A program made the position numbers and the translations under genes. A stretch of DNA of 64,000 bases from Clostridiales bacterium (GTDB taxonomy: Bacteria > Bacillota > Clostridia > Christensenellales > Borkfalkiaceae). The notes under the pieces were generated by a model. The model made no database searches. It had not been told where the DNA came from and was given only the letters and a program-made list of their open reading frames with translations. The stretch covers positions 62,001-126,000 of the forward strand of contig SVHH01000004.1 in NCBI GenBank assembly GCA_015055945.1, read 5' to 3'. Of this stretch, positions 1-64,000 are shown piece after piece. The stretch's first letter is position 1, and every line of letters starts with the position of its first letter.

Positions 1-2
1 GC

Positions 3-521
3 AACCACGAATTTTGGGACGATTTCCCCGATGAATACGAAATATTAGCGTATTTCAATAGGTGCTATGCTTTTGCAATCGAAACTATTGGCTACAAGCA
101 AACTGATACGAACATCATTTGCGCTATTATCGTTACCGAGCCAAACCGAAGAAACCTTTTCGTGTATTACTTGCCACTAACGAACAGTTGGCAAAGAAAG
201 GTTTGTGGAAACGAATTTTCTCAATGTGGTAGTAGATTGCAACTGCGAGATGATGACGGCGAGCCTATTTATCGCACAATACATAGCGACATAAAGCCAC
301 TACTTTGTCACTCTGAATTTTGGAAACAGCGTGGCGGTTTAACGTCTTACTCTGACCTACAAGAAAGATTTTACAACGAAATATCTTATAGGTACGGAGC
401 AGAACGTGGCGAAAGTTTGTCAAGATTAAAGTACACGTCTAAAGAACAGATTAAACGCTTTAATCGTAAAGAAGGCGACGACTACGATGTTATGCCTATA
501 ACTTCGGACGTTTGGATTTAA
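3..521 (+). CDS. Mob/Pre-like plasmid recombination protein, 3' part (5' end off the window)
   Basis: The frame is open from base 3 to the TAA at 519-521, so this is the C-terminal 172 residues of a longer protein. A GTG at 162 is internal and not needed as a start. The stretch around residues 55-135 (YYLPLTNSW, GSRLQLRD, EFWKQRGG, YGAERGES) resembles, from memory, the MobV/Pre relaxase family of mobilizable elements, which nick at oriT to start transfer. At the place where the family carries its metal-binding histidines (HxH after a T-P turn), the sequence reads TEPNRRNLFVYYLP and has no histidine. So it may be a degenerate or divergent member. Together with the recombinase downstream it marks the end of an integrative mobilizable element. 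Confidence 0.6.
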   Translation, partial: NHEFWDDFPDEYEILAYFNRCYAFAIETIGYKQTDTNIICAIIVTEPNRRNLFVYYLPLTNSWQRKVCGNEFSQCGSRLQLRDDDGEPIYRTIHSDIKPLLCHSEFWKQRGGLTSYSDLQERFYNEISYRYGAERGESLSRLKYTSKEQIKRFNRKEGDDYDVMPITSDVWI

Positions 522-580
522 CTGATGCCAAGCGTCTATTTATTTTATCAGTACATAACCAAAAAAATTAAGGAGGAAAA

Positions 581-730
581 TTGTGGTTTATGGTTAAAGA
601 TTTACTAACAAACACAACGCATCTACTGAGATGTAGTTTATTGGTGTTCTACCATCAGGAAAGAGGACATTGTATCCGCACAAATAAAAAATTAAGGAGA
701 TTTGAAAAGACATTATTTAGACGAATTTAA
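581..730 (+). CDS. possible 49-residue small ORF of the mobile element
   Basis: A strong ribosome binding site, AGGAGG at 571-576, precedes a TTG at 581 and an in-frame ATG at 590. The frame runs to TAA at 728-730. The predicted product is basic (ends KKLRRFEKTLFRRI) and is not a family I recognise. It overlaps the next small ORF (702-911) in another frame. The good ribosome binding site is the only real support; it could instead be a leader for the downstream small gene. Confidence 0.3.
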   Translation: MWFMVKDLLTNTTHLLRCSLLVFYHQERGHCIRTNKKLRRFEKTLFRRI

Positions 731-911
731 CAAGGTGGAAATTAACCTTTCCACCAACGAAGTGGCAACTTCGCCACTTGAATTAGGCGATGAAACACTA
801 ACTGCAAGCGCTTCTGTGCTTGCAAATATGTTGTTAGACTTTGTAAGAGATAACGGCTCATACGACAATCTAACAGCACAGAATGTTTTTAGAAAGGAGA
901 ACAAACAATGA
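702..911 (+). CDS. small 69-residue protein of the mobile element
   Basis: The frame begins at TTG 702, only a couple of bases after AAGGAGA (694-700), and the upstream in-frame codon at 693 is a stop, so no other start exists. The stop TGA overlaps the ATG of the serine recombinase (ATGA at 908-911), which suggests translational coupling. Small acidic proteins of unknown function often precede recombinases in such elements. The product has no motif I recognise. The tight spacing of the ribosome binding site makes the start uncertain. Confidence 0.5.
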   Translation: MKRHYLDEFNKVEINLSTNEVATSPLELGDETLTASASVLANMLLDFVRDNGSYDNLTAQNVFRKENKQ

Positions 912-2449
912 AGAAAGCAGTAATCTACGCAAGATTTAGTTCGCACTCTCAAACCGAGCAATCTATTGAAGGTCAACTCCGTGAGTGCTACGATTTTGCA
1001 AAGCGAAGCGACATCACAATCGTTGGCGAGTACATAGATAGGGCTTTAACGGGAACGTCAGATAAACGCCCACAGTTTCTTAAAATGATTGAAGATAGTA
1101 AGAAAAAGAACTTTGAGTACGTTTTAGTTTATCAATTAGACCGCTTTGCCCGTAATCGTTACGACAGCGCCAACTACAAAGCAAAACTAAAGAAAAACGG
1201 CGTGAGAGTTTTGTCTGCAAAAGAAAACATTACCGACGACGCAAGCGGAATACTTGTTGAAGGTATGCTAGAGAGTATGGCGGAGTATTACTCCGCCGAA
1301 CTTTCTCAAAAAGTTAAGCGTGGCATAAAAGAAAGCCTTATAAAAGGCAATTTCATTGGTGGTCACGGACTTTTGGGCTACGACACCGTTGATAAAAAGT
1401 GGACGATTAACCCACTTGAAGCAACAGTAGTTAGAGATATTTTTACAAGATACCGAAACGGAGAGAAAGCCAAAGATATTATAGCTCGTCTTAACGCATC
1501 GGGTATAAAAACCAAGTCGGGCAAAAAATTTTCTATGAGCCAACTTGCCCGTATAATACGCAATGAAAAGTATATGGGCATTGTCAACGTGGACGGAAAA
1601 GTCTATACGAACGTAATTCCACCTATCGTGGATGAAAAATTATTTAGGGAGTGTAATTTAATTATGGATTTACATAAGCATAAACAAAGAAAGAACTATG
1701 ACGAACAACCTTACATTTTAAGTGGTAAACTTTTTTGTGGGTATTGCGAGTCGGCAATTACCGCTGAAACAGGCACGAGCAAAACGGGGCGTGTTTATCA
1801 CTATTACAAGTGCTACGGCAAGAAACTTAATCCAAACGACTGCCACAAGAAAAACGTTAGCCAAGATTTTATTGAAACACTTGTGTTTGAAGCGACTATT
1901 AAATACGTGCTACGACCAAAGGTTATTGATAAAATCGCTAAACTTGTTGCAGATAAGTTTAACGCAGAACTATCTATGCCAACCGTTTTATTATCGCTAC
2001 AAAAGGAACTTAAAGAAGTTAATAAGTCCATTAACAGCATAATGACGGCAATAGAAAACGGTATCTTTACAAAGACAACAAAAGACCGCTTACTAAACCT
2101 TGAAGCAAACCAAGCCGACCTTGAAAACAAGATAGCCGTTGAAGAAGCAAGACAAGTTAAACCTTTACAACCTAACGAAGTTAAGAAATTTTTAACCTAT
2201 TTTGCTTATATGAAATACGAAAAAGGCGAAGAAAAAAACGAGTTCTTTAGCTCGTTTATAAATCGTGTTATTTTGTATGATGATAAGGTTATTATTCTCT
2301 ACAACTCAAACGATAGAGAAACTAAACGTCTTAATAAAAAACAGTTAAAGGAAGTAGAAAACGCCAAAAACCTTGAAGAAATAAAAGAAAACTCGTCTGA
2401 ACGTAAAAAGTTCAAACGAGTTGCTTTTGGCGGAGAAAGAGGGATTTGA
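908..2449 (+). CDS. large serine recombinase (site-specific integrase)
   Basis: This 513-residue protein has the layout of large serine integrases, which cut and rejoin att sites through a serine-DNA intermediate. The N-terminal resolvase domain begins YARFSSHSQ with the probable nucleophile Ser11, and LDRFARN near residue 77 supplies catalytic arginines. A recombinase domain follows (about 150-260), then a zinc ribbon starting CGYC near residue 278 with two later cysteines, and a lysine/glutamate-rich coiled coil around 365-415. The length is usual for the family. Its start overlaps the stop of the small ORF before it. Its last seven codons and stop lie inside the 3' part of the antisense tRNA-Ser gene, which suggests that the tRNA is, or lies next to, the attachment site. 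Confidence 0.93.
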   Translation: MKKAVIYARFSSHSQTEQSIEGQLRECYDFAKRSDITIVGEYIDRALTGTSDKRPQFLKMIEDSKKKNFEYVLVYQLDRFARNRYDSANYKAKLKKNGVRVLSAKENITDDASGILVEGMLESMAEYYSAELSQKVKRGIKESLIKGNFIGGHGLLGYDTVDKKWTINPLEATVVRDIFTRYRNGEKAKDIIARLNASGIKTKSGKKFSMSQLARIIRNEKYMGIVNVDGKVYTNVIPPIVDEKLFRECNLIMDLHKHKQRKNYDEQPYILSGKLFCGYCESAITAETGTSKTGRVYHYYKCYGKKLNPNDCHKKNVSQDFIETLVFEATIKYVLRPKVIDKIAKLVADKFNAELSMPTVLLSLQKELKEVNKSINSIMTAIENGIFTKTTKDRLLNLEANQADLENKIAVEEARQVKPLQPNEVKKFLTYFAYMKYEKGEEKNEFFSSFINRVILYDDKVIILYNSNDRETKRLNKKQLKEVENAKNLEEIKENSSERKKFKRVAFGGERGI

Positions 2450-2519
2450 ACCCTCGCTGCGCTTATCACACACTACTCCCTTAGCAGGGGAGCCCCTTCG
2501 GCCTCTTGGGTATTTCTCC
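2428..2519 (-). tRNA. tRNA-Ser (anticodon GCT)
   Basis: On the minus strand the acceptor stem GGAGAAA pairs with TTTCTCC, followed by discriminator G and an encoded CCA (2428-2430). The anticodon stem CTCCC/GGGAG encloses the loop CTGCTAA with anticodon GCT, which reads AGC and AGU. A long variable arm and a 92-base length fit a class II serine tRNA. The T arm GAGGG-TTCAAAT-CCCTC is intact. The 3' end overlaps the last codons of the serine recombinase on the other strand. Confidence 0.95.
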
Positions 2520-2526
2520 AAAGTTT
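2492..2526 (-). repeat. 35-bp direct repeat, copy 1 (tRNA-Ser 5' end plus leader)
   Basis: This copy covers the first 28 bases of the intact tRNA-Ser (2492-2519) plus seven upstream bases. It is identical to 2674-2708, 182 bp further on. Such repeats are typical footprints of integration or excision at a tRNA gene. Confidence 0.85.
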
Positions 2527-2673
2527 TAATAAAAAATATTAAGTTGTTATAGAAGTTCTTAATTTGGCGACACTGCTAAGGTTACGAAGCAGGGGGGCGA
2601 CGCGTTAAGCAAACAGTTCGGTGAACTGTTTGTAGCCAAAGCCCGCGAGTACCCTTATGGTACGAGAGAGGAT
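2527..2673. other. 147-bp segment between the two tRNA-Ser repeats
   Basis: This stretch holds no ORF. It contains a perfect inverted repeat (CAAACAGTTC, GGT, GAACTGTTTG, around 2609-2631) and GC-rich patches unlike the AT-rich spacers nearby. It does not fold into the missing half of a tRNA as far as I can see. It may be left over from an integrated element or be part of an attachment site. Confidence 0.5.
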
Positions 2674-2708
2674 GCCCCTTCGGCCTCTTGGGTATTTCTC
2701 CAAAGTTT
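2674..2708 (-). pseudogene. 35-bp direct repeat, copy 2: truncated tRNA-Ser 5' end
   Basis: This repeats the tRNA-Ser 5' end, from the D-arm sequence GCCCCTTCGGCC through the acceptor 5' strand GGAGAAA and leader. The sequence that follows on the minus strand shows no anticodon stem, T arm or matching acceptor 3' strand, so it is a tRNA fragment and not a second gene. It lies nearer to the candidate promoter at 2780-2808 than the intact copy does. Confidence 0.8.
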
Positions 2709-2779
2709 ATTAAAAACAATTATTAAAAACAGTAAACTACAGCTCACACAAAGTGCTTATATTTAAGTTTTGCTATGAT

Positions 2780-2808
2780 ATGTTATCATAAAAAAACACT
2801 TTTGTCAA
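2780..2808 (-). promoter_or_regulatory. candidate promoter for the tRNA-Ser locus
   Basis: On the minus strand TTGACA (2808-2803) is followed after 17 bases by TAACAT (2785-2780). It faces the tRNA fragment and then the intact tRNA-Ser. No better promoter is obvious between the two repeats. Confidence 0.4.
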
Positions 2809-2847
2809 AGTATTTTTGGCATTTAAAAAATTTTTCTTAAAATATAA

Positions 2848-3738
2848 TCATATTTTTGGTTTTATACGATAAACAGTGATAATTGTGCTGTCGATTAATG
2901 GCTCTTTAACTCGGGGAATAGTACCTTTTATAATTTTACCGCGCACAGCAGAGTAACTATCCGAGCGAATTTTGGTTGAAGATATAACTTTACCGCTAAC
3001 GGTTTTTATTAAATAACCTTCACTTTTGTAACCCGCTTTAGAGTAAGTAATAATTTTTATATCGCCTTCATATAGGTCGGAAAATTCGCGCAAGGTATCG
3101 GTTAAAATTTCATATTCGGGCGCGGGAATTTCACCAGTTATAATGCTTTTTCTTATAATTTTTTCTTGCATAGGTTCGCCGTAAACTTGCACCTTTAATA
3201 TAGACCCGTCGGCAAAGGTACGCAAAATAACTGGATTATGTGTGTTGTTAATAAATCTTAAGTCAGCCCAACCCGAATTTACCATAGCGTCAAAGGATGG
3301 TGCAACGTAAGAAACGGGCAACGAGTGTGGATGATATTCTATAATCTTTAATCCTGCAAGAAGTACTGCGTTATAAAGAGTTGTTGAAACTTGACAAACG
3401 CCCCCGCCAACGCCGTCCACAAACTCGCCGTTAACAATAATTTTAGCACTTTTGTAACCGCGTTTTTCCGTTCTTTCGCCCACAGTTTTATTAAAAGAAA
3501 ACTCTTCATTAGGTGCAATTAAAATATTATCAAGCGACTTTGCCGCAAGCATTATGTTGGTTTTTCGCTCATCAGTAGAAGATGGGTATGAAGTGTAAAA
3601 TTCCGCGCGCAAAACGATTTCTTTAGGCTGAAAATCATAAAAGGGCATAGCAAAAACGCTTGAAAAACTAAATTCAACAAGCGATATAAAAAAGCAAAAA
3701 ACTGCTATTATTAAACTTAGTGTTTTAACCCTTTTCAT
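2848..3738 (-). CDS. VanW family protein, exported
   Basis: The 296-residue product has an N-terminal hydrophobic signal or anchor (about residues 6-30, ending SSVFA). It carries the VanW core GGGVCQVSTTLYN near residue 110, in a domain common in Clostridia and found in some vancomycin-resistance clusters. Its biochemical role is unknown; a cell-envelope role is likely. The frame stays open further upstream to a TTG at 3864. I chose the ATG at 3738 because it opens directly into the signal sequence, whereas the extension only adds a second hydrophobic stretch. No clear ribosome binding site precedes 3738. The gene diverges from trkA. Confidence 0.75.
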   Translation of the reverse strand: MKRVKTLSLIIAVFCFFISLVEFSFSSVFAMPFYDFQPKEIVLRAEFYTSYPSSTDERKTNIMLAAKSLDNILIAPNEEFSFNKTVGERTEKRGYKSAKIIVNGEFVDGVGGGVCQVSTTLYNAVLLAGLKIIEYHPHSLPVSYVAPSFDAMVNSGWADLRFINNTHNPVILRTFADGSILKVQVYGEPMQEKIIRKSIITGEIPAPEYEILTDTLREFSDLYEGDIKIITYSKAGYKSEGYLIKTVSGKVISSTKIRSDSYSAVRGKIIKGTIPRVKEPLIDSTIITVYRIKPKI

Positions 3739-3907
3739 AATTACAAAATAAGTATGGGTATTATAAGAAAAAACATACTTTAAGCAAAAAATGCATACTG
3801 ATAAAAATATAAAAAGACTAATATGTACGAAAAAAAACAATACGGTATGTGTTTTTTGCGTCAATTAGATAGTTGTTTTGCTTAAAAATCACAAATAATA
3901 AAAGAAT

Positions 3908-3945
3908 AAACCCGTTTAACTGTTAAAAAAGTTTAGGCGGGGTTT
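3908..3945. other. hairpin in the divergent vanW-trkA spacer
   Basis: AAACCCG (3908-3914) pairs with CGGGGTTT (3938-3945), with T-rich sequence on the + side. It looks like a rho-independent terminator but lies between two divergent genes and upstream of the trkA promoter. It may insulate the two units or end a short transcript. The rest of 3739-4031 shows only AT-rich promoter sequence. Confidence 0.45.
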
Positions 3946-3967
3946 ATTTTAAAACTTTATAAAACTA

Positions 3968-3996
3968 TTGTGTTTTAAGAAATTATTTGATATAAT
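3968..3996 (+). promoter_or_regulatory. promoter of trkA-trkH
   Basis: TTGTGT (3968-3973) and TATAAT (3991-3996) are 17 bases apart, ending 35 bases before the trkA ATG. A GGAAAG ribosome binding site follows at 4021-4026. Confidence 0.6.
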
Positions 3997-4031
3997 ACGA
4001 TTTAAACAAATATTCAATAAGGAAAGTTGGA

Positions 4032-5384
4032 ATGAATTTAATTGTTATCGGAGCGGGTAAGGTTGGCGAAACCTTAATCGCAAACTTCATAAATGAAAAC
4101 CACGATATAGTCGTAGTTGACATCGATGCGGACAAAGTTCAAAACGTTGTAAACCGTTATGACGTAAACGGCATAACTGGCGGTGGATTGGAGCGCAGCG
4201 TGCTATTAGAAGCGGGCGTTGAAAAGGCGGACTTCGTAATCGCTTGTACCGCACAAGATGAAAAGAATATTTTGTGTTCGGTTTTGGCAAAAAAACTTGG
4301 TGCAAAGTACACTATCGCGCGTGTTCGCGATCCTAAATATTTTGAAGAAGTTGAAAACGTTAAAGACGTGCTTGGCTTAGACTTTTTCTTTAACCCAGAA
4401 CTTCAAACTGGTAAAGAAATTGCGCAGATTATGAAATTCCCCTTTGCAAAGAGCGTAGAAAGTTTTGCGGACGGCAAAGCGACCATGGTAGAATTTACCG
4501 TTGCGGCTGATTCTAGCCTTTGCTATAAGAGTTTGATGGGGATTTCAGTGGAATGCCAAGGCAAGTTCTTGGTGGCAATGGTGCGCCGCGGGGAAGAAGT
4601 TATCATCCCTAGAGGCGATTTCGTATTAAAAGAAAACGACACTGTGTATTTAATAGCCGATGATAAAGAAATGGCGGTTATTATGAAAAAATTGCAAATG
4701 TATAAGCACCGCGCAAAAGCCGTGTTTATCATCGGTGGCGGTAGAATTGCATATTACCTTGCACAAGAACTTATCAGTGCGGGGGTTAGCGTAAAAATTG
4801 TAGAGCGAAGCCCGGAGAGAGCAACTGAATTAGCAAACGCGCTCCCTAAAGCGACGGTACTTTGTTTTGACGCGACTGACCACGAAGCGTTAGAAGAAGA
4901 AAAGTTGAACAATAGCGATGCGTGCATTACTTTGACGGGTATGGATGAAGAAAACGTAATCATCTCTCTTTACGCAAAAGAACAAGGGGTAAAAAAGGTT
5001 GTAACTAAGGTTGATAGACCGTCAGTGCTTAGCATGGTTAAGCAACTCGGTTTAGATACGGTTATTGCACCTAGAAACGTTATCGCAAATCACATTTTGC
5101 GTTTTGTAAGAGCGCACCAAGCGGATATCGGTAACGGAATTAACACTCTTTATAAAATGCACGGCAAAGCCGAGGCGTTAGAATTTACCGTAAATAGTAA
5201 TTTTGTTGCGCTTGGCGTACCGCTTAAAACGATTGGAATAAAGAAAGGCATACTTATCGGTGGCGTGGTAAGAAACGGCGAGTTTATACTTCCCGACGGC
5301 GATACTTTCTTAATGCAAGACGATAAAGTAATTATAGTAACGTCAGCGGGTAAAATTACCGAATTGACGCAAATTTTAAAGTGA
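4032..5384 (+). CDS. trkA: Trk system potassium uptake protein TrkA
   Basis: TrkA is the cytoplasmic NAD(H)-binding gating subunit of the Trk/Ktr potassium channel. The 450-residue protein has two TrkA-N/TrkA-C repeats. The first Rossmann fold has GAGKVG at residues 7-12 and the acidic Asp30 that binds the ribose. The second begins near residue 235 with GGGRIA. The double-repeat form is the usual length for TrkA, unlike the half-size KtrA. The gene is followed after one base by trkH, its membrane partner. Confidence 0.93.
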   Translation: MNLIVIGAGKVGETLIANFINENHDIVVVDIDADKVQNVVNRYDVNGITGGGLERSVLLEAGVEKADFVIACTAQDEKNILCSVLAKKLGAKYTIARVRDPKYFEEVENVKDVLGLDFFFNPELQTGKEIAQIMKFPFAKSVESFADGKATMVEFTVAADSSLCYKSLMGISVECQGKFLVAMVRRGEEVIIPRGDFVLKENDTVYLIADDKEMAVIMKKLQMYKHRAKAVFIIGGGRIAYYLAQELISAGVSVKIVERSPERATELANALPKATVLCFDATDHEALEEEKLNNSDACITLTGMDEENVIISLYAKEQGVKKVVTKVDRPSVLSMVKQLGLDTVIAPRNVIANHILRFVRAHQADIGNGINTLYKMHGKAEALEFTVNSNFVALGVPLKTIGIKKGILIGGVVRNGEFILPDGDTFLMQDDKVIIVTSAGKITELTQILK

Positions 5385-5385
5385 T

Positions 5386-6846
5386 ATGAATTATAAAGTA
5401 GTACTCTCAATCATAGGTAAAACGCTAATTATCGTTGCGGTTTTAATGTTGCTTCCTATGGTAGTTGGGATAATTTATCAAGAAAATAATTATCTATCTT
5501 TCGTAATACCGATAGCGATTGCGCTTGCGGGCGGTATACCTTTATCGTGCTTAAAATCAAAAGATAATTCTATGTATGCTAAAGAAGGTTTTGTTACCGT
5601 TTCTTTGGCTTGGATAGTTTTATCAATAATCGGTGCTTTGCCGTTTACGATTGCGGGTGAAATCCCTAATTTTATCGACGCGTTTTTTGAAACCGTTTCG
5701 GGCTTTACAACTACGGGGGCGTCAATACTGACTTCAGGGCAAGTAGATAATATGTCAAGAGCACATATGTTCTGGCGTTTGTTTACACACTGGATAGGTG
5801 GTATGGGTATCTTGGTGTTCGTACTCGCAATTATGCCGGCAAATAACGCTGGTGTAATGCACGTGTTTAGAACCGAATCTCCTGGTCCTTCGGTTGGTAA
5901 GTTATCAAGTAAACTTCGCTTTACCGCGCGTATTTTATACGGAATATACATGGCGTTGACCGCGTTGACTACGATATTCTTGCTTTTTGGCGGGCTTCCG
6001 TTTTACGACAGTTTATTGCTTGCTTTTAGTACGGCGGGAACTGGCGGTTTTGGCATAGTTGGCACGAGTGCTATGAGATACAGTTCGTATATCCAAGTAG
6101 TGCTTGCAGTGTTTATGTTTTTGTTCTCTATAAACTTCAATGCGTATTTTTTGATTTTAATAGGAAGTTTTAGAAAGGTTTTTGCAATAGAAGAAGTGCG
6201 TGCGTTCTGTATACTGGTTGTGGTTGCAACGCTTGCGATTGCAATTGATTTAACCGTTCAAGCGTCAAACTTGTTTGCACATTTTGGGGAAGCCTTAAAA
6301 CACTCGTTCTTCCAAGTAACTTCAATCAGTTCGACTACTGGGTTGACTTCGTACGACTTTGATAAGTGGCCGTCTTTTTCCAAGGCAATACTTATGATTT
6401 TGACGATAATAGGTGCGTGCGGCGGTTCGACTGGCGGCGGCATAAAGATGTCAAGAATACTCATTTTGGGTAAGTCTAGTGCATCTGAATTTAAGAGCCT
6501 TATCCATCCTAGAGCTGTGGTTTCAATCCATTATGAAGGCGTTGCACTCGATCAAAAAACCGAAAGAAACGTTAGAACGTTCTTTATTATTTGGGTAGTC
6601 GCCGTTGCACTTTCAACTTTACTTTTGTCGTTAGATCCGTTTGCCGATTTATTCTCAGATTTTTCAGCAACGCTTGCGTGCATAGGTAACGTTGGTCCTG
6701 GGTTTGGCGCAGTAGGTCCTACTTGTGATTACTCTGGGTATTCAGCGTTTTCTAAAATTTGGCTTTCATTTATAATGCTTACCGGCAGACTTGAAATATT
6801 CCCGATGTTAATGCTTTTCGTTCCAAGAACTTGGAGAAAAGGCTAA
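5386..6846 (+). CDS. trkH: potassium uptake protein TrkH
   Basis: TrkH is the membrane pore of the Trk potassium transporter. The 486-residue protein is strongly hydrophobic. It has the four pseudo-repeated pore loops with selectivity-filter glycines: TTTGAS near 106, STAGTGGFG near 217, TTGLTS near 320 and GNVGPGFG near 438. The ATG lies one base after the trkA stop, so the two genes form an operon. The length is normal for the family. A terminator follows. Confidence 0.93.
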   Translation: MNYKVVLSIIGKTLIIVAVLMLLPMVVGIIYQENNYLSFVIPIAIALAGGIPLSCLKSKDNSMYAKEGFVTVSLAWIVLSIIGALPFTIAGEIPNFIDAFFETVSGFTTTGASILTSGQVDNMSRAHMFWRLFTHWIGGMGILVFVLAIMPANNAGVMHVFRTESPGPSVGKLSSKLRFTARILYGIYMALTALTTIFLLFGGLPFYDSLLLAFSTAGTGGFGIVGTSAMRYSSYIQVVLAVFMFLFSINFNAYFLILIGSFRKVFAIEEVRAFCILVVVATLAIAIDLTVQASNLFAHFGEALKHSFFQVTSISSTTGLTSYDFDKWPSFSKAILMILTIIGACGGSTGGGIKMSRILILGKSSASEFKSLIHPRAVVSIHYEGVALDQKTERNVRTFFIIWVVAVALSTLLLSLDPFADLFSDFSATLACIGNVGPGFGAVGPTCDYSGYSAFSKIWLSFIMLTGRLEIFPMLMLFVPRTWRKG

Positions 6847-6857
6847 ACAATTAAAAC

Positions 6858-6887
6858 AAAACCGTCTTTAAAATAAGGCGGTTTTTA
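6858..6887 (+). terminator. terminator after trkH
   Basis: AAAACCGTCTT pairs with AAGGCGGTTTT and is followed by a short T run, 12 bases after the trkH stop. Confidence 0.75.
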
Positions 6888-6958
6888 CTTTAGTAAAAAG
6901 AGAATAAAAAAAATTTGTTTTTATGGGCGTAAATGTTGATATTGTCGCGGTAAATCGT

Positions 6959-6988
6959 TTGACAATTTTCGACTGTAAATGTTATACT
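6959..6988 (+). promoter_or_regulatory. promoter of the purine operon
   Basis: TTGACA (6959-6964) and TATACT (6983-6988) are 18 bases apart. Transcription would start near 6995, just upstream of the ZTP riboswitch. Confidence 0.75.
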
Positions 6989-7020
6989 AAATATGCTATT
7001 AAAAAGGTTTAAAGTTTTTT

Positions 7021-7088
7021 ACAACTGACGGATTAGCAGGTTACTGCGTGGGAGTAAAAAACGAGAGTTTTGTCGACCGTCTGGGCAG
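7021..7088 (+). promoter_or_regulatory. ZTP (pfl) riboswitch
   Basis: The leader carries the two conserved halves of the ZTP/pfl motif: ACTGACGG near 7024, GTGGGAG near 7048, and at the 3' side CCGTCTGGGCA (7077-7087). The strand GACGG pairs with CCGTC. ZTP riboswitches sense ZMP/ZTP, which builds up when 10-formyl-THF is short, and switch purine and one-carbon genes on. The aptamer 3' end shares bases with the following terminator stem, as expected for a transcriptional ON switch. All downstream genes (pur genes and fhs) fit this ligand. The call is from motif recognition only. Confidence 0.85.
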
Positions 7089-7112
7089 TTTGTTTTTTCA
7101 AACTGCCTTTTT
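7084..7112 (+). terminator. riboswitch-controlled terminator
   Basis: GGCAGTTTG (7084-7092) pairs perfectly with CAAACTGCC (7099-7107), followed by a T run. The left arm overlaps the end of the ZTP aptamer, so ligand binding would compete with terminator formation. Confidence 0.85.
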
Positions 7113-7144
7113 ATGTTTAAAATACCATTTTAGGAGAAAATAAA

Positions 7145-7636
7145 ATGAAAAAAGTTGCAGTTATTATGGGCAGTGATAGCGATCTTAAGGTTGTTGAAAA
7201 GGCTATTACTACGCTTAAAGATTATGGCGTTGAAACCGAAGTTCATATTTATTCGGCACATCGCACACCTGTTGAAGCGAAAGAATTTACCGCGTCTGCG
7301 CGTGAAAATGGTATCGGCGTAATCATCGCCGCTGCAGGTAAGGCTGCGCACCTTGCCGGTGCAATTGCCTCAAATACGACGCTTCCCGTAATCGGTATAC
7401 CTATTAAAGCATCCGCTTTAGAAGGTATTGACGCGCTTTTATCAACCGTGCAAATGCCCGCGGGCATTCCCGTTGCGACCGTTGCTATCGACGGCGCTGA
7501 AAACGCTGCGCTTCTCGCTATCCAAATGCTCGCTATTGAAGATAAAGTTTTAGCGGAAAAACTTGCGAATAAGCGCGCTGAAAAGAAAGAAAAAATTCTT
7601 TCAACTGATAAAGAAATAAACGCAAAGTATAAATAA
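7145..7636 (+). CDS. purE: 5-(carboxyamino)imidazole ribonucleotide mutase PurE
   Basis: PurE class I moves the carboxyl group of N5-CAIR to give CAIR in IMP synthesis. The 163-residue length is typical. GSDSDL at 9-14, SAHRTP at 37-42 with its catalytic histidine, and AAGKAAHLAG near 62-71 are the family signature. The start has the ribosome binding site AGGAG at 7132-7136. It is the first gene behind the ZTP riboswitch. Class I enzymes need PurK to make N5-CAIR; neither purK nor purC is in this window. Confidence 0.95.
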   Translation: MKKVAVIMGSDSDLKVVEKAITTLKDYGVETEVHIYSAHRTPVEAKEFTASARENGIGVIIAAAGKAAHLAGAIASNTTLPVIGIPIKASALEGIDALLSTVQMPAGIPVATVAIDGAENAALLAIQMLAIEDKVLAEKLANKRAEKKEKILSTDKEINAKYK

Positions 7637-7645
7637 AGCGTTAAT

Positions 7646-7677
7646 TAAAAAGTGAAGAAATTCTGTCTTCACTTTTC
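7646..7677 (+). other. intercistronic hairpin between purE and purF
   Basis: AAAAAGTGAAGA pairs with TCTTCACTTTT, with T-rich sequence after it. It could act as a weak terminator or an mRNA-stabilising stem within the purine operon. Confidence 0.4.
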
Positions 7678-7716
7678 TGCGTTTTAAAAGTATATAACCG
7701 GAGGACTTAAAATTAT

Positions 7717-9165
7717 ATGGAACGCATACAAGAAGAATGCGGGGTTTTCGGAGTTTATTCTAAAGAAGTTCAAAACCTTGCAAGCATGACTTACTATGGA
7801 CTTTACGCACTTCAACACCGTGGTCAAGACGGTTGCGGTATCGTCGTAAACGACGGGGGCGTGTTCACCGCGCATAAAGATTTGGGTTTGGTTGGTGAAG
7901 TTTTTACTAAAGAACGCCTTGCTAAACTTGGTGTCGGTAAACTTGCAGTTGGGCACGTACGCGCAGGCGTAAAAGGCACTAACACCACCGCAAACACTCA
8001 ACCACTCGTTGTTAATCACGTTAAAGGAACGCTTGCTATCGCATACAACGGTAGCCTTATCAATAAAGATGAACTTAGAACGGGACTTGAACTTGAAGGT
8101 TCAATCTTCCACTCTACTGGCGCAACTGAAGTTATCGCGTACGAAATCATTAAAGAAAGGCTTAAAGCACCGTCTATCGAACACGCTGTCGTTAAAGCGA
8201 TGAACAATCTTAAAGGAGCGTATTGCATAGTTGTTATGTCGCCCACAAAACTTATCGCCGCGCGTGATCCGTTAGGTTTTAGACCGCTTTGTTACGGTCA
8301 AACGGAAGACGGTTCTTACGTGGTTGCATCTGAAAGTTGCGCGCTCGACGCTGTTGGTGCAAAACTTATCCGCTCGGTTAAGCCTGGTGAAGTAGTAGTA
8401 TTCGACGCAATGGGTGTTCGTTCAATCGAAGAACACTGCGGCAAGGTTAAACCTTCTTCTTGCATATTTGAATTTGTTTATAACGCTCGTCCCGACTCTG
8501 TTATCGACGGTTATTCTGTTCACGAAGCAAGGGTGGAAATGGGTAGATACTTAGCAAGAAAATATCCCGTTAAAGCCGACGTTGTTATAAGCGTTCCCGA
8601 TTCTGGTAACGACGCAGCCGTTGGTTACGCTAAAGAATCAGGCATTCCCTTTGAAATGGGTTTCTTAAAAAATAAATATATCGGTAGAACCTTTATCTTC
8701 CCCGACCAAAAGGATAGGGAAGACCAGGTTAGAAAAAAACTTAACCCGATAGCATCCGTTGTAAACGGAAAGCGCGTAATTATGGTTGACGACTCCATCG
8801 TCCGCGGCACTACTAGCGGAAGGGTTGTAAATCTTCTTCGTGAAGCGGGCGCAACCGAAGTTCACTTTATGGTTTCTTCTCCGCCTTTCCTTTATCCGTG
8901 CTATTACGGAACGGATATCAAAAAGAGAGAAGACTTAATCGCAAACAATCACACGGTTGAAGAAATTAGGCAAATGGTTGGCGTTGACACGCTCGGCTAT
9001 CTCGACTTAGAAGACTTGAAAAAGATTGCTTTAATGGACGGTCAAAACAGTTTCTGTTACGCTTGCTTTGACGGTAAGTATTCAACTGAAATTCCAGTTC
9101 CACCTAAGCCTAACAAGTACGAACAAAAGATAGACATAGTGGAAAAGACCAAGCGCCATTTATAA
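7717..9165 (+). CDS. purF: amidophosphoribosyltransferase PurF
   Basis: PurF commits PRPP to purine synthesis by adding the amide nitrogen of glutamine. After a seven-residue propeptide, Cys8 of MERIQEECGVFG is the N-terminal glutaminase nucleophile. The C-terminal half holds the PRPP site VMVDDSIVRGTT near residue 355. Cysteines in SSCIFEF, YPCYYG and the CYAC near the end match the four ligands of the iron-sulfur cluster known in the Bacillus-type enzyme, which makes it oxygen-labile. The ribosome binding site is GGAGG at 7700-7704. Its stop codon lies within the left arm of a repeat element (9159-9284). Confidence 0.95.
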   Translation: MERIQEECGVFGVYSKEVQNLASMTYYGLYALQHRGQDGCGIVVNDGGVFTAHKDLGLVGEVFTKERLAKLGVGKLAVGHVRAGVKGTNTTANTQPLVVNHVKGTLAIAYNGSLINKDELRTGLELEGSIFHSTGATEVIAYEIIKERLKAPSIEHAVVKAMNNLKGAYCIVVMSPTKLIAARDPLGFRPLCYGQTEDGSYVVASESCALDAVGAKLIRSVKPGEVVVFDAMGVRSIEEHCGKVKPSSCIFEFVYNARPDSVIDGYSVHEARVEMGRYLARKYPVKADVVISVPDSGNDAAVGYAKESGIPFEMGFLKNKYIGRTFIFPDQKDREDQVRKKLNPIASVVNGKRVIMVDDSIVRGTTSGRVVNLLREAGATEVHFMVSSPPFLYPCYYGTDIKKREDLIANNHTVEEIRQMVGVDTLGYLDLEDLKKIALMDGQNSFCYACFDGKYSTEIPVPPKPNKYEQKIDIVEKTKRHL

Positions 9166-9284
9166 GCCATATCTACGGCGTTATACGCGTAAAACTTGCG
9201 TATTTATTTGGTTGCGTACGGCAAGTACGCGCCCTGCATAAATTACTCGTTTTCCACGTCTAACTTGTATCTATGTCTTATAAA
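9159..9284 (+). repeat. stop-codon-hugging stem element, type A (A1), after purF
   Basis: The left arm 9159-9176 contains the purF stop codon and pairs with the right arm 9267-9284 at 15 of 18 positions. The boundaries fit the family pattern: TCTAC-GGCG at the left and CTTG-TAT-C at the right, with the fixed T/C mismatch at 9172/9271. An apical hairpin GCGTAC-GGCAA-GTACGC lies at 9214-9230. The body matches A2 and A3 over most of its length. Confidence 0.8.
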
Positions 9285-9398
9285 TACTGTGTATAGGCAA
9301 TCTCATCCCAAACACTTCACGAGCCTTGCCTAACTTGTTTCTTCACACTTAAAGTGATAAAAAAGAGTCTTGTCTAACTTGTATCTATGTCTTATAAA
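9285..9398 (+). repeat. type C stem element fragment (C1) with duplicated right arm
   Basis: It contains the type C segments CCCAAACACTTCACGAGCC (near 9307) and CCTAACTTGTTTCTTCAC, but lacks the type C left half. It ends in a second copy of the A1 right arm (9381-9398, identical to 9267-9284). It appears to be a later element added next to A1. The rest of the purF-purM spacer is AT-rich. Confidence 0.65.
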
Positions 9399-9464
9399 AA
9401 TAACCTAAAGTAAAAAAATAAACGAAACAATTTAATTTGATAAAAAATTACGGAGATATATAAA

Positions 9465-10499
9465 ATGGAAAAAAGTTACAGTGAAAGTTACAAAGCAGCC
9501 GGCGTTGATATTACCGCTGGTTACAAAGCAGTTGAACTTATGAAAAGCCACATCAAAAGAACTATGACTGAAGGTGTTTGCTCTGATATCGGCGGTTTTG
9601 GTGGACTTTTTGAACTCGGCAAAGTTAAAAACCCCGTGCTCGTTAGCGGTACTGACGGCGTTGGTACTAAACTTAAAATTGCATTCCTTATGGACAAGCA
9701 CAACACGGTTGGTATCGACTGCGTTGCTATGTGCGTTAACGACGTTATTTGCTGCGGCGCTAAACCTTTATTTTTCTTGGACTACATCGCGGTTGGTAAA
9801 AACGTACCCGAGCGCGTTGCATCTATCGTAGAAGGCGTTGCTGAAGGTTGCGTTCAAGCGGGCTGCGCTCTTATCGGTGGTGAAACTGCTGAAATGCCTG
9901 GTTTCTATCCCGTTGACGAATACGACCTTGCTGGTTTTGCAGTAGGTGTTGTTGACAAAAAGAAAATTCTTGATAACAAGAAGATGAAAGCGGGCGATAT
10001 CGTCATCGCACTTCCGTCTACGGGCGTTCACTCTAACGGTTTTTCACTCGTAAGAAAGGTTTTCGACGTTGAAAAGGCTGACCTTAAAACTCCGCTCGAA
10101 GCACTCGGCGGCAAGAGTCTTGGCGAAACTTTGCTTACCCCGACTAGAATTTACGTTAAACCTATCCTTGAACTCATTAAAGATGCAAAGGTTAAGGCAA
10201 TTTCACACATCACAGGCGGCGGCTTCTATGAAAACATTCCTAGAAGTATCCCTGAAGGTTTCGGCGCAAAAATTGAAAGAAAGGCTGTTAAAGTTCTTCC
10301 TATTTTCGATATGCTTGCTAAAACTGGCAACGTTTGCGAAAGAGATATGTTCAACACCTTTAACATGGGCGTTGGTATGAGCGTTGTAGTTGCTAAAGAA
10401 GATGCTGATAAAGCGCTTTCTATCTTGCGCGCTAACGGCGAAAATGCTTACATTATGGGTGAAATCGTTAAATCTTCTAACAAGATTGAAATTTGCTAA
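9465..10499 (+). CDS. purM: phosphoribosylformylglycinamidine cyclo-ligase PurM (AIR synthetase)
   Basis: PurM closes the imidazole ring of AIR using ATP. The 344-residue protein has the family signature [12 protein letters not shown] near residue 64 and the glycine-rich [10 protein letters not shown] near 250. The start ATG follows GGAGA at 9452-9456. It lies 299 bp after purF; that spacer holds two repeat elements, so purM may also depend on read-through past them. purN follows ten bases after its stop. Confidence 0.95.
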
Positions 10500-10509
10500 C
10501 GGTGAAAGA

Positions 10510-11124
10510 ATGAAAAAAACTGTTAACGTTGCTGTTTTAGTTTCGGGCGGCGGAACGAACTTACAAGCAATTATTGATTTTACCGCTGCTGGAAATTTAG
10601 AAAGTGGAAAGGTCGTTAAAGTAATTTCTAATAAGCAAGACGCTTACGCTCTACAGCGTGCACAAAATGCGGAAATTGAAACGGCTGTAGTAATTAAAAA
10701 AGGCAAAACTCAGCAAGAGTTTGAACAAGGGCTTATTGCCGAACTTGAAGCGTGTAATGCGGAAGTTATCGTTCTTGCAGGCTTTATGTGCATTCTTTCT
10801 AAAGATTTTACCGATAGATATAAAGATAGAATTATAAACGTACATCCGTCGCTTATCCCGAGTTTTTGTGGTGAAGGCTTTTATGGCTTAAAAGTACACG
10901 AAGCCGCGCTTGCAAAAGGCGTTAAGGTTACGGGCGCAACCGTTCACTTCGTAAACGAAATCCCCGACGGTGGAAAGATTATTATGCAAAAGGCGGTTAA
11001 AGTCAAAGAAAAAGACACCCCCGAAACTTTGCAAAAGAGAGTTATGCAAGAAGCAGAATGGAAAATTTTGCCCGCATCACTCGAACTCGTATGTAAAAAC
11101 ATTCTTAAAGGAGAAATAAAATGA
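10510..11124 (+). CDS. purN: phosphoribosylglycinamide formyltransferase PurN
   Basis: PurN formylates GAR with 10-formyl-THF. The 204-residue enzyme starts MKKTVNVAVLVSGGGTNLQ with the substrate loop at 12-19. The catalytic Asn and His lie in NVHPSLIPSF near residue 110, and the catalytic Asp in IPDGG near 155. The frame is open further upstream, but the ATG at 10510 has a GGTGAAAG ribosome binding site and matches the family start. The stop overlaps the next gene (ATGA), so translation is coupled to the purO-like gene. Confidence 0.94.
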   Translation: MKKTVNVAVLVSGGGTNLQAIIDFTAAGNLESGKVVKVISNKQDAYALQRAQNAEIETAVVIKKGKTQQEFEQGLIAELEACNAEVIVLAGFMCILSKDFTDRYKDRIINVHPSLIPSFCGEGFYGLKVHEAALAKGVKVTGATVHFVNEIPDGGKIIMQKAVKVKEKDTPETLQKRVMQEAEWKILPASLELVCKNILKGEIK

Positions 11125-11852
11125 GCGTAAAAGGCTTAAACAATATTGAAAACTTGCTCGAAAATAACACTTACCCTGGTAGGGGAATTATCGTTGGTAA
11201 AAGTGCTGACGGTAAGAGTGCTATGATTGCTTACTTCATCATGGGCAGAAGTGAAAACAGCCGTAACCGTATTTTTGAAAGATATGAAAGCGGTATGAGA
11301 ACTAAGGCGTTTGACGAAAGTAAACTCGTTGACCCCAGCCTTATTATATACAACCCGTATTTAGCGCTTGATAACGCTGATATCGTTACCAACGGCGACC
11401 AAACCGACACGGTTTTTAACTATATTAAAGAACACGGCGACGACGGGTACGCTTTTGAAAAATCTCTCCACACTAGAGAATTCGAGCCCGACCACCCCAA
11501 CTATACGCCCAGAATTTCTGCAATCTTAAAGTATGCGGACGGCGACTTTAAGTATAAAATGTCTATCTTAAAGAGCAGCGACGGCAATCCCGAAGTTTGC
11601 GATAGATATTTTTATAGTTACGCACCCCTTTGCGGTTTAGGACACTTTATCCACACTTACGAATGTGATGGCAATCCTATTCCGTCGTTTTACGGCGAAC
11701 CCGAAAGAGTTAAACTTCCTAACACCGCAAAAGAATTGGCGGATATCGTTTGGGGTAGCCTTAACAAAGACAACAAAGTTTCACTTTTCGTTAGAGTAGT
11801 TTCACTTGCTGACGGAAAGGCTGAAGAAATTATTATCAATAAGAACAAATAG
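11121..11852 (+). CDS. purO: IMP cyclohydrolase, PurO type
   Basis: The 243-residue protein resembles the archaeal-type IMP cyclohydrolase family, which closes FAICAR to IMP, the last step of the pathway. The recognisable part is the N-terminal YPGRGIIVG with ENSRNRIF, and PNYTPRIS in the middle. In most bacteria this activity is the N-terminal domain of PurH; that domain is missing here (see the next gene), which fits this assignment well. It overlaps purN by four bases and is ten bases from the transformylase gene. The name is by family resemblance and context. Confidence 0.78.
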   Translation: MSVKGLNNIENLLENNTYPGRGIIVGKSADGKSAMIAYFIMGRSENSRNRIFERYESGMRTKAFDESKLVDPSLIIYNPYLALDNADIVTNGDQTDTVFNYIKEHGDDGYAFEKSLHTREFEPDHPNYTPRISAILKYADGDFKYKMSILKSSDGNPEVCDRYFYSYAPLCGLGHFIHTYECDGNPIPSFYGEPERVKLPNTAKELADIVWGSLNKDNKVSLFVRVVSLADGKAEEIIINKNK

Positions 11853-11861
11853 GAGAACGGT

Positions 11862-13049
11862 ATGAACGAACTTGAACTCAAATATGGTTGTAACCCCAAC
11901 CAAAAACCTTCAAAAATCTTTATGGCAGACGGTTCTGATTTGCCTATCAAAATCCTTTCAGGTAAACCTGGTTATATTAACTTTTTAGATGCTTTTAACT
12001 CTTGGCAACTCGTTAAAGAATTAAAAGAAGCAACTGGCAAACCTTCTGCTGCATCATTTAAGCACGTAAGCCCCGCAGGTGCTGCCGTTGGCGAAAAACT
12101 TTCTGAAACCTTAAAGAAAGTATGTTTCGTTGACGATATCGAAGGCTTGGACGATTCTCCTATCGCTTGCGCTTACGCTAGGGCAAGGGGAACTGATAGA
12201 ATGAGTTCTTTCGGCGACTGGATTGCACTTTCTGATGAATGTGATGAAGTTACCGCAAAAATTATTAAGCGTGAAGTTTCCGACGGCGTTATCGCTCCGT
12301 CATATTCACCCAAAGCGCTTGAAATCTTAAAAGAAAAGAGAAAGGGCGCGTATAACGTTGTTCAAATCGACCCTAATTACGTTCCCGCTGAGCGCGAAAC
12401 TAAGCAAGTTTTCGGTATCACTTTTGAACAAGGTAGAAACAACTTCAAAATTGATAGAGAACTCGTTACCAAAGAAATCGTAACTCAAAACAAGAACATG
12501 CCCGAGAGCGCAGTTATCGATTTAATCGTTGCGCTCATCACCTTAAAATATACTCAATCAAACTCAGTTTGCTTTGCACACAACGGTCAAGCAATCGGCG
12601 TAGGTGCTGGTCAACAATCAAGAATTCACTGCACTCGTCTTGCTGGCAGTAAGGCTGACAACTGGTTCTTAAGACAAAGTGAAAAGGTATTAAATCTTCC
12701 TTTCCTTCCCACGCTCGGCAGACCTGATAGAAACAACGTTATCGACATCTATATTTCAGACGATGCTGAAGACGTTTTGGCTGAAGGTAAGTGGCAACAA
12801 TACTTCACCGTTAAACCCGAAGAATTAACCAGAGCGGAAAAGAAAGAAATTCTTTCTAAAATCAGCGGCGTTGCGCTCGGCTCTGACGCGTTCTTCCCGT
12901 TCAGCGACAACATTGAAAGAGCGGTTAAGAGCGGTGTAAGTTATATTGCACAACCCGGTGGCTCTGTAAGAGACGACTTGGTTATTAAGGCGTGCGATGA
13001 TAACGATATTATTATGTCGTTTACTGGTATGCGCTTATTCCACCACTAA
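11862..13049 (+). CDS. stand-alone AICAR transformylase (PurH C-terminal domain type)
   Basis: The 395-residue protein is an AICARFT domain without the N-terminal MGS-like cyclohydrolase half of ordinary PurH (about 510 residues). It transfers the formyl group of 10-formyl-THF to AICAR. The catalytic Lys-His pair is in SFKHVSPAGAAVG near residues 64-76. The C-terminal part carries QPGGSVRDD and the final TGMRLFHH typical of PurH. A GGAG ribosome binding site precedes the ATG. With the PurO-type gene before it, it supplies the two PurH activities as separate proteins. Confidence 0.9.
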   Translation: MNELELKYGCNPNQKPSKIFMADGSDLPIKILSGKPGYINFLDAFNSWQLVKELKEATGKPSAASFKHVSPAGAAVGEKLSETLKKVCFVDDIEGLDDSPIACAYARARGTDRMSSFGDWIALSDECDEVTAKIIKREVSDGVIAPSYSPKALEILKEKRKGAYNVVQIDPNYVPAERETKQVFGITFEQGRNNFKIDRELVTKEIVTQNKNMPESAVIDLIVALITLKYTQSNSVCFAHNGQAIGVGAGQQSRIHCTRLAGSKADNWFLRQSEKVLNLPFLPTLGRPDRNNVIDIYISDDAEDVLAEGKWQQYFTVKPEELTRAEKKEILSKISGVALGSDAFFPFSDNIERAVKSGVSYIAQPGGSVRDDLVIKACDDNDIIMSFTGMRLFHH

Positions 13050-13066
13050 GATTTTGGAGAGATATA

Positions 13067-14338
13067 ATGAGAGTTTTAGTAGTAGGTAACGGCGGAAGAG
13101 AACACGCCATTATTCAATCATTAAAAAAGAGTAAGAAAATTGATGCTCTCTATGCAATCGCGGGTAACGGCGGCATAGCAAACGATGCTATTACCGTTGA
13201 TATGGACGTAAAAAACGTTCAAGCGGTTGCTGACTGGGCAGAACAAAATAAAATTGATTTTGCAGTAGTTGCACCTGATGATCCGTTGGTACTCGGTGCG
13301 GTAAACTTGCTTAATGAAAAGGGTATACCGTGCTTTGGACCGTCAAAGGAAGCGGCAATTATTGAAGGTAGTAAAATCTTTTCTAAAAACTTAATGAAAA
13401 AGTACAATATTCCCACTGCGGAATACGAAACTTTTTCTAATATGCAAGATGCTTTTAACTATCTTGACACCAAAAGCGCACCTATTGTTGTAAAGGCGGA
13501 CGGGCTTGCGCTCGGTAAAGGCGTTATTATTGCAAACACTATTGAAGAAGCAAAAGACGCCGTTAAGAGCATGATGGAAGATAAAGTTTTCGGTGCGTCA
13601 GGCGCTAACGTAGTTATCGAAGAGTTCTTGACTGGCCCTGAAGTTTCAGTTTTATCTTTCACGGACGGCAAAACGCTTGTTCCTATGATTTCATCAATGG
13701 ACCACAAACGCGCGCTCGACTTTGACCAAGGATTAAACACTGGTGGTATGGGTACTGTTGCACCCAACCCTTACTATACTGAAGAAATAGCGAAAGAGTG
13801 TATGGAAAAAATCTTCCTTCCCACAATGGCTGCTATGAATAAGGAAGGTAGAACCTTTAAGGGTTGCTTGTACTTTGGGCTTATGCTTACGCCCAACGGA
13901 CCTAAGGTAATCGAATATAACTGCCGCTTTGGCGATCCCGAAACTCAAGTAGTGTTGCCGCTTTTAGAAAGCGATCTTTTAGAGATTATGATGGCGGTTG
14001 CTGAAGAAAGATTAGATAAGGTTGAAGTTAAGTTTGCGGACAAATCTGCTTGCTGCGTTATTATGGCAAGTGAAGGTTATCCCGCAAGTTATAAAAAAGG
14101 CTTTGAAATTACTTTTGATACCGATAGAGAAAACGTTTTCGTTGCGGGCGCACGCCTTGTAGACGGTAAACTTTTAACTAACGGCGGAAGAGTTTTGGGT
14201 GTAACCGCAATCGATGAAACTTTGAAAGGTGCAATCGATAAGGCTTATGAAAAAGTATCAAAAATACATTTTGAAAATGCGTACTGCCGTAAAGATATCG
14301 GTGCGCGTGCATTAAAAGCATACGGAGAACAAAAATAA
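13067..14338 (+). CDS. purD: phosphoribosylamine-glycine ligase PurD
   Basis: PurD joins phosphoribosylamine and glycine with ATP to make GAR. The 423-residue protein begins VLVVGNGGREHAI, the classic PurD N-terminus. An ATP-grasp fold follows with VVKADGLALGKGV near residue 140, DHKRALD near 207, and the metal-binding EYNCRFGDPETQ near 284. The stop overlaps the ATG of purL by one base (TAATG). The length is normal. Confidence 0.95.
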   Translation: MRVLVVGNGGREHAIIQSLKKSKKIDALYAIAGNGGIANDAITVDMDVKNVQAVADWAEQNKIDFAVVAPDDPLVLGAVNLLNEKGIPCFGPSKEAAIIEGSKIFSKNLMKKYNIPTAEYETFSNMQDAFNYLDTKSAPIVVKADGLALGKGVIIANTIEEAKDAVKSMMEDKVFGASGANVVIEEFLTGPEVSVLSFTDGKTLVPMISSMDHKRALDFDQGLNTGGMGTVAPNPYYTEEIAKECMEKIFLPTMAAMNKEGRTFKGCLYFGLMLTPNGPKVIEYNCRFGDPETQVVLPLLESDLLEIMMAVAEERLDKVEVKFADKSACCVIMASEGYPASYKKGFEITFDTDRENVFVAGARLVDGKLLTNGGRVLGVTAIDETLKGAIDKAYEKVSKIHFENAYCRKDIGARALKAYGEQK

Positions 14339-17300
14339 TGGTTTACAGAATTTACGTTGCTAAAAAAGCAGAATTCGCTAACGAAGCATTGGCGATTATG
14401 GGAGAAATTGAAAATCTCTTAAAAATTGACGGTGTAACCGACCTTTCAGTTATCAACCGTTACGACGTTGAAGATATTGAAAAGGATCTTTTTGAAAAGT
14501 GCATCAACGCGGTTTTTGCTGAACCGCAAATCGATAACGCTTTCTATGAACTTCCTAAAGCGGACTATATCTTTGCAGTTGAACCGCTCCCCGGTCAATT
14601 CGACCAAAGAGCAGACTCAGCCGCTCAATGTATTCAACTTTTCTCAGCAGGTAACCGCCCCGTCGTTAAAACCGCAAAGGTTTACGCAATCAAAGGCGTT
14701 TTAAGTGATGAAGAACTTGCTGCAATCAAAAAATACGTTATCAACCCCGTAGAATGTAGAGAAGCCGACCTTGGTGAAAAGCAAACTCTCGCTATGGAAT
14801 ACACCGTTCCCGAAACTGTTGAAACCTTAAACGGTTTTAACGCTAAAAATGCGGAAGAATTAGGCGTTTTCTTGAAAGAAAAAGGCTTAGCAATGGATAT
14901 TGACGACCTTAAGTTCTTGCAAGCGTACTTTATCAGCGAACAACGTGATCCCACTATTACTGAAATCAAAATGATTGATACGTACTGGTCGGACCACTGC
15001 CGTCATACCACTTTCTTAACCACCATTGAAAAGGCGGAATTTGAAGACCCGCTCGCTGAAAAACTCTATCAAGATTATCTTGACAAGAGAGATGAATTAA
15101 AGAGAACTAAACCCATTAACCTTATGGACTTGGCGACTATCGCTACGAGATATCATAAGGCTACTGGCGCACTTCCCAAAATTGATGATTCTGAAGAAAT
15201 CAACGCTTGTACCGTTAAAATTAAGGTAAACGTTGGTGGCGAAGAACAAGACTGGTTGTTGCTCTTTAAGAACGAAACACACAACCACCCGACTGAAATC
15301 GAACCTTTCGGTGGTGCTGCAACTTGTATTGGCGGCGCTATCCGTGATCCGCTCTCTGGTAGAAGTTACGTTTACGCTGCAATGCGCGTAACTGGTGCTG
15401 GCGACCCCTTAAAATCTTTGGAAGAAACCATTAAGGGTAAACTTCCCCAAAGAAAAATCGTTACCACGGCTGCAAGCGGTTACTCATCTTACGGTAACCA
15501 AATCGGTCTTGCAACTGGTATCGTTGATGAAATCTATCACGAAGGTTACGTTGCAAAGCGTATGGAAATCGGTGCCGTTATAGCAGCCGCTCCCGCTAAA
15601 AACGTTCGTCGTGAAGTTCCCGCTAAAGGCGACGTCGTTATCCTTTTAGGCGGCAGAACTGGTAGAGACGGTTGCGGTGGTGCAACTGGTTCATCAAAAT
15701 CACATAACGTAGAATCACTTTCTTCTTGCGGTGCGGAAGTTCAAAAGGGTAACGCACCTGAAGAAAGAAAATTACAAAGATTATTTAGAAATGAAGAAGC
15801 GTCAAGACTTATTAAGCGTTGTAACGACTTTGGTGCAGGCGGTGTTTCAGTAGCAATCGGCGAACTTGCCGACGGCTTAAACATCGACCTTGATAAAGTT
15901 CCCAAAAAGTACGACGGTCTTGACGGCACTGAACTTGCTATCAGTGAATCTCAAGAAAGAATGGCCGTTGTCGTTGAACAAAAGGACGCTGCAAGATTTA
16001 TGGAACTTGCTACAAGTGAAAACTTAGAAGCAACCATCGTTGCAACCGTTACTGACGACGCTCGCCTTAAAATGACTTGGAAAGGCAACACTATCGTTGA
16101 CATTTCAAGAGAATTCTTAAACTCTAACGGTGCGGAAAAGAAAACGGCTGTTAAAGTTGTTAAGCAAAAAATGGCTGAAAAAGAACTCCCTGCAGATTTT
16201 GTTGATGGTATTAAAGCGCTTGCCGCAGACCTTAACGTATGTTCAAAGCGCGGTCTTTCTGAAAGATTTGACTCAACTATCGGCGCGGGCACTGTACTTA
16301 TGCCGTTTGGTGGTAAAAACCAACGCACGCCTATTCAAGCAATGGTAAACAAGGTTTCAGTTGAAAACGCTGATACCGACACTTGCTCGTTCATGAGTTG
16401 GGGTTATAACCCGTTCGTTAGCGAAAAGAGCCCCTTGTTCGGCGGTTACTACGCAGTAATTGAAAGCGTATGTAAACTTATCGCAACTGGCGCAACCTTT
16501 GCTGATACATATCTTACATTCCAAGAATATTTTGAAAAACCCAACAAAGACGCAACTCGTTGGGGTAAACCTTTCAGTGCACTTCTCGGTGCATATAAAG
16601 CGCAACGCGACTTAAAACTTTCCGCAATCGGCGGTAAGGACTCTATGAGTGGTTCGTTTGAAAATATCGACGTTCCGCCTACGCTCGTTTCTTTCGCGGT
16701 TACTACTGATAAACTCGATAGAGTTTTATCACCCGAATTTAAACAAGCGGGCAATAAGGTATTGTTATTAAAAGCAAAGACCACTGACGACGGACTTATC
16801 GACAGCGCGGACTTAATGGAAAACTTCCGCATTATTGAAAGACTTAATAATGAAAAGAAAATTAATGCTATCTATACTCCGTCAATCGGCGGCGTAGCAG
16901 AAGCGGTTATGAAAATGGCGTTTGGTAACGACATCGGCTTTAAGTTCTGTATCTCTGAAAAAGAAGAAATCTTTGGATATAATTACGGCTCTTTCGTGTT
17001 GGAAGTTAAAGACGACCTTTACATTGAAAAGGCAAGACTTTTGGGTTACACCACTGAAGAAAAAGTTATCGAATGTGCAGGCGCAAAAGTTGCTCTTGAC
17101 GAACTCTTGGGAGTTTACGAAGATAAACTTGAATCAGTATTTAAGTGCAACAACGTTAAGACTGATAAGGGTGAAATTCCCGAAATTAGTTATAGTGCAA
17201 CCACTTGGGATTACTCTCCCACTAAGTTTGCAAAACCCAGAGTTTTAGTTCCGGTATTCCCTGGTACTAACTGTGAATACGACACTAAAAAGGCGTTTGC

Positions 17301-18027
17301 AAGGGCAGGGGCTGACGTAGATATTTTCGTTATCAAAAATATAGGCGGCGTTTCAGAATCAGTTGACGCTTTCGCTAAGAAGATTAAAGATAGCCAAATC
17401 ATTTTCGTTCCCGGTGGCTTCTCTGGTGGCGACGAACCCGACGGCTCTGGTAAGTTTATTACCGCGTTCTTTAGAAATAAAGCGATTAAAGAAAACGTTA
17501 GCGATCTTTTAGACGTTAGACAAGGACTTATGGGCGGTATTTGTAACGGCTTCCAAGCGCTTATTAAACTCGGTTTAGTACCTTACGGTAAAATCACTGA
17601 TGAAATTACCGAAGATATGCCTACTCTTACCTTTAACACTATTGCGCGCCACCAATCAATGCTTGTTAGAACTAGAATTGCATCTAATAAGTCTCCTTGG
17701 CTTATGGATACTCAGGTTGGCGACGTTTACACCGTACCTATCTCTCACGGTGAAGGTAGATTTATCATAAAGGAAGACCTTTTAGAACAACTTATTGCAA
17801 ACGGTCAAGTTGCAACTCAATACGTAGATATGGCTGGCAAGCCCACTTACGATATTAAGTTCAACCCCAACAACTCAGTATACGCTATCGAAGGTATTAC
17901 TTCACCCGACGGTAGAGTATTCGGTAAAATGGGACACTCTGAAAGAACTGGCAACGGTTTATATAAGAACGTTTACGGCGAATATGATATTAAGATGTTT
18001 GCATCAGCAGTTAAATACTTCAAATAA
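14338..18027 (+). CDS. purL: phosphoribosylformylglycinamidine synthase, single-chain PurL
   Basis: This 1229-residue enzyme makes FGAM from FGAR, ATP and glutamine. It combines in one chain what Bacillus divides among PurS, PurL and PurQ. The N-terminal part is PurS-like, two AIR-synthetase-like halves follow (WSDHCRHTTF near 218, GGRTGRDGCGGATG near 440), and the C-terminal glutaminase begins near 965 (VPVFPGTNCEYD) with nucleophile Cys in GGICNGFQ near 1072 and histidine in SHGEGRF near 1137. The large single-chain form is found in some Clostridia. It is coupled to purD. Confidence 0.95.
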   Translation: MVYRIYVAKKAEFANEALAIMGEIENLLKIDGVTDLSVINRYDVEDIEKDLFEKCINAVFAEPQIDNAFYELPKADYIFAVEPLPGQFDQRADSAAQCIQLFSAGNRPVVKTAKVYAIKGVLSDEELAAIKKYVINPVECREADLGEKQTLAMEYTVPETVETLNGFNAKNAEELGVFLKEKGLAMDIDDLKFLQAYFISEQRDPTITEIKMIDTYWSDHCRHTTFLTTIEKAEFEDPLAEKLYQDYLDKRDELKRTKPINLMDLATIATRYHKATGALPKIDDSEEINACTVKIKVNVGGEEQDWLLLFKNETHNHPTEIEPFGGAATCIGGAIRDPLSGRSYVYAAMRVTGAGDPLKSLEETIKGKLPQRKIVTTAASGYSSYGNQIGLATGIVDEIYHEGYVAKRMEIGAVIAAAPAKNVRREVPAKGDVVILLGGRTGRDGCGGATGSSKSHNVESLSSCGAEVQKGNAPEERKLQRLFRNEEASRLIKRCNDFGAGGVSVAIGELADGLNIDLDKVPKKYDGLDGTELAISESQERMAVVVEQKDAARFMELATSENLEATIVATVTDDARLKMTWKGNTIVDISREFLNSNGAEKKTAVKVVKQKMAEKELPADFVDGIKALAADLNVCSKRGLSERFDSTIGAGTVLMPFGGKNQRTPIQAMVNKVSVENADTDTCSFMSWGYNPFVSEKSPLFGGYYAVIESVCKLIATGATFADTYLTFQEYFEKPNKDATRWGKPFSALLGAYKAQRDLKLSAIGGKDSMSGSFENIDVPPTLVSFAVTTDKLDRVLSPEFKQAGNKVLLLKAKTTDDGLIDSADLMENFRIIERLNNEKKINAIYTPSIGGVAEAVMKMAFGNDIGFKFCISEKEEIFGYNYGSFVLEVKDDLYIEKARLLGYTTEEKVIECAGAKVALDELLGVYEDKLESVFKCNNVKTDKGEIPEISYSATTWDYSPTKFAKPRVLVPVFPGTNCEYDTKKAFARAGADVDIFVIKNIGGVSESVDAFAKKIKDSQIIFVPGGFSGGDEPDGSGKFITAFFRNKAIKENVSDLLDVRQGLMGGICNGFQALIKLGLVPYGKITDEITEDMPTLTFNTIARHQSMLVRTRIASNKSPWLMDTQVGDVYTVPISHGEGRFIIKEDLLEQLIANGQVATQYVDMAGKPTYDIKFNPNNSVYAIEGITSPDGRVFGKMGHSERTGNGLYKNVYGEYDIKMFASAVKYFK

Positions 18028-18048
18028 TTAACTTTTAGGAGAAAGATT

Positions 18049-19722
18049 ATGGGTTTTAAAAGCGATATTGAGATTGCGCAAAGCGTAACTCCCGAACATA
18101 TCCTTAAAATTGCTAAACGCGCAGGCGTTGACGAAAAGTACGTTGAGCAGTACGGCAACACCAAGGCCAAAATCAGCCTTTCACTCTTAAGCGAGAGTGA
18201 AAGGAAAAACGGCAAACTCATTTTAGTAACGGCAATTACTCCCACGCCCGCGGGCGAAGGTAAAACGACCACTACTATCGGGCTTGCCGACGGCTTGAAA
18301 AGAATAGGTAAAAACGTTGTAGTTGCGCTCCGTGAACCTTCTTTAGGACCTGTTTTTGGTGTTAAAGGCGGTGCAGCGGGCGGCGGCTGGGCGCAAGTTA
18401 TCCCTATGGAAGATATTAACCTTCACTTTACTGGGGACTTTCACGCAATCGGTGCGGCAAATAACTTGCTTGCGGCTATGCTTGACAACCACATTTACCA
18501 AGGCAACGCGCTTGGCATTGACCCTAGAAAAATCACTTGGAAAAGATGTGTTGATATGAACGACCGTCAACTCCGTTTCGTTGTAGACGGGCTTGGCGGT
18601 AAGGTAAACGGCACGCCTAGAGAAGACGGTTACGATATAACCGTTGCTTCTGAAATTATGGCTGTGCTTTGCCTTGCATCATCTATTACCGACTTAAAAG
18701 AAAGATTATCAAAAATTATCGTTGGCTATACTTACGATGATAAACCCGTAACCGCTGGTCAACTCAACGCGCACGGCGCAATGACCGCACTCTTAAAAGA
18801 CGCAATAAAACCCAACCTTGTTCAAACTTTGGAAGGCACACCAGCGTTCGTTCACGGCGGACCGTTCGCTAATATTGCACACGGCTGCAACTCAGTTATT
18901 GCAACTAAGATGGCTTTAAAGATGGGGGACTATGCGGTTACCGAAGCAGGCTTTGGTGCTGACCTTGGTGCTGAAAAGTTCCTTGATATTAAGTGCCGAT
19001 TGTCTGGTTTAAAACCCGATGCAGTCGTTATCGTTGCAACCATCCGCGCACTTAAGATGCACGGCGGTTTAGCAAAAACCGAACTCGGCAACGAAGATTT
19101 AGTTGCGTTAGAGAAAGGCTTGCCTAATTTATTGCGCCACGTTCATAATATTAAGGACGTTTATAAACTTCCGTCAGTTGTTGCGGTTAACCGTTTCCCG
19201 ACCGATACAGATAAAGAAATTGAACTCGTTATCGCAAAATGCAAAGAACTCGGCGTAAACGTAGTTTTATCAACCGTTTGGGCTGAAGGCGGCAAGGGTG
19301 GCGAAGCGCTCGCTGAAGAAGTTGTTAAACTCTGCGAAAAGGAAAACGACTTTACTTTCAGTTATGATGAAAATGAAAGTATTAAGGAAAAAATCAACTC
19401 TATTGCAACCAAAATTTACGGTGGCGATGGCGTTGTGTTTACCCCCGAAGCAGAAAAACAAATTGCTAAACTCAACGAATTAGGCTTTGAAAAACTTCCC
19501 GTATGCGTTGCAAAAACTCAGTATTCGTTCTCTGACGATATGAAAAAACTCGGCGCACCCGAAGGCTTTAAGATAACCGTTCGTGCGTTAAAAGTTTCAG
19601 CAGGCGCAGGCTTTATCGTAGTGCTCACTGGCAACATTATGACGATGCCGGGGCTTCCCAAAGTACCCGCAGCGGAAAAGATTGACGTTGATGAAAACGG
19701 CGTAATTTCCGGCTTGTTCTAA
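18049..19722 (+). CDS. fhs: formate-tetrahydrofolate ligase
   Basis: This enzyme makes 10-formyl-THF from formate, THF and ATP, the one-carbon donor used by the PurN and AICARFT proteins of the same operon. The 557-residue length is standard. The P-loop [15 protein letters not shown] lies at about 64-78, followed by [19 protein letters not shown] and the C-terminal [12 protein letters not shown]. The ribosome binding site is AGGAG at 18036-18040. It is the last gene before a strong terminator, and its presence agrees with the ZTP riboswitch sensing folate shortage. Confidence 0.96.
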
Positions 19723-19744
19723 ACATTATATATTATATATAATA

Positions 19745-19775
19745 AAAAAGGGCTACCCGAAAGGGCAGCCCTTTA
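19745..19775 (+). terminator. terminator of the purine operon
   Basis: AAAGGGCTACCC pairs with GGGCAGCCCTTT around a GAAA loop, 24 bases after the fhs stop. It also lies downstream of the convergent DUF6809 gene and can serve both directions. Confidence 0.85.
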
Positions 19776-19780
19776 ATAAT

Positions 19781-20056
19781 TTAAACATTGTCGCTTAATA
19801 TAGTAAAAAACAACGACAAAGCCTTATTAAAAGCATAAATATAAGTTTCTTTGTTGAATACGGCATTATCTTCAGCATTTATGCGTTCGAACTGTCTAAA
19901 TTGTTCTTGCTGTGTTTCAGTTAAACTGTCCCAAAATTTTGCGTGTTCTTCAAGTTCTTTATTTATGGTTGAATATGATTTATTGTTATGAGCTTCGGTT
20001 ACCTTTTCTATATCTTCTAAATCTTTATAAAACATATCTTCAATAACTTTTCTCAT
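19781..20056 (-). CDS. DUF6809-like small protein
   Basis: The 91-residue product is charged and mainly helical, beginning MRKVIEDMFYKDL and ending in a hydrophobic helix (YIYAFNKALSLFFTI). This resembles, from memory, the DUF6809 family of phage and Bacillota genomes, with unknown function. An upstream TTG at 20089 would add 11 residues. I chose the ATG at 20056 because AGGTG lies six bases before it. It diverges from an XRE-type regulator and its promoter carries a palindromic operator, so the regulator probably represses it. Confidence 0.65.
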   Translation of the reverse strand: MRKVIEDMFYKDLEDIEKVTEAHNNKSYSTINKELEEHAKFWDSLTETQQEQFRQFERINAEDNAVFNKETYIYAFNKALSLFFTILSDNV

Positions 20057-20071
20057 ATAACACCTATATAA

Positions 20072-20155
20072 TTCATTTTTTATGAACAAATAATATTATA
20101 GTTCATATTTTATGAATTGTCAAGTAAAATATATAAAAAGTTCATATAATATAAA
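20072..20155. promoter_or_regulatory. divergent control region with three operator-like palindromes
   Basis: A consensus minus-strand promoter has TTGACA (20123-20118), a 17-base spacer and TATAAT (20100-20095). The 15-bp palindrome TTCATATTTTATGAA (20102-20116) fills that spacer. A second site, TTCATTTTTTATGAA (20072-20086), lies just after the start point. A weaker relative (20141-20155) lies on the XRE gene side. The arrangement suggests repression of the DUF6809 gene and autoregulation of the XRE gene. Confidence 0.7.
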
Positions 20156-20221
20156 CTGTAAAAAGTTTCCGCGCCTTGTAAGCAAAGCGCAAACTTCTTG
20201 CATTATTAAAAAGGTGAGAAT

Positions 20222-20428
20222 ATGGAAATATTTGGTTTAAGAGTTAAACAAGAATTAAAACAACAAAACAAAAAGCAAGTAGAACTTGCAAAATATTTAA
20301 ATGTGCAAAAATCTACGTTGTCTGAGTGGTTAAATAACAACAATGAACCGCCTATGAAAGCGATAGTTGATATTGCCGTTTTCTTAAACGTTAGCACAGA
20401 TTATCTTTTAGGATTAGATAATAATTAA
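20222..20428 (+). CDS. XRE-family transcriptional regulator
   Basis: The 68-residue protein is a single Cro/CI-type helix-turn-helix domain. KQVELAKYLNVQKSTLSEWLNN at about 19-40 is the HTH with its recognition helix, followed by PPMKAIVDIAVFLNVSTDYLLGLD. The ribosome binding site is AAGGTGAG at 20210-20217. It diverges from the DUF6809 gene with palindromic sites between them. Such pairs occur in phages and small mobile units, but no other phage gene is here. Confidence 0.9.
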   Translation: MEIFGLRVKQELKQQNKKQVELAKYLNVQKSTLSEWLNNNNEPPMKAIVDIAVFLNVSTDYLLGLDNN

Positions 20429-20437
20429 AAAAACTTA

Positions 20438-20466
20438 AGGGTTGGTAAAGATACCAACCCTTTAAT
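20438..20466. terminator. bidirectional terminator after the XRE gene
   Basis: AAGGGTTGGTA pairs with TACCAACCCTT. T-rich sequence follows on the + side and TTAAGTTTTTTT on the minus side, so it can end both the XRE transcript and the minus-strand RNA described next. Confidence 0.8.
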
Positions 20467-20633
20467 TTCGTCTTTATTTAGTTTTTGTATACTGCGTCCA
20501 TCGTGGGCTTGCAGTTTCCCGAACTTGTCTACTTAACTTCGGGAGAAACGCAGTTCCTTTCTAACTTATTTCCGATTTGAAAGAATTTCTTTACACTCTT
20601 AACTTTCGGCTTTTAGCGTTTTTTGGTTTTCCC

Positions 20634-20684
20634 TTATTTTAAGTAAAGGTTCGGGTGCATCATTGATTGGGGATCTGTGTTCAT
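20634..20684 (-). CDS. 16-codon micro-ORF inside the candidate RNA
   Basis: A strong ribosome binding site TAGGAGG (20700-20694) precedes ATG 20684-20682, and the frame ends at TAA 20636-20634. The peptide would be MNTDPQSMMHPNLYLK. The ribosome binding site and start lie inside the GGTGCA/TGCACC hairpin, so translation could be gated by folding. It may be a chance match within an RNA gene. Confidence 0.3.
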   Translation of the reverse strand: MNTDPQSMMHPNLYLK

Positions 20685-20749
20685 GGGTGTGCACCTCCTA
20701 AAAGTATTTTCTTTTTTCCCACTCCTTATCGTTATTTCCACCTATATGG

Positions 20750-20776
20750 TAACATAGGGTATGGATATTGTCAATA
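20750..20776 (-). promoter_or_regulatory. candidate promoter of the minus-strand RNA
   Basis: On the minus strand TTGACA is followed after 17 bases by TACCAT, around 20773-20745. It points toward the structured RNA and micro-ORF. Confidence 0.45.
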
Positions 20777-20818
20777 TTTTTTTAAAAAATAAACTTAACA
20801 ATATTTTTAAAAACCCCC

Positions 20819-20848
20819 TTGACTGTATATCTAAAAATATAGTATAAT
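20819..20848 (+). promoter_or_regulatory. promoter of the ATP-grasp gene
   Basis: TTGACT (20819-20824) and TATAAT (20843-20848) are 18 bases apart. The expected start point near 20855 is only about five bases before the ATG at 20860, so the mRNA would be almost leaderless. Confidence 0.7.
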
Positions 20849-20859
20849 ATAAAGGTGTT

Positions 20860-21759
20860 ATGAAAGGCTTGATTATTGTAAACCCTTACGGCAGCGTTGC
20901 GCCCAGCGTGCACCATGCTCAAAGGATGAAAGAAGAACTTAATAAGCGCGGTGTGGAAGTTGAAATTATTTCCGACGGATTTTCACGCGTGGTGATCGAA
21001 GGCAAGTGCGCAAAAATCGACTTAGAAGCCCCCGACTTTGCCGTGTATTTAGATAAAGATAAATACCTTTCTGAAGTTTTAGAAAAAGGTGGGCTTAGAT
21101 TATTCAACAAGCACGACGCTGTTAGAATTTGTGATGACAAAGGTCAAACGTATATCAAACTTGCGGGCGCGGGCGTGCACTTCCCAAAAACTATTTTCGG
21201 CGCGCTTTGTTATCGCAAAGATTCGGCTATAAAAGAAGAATGGGCGGATAATATTGCCGCTGCTTTAGGTTACCCAGTTATTGTAAAAGAGAGTTTCGGC
21301 TCTATGGGGAAGGGTGTATACAAAGCGGATAATAGAGATGAACTTCTATCCATTATGGAAGAAGTTAAGTTGAAACCGCATTTATTCCAAGAATATATCG
21401 GCTATAAACCTGGCGTTGACGTGCGCGTTATCGTTATCGGCGGAAGGGCTGTTGCGTGTATGGAACGCGGTAATGAAAACGACTTCCGTTCAAACGTTGG
21501 TCAAGGCGGTAAGGGTAAGCAAATAATGTTACTTCCGCGTTTTAAGGAAGTTGCTGAAGGTTGCGCACATATATTAGGTCTTGATTATTGCGGTGTAGAT
21601 TTACTTTATACCGAAAGTGGCGAGCCTTACGTGTGCGAAGTAAACTCTAACGCGTTTATCGACGGTATCGAATCGGTTACCGGTATAAACGTTGCTGGTA
21701 TTTACGCTGACTATATCATTAAAACCGTTTTGGAAGAAAAGGCAAAGAAAAAGTATTAA
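20860..21759 (+). CDS. RimK-like ATP-grasp ligase
   Basis: The 299-residue protein has the RimK-type ATP-grasp fold, whose members join amino acids (often glutamate) to a carboxylate through an acyl phosphate. VIVKESFGSMGKGV near 144-157 is the ATP-binding glycine loop. FQEYIGYKPGVDVRVIVIGG near 185 and the C-terminal metal site CEVNSNAFIDGIE near 262 are typical. Its substrate cannot be told. It is transcribed alone, with a terminator after it. The promoter leaves almost no 5' leader, and the SD-like AAGG overlaps the likely start point. Confidence 0.85.
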   Translation: MKGLIIVNPYGSVAPSVHHAQRMKEELNKRGVEVEIISDGFSRVVIEGKCAKIDLEAPDFAVYLDKDKYLSEVLEKGGLRLFNKHDAVRICDDKGQTYIKLAGAGVHFPKTIFGALCYRKDSAIKEEWADNIAAALGYPVIVKESFGSMGKGVYKADNRDELLSIMEEVKLKPHLFQEYIGYKPGVDVRVIVIGGRAVACMERGNENDFRSNVGQGGKGKQIMLLPRFKEVAEGCAHILGLDYCGVDLLYTESGEPYVCEVNSNAFIDGIESVTGINVAGIYADYIIKTVLEEKAKKKY

Positions 21760-21781
21760 AATATAAATTTTAGTTAAAACT

Positions 21782-21812
21782 AAACGCATGGGTAACTTCC
21801 GTGCGTTTTTTT
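21782..21812 (+). terminator. terminator after the ATP-grasp gene
   Basis: AACGCATGG pairs with CCGTGCGTT (one T-G pair) around a short loop and is followed by seven Ts. Confidence 0.8.
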
Positions 21813-21851
21813 GTTTATTAAAAAAAATTTTTAAAAATTTGTCATAAACTC

Positions 21852-21879
21852 TTGACAAACTATTTTAAAAGAGTATAAT
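21852..21879 (+). promoter_or_regulatory. promoter of hsp20
   Basis: TTGACA (21852-21857) and TATAAT (21874-21879) are 16 bases apart, immediately upstream of the CIRCE operator. Confidence 0.8.
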
Positions 21880-21883
21880 AAAA

Positions 21884-21933
21884 TTAGCAGTCGGGGATAG
21901 AGAGTGCTAACACTCAACAAAATCGAGTGCTAA
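21884..21933 (+). promoter_or_regulatory. CIRCE operator(s) of hsp20
   Basis: TTAGCAGTC-N9-GAGTGCTAA at 21884-21910 is a CIRCE element with one mismatch. A second GAGTGCTAA at 21925-21933, with CACTC nine bases before it (21911-21915), forms an overlapping second site. HrcA, encoded in this window, is the known repressor for CIRCE. Confidence 0.85.
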
Positions 21934-21967
21934 AAATTAGAATATTATTAAAAAGGAGATATATATT

Positions 21968-22387
21968 ATGAGAAACTATTTATCAAGAAGAAATTCTAAC
22001 TTAGGCTTTAACTTTTTTGAAGACTTTGACGATTTTTTTAAGCCCGTGTTTTACGGTGTAAAAGACACCGCGATGAAAACCGATATCAAAAAAGTTGAAG
22101 GGGGTTACGAACTTGCTGTTGAAATGCCTGGCTTTGAAAAAAAAGATATTTCTTTGTCGCTTGAAAACGGTTATTTAAAAGTAGAAGCAACCCGCGAAGA
22201 AAAAGAAGAAGACAAAGACAACTTCGTTCGTAGAGAACGCTCTGTTTCTTACTCAAGGGCATACTTCGTTGGCGAAAACGTAACCGAAGAAGACGTAAAA
22301 GCCAAATACGCTAACGGAATTTTGGAACTTTTCGTGCCTAATACAGAAAAACAAATTCCACAAAAAAAGAATATTGAAATAGAATAA
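21968..22387 (+). CDS. small heat-shock protein Hsp20
   Basis: The 139-residue protein has an alpha-crystallin domain (about 36-128) with VEMPGFEKKDISLSLENG and the C-terminal strand ANGILELFVPN typical of the family. It holds unfolded proteins until DnaK can act. The ribosome binding site is AAGGAG at 21953-21958. It is a single-gene unit between CIRCE and a strong terminator. The short I-x-I-like tail is present as KQIPQKKNIEIE. Confidence 0.93.
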   Translation: MRNYLSRRNSNLGFNFFEDFDDFFKPVFYGVKDTAMKTDIKKVEGGYELAVEMPGFEKKDISLSLENGYLKVEATREEKEEDKDNFVRRERSVSYSRAYFVGENVTEEDVKAKYANGILELFVPNTEKQIPQKKNIEIE

Positions 22388-22415
22388 GAGTTCTATAAAT
22401 GTTTTTCCCCTCTAA

Positions 22416-22442
22416 AGCCCCGCCATTGTCGGCGGGGTTTTA
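22416..22442 (+). terminator. terminator after hsp20
   Basis: CCCCGCC (22418-22424) pairs with GGCGGGG (22431-22437), followed by TTTT. Confidence 0.9.
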
Positions 22443-22476
22443 ACTTTAGAAAGTTTATAAAAAACGCCGTTTTTGG

Positions 22477-22504
22477 TTGACAAATATTTACTTATGACTA
22501 TAAT
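22477..22504 (+). promoter_or_regulatory. promoter of htpG
   Basis: TTGACA (22477-22482) and TATAAT (22499-22504) are 16 bases apart. CIRCE follows directly. Confidence 0.8.
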
Positions 22505-22509
22505 ATATT

Positions 22510-22536
22510 TTAGCACTTGAAAGTAGAGAGTGCTAA
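22510..22536 (+). promoter_or_regulatory. CIRCE operator of htpG
   Basis: TTAGCACTT-N9-GAGTGCTAA, one base from the CIRCE consensus. It overlaps the expected transcription start, so HrcA should repress htpG. Confidence 0.9.
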
Positions 22537-22557
22537 TTACAATTTATGGAGAGAAAG

Positions 22558-24432
22558 ATGAAACAGTTTAAGACGGAATCAAAAAGAATTTTAGATCTGA
22601 TGATAAATTCAATCTACACTAATAAAGAAATTTTCTTGCGCGAACTAATATCTAACGCAAGTGATGCTATTGATAAGTTAAAGTTTATATCTTTAACAGA
22701 CACTTCGGTTATATCTAACTTTGAAATCAATATTTCAATGGATAAGGACGCTAAAACTTTAACCATTGAAGATAACGGTATCGGTATGACCGATAAAGAT
22801 TTAGAAAAAAACCTTGGTACTATTGCTGAGTCGGGCACGCTTAAGTTTAAGACGGAAAACGCACAAAAGACTGATAACGAACTTATCGGGCAATTCGGCG
22901 TTGGGTTTTATTCAGCGTTTATGGTTGCGGATAAAATTGAAGTTTATACTAAGGCTTACGGCGCGGAAAAAGGGTATAAGTGGGCTAGCAAAGGCGCAGA
23001 AGGTTACACTATAGAAGAAATTGAAAAGGATAGTTTAGGTAGTAAAATCGTTCTTTACTTAAAGGCTGATACTGAAGATTGTAAATATTCAGACTTTTTA
23101 GAAGAATATAAAATCAGTGCGCTTGTTAAAGAGTATTCTGATTATATCCGCTATCCTATCAAGATGGAAGTTACCCGTTCAAAGAGAAAGGAAGGTAGCC
23201 CTGACGATAAGCCCGAATATGAAAGTGTAACGCAAGTTGAAACCTTAAACAGTATGGTTCCGCTTTGGAAAAAGCCCAAGGCTGAAGTTACTGAAGAAAA
23301 CTTAAAATCTTTCTATAAAAACGAATTCCACGATTTTGACGACCCCTTAAAGTGCGTTTACGCTAAGATTGAAGGCACGGTTACTTACGACACATTGCTT
23401 TTCATCCCAAAGCGCGCACCTTACGATTATTATTCTAAAGATTATAAAAAGGGCGTAAAACTTTACTGCAACGGCGTTATGATTATGGAAAAGTGCGAAC
23501 AACTTATTCCCGACCATTTCGGTTTTGTAAAAGGCATCGTTGATTCAAGTGATTTATCACTCAACATCTCTCGTGAAATTTTGCAACAAGATAGACAAGT
23601 TAAGGCAATTGCTAACAGTTTAGAAAAGAAAATCACCGCGGAACTCAAGAAAATGCTTGAAGACGATAGGGAAAATTACGAAAAAATGTTCGCGGAATTC
23701 GGGCTTTCACTTAAGTTTGGCGTTTACGCGGGCTTTGGTATGAATAAGGACAAGTTAAAAGACTTCCTTATGTTCTACTCAAGCAAGAAAGAAAAACTCG
23801 TTACCCTTTCTGAATACGTTAAAGAAATGAAAGATGGTCAAGAAGAAATTTACTACGCTTGCGGTGAAAGTTATGAAAAGATTGCCGCCCTTCCGCAAAT
23901 TGAACTTGCAAAAGAAAAGGGTTATGAAATCTTGTTCTTCAAAGACGGCGTAGACGAATTCGTTGCAAAAATCTTAATCGATTATGATGGCAAAAAGTTT
24001 AAGTCTGTATCAGAAGCCGACTTTTCACTCGATAGTGATGATGAAAAGAAAGAATTAGACAAGAAGAACGAAGAACATAAAGGCTTGCTCAGCACAATTA
24101 AAGAAAGCCTTGGCGATAAGGTTAAAGAAGTGCGCTTAACGAGCAAACTCAAAACTTACCCCGTATGCTTAACTGCTGCTGGCGAAGTTTCTATCGAGAT
24201 GGAAAAAGTATTTAATTCTATGCCTGGTGCGGACGGTAAAATGAAAGCGGAAAAGATTTTAGAAATCAGTTCAACGCACAAAATTTTGGATACATTGTCA
24301 AAAGTTTATGACAAAACACCTGAAAAAATTGCAAATTACGCAACCGTTTTATACGAACAAGCAAGACTTTTAGAAGGCTTAAACATCGACGACGTAACTT
24401 CTTTCGTTACCGCGATGGGTGAAATCATTTAA
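22558..24432 (+). CDS. htpG: chaperone HtpG (Hsp90)
   Basis: HtpG is the bacterial Hsp90 ATPase. The 624-residue protein has the GHKL ATP site: ELISNASDA near 30, DNGIGMTDKDL near 75, and GQFGVGFYSAFMV near 113. The middle domain has the catalytic-loop stretch SLNISREILQQDRQ near 335. The first possible ATG at 22546 lies inside the ribosome binding site; GGAGAG then sits correctly before the ATG at 22558, so I use the latter. CIRCE control of htpG is less common than of dnaK or groE. Confidence 0.95.
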   Translation: MKQFKTESKRILDLMINSIYTNKEIFLRELISNASDAIDKLKFISLTDTSVISNFEINISMDKDAKTLTIEDNGIGMTDKDLEKNLGTIAESGTLKFKTENAQKTDNELIGQFGVGFYSAFMVADKIEVYTKAYGAEKGYKWASKGAEGYTIEEIEKDSLGSKIVLYLKADTEDCKYSDFLEEYKISALVKEYSDYIRYPIKMEVTRSKRKEGSPDDKPEYESVTQVETLNSMVPLWKKPKAEVTEENLKSFYKNEFHDFDDPLKCVYAKIEGTVTYDTLLFIPKRAPYDYYSKDYKKGVKLYCNGVMIMEKCEQLIPDHFGFVKGIVDSSDLSLNISREILQQDRQVKAIANSLEKKITAELKKMLEDDRENYEKMFAEFGLSLKFGVYAGFGMNKDKLKDFLMFYSSKKEKLVTLSEYVKEMKDGQEEIYYACGESYEKIAALPQIELAKEKGYEILFFKDGVDEFVAKILIDYDGKKFKSVSEADFSLDSDDEKKELDKKNEEHKGLLSTIKESLGDKVKEVRLTSKLKTYPVCLTAAGEVSIEMEKVFNSMPGADGKMKAEKILEISSTHKILDTLSKVYDKTPEKIANYATVLYEQARLLEGLNIDDVTSFVTAMGEII

Positions 24433-24452
24433 AATTCAATAAAAATTGACAA

Positions 24453-24492
24453 AAAATCCTTAAAAACACGCTTCGTTTTCAAGGATTTTTTA
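24453..24492 (+). terminator. terminator after htpG
   Basis: AAAATCCTT pairs with AAGGATTTT, with an inner AAAAC/GTTTT pairing and a T run. Confidence 0.75.
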
Positions 24493-24565
24493 AATTTATA
24501 TGATATACTTAAATATACAATTATGGAAAAATATTGAAATTTTTATTTAAGGAGCAACTAAAAAG

Positions 24566-27500
24566 ATGACAAAAAGCAAAGAAAAATGTGCTTTGCAATT
24601 AAATAGCGTAGTTAAAGTTTACGGCAGCGCGGATAACCAAGTGCGCGCGTTAAAGGGCGTAAGCATCAACTTCCGCAAAAACGAGTTCGTGTCTATTTTA
24701 GGCCCGTCTGGTTGCGGTAAAACTACACTTTTAAACATTATCGGCGGGTTAGATAAGTACACCGAAGGCGACCTTTTAATCGGCGGTGTTTCTACTAAAA
24801 AATACAGCGATAGAGATTGGGACACTTATAGAAACCACTCGATAGGTTTTGTGTTTCAAACTTACAACCTTATTCCGCACCAAACGGTTTTGACCAACGT
24901 TGAACTTGCGTTAACACTTTCAGGAGTGTCTAAAGCGGAAAGAAAGGAAAGAGCGGCAAAAGCGTTAGAAGAAGTAGGCTTAAAAGACCACTTACATAAA
25001 CGCCCCAACCAACTCTCCGGCGGACAAATGCAACGCGTTGCGATTGCGCGTGCGCTCGTAAACAACCCCGAAATTATCTTGGCGGATGAACCGACTGGCG
25101 CGCTCGATACCGAAACTAGCGTTCAAGTTATGGAAATCTTGAAAGAAGTTGCAAAAGATAGGTTGGTTATTATGGTAACGCACAACCCCGAACTTGCGGA
25201 AAAGTATTCTTCAAGAATAATTAGAATGCTTGACGGACTTATCGTTGGCGACACCAAGCCTTTTGAAGCACCAAAGCAAGAAGAAAAGTTGGAAGAAGTA
25301 GATAAAAAGCAAAAAGTCAAAAAACCCACTATGTCTTTTTGGACGGCGTTTAAACTTTCACTCAACAACTTGTTCACTAAAAAGGGTAGAACAATTCTTA
25401 CTTCGTTTGCGGGAAGTATCGGTATAATCGGTATTGCACTTATCCTTGCGGTTTCGCAAGGCACAACGGGGTATATTAATCACGTTCAAGAAAGCACTCT
25501 TTCATCATATCCTATCACAATTCAGACCGAATCGATGGACTTAACTTCGCTTATGGAAAGTTTTATGGGCGTAACAGGTGGCAAACAACACGATAAGGAT
25601 GCAATTTATAAAGACCCGATTATCGGGGAAATGGTAAACGCTTTGAGTACCACGGGTACTTCAAAGAACGACCTTAAGTCATTTAAAGCGCACCTTGACT
25701 CTGAAATGCAAAAGGAAGGCTCTGCACTCTCTAGCGCAGTTTCGGGCGTGCATTACTCATACGACCTAGACCTTGCTATTTATACTAAAAATATTGACGG
25801 CAAAATAGTTAAGTCAGATACCGCTGAACTTATGAACGAAATGATTGCTAAATATATGAAAGCAATGATGAATAGCGGAAAGTTAGAAGGTGCGGTTGGC
25901 GGCGCTGATAACAGCCAAATGACTTCGCCTATGTCGTTTATGGCTGGCGCATCGGGAATGTGGCAAGAATTTTTACCCGGAACGGATGACGGCGCGCTTA
26001 TCAACGACTTAATTTATGACCAGTACGAACTTATCGACGGCGGTTCTTGGCCTAATGAACACAATGAAATCGTATTAATAGTAAACTCTAATAACGAACT
26101 TGACGACTTAACGCTCTACGCTTTAGGTTTACTTAGTCAAGAAGAAATCGACGCTATTATCGATGCGGCAGTTTCTGGCAAAACTTTGGAAGACGACGGA
26201 AAGAAATGGACTTACGATGAAATTAAGAAAATGTCGTTTAAGGCAATTTTACCCGCGGATAGATACCAAAACCGTGGCGACGGCGTGTTTATCGACACCA
26301 GCGAACTTCTTTTAGAAAGTTTATACGAAAGGTCTTTAGAATTAAAGGTTGTTGGTATAATTCGTGCTAAAGAAGATGCTGACGTAACAATGTTATCTTC
26401 GGGCATAGGGTATACCAAACTTTTAACCGAATACGTTATTGAAAAGTCAAGGGAAACCGAAGTTGTTAAAGCGCAACTCGCAAACCCCAAAATCGACGTG
26501 CTTACGGGCTTACCGTTTGAAGCAGCAGTCGATTCAATGACCGACGAAGAAGAAGCACAAAACTTTAAGGACTACGTAAACGATAAAAACGATGAACAAA
26601 AAATAGAGATTTATAAAAAAATCTTGTGCTTAAAAGCCGAAGACGCAGGCTTAGAAACGGCTGTTAATGGTTTAAAGCAAAGATTTAGCCAAGACCCCGC
26701 GTTTAAGGGTTATATAATCGATATGGTTTTAACTGAATATGCTAATCAGTTGGGCGTAGACAAGGCAGTTTTAGAATCATACCTTGGCGAAGCGACTGAA
26801 GAAGAACTTTTGGTTTACGTAACGCCCGTATTCGTGCAAATGGCAAAATTAGAAATAAGAAAAACGATTGATGAAAATCTTTTAGGGTATACGGATGCGC
26901 AAATCTTATTTATGTTAAATCAAGAAATTGCTTCTTCAAGCGATGAAACGCTTGCACGTTATTATGAAGAAATAACCGAATTTTCTACTAATACTTATGA
27001 AGATAACTTAGTAGATTTTGGATGCTTGGATATCGATACGCCTTACGTAATAAATATTTACGCATCATCTTTTGAAAATAAAGACGTAATTGCGGGTGCG
27101 ATAGAAGATTACAACAAGAGCGTGGGCGAAGAACAACAAATTCATTACAACGACTACGTTGGCTTGTTGATGAGTTCTGTAACTGATATTATTGATGCAA
27201 TTACTTACGTATTAATAGCGTTTGTATCAATTTCACTTATAGTTTCTTCAATTATGATAGGTGTAATAACTCTTATATCAGTACAAGAAAGAACAAAAGA
27301 AATCGGTATACTCCGTGCAATCGGCGCATCAAAAAGAGACGTTTCAAGTATGTTTAACGCTGAAACTTTGATTATAGGGTTTGCTTCGGGGCTGCTCGGC
27401 GTACTTGTAACTTATCTATTTTGCATACCCATAAACTTGATATTGTTTGCGCTTACCGGCCTTGCGAACTTACAAGCAGTTCTACCCATAAACGCAGCGA

Positions 27501-27604
27501 TAATTTTGGTATTAATAAGTATGTGTTTAACGCTTATCTCTGGTATTATCCCGTCAAGAAGCGCAGCGAAAAAAGACCCAGTTGTGGCTCTTAGAACTGA
27601 ATAA
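24566..27604 (+). CDS. ABC transporter, fused ATPase and FtsX-type permease
   Basis: The 1012-residue protein joins a MacB/LolD-like ATPase to an FtsX-like permease in one chain. The ATPase (1-230) has Walker [10 protein letters not shown] at 47-55, signature LSGGQ near 150, and Walker [13 protein letters not shown] near 171. One membrane helix follows near 285, then a large extracellular region of about 550 residues, then three helices near 880-1000 with the FtsX segment [20 protein letters not shown]. Such mechanotransmission systems export peptides or lipoproteins or signal to wall enzymes. The substrate is unknown and no partner gene is adjacent. The ribosome binding site is AAGGAG at 24550-24555. 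Confidence 0.9.
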
Positions 27605-27643
27605 AACTAAACAAAATAAAAACCATACAAAATAAAAACCGGT

Positions 27644-27678
27644 CAAAAAACATCATCCTTTTTGGGTGGTGTTTTTTG
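27644..27678 (+). terminator. terminator after the ABC transporter gene
   Basis: AAAACATCATCC pairs with GGGTGGTGTTTT using G-T pairs, followed by Ts. Confidence 0.7.
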
Positions 27679-27737
27679 TGTTATATTGCTTTTAAAATTA
27701 TGTCGAGTTTTATTTTTTAAAAATAAGCATAAAACCC

Positions 27738-27766
27738 TTGACAAACTTACATAATAGTTGTACAAT
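27738..27766 (+). promoter_or_regulatory. promoter of the hrcA operon
   Basis: TTGACA (27738-27743) and TACAAT (27761-27766) are 17 bases apart, with CIRCE just downstream. Confidence 0.8.
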
Positions 27767-27777
27767 TATCTCAAAAG

Positions 27778-27804
27778 TTAGCACTTAACCCAAAAGAGTG
27801 CTAA
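27778..27804 (+). promoter_or_regulatory. CIRCE operator of the hrcA-grpE-dnaK operon
   Basis: TTAGCACTT-N9-GAGTGCTAA. Autoregulation of hrcA through CIRCE is the standard Bacillota arrangement. Confidence 0.92.
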
Positions 27805-27841
27805 CACAAATCTTTTATAAGTGCTAAGGAGCGTTAAGCGG

Positions 27842-28873
27842 ATGAAACTTTCCGATAGAAAGAAAAAAATATTGCAACTAGTAGTTGACGATTATATTTC
27901 TACTGCGCAACCCGTTTCTAGCAAGAGCATTACCGAAAAGTATTTGACCAACATCAGTTCCGCCACGGTAAGAAGTGAACTTGCGGGCTTGGAAGAAATG
28001 GGTTATTTAACCCAACTTCACACTAGCAGTGGGAGAGTGCCGTCGGTTGAAGCGTATAAACTTTACGTTGCCGAACTTATGGATAAGTCAAAACTTACCA
28101 CTAAAGAACTCTCGGTTATTAAGAGCGCGTTCAAAGACCACGCTGATAACTTAGAAACGGTTGTCCAAAACGCCGTTAAGGTTATAAGTGATTTAACCGA
28201 TTATACTTCTGTTGGTTTTGCATCTCGTAGTGAAAAAGATAAAATCATTAAGATTGACATTTTTAGATACAAAAAAAATCAAGCACTTCTTCTTATCGTA
28301 ACCGAAAACACGCTTATCCGTGATAAGTTTATTTCTATCCCAGAAAGTATGACGGACGCGCAAATTGCCGAAGCAAGCGCTATGCTCGCAAAACTTTGCG
28401 CTGGCAAAGAGTTTGGCGAAGTTATGAAACTTGGCGAAGTTATCTCTGAAGAATTTGACACCTATCGTGAAATTTTTGACGGCGTTATGACTGCTATTGA
28501 AGATTACCTTGCCGCTAAGGGTGAAAAGGTCGTTATGGAAGGGGAAGGCAAAATCTTGAACAACCCCGATTATAACGATTCTGAAAAGGTTAAAAACTTC
28601 CTTTCCGTTGTAACAAGCAAAAACAAACTTGCTGGACTTTTGGCTGAAGATAGCGACAATATTGAAATCAGTATTAAAATCGGCGGTGCGGAAAACGATA
28701 AAGAAATACCTGACGACTGCTCGCTTGTTACGGCAACTTATTCGGCAAGCGGTGTAAAAATAGGCACTTACGGCGTTATCGGCCCGCTTAGAATGGATTA
28801 CCAAAAAGTCGTTTCCGTTTTGGAAGGGGTTGGTAAAATTTTGGAAGATATGTTGACAAACAATAAAGAATAA
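27842..28873 (+). CDS. hrcA: heat-inducible transcription repressor HrcA
   Basis: HrcA binds CIRCE operators and represses chaperone genes; GroEL is known to keep it active. The 343-residue protein has an N-terminal winged helix, with KLSDRKKKILQLVVDDYI at the start and SSATVRSELAGLEEMGYL near 47-64. GPLRMDYQKV near the C-terminus is the family signature. A GTG at 27821 is in frame, but AAGGAG at 27826-27831 points to the ATG at 27842. Three CIRCE sites in this window are its likely targets. Confidence 0.95.
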   Translation: MKLSDRKKKILQLVVDDYISTAQPVSSKSITEKYLTNISSATVRSELAGLEEMGYLTQLHTSSGRVPSVEAYKLYVAELMDKSKLTTKELSVIKSAFKDHADNLETVVQNAVKVISDLTDYTSVGFASRSEKDKIIKIDIFRYKKNQALLLIVTENTLIRDKFISIPESMTDAQIAEASAMLAKLCAGKEFGEVMKLGEVISEEFDTYREIFDGVMTAIEDYLAAKGEKVVMEGEGKILNNPDYNDSEKVKNFLSVVTSKNKLAGLLAEDSDNIEISIKIGGAENDKEIPDDCSLVTATYSASGVKIGTYGVIGPLRMDYQKVVSVLEGVGKILEDMLTNNKE

Positions 28874-28885
28874 AGGACGATTGTG

Positions 28886-29386
28886 ATGGAAGAAAAGAAA
28901 GAAAAAACTGTGAAAGAAAAGGTTTCCGCTAAAGAAAAAGCGCTCTTGAAAGAAAATGAAGAATTAAAAGTGCAAGTGGAAGAATATAAAGATAAGTGGA
29001 TGCGCAACGTTGCCGAGTTCGACAATTACAAAAAACGCAACGCTAAACTTTGGCAAGATGCTTTTAATGAAGGCGTTGCAAACGTGGTAGTTAAAATTTT
29101 ACCCGTTGGTGATAATCTCGACTGGGCACTAACCTTAGGGCTTGATGAAAAAACCGCTGAAGGTATTAAAAACGTTAAGCGTAAATATCTTGAAACTTTA
29201 GAAAGTTTAGAAATTGAAGAAATTGACCCCACTGGTCAACCCTTCGACCCCAACATCGCTGAAGCCGTTATGCAAGTTGAAGGCGCTGAAGGCGAGACGA
29301 GCGACACGGTTAAGCAAGTGTTCCAAAAAGGCTTTAAAAAAGGGGATAAGATTATACGTTATGCAAAGGTAAGCGTAGTAAAATAA
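28886..29386 (+). CDS. grpE: nucleotide exchange factor GrpE
   Basis: GrpE releases ADP from DnaK. The 166-residue protein has a long N-terminal coiled coil (about 5-45), WMRNVAEFDNYKKR near 38, and the C-terminal beta domain with VEGAEGETSDTVKQVFQKGF near 132-151. A GTG at 28883 is directly in front; the ATG at 28886 is preferred after AAGGACG. It lies 12 bases after hrcA. A stem element begins at its stop codon and separates it from dnaK by 365 bp, which is unusual within this operon. Confidence 0.94.
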   Translation: MEEKKEKTVKEKVSAKEKALLKENEELKVQVEEYKDKWMRNVAEFDNYKKRNAKLWQDAFNEGVANVVVKILPVGDNLDWALTLGLDEKTAEGIKNVKRKYLETLESLEIEEIDPTGQPFDPNIAEAVMQVEGAEGETSDTVKQVFQKGFKKGDKIIRYAKVSVVK

Positions 29387-29511
29387 TTTTAAACCATATT
29401 TGCGGCGTGATACGCGTAAAACTTGCGCTTTTATTTGGTTACGTACAAAAAGTACGTGCCCTGCATAAAATGCTCGTTTTCCACGTCTGACTTGCAACTA
29501 TGTCTTAAAAT
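29386..29511 (+). repeat. stop-codon-hugging stem element, type A (A2), after grpE
   Basis: The left arm 29386-29403 starts at the last base of the grpE stop and pairs with 29494-29511 at 15 of 18 positions. The left boundary is TTTGC-GGCG and the right is CTTG-CAA-C, with the fixed T/C mismatch at 29399/29498. The apical hairpin ACGTAC-AAAAA-GTACGT (29441-29457) differs from A1 at one base on each side, and the pairing is kept. Confidence 0.82.
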
Positions 29512-29560
29512 GAGTTATAAAACGAGCCTTGCCTAACTTGTTTCTAAACCTTATTTTAGA
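29512..29560 (+). repeat. stem element fragment (type C right end)
   Basis: ACGAGCCTTGCCTAACTTGTTTC matches the right end of type C elements. It ends in CTTGTTTCTAAACCTTATTTT (29537-29557), which is repeated exactly as the right end of B1 (29647-29667). No left half is visible. Confidence 0.6.
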
Positions 29561-29667
29561 AAAATAAAATTTATGAACTGCGCATTTCTGCGTTAACCAC
29601 ACTCGACAATATGCATGCTATTGCCTTCGGTGGTTGCCTTGAACTGCTTGTTTCTAAACCTTATTTT
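29561..29667 (+). repeat. stem element, type B (B1), upstream of dnaK
   Basis: The arms 29561-29578 and 29650-29667 pair at 14 of 18 positions. The left boundary is TGAAC-TGCG and the right CTTG-TTT-C. The inner stem AACCAC (29595-29600) and GTGGTT (29630-29635) encloses CAATA/TATTG around ATGCATGC. The remaining bases to dnaK are AT-rich with a GGAG ribosome binding site. Confidence 0.78.
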
Positions 29668-29751
29668 GATTGACTTGCAATTATACTTAAAAAATAAAAA
29701 AACATTATATATAAAAAATAAATTTGAAAATTATAGGAGATTAAATATATT

Positions 29752-31548
29752 ATGAAAACTATTGGTATTGACTTAGGTACTACTAACTCTTGCGTAGCGG
29801 TTATGGAAAACGGTGAACCCGTTGTTATCGCTAACGCTGAAGGTTCAAGAACTACTCCGTCAGTAGTTGCTTTCCAAAAAGACGGCGAAAGACTTGTTGG
29901 TCAAGTTGCAAAGCGCCAAGCCGTTTCTAACCCCGACAGAACCGTTCAATCTATCAAAAGACATATGGGCTCTGATTATAAAGTTACTATCGACGGCAAA
30001 AATTATACCCCCCAAGAAATTTCTGCAATGGTTTTAACCAAACTCAAAAAGGATGCTGAAAGTTATCTCGGCGGTACTGTAACCGATGCGGTTATTACCG
30101 TTCCCGCATATTTCTCTGACAGCCAACGTCAAGCAACTAAAGATGCTGGTAAAATCGCTGGTCTTAACGTTCTTCGTATCATAAACGAACCGACCGCGGC
30201 TGCACTCTCATACGGTCTTGACAAAGAAGGCAAAACCCAAAAGGTTATCATTTACGACCTTGGTGGTGGTACTTTCGACGTTTCTATTATGGAAATCGGC
30301 GACGGCGTATTTGAAGTTTTGGCAACGCACGGCAACAACATGCTCGGTGGCGACGACTTCGATAAGCGCGTTATGGATTACTTGGCTGCTGAATTTAAGC
30401 AAAAAGAAGGCATTGACCTTACTAACGACAAACTCGCTATGCAACGCTTAAAAGAAGCGGCTGAAAAGGCTAAAATCGAACTTTCTGGTATGAGCAAGAC
30501 CAACGTAAACTTGCCCTTTATTACCGCTGATGCAACCGGTCCTAAGCACTTAGACGTTGATATTACTAAACAAAAATTCGATGCTTTAACTGCTGACTTA
30601 GTTGCTGCAACCGTAACCCCCATGCAAAACGCTATGAAAGATGCTGGTCTTTCATACTCTGAAATCGATAAGGTTATTTTAGTTGGTGGTTCAACTCGTA
30701 TTCCCGCAGTTATCGACGAAGTTAGAAAAGTTACTGGTAAAGAACCTTTCAAGGGTATCAACCCCGACGAATGCGTTGCTATCGGTGCTGCTATTCAAGG
30801 TGGCGTTCTTTCTGGCGAAGTTAAAGACGTACTTCTTCTCGACGTAACTCCGTTATCACTCGGTATTGAAACTTTGGGCGGCGTTTGCACTAAACTTATC
30901 GAAAGAAACACTACTATCCCCGTTAAGAAATCACAAGTATTCTCAACCGCGGCTGATAACCAAACCGCCGTTGATATTCACATCTTACAAGGCGAAAGAG
31001 AATTTGCTAAAGACAACAAAACTCTCGGCAACTTCCAACTCACCGGTATTGCTCCCGCTCCCCGTGGTATTCCCCAAATCGAAGTTACTTTCGATATCGA
31101 CGCTAACGGTATCGTAAACGTTTCTGCTAAGGACTTGGGCACTGGTACTTCTCAAAACATCACTATCACTTCTTCAACCAACCTTTCTGATGCTGATATT
31201 GAAAAGGCTGTAAACGAAGCAAAACAATACGAAGAAGAAGATAAAAAACGTAAAGAAGTTATCGACAACCACAACAAACTTGACGGACTTATCTTCTCAG
31301 TTGAAAAGACCGTTAAGGATGCTGGCGATAAACTCACCGATGAAGACAAAGCAAAGGTTGAAGCAGCCGTTAAAAAGGCTAAAGAAGAACTCGCTTCTAA
31401 CGACAACGATAGAATGGTTAAAGCAACCGAAGAACTCTCTAACGAAGTTCAAGGCGTATTCGCTAAACTCTATCAACAACAAGCACCCAACGGTGATCCT
31501 AACGCTAATGGTGGCGCTGGGGCTGGTGGCGAAGAATTCCATCAATAA
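29752..31548 (+). CDS. dnaK: chaperone DnaK (Hsp70)
   Basis: DnaK is the ATP-driven Hsp70. The 598-residue protein starts [17 protein letters not shown]. It has [10 protein letters not shown] near 168, the second phosphate loop GGSTRIPAV near 308, and the interdomain linker [14 protein letters not shown] near 363. The substrate domain and helical lid follow. The length is typical of Bacillota DnaK. The C-terminus is Gly/Ala-rich and ends EEFHQ. A stem element begins directly after the stop. Confidence 0.97.
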
Positions 31549-31674
31549 TTTTAACCGCGAATAAACTGCGTTATGCTGCGTTACTGCTTCGTGTTTGGAT
31601 TTCGATAACCAGACGGTTAATCTCACCCCAAACACTTCGCGAGCCTTACCTAACTTGTTTCTTCACGCTTAAAA
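31549..31674 (+). repeat. stop-codon-hugging stem element, type C (C2), after dnaK
   Basis: The left arm 31549-31566 begins at the base after the dnaK stop and pairs with 31657-31674 at 15 of 18 positions, with the fixed T/C mismatch at 31562/31661. Boundaries are TAAAC-TGCG and CTTG-TTT-C. The inner stem GTGTTTGG (31591-31598) pairs with CCAAACAC (31628-31635). A further right-end-like piece, CTTGCTTGTTTCTAAAATCT, lies near 31689. The rest up to 31803 is AT-rich. Confidence 0.83.
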
Positions 31675-31803
31675 CAAGTGTTTCAAAACTTGCTTGTTTC
31701 TAAAATCTAAAAATATAATTCTAATTAAATATCAAAATTCACTACTGAAAGGCAAATTTCTTGCCTTTCAGTTTGTGCGTTATTAAAACAAAAGAAAACT
31801 TTT

Positions 31804-32421
31804 ATGAATAACTTACTTTTTTCACTTGCCACGCTTGGCGTTGGTATTAAAGACGGACTTATCGGTGCGCTTGGTAATGTTTGGTTTCAAATTTTAATCA
31901 ACGCTGTTGGCGTTTTTGCAATAGCGGTCAAAATCATTGAAACGCAAAATAAAAAGCGTTCGGCAATTATTCTTCTTGCAATCTTAAATTACGCGTTGTG
32001 GATATCGTATTTTATCTTAAACGGTAACTTTACAAGCGCTATCGTAAACACTATTAGTTGTATTCAAGCGCTCGTATTCTTGCAACGCGGAAAACACAAG
32101 TGGGCGGACTCTAAATTTTGGCTTATTTTCTTTTTAGCAGTTCAAATTGTTGCAAGTTTCTTCACTTGGAACGGACCGTTCTCACTGTTCTCAATATGCG
32201 CAGGGTTATTAAGCACGATTGCATATTATGTTATGGATGAAAAACTCTATAGATATTTCTTCTTGGCGCTAATTTTGCTTTGGATAGGTAACGGCATCGT
32301 ATATTTCTACCCGATTGCACTTATTCACGATATATTTGCTGCTGTTTCTATCATTATTGCAATTATTCGCTATAACTTTATTAAAAAAGAAAAAAATCCT
32401 AAAACTGATTTACAAGGTTAA
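31804..32421 (+). CDS. YgjV-like integral membrane protein
   Basis: The 205-residue protein is almost all membrane segments (six or seven). The pattern WISYFILNGNFTSAIVNTISCIQALVFLQRG resembles the YgjV inner-membrane family, whose function is not known to me. It sits inside the dnaK-dnaJ interval, ending three bases before dnaJ, so it should be co-transcribed with chaperones. No clear ribosome binding site precedes the ATG at 31804. Confidence 0.65.
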   Translation: MNNLLFSLATLGVGIKDGLIGALGNVWFQILINAVGVFAIAVKIIETQNKKRSAIILLAILNYALWISYFILNGNFTSAIVNTISCIQALVFLQRGKHKWADSKFWLIFFLAVQIVASFFTWNGPFSLFSICAGLLSTIAYYVMDEKLYRYFFLALILLWIGNGIVYFYPIALIHDIFAAVSIIIAIIRYNFIKKEKNPKTDLQG

Positions 32422-32424
32422 TTT

Positions 32425-33561
32425 ATGGCTAAAGATTATTATAAAATTTTGGGTGTGGAAAAAAACGCTACTCCCGATGAAATCAAAAAAGCATACCGTT
32501 CAAAAGTAAAACAATGCCACCCCGACTTACACCCGGGGGATCAAGCCGCTGCGGAAAAGTTCAAAGAACTTAACGAAGCGAACGAAGTTTTATCTGACGA
32601 AAAGAAAAGAAAAAATTACGACACTTTCGGCGACCCCAACGGAAATATGGGCGGTTTTAGCGGCGGTGCAAGTGGATTTGGCGGCTTTGGTGGTTTTGAA
32701 GATATTTTCGGCGACATTTTTGGCGGTTTTGGCGGGTCTTCACGCTCTCGCGCGCAAACTAGAACTAAGGGCGAAGATATTATCATAGAACTATCTTTAA
32801 GTTTCTTAGATGCGGCTAAAGGCTGTCGTAGGGATATAACTTACAACCGTAACGAAACTTGTAGTTCTTGTAAGGGTACTGGCGCAAAGGGTGGCACTGC
32901 TTACAAGACTTGTGAAAAGTGCGGCGGTACTGGTCAAATTCAGTACACTTCAAGCAACGGCTTTTTCCGTTCGGTAAACGTTCGTCCGTGTGATGAATGT
33001 CGCGGTACTGGTAAAAAGATTATCGATAACTGTCCTGACTGTAAGGGTAAAGGTTACGTAAAAACGGCAACCAAGATTACTCTAGATATCCCCGCAGGTG
33101 CGGATACTGGCAGTTATATTAGAAAGGCGGGCTTTGGTGAAGCAAGTAAAAACGGCGGACCTTCTGGCGACTTAATAGTTGAAATGAAGGTTGAACCCAG
33201 CAAGATTTTTAAGCGCAAGCAATTCGACCTTTACGTGGAAGTCCCCATCAGTTTCAAAACTGCTGCGCTTGGCGGCAAGGTTAAAGTTCCGCTTATAGAC
33301 GACACTATGGACTACACTATCCCCGAAGGCACGCAAAGTGGCAAGGTTTTCTTCGTTAGGGGTAAGGGTATAAAAACTTCGCGCGGGACTGGCGACCTTT
33401 ACATAGTCGTAATAGTAGAAGTTCCGTCAAGACTTTCAAGAGAACAGAGAAAACTTCTTGATTCTTTTGAAGATGCAACCGACATTAAACAATGCGCACA
33501 AATGCGTCAATATAAAGACAACGTAGAAATGATGTACGGCAAAAACCCGTACGGTAAATAA
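32425..33561 (+). CDS. dnaJ: chaperone protein DnaJ (Hsp40)
   Basis: DnaJ stimulates the DnaK ATPase and delivers substrates. The 378-residue protein has a J domain with HPD at 32-34, a Gly/Phe-rich stretch (about 72-108), four zinc-binding CxxCxGxG repeats ([32 protein letters not shown]) at about 147-215, and the C-terminal substrate domains. The ribosome binding site is weak (AAGG at 32414). prmA follows two bases after its stop, as in many Bacillota. Confidence 0.96.
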
Positions 33562-33563
33562 TT

Positions 33564-34502
33564 ATGAGTAAATTTATTGAACTTACCGTTTCAACCACGC
33601 ATATCGGCGGCGAACTCGTAAGCGACGTGCTTTGGAATTACACGGACGCTGGCGTGGTTATCAATGATATTGAAGACGTAATAGCCTTATCTCGCGACGG
33701 CAGGGCGTGGGATTACGCGGACGAAAGTATTTTCAGTGCGGATAAAACCGTGCTTGTAAAGGCTTATTTCCCGATTGAAACAGCAAAAGAACAAATAGGG
33801 CAAGTTGAACGAGATTTGGCGAATATGAAAAGCGCAAGTCCGTTGGACTTAGGCACTTTTGAAACCGTTAAGCGCGAGATTGACGGCGACCTTTGGCGCG
33901 AGCAGTGGAAAGAACACTTTAAGCCTATACCTATCGGTAAAATCGTAATCGTTCCCGAATGGATAAAGTACGAGCCTAAAAAAGACGAAACGGTAATATT
34001 GCTCGATTCAAACATGGCGTTTGGTACTGGCGAGCATGAAACAACTTCTATGTGCGTAGAATTTTTATCTAAGTACGTAAACGAAAAAGACACCGTTTTA
34101 GACGTTGGCTGCGGAAGCGGTATTTTGGGTATTGCAGCATCAAAACTCGGTGCTAAAGAAGTTATAATGACCGATATAGACGAGTGCGCGGTTACTGCAA
34201 CCGAGCATAATATGATTCTTAACGGCGTAACTAACGGTAAAGTAATGCTTAAAAACTTGCTTGACGACAACACTGTTAAAGGACAAGTTATCGTATGTAA
34301 TATTATGGCGGAAGTTTTAATTGCTTTTGCACCTTATATTGCGAATAATTTAACGGATAACGGTGTTATTATTTTAAGCGGTATTTTGGTAGATAGACTT
34401 TCCACGGTAAAAGACGCTTACATAAGTGCGGGTTTTAGTTTTGTGGAAGACAAAATTAAAGGCGAGTGGTCGGCTCTCGTTATGCGCCGCGGTGATAAGT
34501 AA
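33564..34502 (+). CDS. prmA: ribosomal protein L11 methyltransferase
   Basis: PrmA methylates ribosomal protein L11 with SAM. The 312-residue protein has the family motif NMAFGTGEHETT near 150 and the SAM-binding VLDVGCGSGILGIAASKLGA near 177, with CNIMAEVL near 248 as motif IV. The gene order dnaJ-prmA-mtaB is common in Clostridia. The stop overlaps the mtaB start by one base. Confidence 0.94.
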   Translation: MSKFIELTVSTTHIGGELVSDVLWNYTDAGVVINDIEDVIALSRDGRAWDYADESIFSADKTVLVKAYFPIETAKEQIGQVERDLANMKSASPLDLGTFETVKREIDGDLWREQWKEHFKPIPIGKIVIVPEWIKYEPKKDETVILLDSNMAFGTGEHETTSMCVEFLSKYVNEKDTVLDVGCGSGILGIAASKLGAKEVIMTDIDECAVTATEHNMILNGVTNGKVMLKNLLDDNTVKGQVIVCNIMAEVLIAFAPYIANNLTDNGVIILSGILVDRLSTVKDAYISAGFSFVEDKIKGEWSALVMRRGDK

Positions 34503-35737
34503 TGAAGGCGGTTGTGTTTACGCTCGGCTGCAAAGTGAACGAGTGTGAAAGCGATTCTTTAATTGCTGAACTTATCAAAAGGGGATATGAAGTCAGCGAC
34601 GAGTTAGTTCCTGCCGACCTTTATATCGTAAACACTTGCGCGGTTACTGCTGAAGCGGAGAAAAAATCTCGCCAAATGGCAGCGCGTATTAGAAAACTTA
34701 ACGACAAAGCAAAGATAGTGTTTACTGGCTGCGCTGTGCAAAAAAATCCTACACCGTTTCAAGAAAAATCTGACAATTATTTAATTACCGGCACTTTTAA
34801 TAAGGGTAAAATTTTAGATATGCTCGATTTTTCAGGTGTGCATATAAGCCCACCGTGTACGGAGTTTGAAGAACTCTCGTTCGTAAAGACTTTACGCACT
34901 AGGACTTATGTGAAAGTTCAAGACGGCTGTAATAATTTTTGTTCTTACTGTATAATTCCTTATTTGCGCGGAAGAATTCGTTCAAGAAATCCATTAAGTG
35001 TAATAGAAGAAATTAAGGCGACAGAGCCTGTTGAAGCGGTTATAAACGGAATAAATCTTTCCGCGTATAATTACGAAGGCAAAGACCTTACCGCGCTAAT
35101 ATACGCGTTAAAAGACTTATCTTGTAGAATAAGGCTTGGCTCTTTAGAAGTGCGCGTAATAACCGAAGAATTTTTAACCGCATTAAAGGGTTTAAAAGAC
35201 TTTGCACCGCATTTTCATCTTTCGTTGCAGTCGGGGTCAAACAATACCCTAAAGGCTATGAACCGCCATTATACTACTGAAGAATATGCAAATAAAGTTG
35301 ATTTAATAAGAAAATTCTTCCCCGATGCGGGTATAACGACCGATATTATCGTTGGTTTTCCCGCGGAAACGGAAGAAGATTTTGAAACGACATTAAAGTT
35401 TGTGGATAGGGTAGCCTTTTCAGATATTCATCCCTTTCCGTTTAGTCCAAGAAATGGCACAGCCGCTTATAAAATGAAAGATTTAAGTGGCGAAGTTAAA
35501 AAGGCAAGACTTCATAAAATGCTTGAAAAAAAGGCGCAAAGAAAACTCTCGTTTGCCCGTTCAATGAAAGGTAAAATTTTATCATTCTTACCAGAAGAAG
35601 AAAAGGACGGCTTTATAGAAGGTTATGCGGAAAATTATCTAAGGCTTTACGTTAAAGATTGCGTTTTAGATAAAAAAATTGTTAAAGTTAAGGTAGGTGA
35701 GCCGTTTAAGGACGGCGCGCTTGCTGAAATTATATAA
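34502..35737 (+). CDS. mtaB: tRNA t6A37 methylthiotransferase MtaB
   Basis: MtaB is a radical-SAM enzyme that converts t6A37 to ms2t6A37 in tRNAs decoding ANN codons. The 411-residue protein has an N-terminal UPF0004 domain (LGCKVNECESD near 9, NTCAVT near 44) whose cysteines bind one cluster. The radical-SAM CxxxCxxC (CNNFCSYC) lies near 143-150. A short TRAM-like tail follows. It overlaps prmA by one base and precedes hinT by ten bases. Confidence 0.93.
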   Translation: MKAVVFTLGCKVNECESDSLIAELIKRGYEVSDELVPADLYIVNTCAVTAEAEKKSRQMAARIRKLNDKAKIVFTGCAVQKNPTPFQEKSDNYLITGTFNKGKILDMLDFSGVHISPPCTEFEELSFVKTLRTRTYVKVQDGCNNFCSYCIIPYLRGRIRSRNPLSVIEEIKATEPVEAVINGINLSAYNYEGKDLTALIYALKDLSCRIRLGSLEVRVITEEFLTALKGLKDFAPHFHLSLQSGSNNTLKAMNRHYTTEEYANKVDLIRKFFPDAGITTDIIVGFPAETEEDFETTLKFVDRVAFSDIHPFPFSPRNGTAAYKMKDLSGEVKKARLHKMLEKKAQRKLSFARSMKGKILSFLPEEEKDGFIEGYAENYLRLYVKDCVLDKKIVKVKVGEPFKDGALAEII

Positions 35738-35747
35738 GGAGAAAATT

Positions 35748-36089
35748 ATGGAAAACTGTTTGTTTTGTAAAATTATCGCGGGCGAAATTCCTGCAACAAA
35801 GATGTATGAAGATGAAAATATGCTTATCTTTAAGGATATCGACCCTAAGGCAAAAAACCACTATTTATGCGTTCCCAAAAGCCACTTTAAACTCCTTGCC
35901 GATATGACCGAAGAACAAGCGGAAATGTTGAAGGCGTGCTTTAAGAAAATTCCTACTCTTGCCAAAGAATTAGGCTTAGAAAACGGTTACCGTTTAGTAA
36001 TTAACCAAGGCGACGACGCTGGTCAAACCGTATTCCATTTGCATATACATATACTTTCTGGGCAAAAGATGGGGTGGACCCCCGCTTAA
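35748..36089 (+). CDS. HIT-family protein, HinT type
   Basis: The 113-residue protein is a histidine-triad nucleotide hydrolase, which cleaves purine nucleoside phosphoramidates. CLFCKIIAGEIP at 4-15 and the triad HLHIHIL near 97 are plain. The frame opens earlier inside mtaB, but AAGGAG at 35738-35743 fits the ATG at 35748. The stop codon lies in the left arm of stem element B2. Confidence 0.93.
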   Translation: MENCLFCKIIAGEIPATKMYEDENMLIFKDIDPKAKNHYLCVPKSHFKLLADMTEEQAEMLKACFKKIPTLAKELGLENGYRLVINQGDDAGQTVFHLHIHILSGQKMGWTPA

Positions 36090-36188
36090 AGCCATATATA
36101 CTGCGCATTTCTGCGCTAACACCCTTGTCAATATGCATGCTATTGCCTTCGGGTGTTACCTTGAACTGCTTGCATCTATGTCTTTAAG
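36085..36188 (+). repeat. stop-codon-hugging stem element, type B (B2), after hinT
   Basis: The left arm (from 36085) contains the hinT stop and pairs with the right arm ending at 36188: CTTAAAG with CTTTAAG, then CATA with TATG. The boundaries are TATAC-TGCG and CTTG-CAT-C. The inner stem AACACCC (36118-36124) pairs with GGGTGTT (36151-36157), where B1 has AACCAC/GTGGTT. The body otherwise matches B1. Confidence 0.83.
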
Positions 36189-36318
36189 TAGTGTAATCAG
36201 TTAGTTAATTACTTATTATCAGCGATATAACGAAACAGTTTATAAGCAAAAAGTAAAATAATTAGTGAAATTATATTGTTTTGGGGTATAATTATACTTA
36301 AATTATTTAACAAAATGC

Positions 36319-36347
36319 TTGACACTAAAAAAGTTGAGTGTTATAAT
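36319..36347 (+). promoter_or_regulatory. promoter of the first zinc-ribbon gene
   Basis: TTGACA (36319-36324) and TATAAT (36342-36347) are 17 bases apart. The spacer holds an inverted repeat ACACT...AGTGT. Confidence 0.8.
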
Positions 36348-36383
36348 AGAAAAAAATATTAAAAAACTTTAGGAGAAAATGAT

Positions 36384-36695
36384 ATGTTTTGTAAAGAATG
36401 TGAAAAGTTCGTTCCCGAAAATAAGACCGAATGTCCTTATTGCGGATCAACCGAATTTGAACAAAAGGAAATTGCGGTAATTCACGATGCCCCCAGTACG
36501 CTTTGGTGGTTTATTTGCTTTGTAGTGCCTTTCCTTGGCCTTGTATTATACATTGTTTGGAAGAAAAAGTTCTCACAAAGAGCAGATAGTTGCTTATATG
36601 CGTTCTTAACTCAAGTTGGTATAGCGCTTTTCATCGGTATATACTGGGCTATTATCGGTATGGTAACTTGTGCGTTCCAAGTTGGTATTTTCTAA
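36384..36695 (+). CDS. zinc-ribbon membrane protein, paralog 1
   Basis: The 103-residue protein starts with a zinc ribbon, Cys3, Cys6, Cys17 and Cys20 (MFCKEC, then CPYC). A short linker and two membrane segments follow (about 36-55 and 68-95), separated by a basic loop (WKKKFSQRAD). The two proteins downstream share this layout, so this is a tandem family. Function unknown; the ribbon would face the cytoplasm. The ribosome binding site is AGGAG at 36371-36375. The gene has its own promoter. Confidence 0.85.
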   Translation: MFCKECEKFVPENKTECPYCGSTEFEQKEIAVIHDAPSTLWWFICFVVPFLGLVLYIVWKKKFSQRADSCLYAFLTQVGIALFIGIYWAIIGMVTCAFQVGIF

Positions 36696-36724
36696 GACAA
36701 AACGTATTGAATTATTTTTAACAA

Positions 36725-36756
36725 AAATCCCCGTTTGACTTAAATGGGGGTTAAAT
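36725..36756. terminator. hairpin after zinc-ribbon gene 1
   Basis: AATCCCC and GGGGGTT pair around an inner TTT/AAA stem. T-rich sequence follows; a weak terminator. Confidence 0.5.
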
Positions 36757-36803
36757 TTTATTAAATAAAAATTATATAACACAAGAATTTTTATAATAAT
36801 CAA

Positions 36804-36832
36804 TTGACAACTTGTGATTTTGGTGTTATAAT
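36804..36832 (+). promoter_or_regulatory. promoter of the second zinc-ribbon gene
   Basis: TTGACA (36804-36809) and TATAAT (36827-36832) are 17 bases apart. TGTGAT before and ATCACA after the -10 box form an inverted repeat (36813-36839) that could be an operator. Confidence 0.75.
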
Positions 36833-36883
36833 TATCACAATGGCACTATATGTGTGATGTTTTATATGTAAGGAGATTAGATT

Positions 36884-37264
36884 ATGTTTTGCGTTGAGTG
36901 TGGTAAATACGTAGCCAACAAATTAGATAAATGCCCTTATTGTGAATGTACTCAGTTGCAAGAAACCAATGAAGGTTTGCCCGATCCTGCAAGTCTTAAG
37001 ACTCACGATGGTCACAGTGCAGGTCTTTGTATGTTAAGTTTTGCTGTTCCGATTCTTGGTTTCATTTTATACTCTATGTGGAGAAAACAGTTTCCGATGA
37101 GAGCAACTGCTATTTTAAGATCAACAATTACTGGTGCTATTGCATTAGTAGCGCTTTTGGGTTTGGCACTTTTCTTATTCATTTCTGGTAGTATGGAATT
37201 TGGTCAGGCAGCATTGATGTGTATGGTATTCTTCTACATTATATTTATTTTAGCAATTGCGTAG
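36884..37264 (+). CDS. zinc-ribbon membrane protein, paralog 2
   Basis: The 126-residue protein has the same Cys3/Cys6/Cys17/Cys20 ribbon (MFCVEC, CPYC), a linker rich in charged and small residues, and two or three membrane segments (about 47-65, 80-100, 107-125). SFAVPILGFILYSMWRKQFPMRA matches the same segment in paralogs 1 and 3. The ribosome binding site is AAGGAG at 36871-36876. Function unknown. Confidence 0.85.
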   Translation: MFCVECGKYVANKLDKCPYCECTQLQETNEGLPDPASLKTHDGHSAGLCMLSFAVPILGFILYSMWRKQFPMRATAILRSTITGAIALVALLGLALFLFISGSMEFGQAALMCMVFFYIIFILAIA

Positions 37265-37287
37265 GCATAAATCAATAAATAAAAAAA

Positions 37288-37323
37288 ACACCGCCGTTCA
37301 AACTTGAACGGCGGTTTTGTTTT
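37288..37323. terminator. bidirectional terminator between paralog 2 and the XRE gene
   Basis: ACCGCCGTTCAA pairs with TTGAACGGCGGT. T-rich on the + side and A-rich on the other, it serves two convergent genes. Confidence 0.88.
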
Positions 37324-37525
37324 ACGCGTTTTCTCTACCTAAAATAAAGTCTGTTGTTTCGTCATAAAAATCAGCAAGTTTACACAAAAAATCTAAAGAT
37401 AGTTCTCTTTGGTCATTTTCATATCTACAATATGCTTGCCTTGAAATGTTTAAAAGCTTTGCCAAATCTTCTTGAGAGAGCTTTTTTTGCAATCTTAAAC
37501 TTCGTAGTGTTTTGCCTATTTTCAT
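37322..37525 (-). CDS. XRE-family transcriptional regulator
   Basis: The 67-residue protein is one helix-turn-helix domain: LSQEDLAKLLNISRQAYCRYEN at about 16-37, then LSLDFLCKLADFYDETTDFILG. The AGGTGCG ribosome binding site lies a few bases before the ATG. It sits between zinc-ribbon genes 2 and 3 and diverges from the third, with inverted repeats in the shared spacer. It probably controls that gene and perhaps the others. Confidence 0.88.
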   Translation of the reverse strand: MKIGKTLRSLRLQKKLSQEDLAKLLNISRQAYCRYENDQRELSLDFLCKLADFYDETTDFILGRENA

Positions 37526-37557
37526 AAACGCACCTAAAACTTTATAATAATTTCTAT

Positions 37558-37615
37558 TGACATATTACCAAATTGGTGCTATAATAACCATACTAGCACC
37601 AAAACGGTGCTAACA
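37558..37615. promoter_or_regulatory. promoter of the third zinc-ribbon gene with operator-like repeats
   Basis: TTGACA (37558-37563) and TATAAT (37581-37586) are 17 bases apart. ACCAAATTGGT lies in the spacer and TAGCACC-N5-GGTGCTA follows the start point; GGTGCTA also precedes the -10 box. These are likely binding sites for the divergent XRE regulator. Confidence 0.75.
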
Positions 37616-37637
37616 GTTTTATATTAAGGAGAAAAAT

Positions 37638-38018
37638 ATGTTTTGTAGAAATTGCGGAAAGTACGTTTTAGAAGATTTAACAGAGTGCCCATATTGTAAA
37701 TCAAAGGATTTAGTCGGTAGCACAACTGGGGGAAATAACCGTAATACAAGCCAGAAAAAGTCAACTTTGAATTATAATTCGCCGCAAAGAACAAACTCAT
37801 ACGTGCCAAATACTTATGATGCACCGAGTGGTGGTTTTGCATTTTTAAGTTTTTTAGTACCTATAGTGGGTATAATTTTATTTGCAGTATGGCATAGAGA
37901 ACAACCGCTTAAAGCAGGCAGTTGTATAAAAGGTGCTATAACTTCTATCGTTTTAGGCGTTGTAGTTAGTATTTTATCTATAATGTTAGTATTTGCACTA
38001 TATGGAAGATATCTATAA
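37638..38018 (+). CDS. zinc-ribbon membrane protein, paralog 3
   Basis: The 126-residue protein has the ribbon MFCRNC and CPYC at the same spacing as its two neighbours. A longer polar linker rich in Asn, Ser and Thr (about 27-62) follows, then two membrane segments (about 67-85 and 97-122). SFLVPIVGIILFAVWHREQPLKAGS corresponds to the basic-loop segment of the paralogs. The ribosome binding site is AAGGAG at 37626-37631. Function unknown. Confidence 0.85.
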   Translation: MFCRNCGKYVLEDLTECPYCKSKDLVGSTTGGNNRNTSQKKSTLNYNSPQRTNSYVPNTYDAPSGGFAFLSFLVPIVGIILFAVWHREQPLKAGSCIKGAITSIVLGVVVSILSIMLVFALYGRYL

Positions 38019-38021
38019 TAA

Positions 38022-38062
38022 AAAAGCCCTTCGCTAAACTTTAGCGAAGGGCTTTGATTTTT
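38022..38062. terminator. bidirectional terminator between paralog 3 and rubrerythrin
   Basis: AAAGCCCTTCGCTAAA pairs with TTTAGCGAAGGGCTTT around a single base, flanked by A and T runs on both sides. Confidence 0.92.
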
Positions 38063-38067
38063 AAAGA

Positions 38068-38604
38068 TTAGTAATTGATAACTCTAAGTTGGAAATAAGC
38101 CTTGGGGTGATCACAAACGGGGCACTTTTCGGGGGCTTCGGGGCTGTCTACGATATGACCGCAGTTACGGCAAATCCAAACAACCTTTTGGTTTTTCTTA
38201 AATACAGTGCCGTCTTCAATATTTTTTAACAAAGCAAGGTATCTTTCTTCGTGTTCTTTTTCGATAGCGGCAACGCCAGCAAATAATCTTGCAATGTCTT
38301 CAAAACCTTCTTCGCGCGCTTCTTTTTCCATACGAGCGTACATTTCAGTCCATTCACCGTTTTCACCAGCAGCAGCGTCTTTTAAGTTTTCGATGGTAGG
38401 ACCAACGCCGTCGTGAAGAAGTTTGAACCAAATTTTAGCGTGTTCTTTTTCGTTGTCAGCAGTTTCTAAAAAGAGAGCGGCAATTTGTTCATAACCTTCT
38501 TTTTTTGCTTTAGACGCATAATAAGTATATTTGTTGCGGGCTTGAGATTCGCCAGCAAATGCTTCCATAAGATTTTTTTCAGTTTTAGTGCCTTTTAAAT
38601 TCAT
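38068..38604 (-). CDS. rubrerythrin
   Basis: Rubrerythrin is a non-heme diiron peroxidase that protects anaerobes from hydrogen peroxide. The 178-residue protein has a ferritin-like four-helix domain with the glutamate ligands in [23 protein letters not shown] and [12 protein letters not shown]-terminal rubredoxin-like site follows (CRNCG and CPVC). The frame opens upstream, but TAAGGAG fits the ATG at 38604. It has its own promoter: TTGACT (38664-38659) and TATAAT (38641-38636), 17 bases apart. Confidence 0.95.
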
Positions 38605-38693
38605 AATAATTCTCCTTAAGGTATATGTTATAATTATTATAATGTAAAAGGAAAAATAAGTCAATATGAAAATAAAAAATATTTTTAACACTA

Positions 38694-38723
38694 TTGACTT
38701 GTTTTTATATATAATGTTATAAT
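38694..38723 (+). promoter_or_regulatory. promoter of the M50-like gene
   Basis: TTGACT (38694-38699) and TATAAT (38718-38723) are 18 bases apart, divergent from the rubrerythrin promoter. Confidence 0.65.
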
Positions 38724-38755
38724 TATTTCATAATTTAACTTTAAGAGGAAAGTTT

Positions 38756-39541
38756 ATGGGTAATATTTTTTCCGCATTTTTAATGCAACTTATTTTTACT
38801 GTGGGCATAATCGTTTTGTTCGGGCTTATTGTAGCAATGCTCAACAAAATGTTTTATAGAAACCTTGCAAGTTTCGGTATGGCTCCGTGCTATATAACTG
38901 GATTTATCGGCACGCCTATTCACGAACTCTCGCACGCGCTGTTCTGTTTGATTTTTGGTCATAAAATTCATGAAATTAAACTTTTCCAAATCGGTGGCGA
39001 CGGTACTTTGGGTTATGTAAACCACTCGTATAACCCCAAAAACATTTACCATAAAATCGGCAACTTCTTTATCGGCGTTGCACCTATAATCGGCGTATCA
39101 CTTGCGTTTTATTTGCTTAACCTATGGCTCGTTCCCGATATGGCACATCAAATTGCAAATAGTGTGGGTAGCGTTGACTATACTGCGGGCATGGGCGCAA
39201 TTATGAGTGGAGTTTTAAGCACCGTTGGTATTTTCTTTTCATACGCAAACAGCGGTGAATGGTGGATACTTTTAGTAATCGGCATTTTCCTTGCACTTCA
39301 TATGACTTTAAGTGGTGCGGATATTAAGGGCGCGCTTAGCGGAATTATTGCATACACCGTGGTATTGTTCTTGATTAACTTGGTTTTAGGCTTAATCAGC
39401 GTAGACCTTATGAACGGCTTTACCCAAGTAATTATCAGTATGGCAAGTTTCCTTATCAACTACTTGATTATTTCAGTAGTGTTATCTTTGGTTGCCGTAT
39501 TATTCTCATTCTTAATAAAGAAAATTTTTAGATTAAGATAA
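38756..39541 (+). CDS. M50-like membrane metalloprotease homolog
   Basis: The 261-residue protein is very hydrophobic, with about six membrane segments. An HExxH zinc motif (HELSH) lies near residues 56-60 in the second segment, as in site-2-protease-like families that cut membrane proteins. No clear NPxDG-type second motif is visible, so catalysis and substrate are uncertain. It diverges from rubrerythrin. The ribosome binding site is AGAGGAAAG at 38743-38751. Confidence 0.7.
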   Translation: MGNIFSAFLMQLIFTVGIIVLFGLIVAMLNKMFYRNLASFGMAPCYITGFIGTPIHELSHALFCLIFGHKIHEIKLFQIGGDGTLGYVNHSYNPKNIYHKIGNFFIGVAPIIGVSLAFYLLNLWLVPDMAHQIANSVGSVDYTAGMGAIMSGVLSTVGIFFSYANSGEWWILLVIGIFLALHMTLSGADIKGALSGIIAYTVVLFLINLVLGLISVDLMNGFTQVIISMASFLINYLIISVVLSLVAVLFSFLIKKIFRLR

Positions 39542-39546
39542 AAAAT

Positions 39547-39577
39547 AAAACCCTGCTTTTTTTAAGCGGGTTTTTTA
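39547..39577 (+). terminator. terminator after the M50-like gene
   Basis: AAACCCTGCTT pairs with AAGCGGGTTT, followed by Ts. Confidence 0.8.
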
Positions 39578-39675
39578 TAGTATTATTCTCGCTTTTTTAT
39601 AAGTTTAACCGGAAATTTGTTTGACAAATTTTCGGGGGGTATACTGTATATATAATAATGTTTAGGGGGAGACTA

Positions 39676-41862
39676 ATGAAAAACAAGATTGCAATCGTTT
39701 TAATGTTCGTAATGGCGTTATGCGCACTCTTTACGGGTTGCTCATGTCAAACGCCTTGCACCGAGCATATTTGGGGGGACGGCGAATTAAAAACCGCACC
39801 TACTGAAACAACTGCTGGTATGTTCACTTACACTTGCATAAACTGTAAGGAACAAAAGGAAGAAGAAGTTGCCGCAGGTACTTACGTTTCAACAAGGCAA
39901 GATTTAGAAAAAGCGGTGGTTGAGGCTGCTTGGGCGTACTATATGAAGGGTACTAAAATTCAATACGATTCTATTGGATTAAATAAAGTTTCAACTAATT
40001 ACGGTGGTTTAACTCGTCATACTTACGAAGCAGAACCCGAATACGGCACGAGCGACACTACTATTTATTCAGTATGTACTGATTTTACTTGTTCGTCTTA
40101 TTATGAATCAATCGGTCGTAGAGTATTTGAAGGCATATATTCACCTGGTTACGTTTTGACTTTCTGGCACTGGATGTGTGCAGATAACCAACCCGAAGAA
40201 AGTTACAAGCCGTTATCTGGCGTAATTGACCCCGTAACTGAAAACGATAGGGATATGGCGCTTGTTCGTTGGGTAGATTATGATAGATACTCAAAAAACA
40301 ACGCTTGGGAACTTCCGTATTGTGAAGAGTTGCAAGTGTTTAGTTCAAGCGCGTTTACCGATTGGTATGACGGCAAACTTGAATTTAAAAAAGATGGAAA
40401 TAAGTATTCTTATTATCAAAAAGGAAAAAAACTTTCAGTTGAAGATTCAAAGGAGTTAGTTGTTAATTATATTTTAGAAAAGAAAGACGGTAAGTACGTT
40501 CATCTTCGCCAAGGCGACGTTTTCGTTGAAGACGGCCACGCGCTTATTTATATCGGTGGCGATTACGTTTTAGACTGTGCTGGTGATAAATATATACCTG
40601 ATAACGGCACTGACCAAGTGGAAGAGGTAGGCGCAATTTACGGCAGAATGAAAACTGTGGAGAGCGTAGTTAAAGAAGATATGAGTGAAGACTTCGTTCT
40701 TATCCGTCCGTTAGATTACTATGCAAAAGATAGCGACGATAACCCCGCAAACGACTTGATGAGACAAGGCGGCGAATTTATCAAAATTCCCGAAAAAACT
40801 TTAAGCCGTAAAGAGTATCCCGCAATGGATATTAATAGAACTGTTAACATTACGCCTTACGGCACGGCAGTAACTAACGAAAACCTTACTTATAGCGTAA
40901 AAATTACAAACTGCACTGATGAAACAAAGTATACTACTTGGCGTGGTAACGGTTACAGCGGTCAAGAATATAAAGACTTAGTCGTAACCGAAAAAATCCC
41001 TGCGGGTACGGAGTTCGTAAGTGCAACTGGGGACTATACGCTTACCGACGGCGTTATTACTTGGAAAGTTGATATCTCTGCAGGTGATACCAAAGAATTA
41101 ACTTATACCGTAAAGGTAACCGCAAATAAGGGCGAAGTTATCGTAAACGACGGCGGTTTTGTTGCAAATATTCCGTCAAACTCAATCTCTAACAGAGTGG
41201 GCAGGGCAAAACTTACCGATAGCCAAGTAAATAAACTTACTGATATAGTAGATAATAACAAGTATACTAATTACGGTGCTGATACCGATTTTGCCAACAG
41301 CGTTTATAGCGCAATCGGCAAAACTTTGAACTTGCCCAGCACAACCGACCTTATTGAAAACTTGTTTAAGCCCGCAACTTATAACACGCTTAAACCTATC
41401 GGTGTAATGTATAACGATATAACCACTCCCGTAACTATGTATTCACCGCAAAAAACTGTAAGCGCGGAATATGAAGTTTACCAAAAGATGTTGATTGACG
41501 GTTATTACGGCGGTTATAGAGTATACGACTTTGACAACGCAAAACTTGCTGAAGTTGGCGCTGAAAACTTTAATATAAATAAAGAAATGAACACCGCAAT
41601 TAAAGAATTTAAACTTGAACAATTAGAAGCGGGCGATATTCTTATTTACGGCAAGGCAAAGTTTAGGGGCGACACTAACTTAACAAGCGAACTTTCATCA
41701 GTTAAAGTTATGGTTTATATGGGCAACGATACGCTTTTAATAAATTCATACGACGGCAATAAAGTAGTTCTTAAAGGTAAAGATGCTTTAGCGGAACTTA
41801 CAACTTCGTTCTGGAAAGAAAACGACATTTTCTTTGCACTTAGACCATCACAAGCAATCTAA
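39676..41862 (+). CDS. lipoprotein with NlpC/P60-like segments flanking a DUF11-like domain
   Basis: The 728-residue protein has a signal peptide with lipobox LFTGC (Cys near 22), so it is a surface lipoprotein. Residues about 85-370 look like an NlpC/P60-type cysteine peptidase: YSVCTDFTCSSYY carries a candidate Cys and RQGDVFVEDGHALIYIG the His. Residues about 385-505 look like a DUF11-type adhesion domain (TYSVKITNCTDET, VVTEKIPAGTEFVSA). The end (about 515-728) has a second GDILIYG...VMVYMG pattern without a clear His. The ATG at 39676 follows AGGGGGAG. TTGACA at 39621-39626 is the likely -35 box. Confidence 0.6.
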   Translation: MKNKIAIVLMFVMALCALFTGCSCQTPCTEHIWGDGELKTAPTETTAGMFTYTCINCKEQKEEEVAAGTYVSTRQDLEKAVVEAAWAYYMKGTKIQYDSIGLNKVSTNYGGLTRHTYEAEPEYGTSDTTIYSVCTDFTCSSYYESIGRRVFEGIYSPGYVLTFWHWMCADNQPEESYKPLSGVIDPVTENDRDMALVRWVDYDRYSKNNAWELPYCEELQVFSSSAFTDWYDGKLEFKKDGNKYSYYQKGKKLSVEDSKELVVNYILEKKDGKYVHLRQGDVFVEDGHALIYIGGDYVLDCAGDKYIPDNGTDQVEEVGAIYGRMKTVESVVKEDMSEDFVLIRPLDYYAKDSDDNPANDLMRQGGEFIKIPEKTLSRKEYPAMDINRTVNITPYGTAVTNENLTYSVKITNCTDETKYTTWRGNGYSGQEYKDLVVTEKIPAGTEFVSATGDYTLTDGVITWKVDISAGDTKELTYTVKVTANKGEVIVNDGGFVANIPSNSISNRVGRAKLTDSQVNKLTDIVDNNKYTNYGADTDFANSVYSAIGKTLNLPSTTDLIENLFKPATYNTLKPIGVMYNDITTPVTMYSPQKTVSAEYEVYQKMLIDGYYGGYRVYDFDNAKLAEVGAENFNINKEMNTAIKEFKLEQLEAGDILIYGKAKFRGDTNLTSELSSVKVMVYMGNDTLLINSYDGNKVVLKGKDALAELTTSFWKENDIFFALRPSQAI

Positions 41863-41872
41863 ATAATAAAAC

Positions 41873-41907
41873 AAAAAAACCTACTTCGTTTGAAGTAGGT
41901 TTTTTCT
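41873..41907. terminator. bidirectional terminator between the lipoprotein and glyS
   Basis: AAAACCTACTTC pairs with GAAGTAGGTTTT, with A and T runs on the two sides; the flanking genes are convergent. Confidence 0.9.
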
Positions 41908-41919
41908 TTTTACTTAAAA

Positions 41920-43329
41920 TTAAAACTTAATCTTTTCAGCGATATAGTTTTTAAGTTCAGCAATAGGAATTCTAACTTGTTCCATAGTATCTCTATCACG
42001 AACGGTTACTGCGTTATCTTCTAAAGTATCGAAGTCAACGGTTATGCAGTAAGGAGTACCGATTTCGTCTTGACGGCGATATCTTTTACCGATTGAACCT
42101 GATTCGTCAAAGTCAACGGGGAATGACTTGATAAGGTCGGTGTAGAGTTCGTCAGCCTTTTCAGAGAGTTTCTTTGAAAGGGGAAGAATTGCTGCCTTAA
42201 AGGGTGCAAGCGTGGGGTGCAAGTGAAGAACTGTTCTAATATCGTTCTTTTCCGCGTCGATAACTTGTTCTTCAAACGCGTTGCAAAGTACTGCCAAAAC
42301 AGTTCTTTCTACGCCCAAACTAGGTTCAACAACGTAGGGGATATATCTTTCGTTAGTTTCTTGATCAAAGTAAGATAAATCTTTACCAGAAACGTTTTTG
42401 TGTTGAGTTAAGTCGTAATCAGTTCTATCGGCAATACCCCAAAGTTCGCCCCAACCGAACGGGAATAAGAATTCAAAGTCGGTGGTTGCTTTTGAGTAGA
42501 AACTGAGTTCTTCGGGGTCGTGGTCACGAAGTCTTAATTTTTCATCTTTAATACCGATAGATAATAGCCAGTTATGGCAGAATGAACGCCAGTAAGTAAA
42601 CCATTCTAAGTCAGTACCAGGCTTGCAGAAGAATTCAAGTTCCATTTGTTCAAATTCACGCACGCGGAAGATAAAGTTACCGGGGGTGATTTCGTTACGG
42701 AAAGATTTACCGATTTGCGCGATACCGAAAGGCATTTTCTTTCTAGTTGTTCTTTGTACGTTTACAAAGTTAGTGAAGATACCTTGTGCGGTTTCAGGGC
42801 GGAGATATACGGTATTTTTAGCATCTTCAGTTACGCCTTGGAAAGTTTTGAACATAAGGTTGAACTGACGAATGTCAGTAAAGTTATGCTTGCCGCAAGT
42901 GGGGCAAGGAATATTATGTTCATCAATGAACGCTTTCATTTCTTCGTGAGAGAACGCGTCGATAGGTTTAGAAAGTTCAAAGTCGTTTTCTTTTGCCCAG
43001 TCTTCAATAATCTTGTCCGCTCTAAATCTTTCATGACATTCTTTACAGTCCATAAGTGGATCTGAAAAGCCTGCTAAGTGTCCAGATGCTACCCAAGTTT
43101 GCGGGTTCATCAAGATTGCAGCGTCTAAGCCGACGTTGAGTTTATTTTCGGTAACGAATTTTTGCCACCAAGCGCGCTTAACGTTGTTTTTAAGTTCAAC
43201 GCCTAAAGGACCGTAGTCCCAAGTGTTAGCAAGACCGCCGTAGATTTCACTACCGGGGAAGATAAAACCTCTGCCTTTGCAGAGAGCAACGATTTTTTCC
43301 ATATTGTTGTTTACTTTTTGTTCTGCCAT
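41920..43329 (-). CDS. glyS: glycine-tRNA ligase, alpha-2 type
   Basis: This class II enzyme charges tRNA-Gly. The 469-residue single-chain form contains [23 protein letters not shown] near 23-45, [14 protein letters not shown] near 175, [21 protein letters not shown] near 205 (motif 2), and the C-terminal anticodon domain. The frame opens earlier, but GAGG lies nine bases before the ATG at 43329. It is divergent from glnS. Confidence 0.95.
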
Positions 43330-43506
43330 TATATTTTCCTCATAAAACAAATAATAACTTGCTAATTATTGTACATTATATTAAAAATTTAGTCAAGTAA
43401 ACAAGTTGATTAAATAAAATATTTAAATTTGCTTTTGTATTTTAAATATTTGTGGTATACTTATTGCATAATTATTTTCAGTTTGATTTTAAAAGGACTT
43501 TTTACT

Positions 43507-45147
43507 ATGGTTGAAGCAACAAACTTTATCGAACAAATCATTAACGAAGAATTAGAAAGCGGAAAGGTAAACAGCGTTTACACTCGTTTTCCGCCCGAAC
43601 CTAACGGTTATCTTCATATCGGCCACGCAAAATCTCTTTGCATTAACTTCGGTATGAAAGATAAGTATAACGGTAAATGCAATCTTTTCTTTGACGACAC
43701 TAACCCGTCTAAAGAAAAAACCGAGTTCGTTGACGCTATCAAGGCGGACATCAAGTGGCTCGGCTTTACTTGGGACAAAGAAAATTACGCATCAGATTAC
43801 TTTGAAAAAATTTACGACTTTGCCGTTGAACTCATCAAAAAAGGCAAAGCGTTCGTTTGCGATATGACGCCTGAAGAAATCAGCGCAAACCGTGGTAACC
43901 TTACCACCCCTGGTAAAGAAAGCCCGTATAGAAACCGCTCTATTGAAGAAAACCTTGCGCTCTTTGCTGATATGCGCGCGGGTAAGTTTGCTGACGGCGA
44001 AAAGTGTTTGAGAGCAAAAATCGATATGGCGTCGCCCAACATCAACATGCGCGACCCCGTTATCTATAGAATTTTACGCCAAACTCACCATAGAACTGGG
44101 GATAAGTGGTGCATTTATCCTATGTACGATTACGCTCATCCTATTTGCGACTACTTGCAAGGCGTAACCCACTCACTCTGCACCTTAGAGTTTGAAGACC
44201 ACCGCCCCCTTTACGACTGGGTTGGTATTGAACTTGGTTTTTCACCAAAGCCTAGACAAATTGAGTTTGCACGCCTTAACGTAACTAATCTCGTTATGAG
44301 CAAGCGTTATCTTAAAAAACTCGTTGAAGACGGCTCTGTTGACGGTTGGGACGACCCCAGAATGCCCACCCTTACGGGTTTAAGAAACCGCGGCGTTCCC
44401 GCTGATGCGTTAAAAGATTTTTGCGCAAGAATAGGTGTAAGCAAGGCTAACTCTGAAGTTCAAATCAGTTATTTAGAAGCGTGCATCAGAGAGTACTTAA
44501 ACGCTCACGCTGAACGCGCTATGGGTGTTTTGAAACCTTTGAAGGTTACTATCACTAATTATCCCGACGGTCAAACTGAACAACTTGACTTTGAAATTAA
44601 CCCCAACGAAGAAGTTAAGCGTACCAGAAAGATTGATTTTTCTAAAAATATCTACATTGATGCTGATGACTTCTCTCTCAACCCGCCGCCCAAATACTTC
44701 CGCTTAAAGAAAGATGGTTACGTTCGCTTAAAGAGCGCGTATATCATTAAGTGTGATGAAGTTATTACCGATAAAGACGGTAACGTGGTTGAACTTTTGT
44801 GTTCTTATATTCCCGAAAGCAAGAGTGGCAACGATACTTCTGGTATTAAGTGCAAGGGCGTTATTCAATGGGTTAACGCTGACACCGCAGTTGACGTTGA
44901 ACTTCGTCAATACGGTTACCTTTTGAATGATGAAGAATATTCTGGTCAAGATTTTTCTGAACGTATGAATAAAAACAGTGTTACCATCCACCAAGGCAAG
45001 GTTGAACCCTATATCTTTGAAAACGATTACGACGCACCCTATCAACTTATGCGCACCGGTTACTTTAAGCGCTTAAACGTAAAGGGTAAAGAAATCATAA
45101 GTGAAATTGTTTCTTTAAAGGATAATTTCAATCTTAAGAACAAATAA
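43507..45147 (+). CDS. glnS: glutamine-tRNA ligase
   Basis: This class I enzyme charges tRNA-Gln directly. The 546-residue protein has PPEPNGYLHIGHAKS with the HIGH motif near 37 and the KMSKS-like VMSKRYL near 264. The C-terminal anticodon-binding beta domains (from about 345) identify it as GlnRS. Many Clostridia instead use GatCAB, so a GlnRS is worth noting. Upstream frame is open, but AAAGGAC fits the ATG at 43507. The last three sense codons and the stop form the left arm of a stem element. Confidence 0.95.
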   Translation: MVEATNFIEQIINEELESGKVNSVYTRFPPEPNGYLHIGHAKSLCINFGMKDKYNGKCNLFFDDTNPSKEKTEFVDAIKADIKWLGFTWDKENYASDYFEKIYDFAVELIKKGKAFVCDMTPEEISANRGNLTTPGKESPYRNRSIEENLALFADMRAGKFADGEKCLRAKIDMASPNINMRDPVIYRILRQTHHRTGDKWCIYPMYDYAHPICDYLQGVTHSLCTLEFEDHRPLYDWVGIELGFSPKPRQIEFARLNVTNLVMSKRYLKKLVEDGSVDGWDDPRMPTLTGLRNRGVPADALKDFCARIGVSKANSEVQISYLEACIREYLNAHAERAMGVLKPLKVTITNYPDGQTEQLDFEINPNEEVKRTRKIDFSKNIYIDADDFSLNPPPKYFRLKKDGYVRLKSAYIIKCDEVITDKDGNVVELLCSYIPESKSGNDTSGIKCKGVIQWVNADTAVDVELRQYGYLLNDEEYSGQDFSERMNKNSVTIHQGKVEPYIFENDYDAPYQLMRTGYFKRLNVKGKEIISEIVSLKDNFNLKNK

Positions 45148-45258
45148 ACTGCGCAATACTGCGTTAACTGCTTAGCGTTTTGACTTGCGAATTCCAAAAA
45201 GGTTAATCTCACCCAAAACGCGTCGCGAGCCTTGTCTTGCTTGTTTCTTTGTTCTTAA
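45134..45258 (+). repeat. stop-codon-hugging stem element, type C (C3), overlapping the end of glnS
   Basis: The left arm 45134-45149 (TTAAGAACAAATAAAC) covers the last codons and stop of glnS. The right arm 45243-45258 (GTTTCTTTGTTCTTAA) pairs at 15 of 16 positions; the only mismatch is the fixed T/C (45145/45247). The inner stem GCGTTTTG (45175-45182) pairs with CAAAACGC (45214-45221), differing from C2 with pairing kept. Confidence 0.88.
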
Positions 45259-45261
45259 TAA

Positions 45262-45384
45262 AATAAGGGCTTATATACTGCGTGATACGTGTAAAATTTG
45301 CGCTTTTATTTGGTTACGTACGGACGTACGCGCCCTGCATAAAATGCTCATTTCCCGCGTCTAACTTGTATCTAAACCCTTATT
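45262..45384 (+). repeat. stem element, type A (A3), in tandem after C3
   Basis: The arms 45262-45278 and 45368-45384 (AATAAGGGCTTATATAC with GTATCTAAACCCTTATT) pair at 15 of 17 positions. The boundaries are TATAC-TGCG and CTTG-TAT-C. The body matches A1 and A2, including the apical GTACG/CGTAC hairpin. It starts three bases after the end of C3. Confidence 0.83.
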
Positions 45385-45410
45385 GAAAAAACGTTTCTTT
45401 TTCCTTAAGA

Positions 45411-45450
45411 AAAAAATAAGGGCTTAAATACTGCGTGATACGAGTAAAAC
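45411..45450 (+). repeat. stem element fragment (type A left end, A4)
   Basis: It repeats the first part of A3 (AATAAGGGCTTAAATACTGC and on to GATACGAGTAAAAC) and then stops. The sequence just before it (GTTTCTTTTTCCTTAAG, near 45393) resembles the C3 right arm, so the region has been partly duplicated. Confidence 0.65.
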
Positions 45451-45472
45451 ACTAAAAATCAATAGGAAAATT

Positions 45473-46642
45473 ATGCTTGATTTTATTTATAACACCCCTA
45501 CTAAAGTGTTCTTTGGTAAGGACACTCATAAACAAGTAGGTAGAATTATCGCCGAATACGGTTATAAAAAAATAATGATGCAATACGGTAAAGGCAGCAT
45601 TAAAAAGAGCGGGCTTTATGACGATATTATGGCATCACTAAATGATTATGGAATTGAAGTTGTTGAAATGGGCGGCGTTGAGCCTAACCCTAAACTTTCT
45701 TTCGTGCGCGAAGCCGTTAAGGTTGCTAAGAAAGAAAAGGTTGAACTCATTTTAGCGGTTGGCGGCGGCAGTACGCTCGATTCTTGTAAGGGTACTGCGC
45801 TTGGCTCTGCAAACGAAGAAGACGTTTGGGATTTTCATATCGGCAAAGCAGTTCCTAAAGCAGCACTTCCCGTGGCTTGTATTTTAACGCATGCTGCGGC
45901 TGGGAGCGAAATGAGCAATTCAGCCGTTCTTACTAACACTGAAATCAATATGAAAAAGGGTGTTTCAACCGAGTTTAATAGATGTAAATTCGCAATTATG
46001 AACCCCGAACTAACCTACACGGTAAGTAAATATCAAACGGCGTGCGGAATAGTCGATATGATGACGCATACTTTAGAGAGATATTTTACCGTTTGCCCCG
46101 ATACCGATATTACCGATAGAATTGCTGAAGGCTTGCTTTCGTCTATTATAGAAAACGCTAAAATCGTTATGGAAAACCCTACCGATTACGATGCAAGGGC
46201 AAACATAATGTGGGCATCAAGTTTAGCGCATAACGGCTTGACTGGTTGTGGTAGAGAAAATTTACTTGCAGTTCATCAGTTAGAACACGCAGTAAGCGGT
46301 ATTTACGACAGCGTTGCACACGGCGCAGGGCTTGCCGTTTTATATCCCGAATGGGGTAAATATATGGTTAAGCATAACCCCGCTCGCTTTGCACAATTTG
46401 CGCGTAGAGTAATGGGCGTAAAGAATAGCGACGATATAACAGCGGGTATGCTAGGTATGGAAAAACTCCGCGAATTCTTTAATTCTTTGGGTATGCCGTC
46501 AAAACTTAGTGAATTCGGTATTGAAAAGGATAGTGTTGAAGAATTATCAAACGCTTGCACTCATAATAAAAGTCGCGCTGTAAAGAGTTATATTCCGCTC
46601 GACTTTGAAGTGTGCAAAGAAATTTTTAACAAATGTTTTTAA
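45473..46642 (+). CDS. iron-containing alcohol dehydrogenase (BdhA-like)
   Basis: This 389-residue type III alcohol dehydrogenase probably reduces aldehydes with NAD(P)H. The nucleotide site GGGSTLDSCKG lies near 99-109, and the metal ligands Asp and His are in GIVDMMTHTLERYF and in HQLEHAVSG...SVAHGAGLA (about 195-285). It is closest in pattern to the butanol-dehydrogenase group. The preceding GGAAAA is a weak ribosome binding site. The stop codon lies in the left arm of C4. Confidence 0.9.
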   Translation: MLDFIYNTPTKVFFGKDTHKQVGRIIAEYGYKKIMMQYGKGSIKKSGLYDDIMASLNDYGIEVVEMGGVEPNPKLSFVREAVKVAKKEKVELILAVGGGSTLDSCKGTALGSANEEDVWDFHIGKAVPKAALPVACILTHAAAGSEMSNSAVLTNTEINMKKGVSTEFNRCKFAIMNPELTYTVSKYQTACGIVDMMTHTLERYFTVCPDTDITDRIAEGLLSSIIENAKIVMENPTDYDARANIMWASSLAHNGLTGCGRENLLAVHQLEHAVSGIYDSVAHGAGLAVLYPEWGKYMVKHNPARFAQFARRVMGVKNSDDITAGMLGMEKLREFFNSLGMPSKLSEFGIEKDSVEELSNACTHNKSRAVKSYIPLDFEVCKEIFNKCF

Positions 46643-46880
46643 CCCATATTTACTGCGCATTTCTGCGTTACTGCTTAGCGTTTTGACTTGCGAATTCCAA
46701 AAAGGTTAATCTCACCCAAAATAAAAAAGGGTATCCCGAAAAAGATTTTGCGAAGCAAAAGATTTTTTGGGAAGAGGAAGAACAATTGCAAAATCTTGCA
46801 CTTTGTTTTTATCAAAGTGCTGATATTGCTTATTAGTTCTGACGAGCGAGCCTTGAACTGCTTGCAACTATGGCTTAAAA
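46637..46880 (+). repeat. stem element, type C (C4), with a central insertion
   Basis: The left arm 46637-46651 includes the dehydrogenase stop and pairs with 46866-46880 at 13 of 15 positions; the right boundary is CTTG-CAA-C. The first 75 bases match C3 closely, up to CTCACCCAAAA (about 46711-46721). A segment of about 120 bp then interrupts it, and the type C end resumes at GCGAGCCTTG (46846). The insertion contains the perfect hairpin GCACTTTG...CAAAGTGC (46798-46820). Confidence 0.75.
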
Positions 46881-46890
46881 CTTTAGGAGT

Positions 46891-46925
46891 AAACTGCGCA
46901 TTTTAAGCGTTAACTGCTTCGTGAA
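46891..46925 (+). repeat. stem element fragment (left end)
   Basis: TAAACTGCGCATTTTAAGCG followed by TTAACTGCTTCGTGAAAAC matches the left boundary and first part of type C elements, then stops near a terminator. No right half is visible. Confidence 0.6.
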
Positions 46926-46939
46926 AACAAAAATAAAAA

Positions 46940-46965
46940 CAAAAAGGCTCTGCAAGAGCCTTTTC
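46940..46965. terminator. bidirectional terminator
   Basis: AAAAAGGCTCT pairs with AGAGCCTTTT around GCA, between convergent genes. Confidence 0.85.
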
Positions 46966-47003
46966 CCATTTTTAAGTGTAAAAACTAAATATAGAAAATT
47001 CTA

Positions 47004-47675
47004 TTAAAACACTTCGCGAATTGCTAAAAGTTTGCCTGAAAAACCGTCAACGAGCAAGGCTTTTAGGTTGCCGTTGCCAGAAGCAATGCCTATATACCAG
47101 TACGGCTTATTATCCCTAACGATAACGCGTGTGTAAATCTCCGCGTTAAAATTTCCGTTTTGGTCGGTGTAGGCGGAAATTAAATCTTTTTGGTCGTTAT
47201 ATAAATGGTCGAGCGCGGTTTTGTAATCAATGGTGTTTTGGGGCAGTATGGAAGTCATTTTAACGCTTTTATTATCCGCACCGCAAACGATATTAACGGT
47301 AAAAGAAGTTTGGTTAAACTCATCAATTTCTACGCTTGCATTGAGCGCGTGGGTAACTGGGTTTAACTTAAAATCACAAGAATATTTTTGCCCGCCGTTC
47401 TCAAAGGAAAGGGTATAGGTCGCGCTTGAAGTTTCTTTGCCGACAAGTTTGAAAGTTAGTAAGTTTATTCTTTCACAAGGCACGCCGTCGTTAGTAAAAG
47501 GCGTTTCTTTAAAACCGTAATGAGCGGTAAGGGTAAAATCATCACAATCACCTTCAAAAATATTGCATCTAAGTTCGCTAACCCTATCATACAATGGGTT
47601 AACGGGCTTACAAGCAAAAAGAAAAAGAGAAAAAAGAGAGAGTAAAGCACAAACAAAAACACAAATTTTTCGCAT
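47004..47675 (-). CDS. putative lipoprotein of unknown function
   Basis: The 223-residue protein begins with a signal peptide ending in lipobox LFLFAC (Cys near 22). The mature part is beta-rich with two central cysteines and ends YIGIASGNGNLKALLVDGFSGKLLAI, which recalls a PepSY-like strand pattern. I do not assign a family. The ATG at 47684 overlaps the ribosome binding site AAAGGATGG, so the ATG at 47675 is chosen. Confidence 0.6.
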   Translation of the reverse strand: MRKICVFVCALLSLFSLFLFACKPVNPLYDRVSELRCNIFEGDCDDFTLTAHYGFKETPFTNDGVPCERINLLTFKLVGKETSSATYTLSFENGGQKYSCDFKLNPVTHALNASVEIDEFNQTSFTVNIVCGADNKSVKMTSILPQNTIDYKTALDHLYNDQKDLISAYTDQNGNFNAEIYTRVIVRDNKPYWYIGIASGNGNLKALLVDGFSGKLLAIREVF

Positions 47676-47819
47676 AAAAACCATCCTTTAAGGTAAAATT
47701 ATGAAATAAAACGAAAAGTAATTCGTAAAATGTGAAAAAAATGTCGTTAAAGTATTGATTTTTCAGTTAAACTTTGATAAAATAATAAAAATTACTTATA
47801 AAGGGAAGGGCTTTTAAAG

Positions 47820-48398
47820 TTGACTAAACTCGTTATTAAGACAATCGCAATAACGCTTGCATCTTTAATCGGCGCACTAGCAGTAACGTTCGGTGCGATG
47901 GCTCTTTTTGCCCCCAAGGCGTTGGGGGAACTTTTTGACGGCGCAGGGAATTATTCCGCGACCGTTTTCTTTTATGAAAAAGCGTATGAAAAGTCGGGTG
48001 ATATAAACGACCTAATTATTTTAGCGGATAAAATTGATATTGCAAACGATTTAGAAAATGCAAAAGATTGTTATAAAGAATTAGTTGAACATAAGGACTT
48101 TAATTCATACTGCGAAAGTAAGGGTGAAAACGCCCAAAGTGAAAAAGATTATTATATCGGTAATTACGCGTTGGCTTTGGCAAAGTCTGGTCAGTTTAGT
48201 GAAGGCTTAAGCGTAGCGTTAAACAATGCAAAAACTTCATACGGCGCGTTTAACCCGATAAGAATTTTAATTTACGAATACTTAACCGCCGATATGACGG
48301 AAAATATTACCGCAACTATTAGCGCGGTTGAAAGCATAGAAATCAGCGGCAATTATATCGATATAGATAAAGAATATTTGCAAAATTTATTAGGTTAA
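47820..48398 (+). CDS. membrane-anchored TPR-like protein, unknown function
   Basis: The 192-residue protein has one N-terminal membrane helix (about 5-30) followed by an all-helical region. YSATVFFYEKAYEKSGDINDLIILADKIDIANDLENAKDCYKEL and ALALAKSGQFSEGLSVAL look like TPR-type helical pairs. It starts with TTG at 47820 after AAGGGAAGGG; no in-frame ATG fits. It lies 41 bases before guaB but shares no evident function with it. Confidence 0.6.
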   Translation: MTKLVIKTIAITLASLIGALAVTFGAMALFAPKALGELFDGAGNYSATVFFYEKAYEKSGDINDLIILADKIDIANDLENAKDCYKELVEHKDFNSYCESKGENAQSEKDYYIGNYALALAKSGQFSEGLSVALNNAKTSYGAFNPIRILIYEYLTADMTENITATISAVESIEISGNYIDIDKEYLQNLLG

Positions 48399-48418
48399 AA
48401 ATACAATTTATATATTGA

Positions 48419-49894
<1,476 letters not shown>

Positions 49895-49910
49895 ACAAAA
49901 TAAAACAATA

Positions 49911-49947
49911 AAAACCCGCTTGTGAAACATCACAAGCGGGTTTTTTG
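49911..49947 (+). terminator. terminator after guaB
   Basis: AAAACCCGCTTGTG pairs with CACAAGCGGGTTTT, with AAACAT as loop, followed by Ts. Confidence 0.92.
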
Positions 49948-50217
49948 CTGTAAAAATTTACTAAAATTACCTTGATTTATAAAACATCCTTAAAATATCG
50001 CAATGCTTTGTTAACTTTTGCGCAACAAATAAACAACATAAAGTGATGTGTTTGAATTATATTGCGATTATATAATGTATAATAGCGATGAAAAATAATA
50101 TTTTATTGTAAAAAGGTGTACTCTTTTCTCAAATACTTTACATAGGAAAAACACCTTCAAAAGATAAAATATTAGTTATTTTAGTCGATTTGTCATATTT
50201 AAGGAGGTAAAAAAATT
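49948..50217 (+). other. long leader upstream of the 41-residue gene
   Basis: This AT-rich stretch has TATAAT-like boxes near 50070-50085 and then a large imperfect hairpin, AAGGTGT near 50116 pairing with ACACCTT near 50150. No ORF is visible. The leader of roughly 130 bases with a hairpin could carry regulation, but I recognise no known riboswitch. Confidence 0.4.
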
Positions 50218-50343
50218 ATGGCGAGAAAAGTTTACGTTGCGCCTAGCGCAACAATTGAAACTCTACTTCTCGACGTGTTGATGTTCTCAAATTATGACCA
50301 GTATGATAACGTTGGCGACGATGAGAATTGGGGAATTCAGTAA
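50218..50343 (+). CDS. 41-residue small protein of unknown function
   Basis: ATG at 50218 is preceded by AAGGAGG (50200-50206), a very strong ribosome binding site, and the frame ends at TAA 50341-50343. The product begins MARKVYVAPSATIETLLLDVLM and has an acidic, Asn/Asp-rich tail ending DDENWGIQ. The N-terminal pattern, a short basic start then Y-x-x-P and a hydrophobic stretch ending in DVL, resembles unannotated small proteins I have seen in gut anaerobes; I cannot name the family. A large secreted protein starts 17 bases later. Confidence 0.75.
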   Translation: MARKVYVAPSATIETLLLDVLMFSNYDQYDNVGDDENWGIQ

Positions 50344-50360
50344 GGGGGTATAGAGCAAAA

Positions 50361-52652
50361 ATGAAAAGTTTAACTAAAAGAAACATTGCGTTGGTTGTAC
50401 TTAGCGTAATCGTTGCACTTTGCTCACTTACCTTTGCGGCAACCGTTAAACCCGCAAGAGCAACAGAAGACGGTGCAAAACCCGAAACGCTTCAGTTTCA
50501 AGTAATGGAATCGGCACAAATTCGTATCGGTCAAAGGGCGGAAGAAGATGCAGCGTCAACTTCTGGTATTAGATTTAGAGTTAAGATGGATTATGAAACC
50601 GCAAGTTACGTAAAAGCAAATGATGGCACTGTAACTTTAGGTTTTATCATCACGCCTAAACAATTGTTTGAAGCAAGAGCAGAAGGTACTGATGAAAACG
50701 GTGCAGCGTACGGTAAAGATGATTACATTAACTCAATCTCAAACTACGTAAACAAAAAGAATGATGGAAAAGGTGTAAAGGTTGACGTAGATAAGATTTA
50801 CGTCGCTGATGCAAGTGATAAAATCACTCCGTGGGAAGGCACGCAAGATATTATCACTAAAGATGGCGAAGCATATTATGCAAACGGCGTTATACAAGGT
50901 GTTTATGAAAGTAACATTAACGTAGACTTTACTGTAATAGCATATATTTTTGACGGCACTAACTATGAATATAGCGTACCTAGTGCAGATTTTTCAAGAA
51001 GTTATACTCAAACTGCAACAAAAGCATATTTAAGTGGCAAGAACTCTCTTGAAGCAATTCAAAAAGCACAACACTTAAGCGACTTTGGTGCAGAAACTAA
51101 TCCTTTGGCAATAACCGAAGGTCAAGATTTATATAATATTTCAGAACAAGTTGCAAAGGAAAATACTTTTGAAGGCATTAAGTTTGATCTTAAAAACGAC
51201 GTAGAAGTTGACTATGACTTTGAACCCGTTGGTGAAAACTTTAAAGGTGAATTTATCAACAATGGCGAAAATGCTAAAGTTGTAAGTATTGTTAACAATA
51301 AAGGCTTAGAAAGTGTATTTGTTAATACAGTTGACAATGTTAGTTGTGTAAATAACACAAAAGTGTTTACTGCTACAGCAAAGAGTTTTGATTGGTTAAA
51401 AGTTGGTAGACAAGCGGGTGATGTATATTATGATCGTTATCTCCCAAATTCACAACTACCAACCGCTGGCAAACAAGTTGTTGAGTATGATTCTGATGGT
51501 GACGGAGCGACCGATGCTGAGCGTTTAGAAGACTATACGTTATATGGTGCAACTGATATGATTGGAGAGGGCAAGAGTTCTGCAATTGCTGCAACCCTTT
51601 CTAATGCAGACTCGTTAAGATTGAAACTTAACTATACTAAAAAAGAACTTCTTGATATGGCACCCGTATATAATGCTGAAACTGAAGTTTATGATAAGTC
51701 AACGTCACCTTACGGCACTTATAACCACGTAAAGTTTACTTATGCTCTTGTTCGCACTAATACTGTGGGTACAACACCAACCGAAAATGGTACTGAATAC
51801 ACAAGCCTTTTTGACGTATTAGCACAAGAAAAATTCTTTGCAGCACCTAAAAATGTTTCCGGTGCAAAGAAAATAGAACAAAACAAATGGCGTACTTATA
51901 TGCTTTCGATTGAAGATTTTGCAATGGCTGTAGGAAACGGTACAGACAATGCAGACGTTTTATATATTGGTGTCTTCTCTACTATGGCTGGCGGTAAGGG
52001 TGGCACTTTTGAAATATATATTTCGGATATTGAACTTGTAAACGACACTTCTACAATTTTATCTATGGAAACAAATCATTCAGAGGCTCCGATTATAACA
52101 TATCAAACCTCGCAAGTAACTGCGCCGACTTATGATGAAACTACAAATGAATGTACTGTTAAAGGTACTATGTCTATGTCTCGCACTGCCAGTTATAAAG
52201 CATCGTACTGTCATCCGTCTGAATTCCCATATGAAGGTTTTACAAATGCTGCATTTAAATATCAACTCAACAATTTATCGAATGTTTACGTAAAACTTAG
52301 ATATACCCAAGCAGAAATTAAACAACGTGCTAAGGCTTATGGATATAATGCAATTTCTCTTACTTATTTAATTCAAGGAAGTGGTTATGCTCCTGAAGGG
52401 GTTATGGCGTTAGAACATACAACGAACGCATGGAAAACCATAAAATTACCACTTGATACTTTCTGTACGTATTTTGGCGCTGTAAGCCTAAAGCCTTCTT
52501 CTGACGCTGCATTTGAACCGATTCAAGATTACGAGTTTGCAACTTCAAGTGCAATTCAAGAAGTACCTCAAGAATTAGTTCAACTTAGATGTTCAAGAAC
52601 ACATAAAATAGTTTATATGTATATTGGTAATATAAGTTTTACAAACATTTAA
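50361..52652 (+). CDS. large secreted protein with two related C-terminal domains
   Basis: The 763-residue protein has a signal peptide (about 1-35, VVLSVIVALCSLTFAAT followed by ARA). Residues about 40-235 form one region (SGIRFRVKMDYETA, LGFIITPKQLF). Two C-terminal segments share a pattern: LRLKLNYTKKELLDMAP...WRTYMLSIEDFA...LYIGVFS...IYISDIEL (about 415-560) and VYVKLRYTQAEIKQRAK...WKTIKLPLDTFC...VYMYIGNISF (about 640-763). They look like repeated beta-sandwich domains, perhaps carbohydrate-binding. The ATG at 50361 follows AGGGGG; earlier in-frame codons overlap the small gene. Confidence 0.65.
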   Translation: MKSLTKRNIALVVLSVIVALCSLTFAATVKPARATEDGAKPETLQFQVMESAQIRIGQRAEEDAASTSGIRFRVKMDYETASYVKANDGTVTLGFIITPKQLFEARAEGTDENGAAYGKDDYINSISNYVNKKNDGKGVKVDVDKIYVADASDKITPWEGTQDIITKDGEAYYANGVIQGVYESNINVDFTVIAYIFDGTNYEYSVPSADFSRSYTQTATKAYLSGKNSLEAIQKAQHLSDFGAETNPLAITEGQDLYNISEQVAKENTFEGIKFDLKNDVEVDYDFEPVGENFKGEFINNGENAKVVSIVNNKGLESVFVNTVDNVSCVNNTKVFTATAKSFDWLKVGRQAGDVYYDRYLPNSQLPTAGKQVVEYDSDGDGATDAERLEDYTLYGATDMIGEGKSSAIAATLSNADSLRLKLNYTKKELLDMAPVYNAETEVYDKSTSPYGTYNHVKFTYALVRTNTVGTTPTENGTEYTSLFDVLAQEKFFAAPKNVSGAKKIEQNKWRTYMLSIEDFAMAVGNGTDNADVLYIGVFSTMAGGKGGTFEIYISDIELVNDTSTILSMETNHSEAPIITYQTSQVTAPTYDETTNECTVKGTMSMSRTASYKASYCHPSEFPYEGFTNAAFKYQLNNLSNVYVKLRYTQAEIKQRAKAYGYNAISLTYLIQGSGYAPEGVMALEHTTNAWKTIKLPLDTFCTYFGAVSLKPSSDAAFEPIQDYEFATSSAIQEVPQELVQLRCSRTHKIVYMYIGNISFTNI

Positions 52653-52706
52653 TAGGTAAGAAACCATAAAATAAGACTATTCTTATTAAATAACGACTAA
52701 AATACA

Positions 52707-52740
52707 AAACGGACTGTCCTTTTGGACGGTCCGTTTTTGT
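52707..52740 (+). terminator. terminator after the secreted protein gene
   Basis: AACGGACTGTCC pairs with GGACGGTCCGTT (one T-G pair) around TTTT, followed by Ts. Confidence 0.9.
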
Positions 52741-52810
52741 TTTAAATTAAAAAAGGCGTGGGTATTTTTATTAAAAAAATCTTTACTAATTGTTTAAAAT
52801 ATAGTAAAAT

Positions 52811-53707
52811 ATGCGTATGAGTAATAAAAACAAACTAAACATAACGGCTTACGGCGGGGGCTTGGCTTTTTTTTCCGCAATTAGCATATTCGTTATTATA
52901 ACTTTTTTAGGGCAAACTATATTTGGGCTTATTTTCGAGCAAACAAGCGTAGAGTATATTGCAATTTGTTCAACCTTTTCGGCAATAGCCTTTGCAATAG
53001 TTAGCATCTATTATGGCGTTAAGGTTAAAAAGCCTTTTGAAAACCTTTTTTCAATAAACAAATTTAACCCTATACATATTGTTTTGACATTAATTTTATC
53101 AGCGGGTATGTTTTTTGGGCTTGGGTTTATTAATACTGCGTTTGTCGAGTTATTAAAGAGCGTAGGTATAACGCTGTCAAGTTCGGTTGTGCCGCTCAAT
53201 AATTTTGGTAATTTTATTTTATTTTCTATTCTTTTAGCGTTTATTCCTGCGGTCTTTGAAGAAATTTTCTTCCGCGGAGTGTTGCTAAATTCACTTAACA
53301 AGGTTAAAACCCTAATTGCGGCTATATTAGTTGGCGGGTGTTTTGCGCTTTATCACTGCTCACTTGCGCAACTAATATATCAATTTATTTACGGCGTTTT
53401 ATTATGCCTATTAGTAAAGACGGCAAAAAGTGTTATTCCAGCGGTAATTTCGCATTTTATAAACAACTTTGCCGTAATTTTATTAGAATATTATAGAGTT
53501 CAAATTGATTTATTTAATCCGATAATTATAGCGTGTGGCATTGCGCTTTTGGTTGTTTTCACCATTTTAACACTTTTAATCTTGAAAAAATCTTCAAAAC
53601 CCGATTATAAAAAAGGTGAAGTTAAAGACTTTTTCTTACCGTGCGGAGTTTTCGGTATGGTTATTTGCTTAGTGCTTACGCTTAGCGTTATATTTGTAGG
53701 GGCTTAA
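52811..53707 (+). CDS. CPBP family intramembrane metalloprotease
   Basis: The 298-residue protein has about eight membrane segments and the CPBP/Rce1-like motifs: EExxxR in AVFEEIFFRGVLL near 154-162, and a histidine in FALYHCSLAQ near 177. Family members include CAAX-type prenyl proteases and bacteriocin self-immunity proteins; the substrate here is unknown. No ribosome binding site precedes the ATG at 52811 (or the ATG at 52817), and TATAGT/TAAAAT boxes abut it, so the mRNA may be leaderless. Confidence 0.85.
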   Translation: MRMSNKNKLNITAYGGGLAFFSAISIFVIITFLGQTIFGLIFEQTSVEYIAICSTFSAIAFAIVSIYYGVKVKKPFENLFSINKFNPIHIVLTLILSAGMFFGLGFINTAFVELLKSVGITLSSSVVPLNNFGNFILFSILLAFIPAVFEEIFFRGVLLNSLNKVKTLIAAILVGGCFALYHCSLAQLIYQFIYGVLLCLLVKTAKSVIPAVISHFINNFAVILLEYYRVQIDLFNPIIIACGIALLVVFTILTLLILKKSSKPDYKKGEVKDFFLPCGVFGMVICLVLTLSVIFVGA

Positions 53708-53713
53708 AATATA

Positions 53714-54187
53714 ATGATTAAAATTAACTTAGTTGCCGTGGGCAAGGTAAAGGAAAAATATTTTGCGGACGGAATTGCCGAGTATGCTAAAAGGCTTTCG
53801 CGTTTTTGTGAGTTTAAAATTATTGAACTTCAAGAAGAAAATTACCAAAAAGTAGACGACGCGCTAATTTCTTCAATCAAAGAAAAGGAAGGCGAAAAGA
53901 TTTTGCCATTACTTAAAGGGTTCGTTTTTGCTATGGCGATAGAAGGGGATAAGTTTTCAAGCGAAAAGTTTGCAAAGCAACTTAAAAACCTTGTCGATAT
54001 AGGTCAAGGAGTTATAACTTTCGTTATCGGCGGCTCTTACGGCTTATCTGACGCTGTTAAAAATAGGGCGGATAAACTCTTGTCTTTTTCAGATATGACC
54101 TTTCCGCACACACTTTTTAGATTGATGCTTACCGAGCAAATATATCGGGCGTTTTCAATAAATTCGGGTAGCGCATACCATAAATAA
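53714..54187 (+). CDS. rlmH: 23S rRNA (pseudouridine1915-N3)-methyltransferase RlmH
   Basis: RlmH methylates pseudouridine 1915 in helix 69 of 23S rRNA. The 157-residue SPOUT protein has FVIGGSYGLSDAV near 96-108 and the C-terminal knot SDMTFPHTLFRLMLTEQIYRA ending in YHK, all typical. It starts six bases after the CPBP gene and is followed 15 bases later by an M14 peptidase. Confidence 0.95.
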   Translation: MIKINLVAVGKVKEKYFADGIAEYAKRLSRFCEFKIIELQEENYQKVDDALISSIKEKEGEKILPLLKGFVFAMAIEGDKFSSEKFAKQLKNLVDIGQGVITFVIGGSYGLSDAVKNRADKLLSFSDMTFPHTLFRLMLTEQIYRAFSINSGSAYHK

Positions 54188-54202
54188 TTCATACCATAGT
54201 GT

Positions 54203-54982
54203 ATGGATATTTTGCAAAAAATCGAGCGTTATTACAATTCTTTTAATGGAGAAAAGGGCATAATTGGGTTTAGTGAAAAGTCGCAACCCATTTACTATTT
54301 TTGCGTTGCTAAATCTTTTTACCCAAAGATAATAGTTCAATGTGGTATGCACGCACGCGAGCACATTACTTCGCACCTATGCTTAAAACTTATCGATTAT
54401 TTTTCTAAGTTTTCTAAAGTGGGCACGGTGTATTTTATCCCCGCCGTAAACCCCGACGGCATTAAAATTGCAATAAACACCTTACCGCTTTATAAAGCAA
54501 ACGCTAATGGTGTGGACTTAAACGTGAACTTTGACGCAAAGTGGGGTAACGGTGCTAAAAACACAACTAAAAAGGGTGCGGAAAATTATATCGGGCGTGT
54601 TCCTTTTTCGGAAAGTGAAACAATTGCACTTGCAGCGTTTACCTTGCTTATCTATCCGCACTTAACCGTTAGTTTTCACTCTAAGGGCGAAGAAATTTAT
54701 TACGAGTTTAATCAAAATCTTGCTGATAAGGAGCGCGATTATTCTATCGCTAAAACCGTTCAAAACCAAAACGGTTACGCCATTAAGGCAACGCCGCTAT
54801 CATCCGGCGGATATAAAGACTGGTGCATACAAAACCTTAAAATCCCCGCATTGACAATAGAAGTTGGTGCGGATAATTTATCACACCCGATAGGCGTTAA
54901 GCACTTGGGTGCAATTTTTAATAAAAACAAAAACTTACTCAGTGCTGTAATTCATCGGCTTATGGAGTTAAAATGGACTTAA
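54203..54982 (+). CDS. M14-family zinc carboxypeptidase
   Basis: The 259-residue protein has the M14 ligands HxxE in GMHAREHIT near 49 and a later His in SFHSKGEE near 153. The catalytic Glu is in LTIEVGAD near 216, and VNPDGIKIA near 80 is typical. VDLNVNF occupies the substrate arginine region, with Asn where an Arg is often found. No signal peptide is visible, so it may act in the cytoplasm on recycled muropeptides. It overlaps tadA by ten bases. Confidence 0.85.
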   Translation: MDILQKIERYYNSFNGEKGIIGFSEKSQPIYYFCVAKSFYPKIIVQCGMHAREHITSHLCLKLIDYFSKFSKVGTVYFIPAVNPDGIKIAINTLPLYKANANGVDLNVNFDAKWGNGAKNTTKKGAENYIGRVPFSESETIALAAFTLLIYPHLTVSFHSKGEEIYYEFNQNLADKERDYSIAKTVQNQNGYAIKATPLSSGGYKDWCIQNLKIPALTIEVGADNLSHPIGVKHLGAIFNKNKNLLSAVIHRLMELKWT

Positions 54983-55434
54983 AATTTATGAAAGCGGCAA
55001 TAAATCAAGCAAAAATTGCCCAAAAAAAGGACGAAGTGCCTATAGGTGCGGTTATTGTTGTTGACGGTAAAGTTATTGCGCGCGCACACAATTTAATGGA
55101 AAAAACGCAACTTGCAACTGCGCACGCGGAAATTTTGGCAATTAATAAGGCGTGCAAAAAGTTAAAGAGTTGGCGTTTGGATAACGCTGAACTTTACGTT
55201 ACCATTGAGCCGTGCGCTATGTGTGCGGGCGCTATTGCTAACGCGCGCATAAAAAAGGTTTACTTCGGCGCGTTTGAAACTAAAAGCGGAGCGGCGGTTA
55301 GTAAATTTAACGTTCTTTCTAACAGCGGACTTAATCACACCGTGGAATTTGAGGGGGGGATTTTGGAAGAAACTTGCGCAAATATAATAAAAAATTATTT
55401 TAAAGCAAAGAGAATTCAAAAAAGCCTTGACTAA
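54973..55434 (+). CDS. tadA: tRNA-specific adenosine deaminase TadA
   Basis: TadA converts A34 to inosine in tRNA-Arg(ACG). The 153-residue protein has the zinc deaminase motifs HAEILAINKA near 53 and PCAMCAGAI near 83. The start ATG lies inside the end of the M14 gene, so translation is probably coupled. The length is normal. Confidence 0.94.
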   Translation: MDLKFMKAAINQAKIAQKKDEVPIGAVIVVDGKVIARAHNLMEKTQLATAHAEILAINKACKKLKSWRLDNAELYVTIEPCAMCAGAIANARIKKVYFGAFETKSGAAVSKFNVLSNSGLNHTVEFEGGILEETCANIIKNYFKAKRIQKSLD

Positions 55435-55503
55435 TTCAAATTTTAGTTATAAAATAGATACGGTACTATATGTACATAAAGTTACATTAGGAGAAAAGTT
55501 AAT

Positions 55504-56457
55504 ATGATTACACACGGCAACAAGATTGAAGTTATTTCAGGTAACTCTAACAGACCCTTGGCAGAAGCAGTTGCTAAGGAACTCGGCTTACCCTTGAGTA
55601 ACGCGGAAGTTGGCAAGTTCTCTGATGGAGAAATTAGCATCACTCTTCCCCAAACGGTTAGAGGTAAGGACGTATTTATCGTTCAATCTACTTCTATTCC
55701 AGTAAACGATAACCTTATGGAACTCCTTATCATGATTGATGCTTGTAAAAGAGCGTCTGCTGGTAGAGTTACCGCAGTTATCCCTTACTTCGGCTATGCT
55801 AGACAAGACAGAAAGGCTCGTCCTAGAGACCCGATTACGGCAAAACTTGTTGCTGACATTTTAACTAGCGCTGGCGCTGACAGAGTTCTTACTATGGACC
55901 TTCACGCTGCACAAATTCAAGGCTTTTTCGATATCCCCGTAGACCATCTCTACGGCGCACCTATTCTTGCTAGATACTTCAAGAATAAGATGAATGAAGA
56001 CTGGGTTGTTGTTTCTCCCGACGTTGGTAGCGTTGCAAGAGCAAGAAACTTCGCTTCACGCGTTGACGCTTCACTCGCTATCGTAGACAAGCGTCGTCCT
56101 AAGGCAAACGCTATCGAAGTTATGAACGTTATCGGCGACGTTAAGGGTAAATCTTGCATTATGGTTGACGATATGATTGACACCGCTGGTACTATTTGCC
56201 AAGGTGCTGAAGCACTCGTTAAAAACGGTGCTAAAGAAGTTTACGCTTGCTGTACTCACGGCGTTCTTAGCGGTCCTGCTATGGAAAGACTTATTGCATC
56301 ACCCATTAAGCAAATCGTTGTTCTCGATACTATCAATCTTCCCGAACACGTGCGCAACAATCCTAAGATTAAAGTTCTTTCAGTTGCAAAACTCGTTGCT
56401 AAAGCAATCAACACCATTTACTCTGATACTTCGCTTTCAGCAATTTACGAAGACTAA
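55504..56457 (+). CDS. prs: ribose-phosphate pyrophosphokinase
   Basis: Prs makes PRPP from ribose 5-phosphate and ATP, the substrate of PurF here. The 317-residue protein has the flexible loop [14 protein letters not shown] near 98, [13 protein letters not shown] near 128, and the PRPP-binding [10 protein letters not shown] near 221. The ribosome binding site is AGGAG at 55489-55493. A terminator follows directly after the stop. Confidence 0.96.
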
Positions 56458-56474
56458 TTAAGTTACTTAAAGAA

Positions 56475-56502
56475 AAAGCCGTTTGCAAAAAAACGGCTTT
56501 TT
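56475..56502 (+). terminator. terminator between prs and pth
   Basis: AAAGCCGTTT pairs with AAACGGCTTT and is followed by Ts. It ends eight bases or so before the pth ribosome binding site, so pth needs read-through or a promoter inside this short gap. Confidence 0.85.
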
Positions 56503-56515
56503 TAGTGGAGATAAT

Positions 56516-57088
56516 ATGAAACTCATTGTAGGTTTAGGCAACCCCGACGATAAGTATAAAAACACTTTTCATAACCTTGGGTTTATGTCTGCGGATAAAA
56601 TCGCAAATGAACTCGGTGTGGAATTTAATAAGGAAAAATGTCGCGCGCTCGTTGCCGAAACCAAAGTGGGTATGCAAAAGGTTATTATTGCTAAACCTTT
56701 AACGTATATGAACTTAAGCGGGGAGAGCGTGAGAGAACTTGTTTCATTTTATAAAATCCCTTTAGAAGACCTTTTGGTTATATACGATGATTTTGACTTA
56801 AACAAAGGCGCGGTTAGAATTAGAGAGAACGGTTCTGCTGGTACGCATAACGGTATGCGCAACATAATCGCACTTTTAGGCAAAACTAACTTTCCGCGCG
56901 TTAGAATTGGTTTTAAACCCACTGAAAAACTTCAAATTCAACTTATTAACCTTGTTTTATCGGGGATTAAAGAAGAAGACAAGCCCACATTCAACAAGGC
57001 TTTAGATACAGCAGCAAGTGCCGGCATAGCATTTGCTAAGGGTGTGGAAATTCAAAAGATTATGCAGGAGTTTAACACCAAAGCGTAG
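56516..57088 (+). CDS. pth: peptidyl-tRNA hydrolase
   Basis: Pth frees tRNA from stalled peptidyl-tRNA. The 190-residue protein has the usual LIVGLGNPDDKYKNTFHNLGF at 3-23 with catalytic His near 20, KPLTYMNLSGESV near 61, and GSAGTHNGMRNI near 107. The ATG at 56516 follows GGAG at 56507-56510; the frame upstream runs through the terminator and is not used. It is followed by mfd, the standard order. Confidence 0.95.
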   Translation: MKLIVGLGNPDDKYKNTFHNLGFMSADKIANELGVEFNKEKCRALVAETKVGMQKVIIAKPLTYMNLSGESVRELVSFYKIPLEDLLVIYDDFDLNKGAVRIRENGSAGTHNGMRNIIALLGKTNFPRVRIGFKPTEKLQIQLINLVLSGIKEEDKPTFNKALDTAASAGIAFAKGVEIQKIMQEFNTKA

Positions 57089-57140
57089 TTGAATTCTATC
57101 AATAATTTGCTTAAAACTCATCTTGTGAGATACTTTATAT

Positions 57141-60100
57141 ATGCTTGAGCAAATCATAAAATTAAAAAACCGCGAAAATTCTTTAAAAGAGTTTATTTCG
57201 CACGTCCGCCAAGGTATTCCTTCGGCGGTTTTTGGCGTTGCTGATGCTTTCAAGAATTTTATGGTTTCCGCGCTCGATGAAAAGGTTTTATATATCGTAA
57301 AGGACGGTTTAACTGCACGCCTTGCTGTGGATGCTATCAATGAAATTTCGGGGAAAAGTGCCGTTTATATCCCGCCTAAGGATGAAATTTTGTTGCAAGC
57401 AAGGGCGTTTTCTAAAGATAATACTTACGCGCGTATTTGCGCACTCGATAAAATTAGTGATGCTTCAGTTATAGTTGCAACGGCGGAAACGCTTATGCAA
57501 ACCGCACCCAAATCTATCCGCTCTATTACACTAGTAAGAGACGTAGACTTTCATCAAGGCGAAGTGGTTTCAACCTTGGTAACTTTAGGGTACGTGCGTA
57601 CTGAAAATCCTAATACGCAAGGCACTTTTTCCGTCCGTGGCGACGTTTTAGACGTGTTTCCAGTGGGCTTTGAAAACCCCGTTAGAGTAGACTTTTTCGG
57701 CGATACGATTGAAAGCATAAAATCTTACGACGCGGAGAGTAGACAAAGCCTAGGATACCTTGACAGCGTTAAGATTTTGCAAGCAGCGGAGTTTATTTTT
57801 GAAAATGATGACTTTGCGCTTTTCAAGAGCATATTAAAGGGCGAACTAAAGAACGCTAATAGAGAGCAAAAAGTAAGGCTTAACGTTTTATATGGCGATT
57901 TAGAAGTGGCTATGGAAAATCGCGACGCTTATCTCATGGGTACGCTTTCCGTTTTGTCATCTTCTTGCGCAAGCATTTTTGATTATTTAGATAAGGAAAC
58001 GGTAATAGTTATTGATGAAGCGCGCCGCGTGCACGAACTCGGTACTCTCAACCAAACGGAATTTGAAGAAAGATTTAATTCGCTAAGAGAAGCGGGCGAA
58101 GTTTTCTCGTTCGCAAAGGATAATTTCTTAGGGCTTGAAAAACTTACCGAAAAAATCAACGGTTATAGAGTGGTTGCTATGCAAGCGCTATCAACTGCAA
58201 TACCGTTTTTCAACCCCCTAAAAATAGTAAATCCGCAAGTGGGTGGTGTTGCCGATTATCAACTTGATTTTAAGGAAGTTTTTACTGATATTGACAACTG
58301 GCTTAAAGGCGGTTATTCTATAACCGTTTGTACGGGCGATAAAAAGCGCGCGGATAACTTCGCGTTTGAACTTTCTTACAGGGGAATAGCATCTGCGGTA
58401 GATTATGGCGGCGAACCTAAAGGTGTAAACGTAATAAGCCAAAAATTATCGCGCGGCTTTATCTTCCACGAAGAAAAAGCGGTGGTAATAGGAAGTGGTA
58501 ACCTTTTTGCTAAGCCCGTTTCCGCACGTAAAATTCAAAGCAAGAAAAAAGGATTTTTCACTGCGCCCGAAGTCGGCGATTATTGCGTACACGAAATTCA
58601 CGGTGTAGGTAGAGTTTTAGGTAATAAGAAGATTACCACAACCGAAGGCACTAAAGATTACGTGGCGGTTGAATACTCCGGCGGGGATATTTTATACGTA
58701 CCCGTAGAACAAATGGATATCCTTACTAGATATCTTGGTGGGGACAAAAAACCGCGTCTTTCAAAGATAGGTGGAAAGGACTTTGAAAGGATAAAAAAGA
58801 ACGTTCGCGAAAGTATTAAAAAGATGAGTTTTGACCTAAAGAAACTCTATCAAGAACGCGATGAATTAAAAGGTTATAAATTTACCGACGACAGAGAACT
58901 TCAAGATATGTTTGAAGGGGCTTTTCCGTTTGAAGATACGCCCGACCAAGCGCAAGCAAACGTGGATATTAAGGCGGATATGTTAAGCGGAAAGGTTATG
59001 GATAGGTTGGTGTGTGGCGACGTTGGCTTTGGCAAGACTGAAGTTGCATTCCGCGCTGTGTTCCGCGCAGTTGCAAACGGCAAGCAAGCGGCAATGCTTG
59101 CTCCCACTACGATTTTAACCGAACAGCACTATAACACCGCACTTCAAAGATTTAAGGATTTTGGCATAAAAATTGCTTGCCTTAATAGATTTAAGACGGC
59201 AAAACAACAAAGACAGATTGTACAAGACTTAAAAGACGGCAAAATCGACTTTATTATCGGCACGCATAGGCTTTTAAGTAAGGATATTGAGTTTAAAGAT
59301 TTAGGACTTTTGGTACTCGATGAAGAACAGCGATTCGGCGTTGAACATAAAGAAAAAATCAAACTTTTAAAGACTAACGTAGACGCGCTTACCTTGACGG
59401 CAACGCCTATACCTAGAACGCTGCATATGTCGCTATCTGGTATACGTTCAATAAGTACAATTAACACGCCGCCCAAAAAACGTTTGCCTGTACAAACTTA
59501 CGTAACAGAAGAGACAGAAACGCTGATTAAAGATGCCGTTTCGCGTGAAATAAATAGGGGTGGACAAGCGTTTATACTCTATAACCGTGTGGAAACTATC
59601 TTTACTTTTGCTGAATCGGTTAAGCGTTTAATGCCTAACTTAAAAGTAACCGTCGTTCACGGACAAATGGAAGAACGCGTTATGGAACAAAACGTTTTAG
59701 CATTCTATCGCGGCGAATACGACGTTTTGATATCCACTACAATTATTGAAAACGGTATAGATTTACCCAAAGCCAACACGCTTATAGTAATAGACGCGGA
59801 TAAACTTGGGCTATCCACACTCTATCAATTAAAGGGTAGAGTAGGTCGAAGCGACCGCTTGGCATACGCTTATTTTACCTTTAAGCGTGAAAAAATATTG
59901 TCGCAGACGGCTTTTGAACGCTTGAACGCTATTATTGAGTTTGCGGAAATGGGCAGCGGTATCAAGATTGCTATGCGCGACCTAGAGATTAGGGGTGCGG
60001 GCAATATTTTGGGCGCGGAACAGCACGGTCATATGGAAAAAATCGGTTACGAATTGTATTCTAAACTTCTCCGTGAAGAACTCTCTGGTAAGGTTGAAGT

Positions 60101-60539
60101 TATCCCCGAACTGGATATAAGGGTAACCGCGTTTATACCCGATGATTACATTGAAAGCAACGTCGCGCGAATGGACGCTTATAAAGAGATTGCGGAAATA
60201 AATTCGTTAGATACTGAAAAGGAATTCCGCGCATCAATTAGCGACGTTTACGGCGCGCTCCCCGAAGAAGCGGATAACCTTATAAACATAGCCGTAGTAA
60301 AGATGCTCGCCGCGCGTTTAGGTGCAAAAGAAATCAACGTTCGCCAGTCGGACGTGAGTTTGGTTTTTGATGACTTTAAAGTATTCGCAAAGAAAAAACT
60401 CGTGTCCGCAATGGATGCTTTTGCTGATAGCGTAGTCGTATCTATGAGTAATTTACCCGCGTTAGAGTTCGTAAGGGATGGACAAAGTAACGCTGAGATG
60501 TTGTCGATTATGAGAGAGTTTTTAACTCATACTCTTTAA
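57141..60539 (+). CDS. mfd: transcription-repair coupling factor Mfd
   Basis: Mfd removes RNA polymerase stalled at DNA damage and recruits UvrA. The 1132-residue protein has the UvrB-like N-terminal module, the CarD-like RNAP-interaction domain (GDYCVHEIHGVGRVLG near 476), and a RecG-like translocase with Walker A GDVGFGKTEV near 626 and LDEEQRFGV near 727. The C-terminal TRCF domain follows. The length is usual. It lies 52 bases after pth. Confidence 0.96.
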   Translation: MLEQIIKLKNRENSLKEFISHVRQGIPSAVFGVADAFKNFMVSALDEKVLYIVKDGLTARLAVDAINEISGKSAVYIPPKDEILLQARAFSKDNTYARICALDKISDASVIVATAETLMQTAPKSIRSITLVRDVDFHQGEVVSTLVTLGYVRTENPNTQGTFSVRGDVLDVFPVGFENPVRVDFFGDTIESIKSYDAESRQSLGYLDSVKILQAAEFIFENDDFALFKSILKGELKNANREQKVRLNVLYGDLEVAMENRDAYLMGTLSVLSSSCASIFDYLDKETVIVIDEARRVHELGTLNQTEFEERFNSLREAGEVFSFAKDNFLGLEKLTEKINGYRVVAMQALSTAIPFFNPLKIVNPQVGGVADYQLDFKEVFTDIDNWLKGGYSITVCTGDKKRADNFAFELSYRGIASAVDYGGEPKGVNVISQKLSRGFIFHEEKAVVIGSGNLFAKPVSARKIQSKKKGFFTAPEVGDYCVHEIHGVGRVLGNKKITTTEGTKDYVAVEYSGGDILYVPVEQMDILTRYLGGDKKPRLSKIGGKDFERIKKNVRESIKKMSFDLKKLYQERDELKGYKFTDDRELQDMFEGAFPFEDTPDQAQANVDIKADMLSGKVMDRLVCGDVGFGKTEVAFRAVFRAVANGKQAAMLAPTTILTEQHYNTALQRFKDFGIKIACLNRFKTAKQQRQIVQDLKDGKIDFIIGTHRLLSKDIEFKDLGLLVLDEEQRFGVEHKEKIKLLKTNVDALTLTATPIPRTLHMSLSGIRSISTINTPPKKRLPVQTYVTEETETLIKDAVSREINRGGQAFILYNRVETIFTFAESVKRLMPNLKVTVVHGQMEERVMEQNVLAFYRGEYDVLISTTIIENGIDLPKANTLIVIDADKLGLSTLYQLKGRVGRSDRLAYAYFTFKREKILSQTAFERLNAIIEFAEMGSGIKIAMRDLEIRGAGNILGAEQHGHMEKIGYELYSKLLREELSGKVEVIPELDIRVTAFIPDDYIESNVARMDAYKEIAEINSLDTEKEFRASISDVYGALPEEADNLINIAVVKMLAARLGAKEINVRQSDVSLVFDDFKVFAKKKLVSAMDAFADSVVVSMSNLPALEFVRDGQSNAEMLSIMREFLTHTL

Positions 60540-60669
60540 AAGAGAGTTGAATTTCGTTTAAAAGGGCAAAAAATAGTGAAAACTAAAAAAAATTGTTTGC
60601 TTTTTTTGCTCGTATAGTATATACTTTATGGGTATAGTAAAAAATTAGTCTTTCAATGGGAGAGAATAT

Positions 60670-62547
60670 ATGAAGAAAATTTTGGTCGCTGTTGTATCAT
60701 TAGTAATGACACTTGTAATGAGCATGACCTTTCTAGGCGGCTGTAATCTCGTAACAGTGGATAATGAAAGAAATATGAATCAGGTGATTGCAACCGTTAA
60801 GATTGCTGCAGACGCTCCTGAAGAAAATATTTACAAGAAAGAAGTAGCAATGAGTTATATTAACTACGGTTATATTTACGAACAAAGTTACGGTTATACC
60901 CGTGAACGCGTTATTAACCTTATCGTAAACCAACTCATTACCACTAGAGTATACGTTCAAAACGCGATTATTCAATTTAATAATGCTGATTCTTCAAGCA
61001 TTTATTACGGCAACGTTGTTAATGAAGACAAGGGTACTTGGGATTTGGATAGATACCTTACCGAAGATGAAATTATCGATGCTGAATATATGACTAAAAA
61101 AGATATGAACTCGATGATTCATGGTTATATGGAAGGCCACGACCACGGCGTAACCGACACCATCGTTGGTGAAGTTAGAGCCGTTCCCACTGACGCTGCT
61201 AATAAGGAAAAAGAACTTACTAACGCTCAAAAGCAGGCGTATAAGATTGACACCAACAGTTCTACCGACCGCCGTGCTGCTTATAATGAAGTTATTGAAC
61301 TTTTAGAACAAAACGAACTTTTAGGTAATTACGACGGCAGCATTGAAAGCACTGCTTACTATAAAGACTCTTTGAAGAGTTATAAAGAAAATACTATCGT
61401 TGAAAAATTTGAAAAAGCAATTAACGACGCTGCAAGAAAGTCCGTTACTTACGAAGATTTACAAAACGTTTACGAAAACAACTTTAATACTCAATCAGAA
61501 ATGAGTGATAGCGAATTTGCTGAAAAGTTATCTTCTGCAACTGCGGAAGATCCCGTATTAGTTGGTAGAAACGGTACTTACGGTTACGTTTATAACCTTC
61601 TTTTAGGTGCTGATTCAAATCAAACCGCTAAAATCAACGATATCGAAACTACTGATATTGCTAAAAAAGCAGAATTAAGAAAGGAAATTCTTGATAAAAC
61701 TATCGTTAAAGATTTGCGTTCAACTTGGCTTTTAAGCGGTTATGATTTTGATACTGAAACCAATTGCTTTACCGGGGACTATACTCTCGTTAAAGACGCT
61801 AAAAACAGTTTGCCTTTCGGCGGCACTGTAACCCACGTTAATAAAGACCACGTTGATGATGAAGAATATACGGCTCAATACCGTATTGACAGCATTAAGG
61901 AATACACCCTTGACGAATTCGTTAAGATGATGGACGAATACGTTTACGGTTCAGTTCAAAGCAACGCTAAAACTTCTTCTGACGGCGTTTCAATTTACAA
62001 GAAAGTTGTTAACAACAGCGCAGTTGAAGAATACGATGCTAAGATTAACGAACTCTTATTTGCTTTCTCAACCGACCCCGGTTCACTCAACACCTATAAA
62101 GGTTACACAATTGAGCCTATTCCTGACGTTGGCAGCGAAACTTACGTTCAAGAATTTGCCGATGCTGGTAGAGAACTTATCGCTCTCGGTGGAAAGAGTT
62201 ACATCATCGTTGCAACCGATTACGGTTATCACGTAATGTTCTTCTCACAAGCATTTACGGGTATTGAAGGTTTTTCAACTTTAGAAAGTTATCTTAACTT
62301 TGCAATGGATACAACTGGTAATGTTTCTTATTGGGAAGATCAAATGAAAGCACTCGTTGAAAACTGGGATGATGAAGACGTTGATACTGACACCTTCCTT
62401 TACAAGTTCTTCAATAGCGTAGCTTCTACTAGAGTATCAAAACAAATCAGCAAAGTTCAAAACAAGCTCTTAAACGACCACGTTTATAACGCTAACGGCG
62501 GCGTAACCAAATACGCTGATAGATATGCTGATTTGATTGAAGGCTAA
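60670..62547 (+). CDS. PrsA/SurA-like lipoprotein
   Basis: The 625-residue protein has a signal peptide with lipobox FLGGC (Cys near 25). A SurA/PrsA-like helical chaperone region follows (RVINLIVNQLITTRVYVQNAI near 78). The C-terminal part has ELIALGGKSYIIVATDYGYHVMFF near 495, like the last strand of a parvulin-type prolyl isomerase, but a complete parvulin core is not clear. Its place after mfd is where PrsA-type genes often lie. It probably helps fold exported proteins. A TATA-rich promoter near 60595-60630 precedes it. Confidence 0.65.
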   Translation: MKKILVAVVSLVMTLVMSMTFLGGCNLVTVDNERNMNQVIATVKIAADAPEENIYKKEVAMSYINYGYIYEQSYGYTRERVINLIVNQLITTRVYVQNAIIQFNNADSSSIYYGNVVNEDKGTWDLDRYLTEDEIIDAEYMTKKDMNSMIHGYMEGHDHGVTDTIVGEVRAVPTDAANKEKELTNAQKQAYKIDTNSSTDRRAAYNEVIELLEQNELLGNYDGSIESTAYYKDSLKSYKENTIVEKFEKAINDAARKSVTYEDLQNVYENNFNTQSEMSDSEFAEKLSSATAEDPVLVGRNGTYGYVYNLLLGADSNQTAKINDIETTDIAKKAELRKEILDKTIVKDLRSTWLLSGYDFDTETNCFTGDYTLVKDAKNSLPFGGTVTHVNKDHVDDEEYTAQYRIDSIKEYTLDEFVKMMDEYVYGSVQSNAKTSSDGVSIYKKVVNNSAVEEYDAKINELLFAFSTDPGSLNTYKGYTIEPIPDVGSETYVQEFADAGRELIALGGKSYIIVATDYGYHVMFFSQAFTGIEGFSTLESYLNFAMDTTGNVSYWEDQMKALVENWDDEDVDTDTFLYKFFNSVASTRVSKQISKVQNKLLNDHVYNANGGVTKYADRYADLIEG

Positions 62548-62562
62548 TATTAAAAATAAAAT

Positions 62563-62602
62563 TAAACGCAGGCTTAACCTTAATTAAACCTGCGTTTTCT
62601 TA
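62563..62602 (+). terminator. terminator after the PrsA-like gene
   Basis: AAACGCAGG pairs with CCTGCGTTT, with a T-rich tail ending nine bases before the next ATG. Confidence 0.8.
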
Positions 62603-62610
62603 ATTGAAAT

Positions 62611-63201
62611 ATGGTATTATTTTTTGACACGGAAACAACTTCGCTTAACCCCGGTCAAATCTGTCAACTGTCTTACATAATGCAAGAAGGCGACCTTTTG
62701 AGTGCGCGCAACTTGTTTTTTACGGTTGATAATATGGATTATTCGGCTTACTTAGTTCACGGTTTTTCAATAGGGAAATTAAAAGAACTTTCTGGGGATA
62801 AGCGCTTTAGTGATTACATAGAAGTTATAGAAAACGACTTTTCTAAAGCCGACCTAATAGTTTCGCACAACACCGCGTTCGACTTTTCATTTATGCGCGC
62901 GGAGTTTGAAAGGCTTGGCAAGGTTTTTGAGATAAAAAACGAGTTTTGCACAATGAAAAAGTTTACACCCGTTTGTAAACTTCCAAAAAAGAAAGGCGAA
63001 GGGTATAAGTACCCAAAACTAGCCGAACTTTGTGCACACTTTGAAATAAGTGATAATAAAATTCAAGAAGTTTCTAAAAAAGTTTTTGGAAACGCGGCAA
63101 ACTTCCACGATGCGCGTTTTGATACCACGGCAGTTTTTCTAGCGTTTAATTACGCCGCAAAACAAGCGAAAGAGTGCGAAGAAATAAAAAGATATTTATA
63201 A
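62611..63201 (+). CDS. DEDDh 3'-5' exonuclease (DnaQ-like)
   Basis: The 196-residue protein is a single exonuclease domain. Exo I is FFDTETTSL (Asp6, Glu8), Exo II is SHNTAFDFSFM near 86, and Exo III is HDARFDTTA with the DEDDh histidine near 166. It may trim DNA or RNA ends; being stand-alone, it is not necessarily the polymerase proofreading subunit. The ATG lies right after the upstream terminator and lacks a clear ribosome binding site. Confidence 0.88.
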   Translation: MVLFFDTETTSLNPGQICQLSYIMQEGDLLSARNLFFTVDNMDYSAYLVHGFSIGKLKELSGDKRFSDYIEVIENDFSKADLIVSHNTAFDFSFMRAEFERLGKVFEIKNEFCTMKKFTPVCKLPKKKGEGYKYPKLAELCAHFEISDNKIQEVSKKVFGNAANFHDARFDTTAVFLAFNYAAKQAKECEEIKRYL

Positions 63202-63226
63202 CTAGTTTTACAAAAGGAAAAGTAAA

Positions 63227-64000
63227 ATGGGAATTGATTTTGTTACGGTTTTAATAGCGGTTATCTCGCTTATACTTTTAGCAGTACCTGCATTTATCTT
63301 GAATAAAATGAAACTTTTGCCTGAAAAGGCAAGTGAAGTTTTATCAACTATCGTTCTTTACGGCTGTCAACCGGCACTCGTGTTTATGAGTTTTCAAGGT
63401 AAAGAATTTGATTCTTCTATCGCAATGAATATGCTTATCGTTGCGGGTATTGCGTTTGCAGTGCACTTAGCAATGTTCGTTGTTGTTAAAATCTTCGTTC
63501 GTGGCGACAGTGCTAAACTTCGCTGCGTGCGCGCGGCAAGTGTTTTCGGTAACTGCGCATATATGGGCGTTCCGTTCTTGCAAACACTTTTTGGTGCGTC
63601 TACCGTTTGGGGCGAAATTATGATTTACACCGCAGTCGTATTGACCGTGTTCAATATTCTTAACTGGACGCTCGGTGTGTATTTAGTTACTGGCAGCATG
63701 AAAAACGTTTCATTAAAGAAAATTATTCTTAACCCTACGATTATTGCAATCGTTTTGGGTTTCGTGTTGTTTATAACGCTCAAAAAACCGCTCGTGGACC
63801 TTGCTGCTGACGGCTCTACTTTGGACTTGATTTTAACTAACCTTGCAAACGCGTGCAACTTCCTTGGTAACACCGTTACTCCGCTTGCGATGTTCGTTAT
63901 AGGTATAAGACTTTCTAATCTAGAAGTTAAAAAGTTATTTAGCGATAAATGGGCGTACATAACTTCTTTCTTAAAGTTAGTTGTGTGTTCACTAATTACC
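63227..64000 (+). CDS. AEC family transporter, cut by the window end
   Basis: The frame is open from ATG 63227 to the window end (258 codons). The product is hydrophobic with regular membrane helices; VFGNCAYMGVPFLQTLFG near 105 and NPTIIAIVLGFVLF near 165 are typical of the auxin-efflux-carrier family of organic-acid or unknown-solute permeases. AAAGGAAA lies before the start, 25 bases after the exonuclease gene. The C-terminal helices are missing. Confidence 0.85.
   Translation, partial: MGIDFVTVLIAVISLILLAVPAFILNKMKLLPEKASEVLSTIVLYGCQPALVFMSFQGKEFDSSIAMNMLIVAGIAFAVHLAMFVVVKIFVRGDSAKLRCVRAASVFGNCAYMGVPFLQTLFGASTVWGEIMIYTAVVLTVFNILNWTLGVYLVTGSMKNVSLKKIILNPTIIAIVLGFVLFITLKKPLVDLAADGSTLDLILTNLANACNFLGNTVTPLAMFVIGIRLSNLEVKKLFSDKWAYITSFLKLVVCSLIT

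Follow-up and report, generated by a model that had tools for sequence, protein, structure and literature searches.

We believe that the DNA analysed here carries a multi-copy hairpin, mobile or formerly mobile, that is anchored at the 3′ ends of genes, uses the end of the host gene as half of its stem, and acts there much as REP or ERIC repeats do, a reading to which we give a probability of roughly 0.55. The family has many copies with a common fold and a basal stem of fixed length, is biased in position and orientation, fills sites that are empty in relatives, and carries arms matched to the host gene. Its key feature was absent from an initial sequence-only reading: the left arm is often the end of the host gene itself, and the right arm follows it.

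The usual view of small hairpin repeats in bacteria is that of fixed sequences lying between genes. In the present family, which occurs in several genera, repeat and host gene jointly build a single structure, and the non-coding arm mirrors coding changes, synonymous ones included. Should this hold, either selection at gene ends acts on codon choice or the element spreads in a manner that adapts to its target, and we know of no enzyme for the latter. Questions raised by REP and ERIC repeats, such as why they lie at gene ends and why in one orientation, become testable with hundreds of natural copies.

Copies in the window

The window (the whole 64,000-nt stretch that was analysed) holds eight complete copies, along with fragments:

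9159..9284, + strand: type A copy whose left arm takes in the purF stop codon (TAA 9163-9165); arms 9159-9176 and 9267-9284
9299..9398, + strand: fragments, namely a type C right half (9299-9353) and, at 9372-9398, an exact duplicate of the type A right end
29386..29511, + strand: type A copy starting on the last base of the grpE stop codon; arms 29386-29403 and 29494-29511
29526..29557, + strand: lone right-end fragment, its arm identical to that of the copy at 29561..29667
29561..29667, + strand: type B copy between grpE and dnaK; arms 29561-29578 and 29650-29667
31549..31674, + strand: type C copy immediately 3′ of the dnaK stop codon (TAA 31546-31548); arms 31549-31566 and 31657-31674
36084..36189, + strand: type B copy across the hinT stop codon (36087-36089); arms 36084-36101 and 36172-36189
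45132..45260, + strand: type C copy across the glnS stop codon (45145-45147, in the left arm); arms 45132-45149 and 45243-45260
45261..45385, + strand: type A copy in tandem to the glnS type C copy; arms 45261-45278 and 45368-45385
45410..45449, + strand: type A left-half fragment
46636..46881, + strand: type C copy across the alcohol dehydrogenase stop codon (46640-46642), interrupted by ~120 nt of other sequence; arms 46636-46653 and 46864-46881

The sequence-only reading had proposed these eight complete copies, and all are present on the + strand at most 2 nt from where it placed them. Uninterrupted copies span 106-129 nt. In all eight, 14-16 of the 18 arm positions are paired when arm positions are picked to maximise pairing, and the fifth pair is a T opposite a C (8/8). 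The upstream genes are indeed purF, grpE, dnaK, a gene for a HinT-type protein, glnS and an iron-type alcohol dehydrogenase gene, although the matches for grpE, hinT and the dehydrogenase, which are clear, lie under the NCBIfam cut-offs. The end rules first proposed (T-NNN-C-[TG]GCG at the left and CTTG-NNN-C at the right) hold within the window and vary more widely in relatives. Six copies do lie at stop codons, but elements do not start at a fixed offset from the stop codon. The claim that types A, B and C share only their ends was mistaken, as a common grammar of complementary arms, a T × C mismatch and internal loops was found.

Size and spread of the family

The family is real and larger than was first seen. 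Covariance models applied to the host genome and its relatives found further copies beyond the window, with 52 matches in the host genome, and the family is present in 16 of 25 genomes of the genus and in 14 of the 91 genera of the order that were searched, its own genus included. The listed hosts are Clostridia MAGs, representing uncultured gut Clostridia. DNA searches of the host genome gave 21 matches for type A, 18 for type B and 33 for type C, fragments counted. When the window and 20 stretches from relatives were scanned blind, 50 arm-paired structures emerged (30 shorter than 200 nt), compared with 0 in block-shuffled sequence; together with the own-genome DNA matches, this excludes chance.

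Rfam gave no match at the gathering score, either across the window elements or over the elements of 11 loci, and none at E up to 1 over the elements in 29300-31800. The two outcomes that the sequence-only reading had named as fatal to its proposal, no more copies or an Rfam match, thus did not occur. There were 0 exact matches to two apical patterns in viral_contigs and no match to one type A copy in plasmids, and no entry listed by the literature searches describes the family.

A hairpin with a fixed stem length

Types A, B and C each fold into a single long hairpin, in which the basal stem measures 17-18 nt and the internal loops are fixed; the T × C mismatch occurs in 91 of 102 type C copies. 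For 70 distinct copies from relatives, in rows aligned to the model, covariation was 0.529 versus 0.146 when shuffled (0 of 500 shuffles reached the observed value), and 93.7% of cells were paired versus 71.9%. The stem also ends sharply. Among 102 anchored type C copies of the 125 found, positions 1-17 pair at 0.81-1.0 in all but three cases (0.08, 0.51 and 0.68), position 18 pairs at 0.62, and pairing drops to 0.23 beyond it. A comparable edge is present outside the genus, in 30 of 37 copies, the 7 weakly paired ones being excluded.

Own arms pair at 0.863, a score somewhat inflated because arm positions are picked to maximise pairing, versus 0.568 for swapped arms and a maximum of 0.597 over 200 shuffles; the copies do not, therefore, carry one and the same terminal repeat. 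At queA, the same arm-maximising search pairs 7-9 of 18 positions in four decayed remnants and 14-16 of 18 in intact copies. The folded form is probably under selection. Ordinary intrinsic terminators or chance palindromes would likewise lie at gene ends and be able to fold. However, the right arms are not followed by a T-tract (by eye), the families covary across genera, and shuffled sequence gives none, such that this explanation is already refuted and its probability is close to nil.

The host gene end as half of the stem

As sites without the element reveal, native coding sequence can serve as the left arm. An acyl-CoA-synthetase-like gene that lacks the element has a native 3′ end that is the same as the left arm of a relative's filled site. 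A left-arm TTATAA need not be part of the element, contrary to what we had first supposed, given that it is native in a site without the element. In both queA and the acyl-CoA-synthetase-like gene, the right arm tracks species-specific codons. Across 10 distinct queA pairs, own arms pair at 0.854 versus 0.57 when swapped between orthologues, and at every one of six acyl-CoA-synthetase-like sites the right arm mirrors two third-codon positions (6/6, read by eye). One arm position holds a constant A × C in all six, which suggests a single old insertion; if so, the sites are not all separate insertions.

We envisage an element of ~105-130 nt for whose recognition the folded shape would matter more than the sequence, and that would settle, parallel to the gene, at a gene 3′ boundary (the stop codon) or a transcript boundary (the terminator T-tract). 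The left strand of its 17-18-nt basal stem would come partly or wholly from the host, often with the stop codon and sometimes with the last codons, and the right strand would be the complement, held complementary while the host sequence changes. A more specific version, which we offer tentatively and at less than even odds, is a mobile hairpin that uses its target as half of itself. On landing at a stop codon or transcript end, its right arm would be made an inverted copy of the host's last codons, by fold-back copying or by enforced compensation, and would consequently clamp the hairpin to the gene it has joined. The signature of such a hairpin would be the 18-nt ruler together with the fixed mismatch.

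Gain, loss and mobility

Between the two possibilities offered by the sequence-only reading, a non-autonomous mobile element or a 3′-UTR RNA, repeated gain and loss is supported, and a pure 3′-UTR role in mRNA is weakened, as detailed below. The empty-site comparison that it suggested, made here between related species, found sites with and without the element. Of 27 genomes listed, one has a copy in the spacer upstream of purM, where the upstream gene is presumed to be purF throughout, and among the matches listed the grpE-dnaK and dnaK-downstream spacers hold different types or are empty across related species. Sites without the element could be losses.

The family may well have spread by transposition. 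Read by eye, the outer TTAA or TATA is often palindromic and there is no consistent direct repeat; a palindromic TTAA/TATA target-site duplication fits some copies, such as those at purF and grpE, but not the queA or acyl-CoA-synthetase-like sites. Against our favoured reading, no autonomous long version with the same arms came to light in the window or in 20 stretches scanned up to 6 kb, where arrays and fragments were what the scan recovered. Five arm pairs exceed 1 kb, of which two link arms of different copies and three are apparently unrelated.

Enzyme searches covered 25 genomes, several of them incomplete. Neither Y1 transposase (PF01797; in G000, G007, G018, G023 and G024, 5/25) nor reverse transcriptase (PF00078; in G013, G015, G023 and G024, 4/25) tracks copy number, although a SINE-like repeat carried by a retroelement would call for the latter in copy-rich genomes. 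PF01797 is absent from copy-rich G006, G009, G016, G019, G020 and G022, some of which are just 58-86% complete, and among the PF00078 carriers only G015 has more than one element copy (12).

In 18 copy pairs, some of them between genomes, some within one and two of them tandem, the bodies are at least 95% identical and the flanks differ. Several such pairs, for example L002 versus L045 in the host genome, have left arms differing at up to 9 of 18 positions and right arms that are re-matched. Such pairs would be produced by a selfish DNA hairpin that needs no host function and rebuilds its stem at each insertion, its incoming 3′ end folding back to copy ~18 nt of target flank. The sharp 18-nt edge, which resembles an enzyme footprint, fits this as well. 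We nonetheless judge it rather unlikely, since simple copying would not preserve the T × C mismatch and internal loops, and since the shared A × C at the six acyl-CoA-synthetase-like sites, along with the codon tracking, points to change in place. Moreover, gene conversion of bodies among resident copies could also yield identical bodies with different arms.

Placement and the acting strand

The anchoring at gene ends that we favour is evident from the placement of type C copies. The upstream stop codon lies at or inside the left arm in 63 of 100 copies, and another boundary, the T-tract of an intrinsic-terminator-like hairpin, marks the start of 18 of 100, beyond the window. In co-directional spacers, element orientation agrees with the genes 73:1, and 49 of these 73 co-directional copies are stop-phased versus 9.8 expected. 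The stop codon ends at arm position -1 to 2, 4 to 7 or 16 in 60 of 63 stop-phased copies, and at position 11 or 13 in the remaining three. The neighbours checked are housekeeping genes, with no cassettes seen.

Such a bias in orientation, the frequent stop codon in the stem, and copies between co-directional neighbours such as grpE-dnaK and purF-purM are all compatible with a cis-acting mRNA 3′-end structure, immobile itself and spread by recombination, that would contribute, for example, to mRNA stability between operon genes, as the malE-malF REP does and as ERIC does (PMC2229807). Two fixed U·G columns on the mRNA strand (66/70 and 65/70 copies) agree with this proposal. However, 18 of 100 copies sit just behind terminator-like hairpins, and a further one (L193 6593-6729) lies immediately behind a T-box leader. 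In addition, with the two fixed columns excluded, G·U on the mRNA strand is rarer than A·C in copies from relatives (30 versus 65). The terminator-like hairpins and the scarcity of G·U weaken a pure 3′-UTR role. By arithmetic, mRNA-strand G·U amounts to 30 of 2606 standard pairs, versus 17 of 314 in 15 tRNAs (bracketed pairs only). We therefore regard an mRNA structure of this kind as distinctly improbable.

In type C arms, the counts of 67 A·C and 23 G·U, summed over positions without a fixed mismatch, favour the antisense strand; in distant copies the counts are 19 versus 18 and the antisense asymmetry is absent. G·U as proof of a sense RNA is unsupported by these wobble counts. Raw folding energy is better for the antisense strand in 97 of 102 copies, but z-scores against shuffles (mean -4.9 sense and -5.2 antisense; of 40 copies sampled, 21 had the lower value on the antisense strand) attribute the difference to composition, and folding energy was dropped as a strand test. 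By analogy with REP and ERIC, the gene-end hairpin may serve in transcript processing or stability, or as a protein-binding site.

Relation to known elements

Integron attC sites combine variable sequence with a conserved fold and follow a gene in its orientation. The family resembles them, as its structure-conserved, sequence-variable hairpins lie just 3′ of stop codons in gene orientation, and the copies might accordingly be sites for a recombinase acting on folded single-stranded DNA. This reading is mostly refuted and highly improbable: none of the 25 genomes has an integron integrase (TIGR02249) above the cut-off, although 21 have weaker matches to tyrosine recombinases, the neighbours checked are housekeeping genes, and the conserved bases appear to be unlike the attC boxes.

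Correia/NEMIS and RUP-type MITEs are small non-autonomous repeats of ~100-160 bp with long stems (PMC10969869, PMC2229807), and RUP is tied to an IS transposase via shared terminal repeats (PMC2229807). The family here is likewise a small, apparently non-autonomous repeat that folds into a long stem, but its termini are not fixed in sequence, and no IS was identified as its partner. ERIC/IRU of enterobacteria is a 127-bp repeat with an orientation-dependent effect on upstream mRNA, short terminal repeats, TA ends and target duplications (PMC2229807), and its insertion at gene 3′ ends has been reported (PMC10969869). Length (~127) and gene-3′-end location are shared; ERIC belongs to another host group, and its listed ends contrast with the arms here, which vary from copy to copy and match the host.

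REP sequences are imperfect intergenic palindromes that are structure-selected and have conserved stem mismatches; they are 20-50 nt, mostly GTAG-headed and associated with a Y1 transposase (PMC8266576). REP/BIME with TnpA-REP (RAYT) therefore resembles the family in intergenic position, imperfect palindromy, structure selection and a conserved stem mismatch. In contrast, the family is ~127 nt rather than a 20-50-nt GTAG palindrome, has no fixed head in its flank profile, lacks Y1_Tnp in most copy-rich genomes, and shares its 18-nt basal stem with the host gene.

Copies in the window and in the genome

All eight copies that the sequence-only reading had placed in the window were recovered on the plus strand within 2 nt of those places, and the genes upstream are, as it had named them, purF, grpE, dnaK, hinT, glnS and alcohol dehydrogenase (ADH), with scores below the curated cut-offs for grpE, hinT and ADH. 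In each of the eight, the 18 nt ending in the first conserved C (left arm) and the 18 nt from the G of CTTG (right arm) pair at 14-16 positions, with T facing C at the fifth pair (8/8). A match to a known Rfam family, which that reading had said would refute it, was not found: the window elements have no Rfam match, and the region 29300-31800 has none even at E up to 1. Elsewhere in the window, the Rfam search returned:

7011-7093: ZMP/ZTP riboswitch, upstream of purF and purM

Further copies, on which that reading had staked its case, are present in the genome (1.45 Mb, 18 contigs). Searched as DNA with one copy per type and a limit of E 0.01, it yielded 21 (type A), 18 (B) and 33 (C) matches, a count that takes in fragments. 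R1, a covariance model built from 15 aligned type C copies, had 52 hits with E up to 0.1. The window and 20 stretches from relatives were also scanned blindly for pairs of complementary arms bearing the end motifs. This found 50 structures, of which 30 are shorter than 200 nt, and the same scan found none in block-shuffled sequence.

Two other features of this genome may be recorded here. At about 46722-46850 of the window, the ADH copy is interrupted by another small sequence rich in hairpins, which starts near AAAAAAGGGTATCCCG. This sequence also ends a further copy of the genome, beside the match in stretch L057. An exact 35-nt repeat (2492-2526 and 2674-2708), one copy of which overlaps a tRNA-Ser gene (2428-2519, minus strand), is possibly an integration-site scar.

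A hairpin with a sharp end

RNAalifold folds types A and C each into one long unbranched hairpin (44 and 42 pairs, respectively), with 19 pairs changed on both sides in each type. Across 70 distinct type C copies from relatives, whose rows were aligned to the model and are thus biased towards the structure, 93.7% of cells are paired (71.9% when shuffled), 575 cells are changed on both sides (160) and the covariation score is 0.529 (0.146); sliding the partner by 1-3 columns drops pairing to 28-47%.

Of 125 copies located by the type C apical pattern in the loci examined, types A and B lying outside this set, 102 could be anchored and served to measure the length of the basal stem; the 23 excluded ones pair at fewer than 11 of 18 arm positions. 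Outward from the first C-G pair, 14 of the first 17 positions pair at 0.81-1.0, the exceptions being positions 4, 8 and 10 (0.08, 0.51 and 0.68). Pairing is 0.62 at the eighteenth position and 0.23, the background level, just beyond; anchors were picked for maximal pairing, a choice whose effect stops at the arm. Copies from other genera (30 of 37, seven weak ones excluded) show a similar drop, with 0.57 at position 18 and 0.23 beyond it. Such a sharp helix end despite unrelated arm sequences hints at the footprint of an enzyme or protein.

Unpaired positions are also conserved. The T x C mismatch occupies the fifth pair in 91 of 102 type C copies, and this pair is open in 29 of 30 copies from other genera. 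The internal loop C[TG]GCG / CTTG is conserved, its first two positions being Watson-Crick paired in just 6 and 8 of 102 copies, and alignments reveal a similar loop one stem further inward.

Signs of the strand on which it acts point both ways. The type C arms hold 67 A.C cells against 23 G.U cells, an excess that would place the wobble on the antisense strand, whereas distant copies (19 to 18) lack this asymmetry. In two columns the sense strand carries a fixed U.G (66 and 65 of 70), and the difference in folding energy between strands vanishes once compared with shuffles. Wobble makes up 30 of 2606 standard pairs in the elements versus 17 of 314 bracketed pairs in 15 tRNAs, which seems low for RNA and would suit a DNA hairpin.

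Placement at gene ends

Context was sufficient for 100 of the anchored type C copies. In 63 of them the upstream stop codon ends between -3 and +19 relative to the arm start, and 18 start at the T-tract of an intrinsic-terminator-like hairpin, called by a simple rule of our own. Seven others lie behind another copy, and 12 are placed otherwise, including at least one (L116) at a queA end with a broken frame. Stop codons occupy few registers, ending at arm position 6 (16 copies), 16 (13), -1 to 1 (18) or 4 to 5 (10). Flanking genes are oriented (+,+) in 73 cases, (+,-) in 17, (-,+) in 4 and (-,-) in 1, with a gene missing on one side in 5; because convergent spacers are uninformative, the telling ratio is 73:1. 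Of the 73 co-directional copies, 49 are phased to the stop versus 9.8 expected if starts were uniform over free spacer, and the largest count in 20,000 simulations was 22.

In a relative, the copy at 6593-6729 of stretch L193 lies directly behind a T-box leader to which the terminator there belongs, so this leader and the gene downstream have the element between them. Elements at L193 (6333-6729), L103, L246, L261 and L295 start in a T-tract whose terminator has the stem GTCTCAAAG.../...GAGACGGG or close to it; of the five, L193 was the one searched for a T-box.

The host gene end as left arm

Right arms are fitted to their own left arms: swapping arms between copies lowers pairing from 0.863 to 0.568 (200 shuffles, maximum 0.597), and from 0.708 to 0.292 at arm positions 8-11. 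At queA the left arm codes for the last residues (FSFGDACFIF*, ...MFIE*, ...MMIL*, ...CLFL*). Fifteen queA ends were picked for the presence of an element start, and 11 have a right arm, 10 of them distinct. Over positions 5-17 of these 10 pairs, own pairing is 0.854 versus 0.57 when swapped between orthologues, and for 7 of 10 left arms the own right arm beats every other. The remaining four ends are remnants with no recognisable right arm; the same search gives them 7-9 of 18 pairs versus 14-16 in the others, a gauge of the inflation from choosing the best position. Further queA genes of the genus have no element.

A second site lies at a gene ending GKIQRNKL*, which we take to be acyl-CoA-synthetase-like from its C-terminal motif. 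Nine ends were found: two without an element there, one in another register and six with the stop at arm position 16. These six vary at two third-codon positions (AAT/AAC and AAG/AAA), with each of the four combinations present, and by eye the right arm has the matching base at both in all six. In its last 18 coding bases, one of the two element-free ends is identical to an end with an element, so the left arm at this site is host sequence. Where the stop register is near 0 or 6, on the other hand, about twelve inner bases of the left arm seem to come with the element, because element-free spacers lack them.

We favour compensation in place, together with occasional movement, as the cause of arm matching. 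The main rival is fold-back copying, by which the arms would be rebuilt at each new site on moving. Eighteen pairs of copies have bodies at least 95% identical and different flanks, and in some of them the arms differ considerably yet match within each copy. This suggests such rebuilding, although gene conversion of bodies between resident copies would give the same picture. All six acyl-CoA-synthetase-like sites have A x C mismatched at the same arm position, which suggests instead one old insertion followed by change in place. Were arms indeed copied from the host, the family would be a new kind of element.

Gain, loss and possible mobilisers

The grpE-dnaK spacer holds a type A element in this genome and in relative G019, type C in G009 and an A-like one in G052, each immediately following the same stop codon; among the matches listed, it is short and empty in at least four genomes (G005, G016, G018 and G044), and the 3' side of dnaK has the same kind of filled and empty pattern. 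Upstream of purM, 1 of the 27 genomes listed has a filled spacer. R1 matches 16 of 25 genomes of the genus (0 to 43 matches per genome) and, in the same search, none of 16 other members of the order. Order-wide, with 23 candidates scored per genome so that counts are lower bounds, at least 23 of 151 genomes are positive at E up to 1e-4, in at least 14 of 91 genera, our own included; copies were inspected from 12 of the 22 other positive genomes. The exact apical pattern occurs in at least 107 stretches of a collection of 84,980 species (one genome each), and the 80 matches listed are all Clostridia or Clostridiales MAGs, many ruminant-gut by title. Two apical patterns have no match in 2.9 million viral contigs.

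Across the 25 genomes, several of them incomplete, neither Y1 transposase (5/25) nor reverse transcriptase (4/25) tracks copy number; integron integrase is absent above the cut-off (0/25), with weaker tyrosine-recombinase matches in 21, and no autonomous version was seen in the scanned stretches. Our genome has one open Y1 transposase gene (G000:C5:124870-125226, stretch L201).

Our literature search found no description of such a hairpin family. By analogy, it would function most like REP/BIME and ERIC hairpins, which share its gene-end placement (insertion at the 3' end of genes is reported for ERIC, PMC10969869). REP/BIME also share conserved stem mismatches (PMC8266576). ERIC shares the length (127), a likeness by description rather than by sequence, and is reported to have an orientation-dependent effect on upstream mRNA (PMC2229807). 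Unlike REP, the family has no consistent Y1 partner and no short fixed head, and unlike fixed-end MITEs it has no fixed terminal repeat.

Tandem arrays occur at L188, L193, L195, L197 and L364; in several, the units share the same right arm at the end and the left arms of inner units decay. In stretch L371 of genome G107, a full hairpin element (3952-4078 and 4270-4396) lies inside each of two further 5S-like stretches in rRNA orientation, behind an intact 5S rRNA gene (3685-3801), the 5S-like flanks being recognised by eye.
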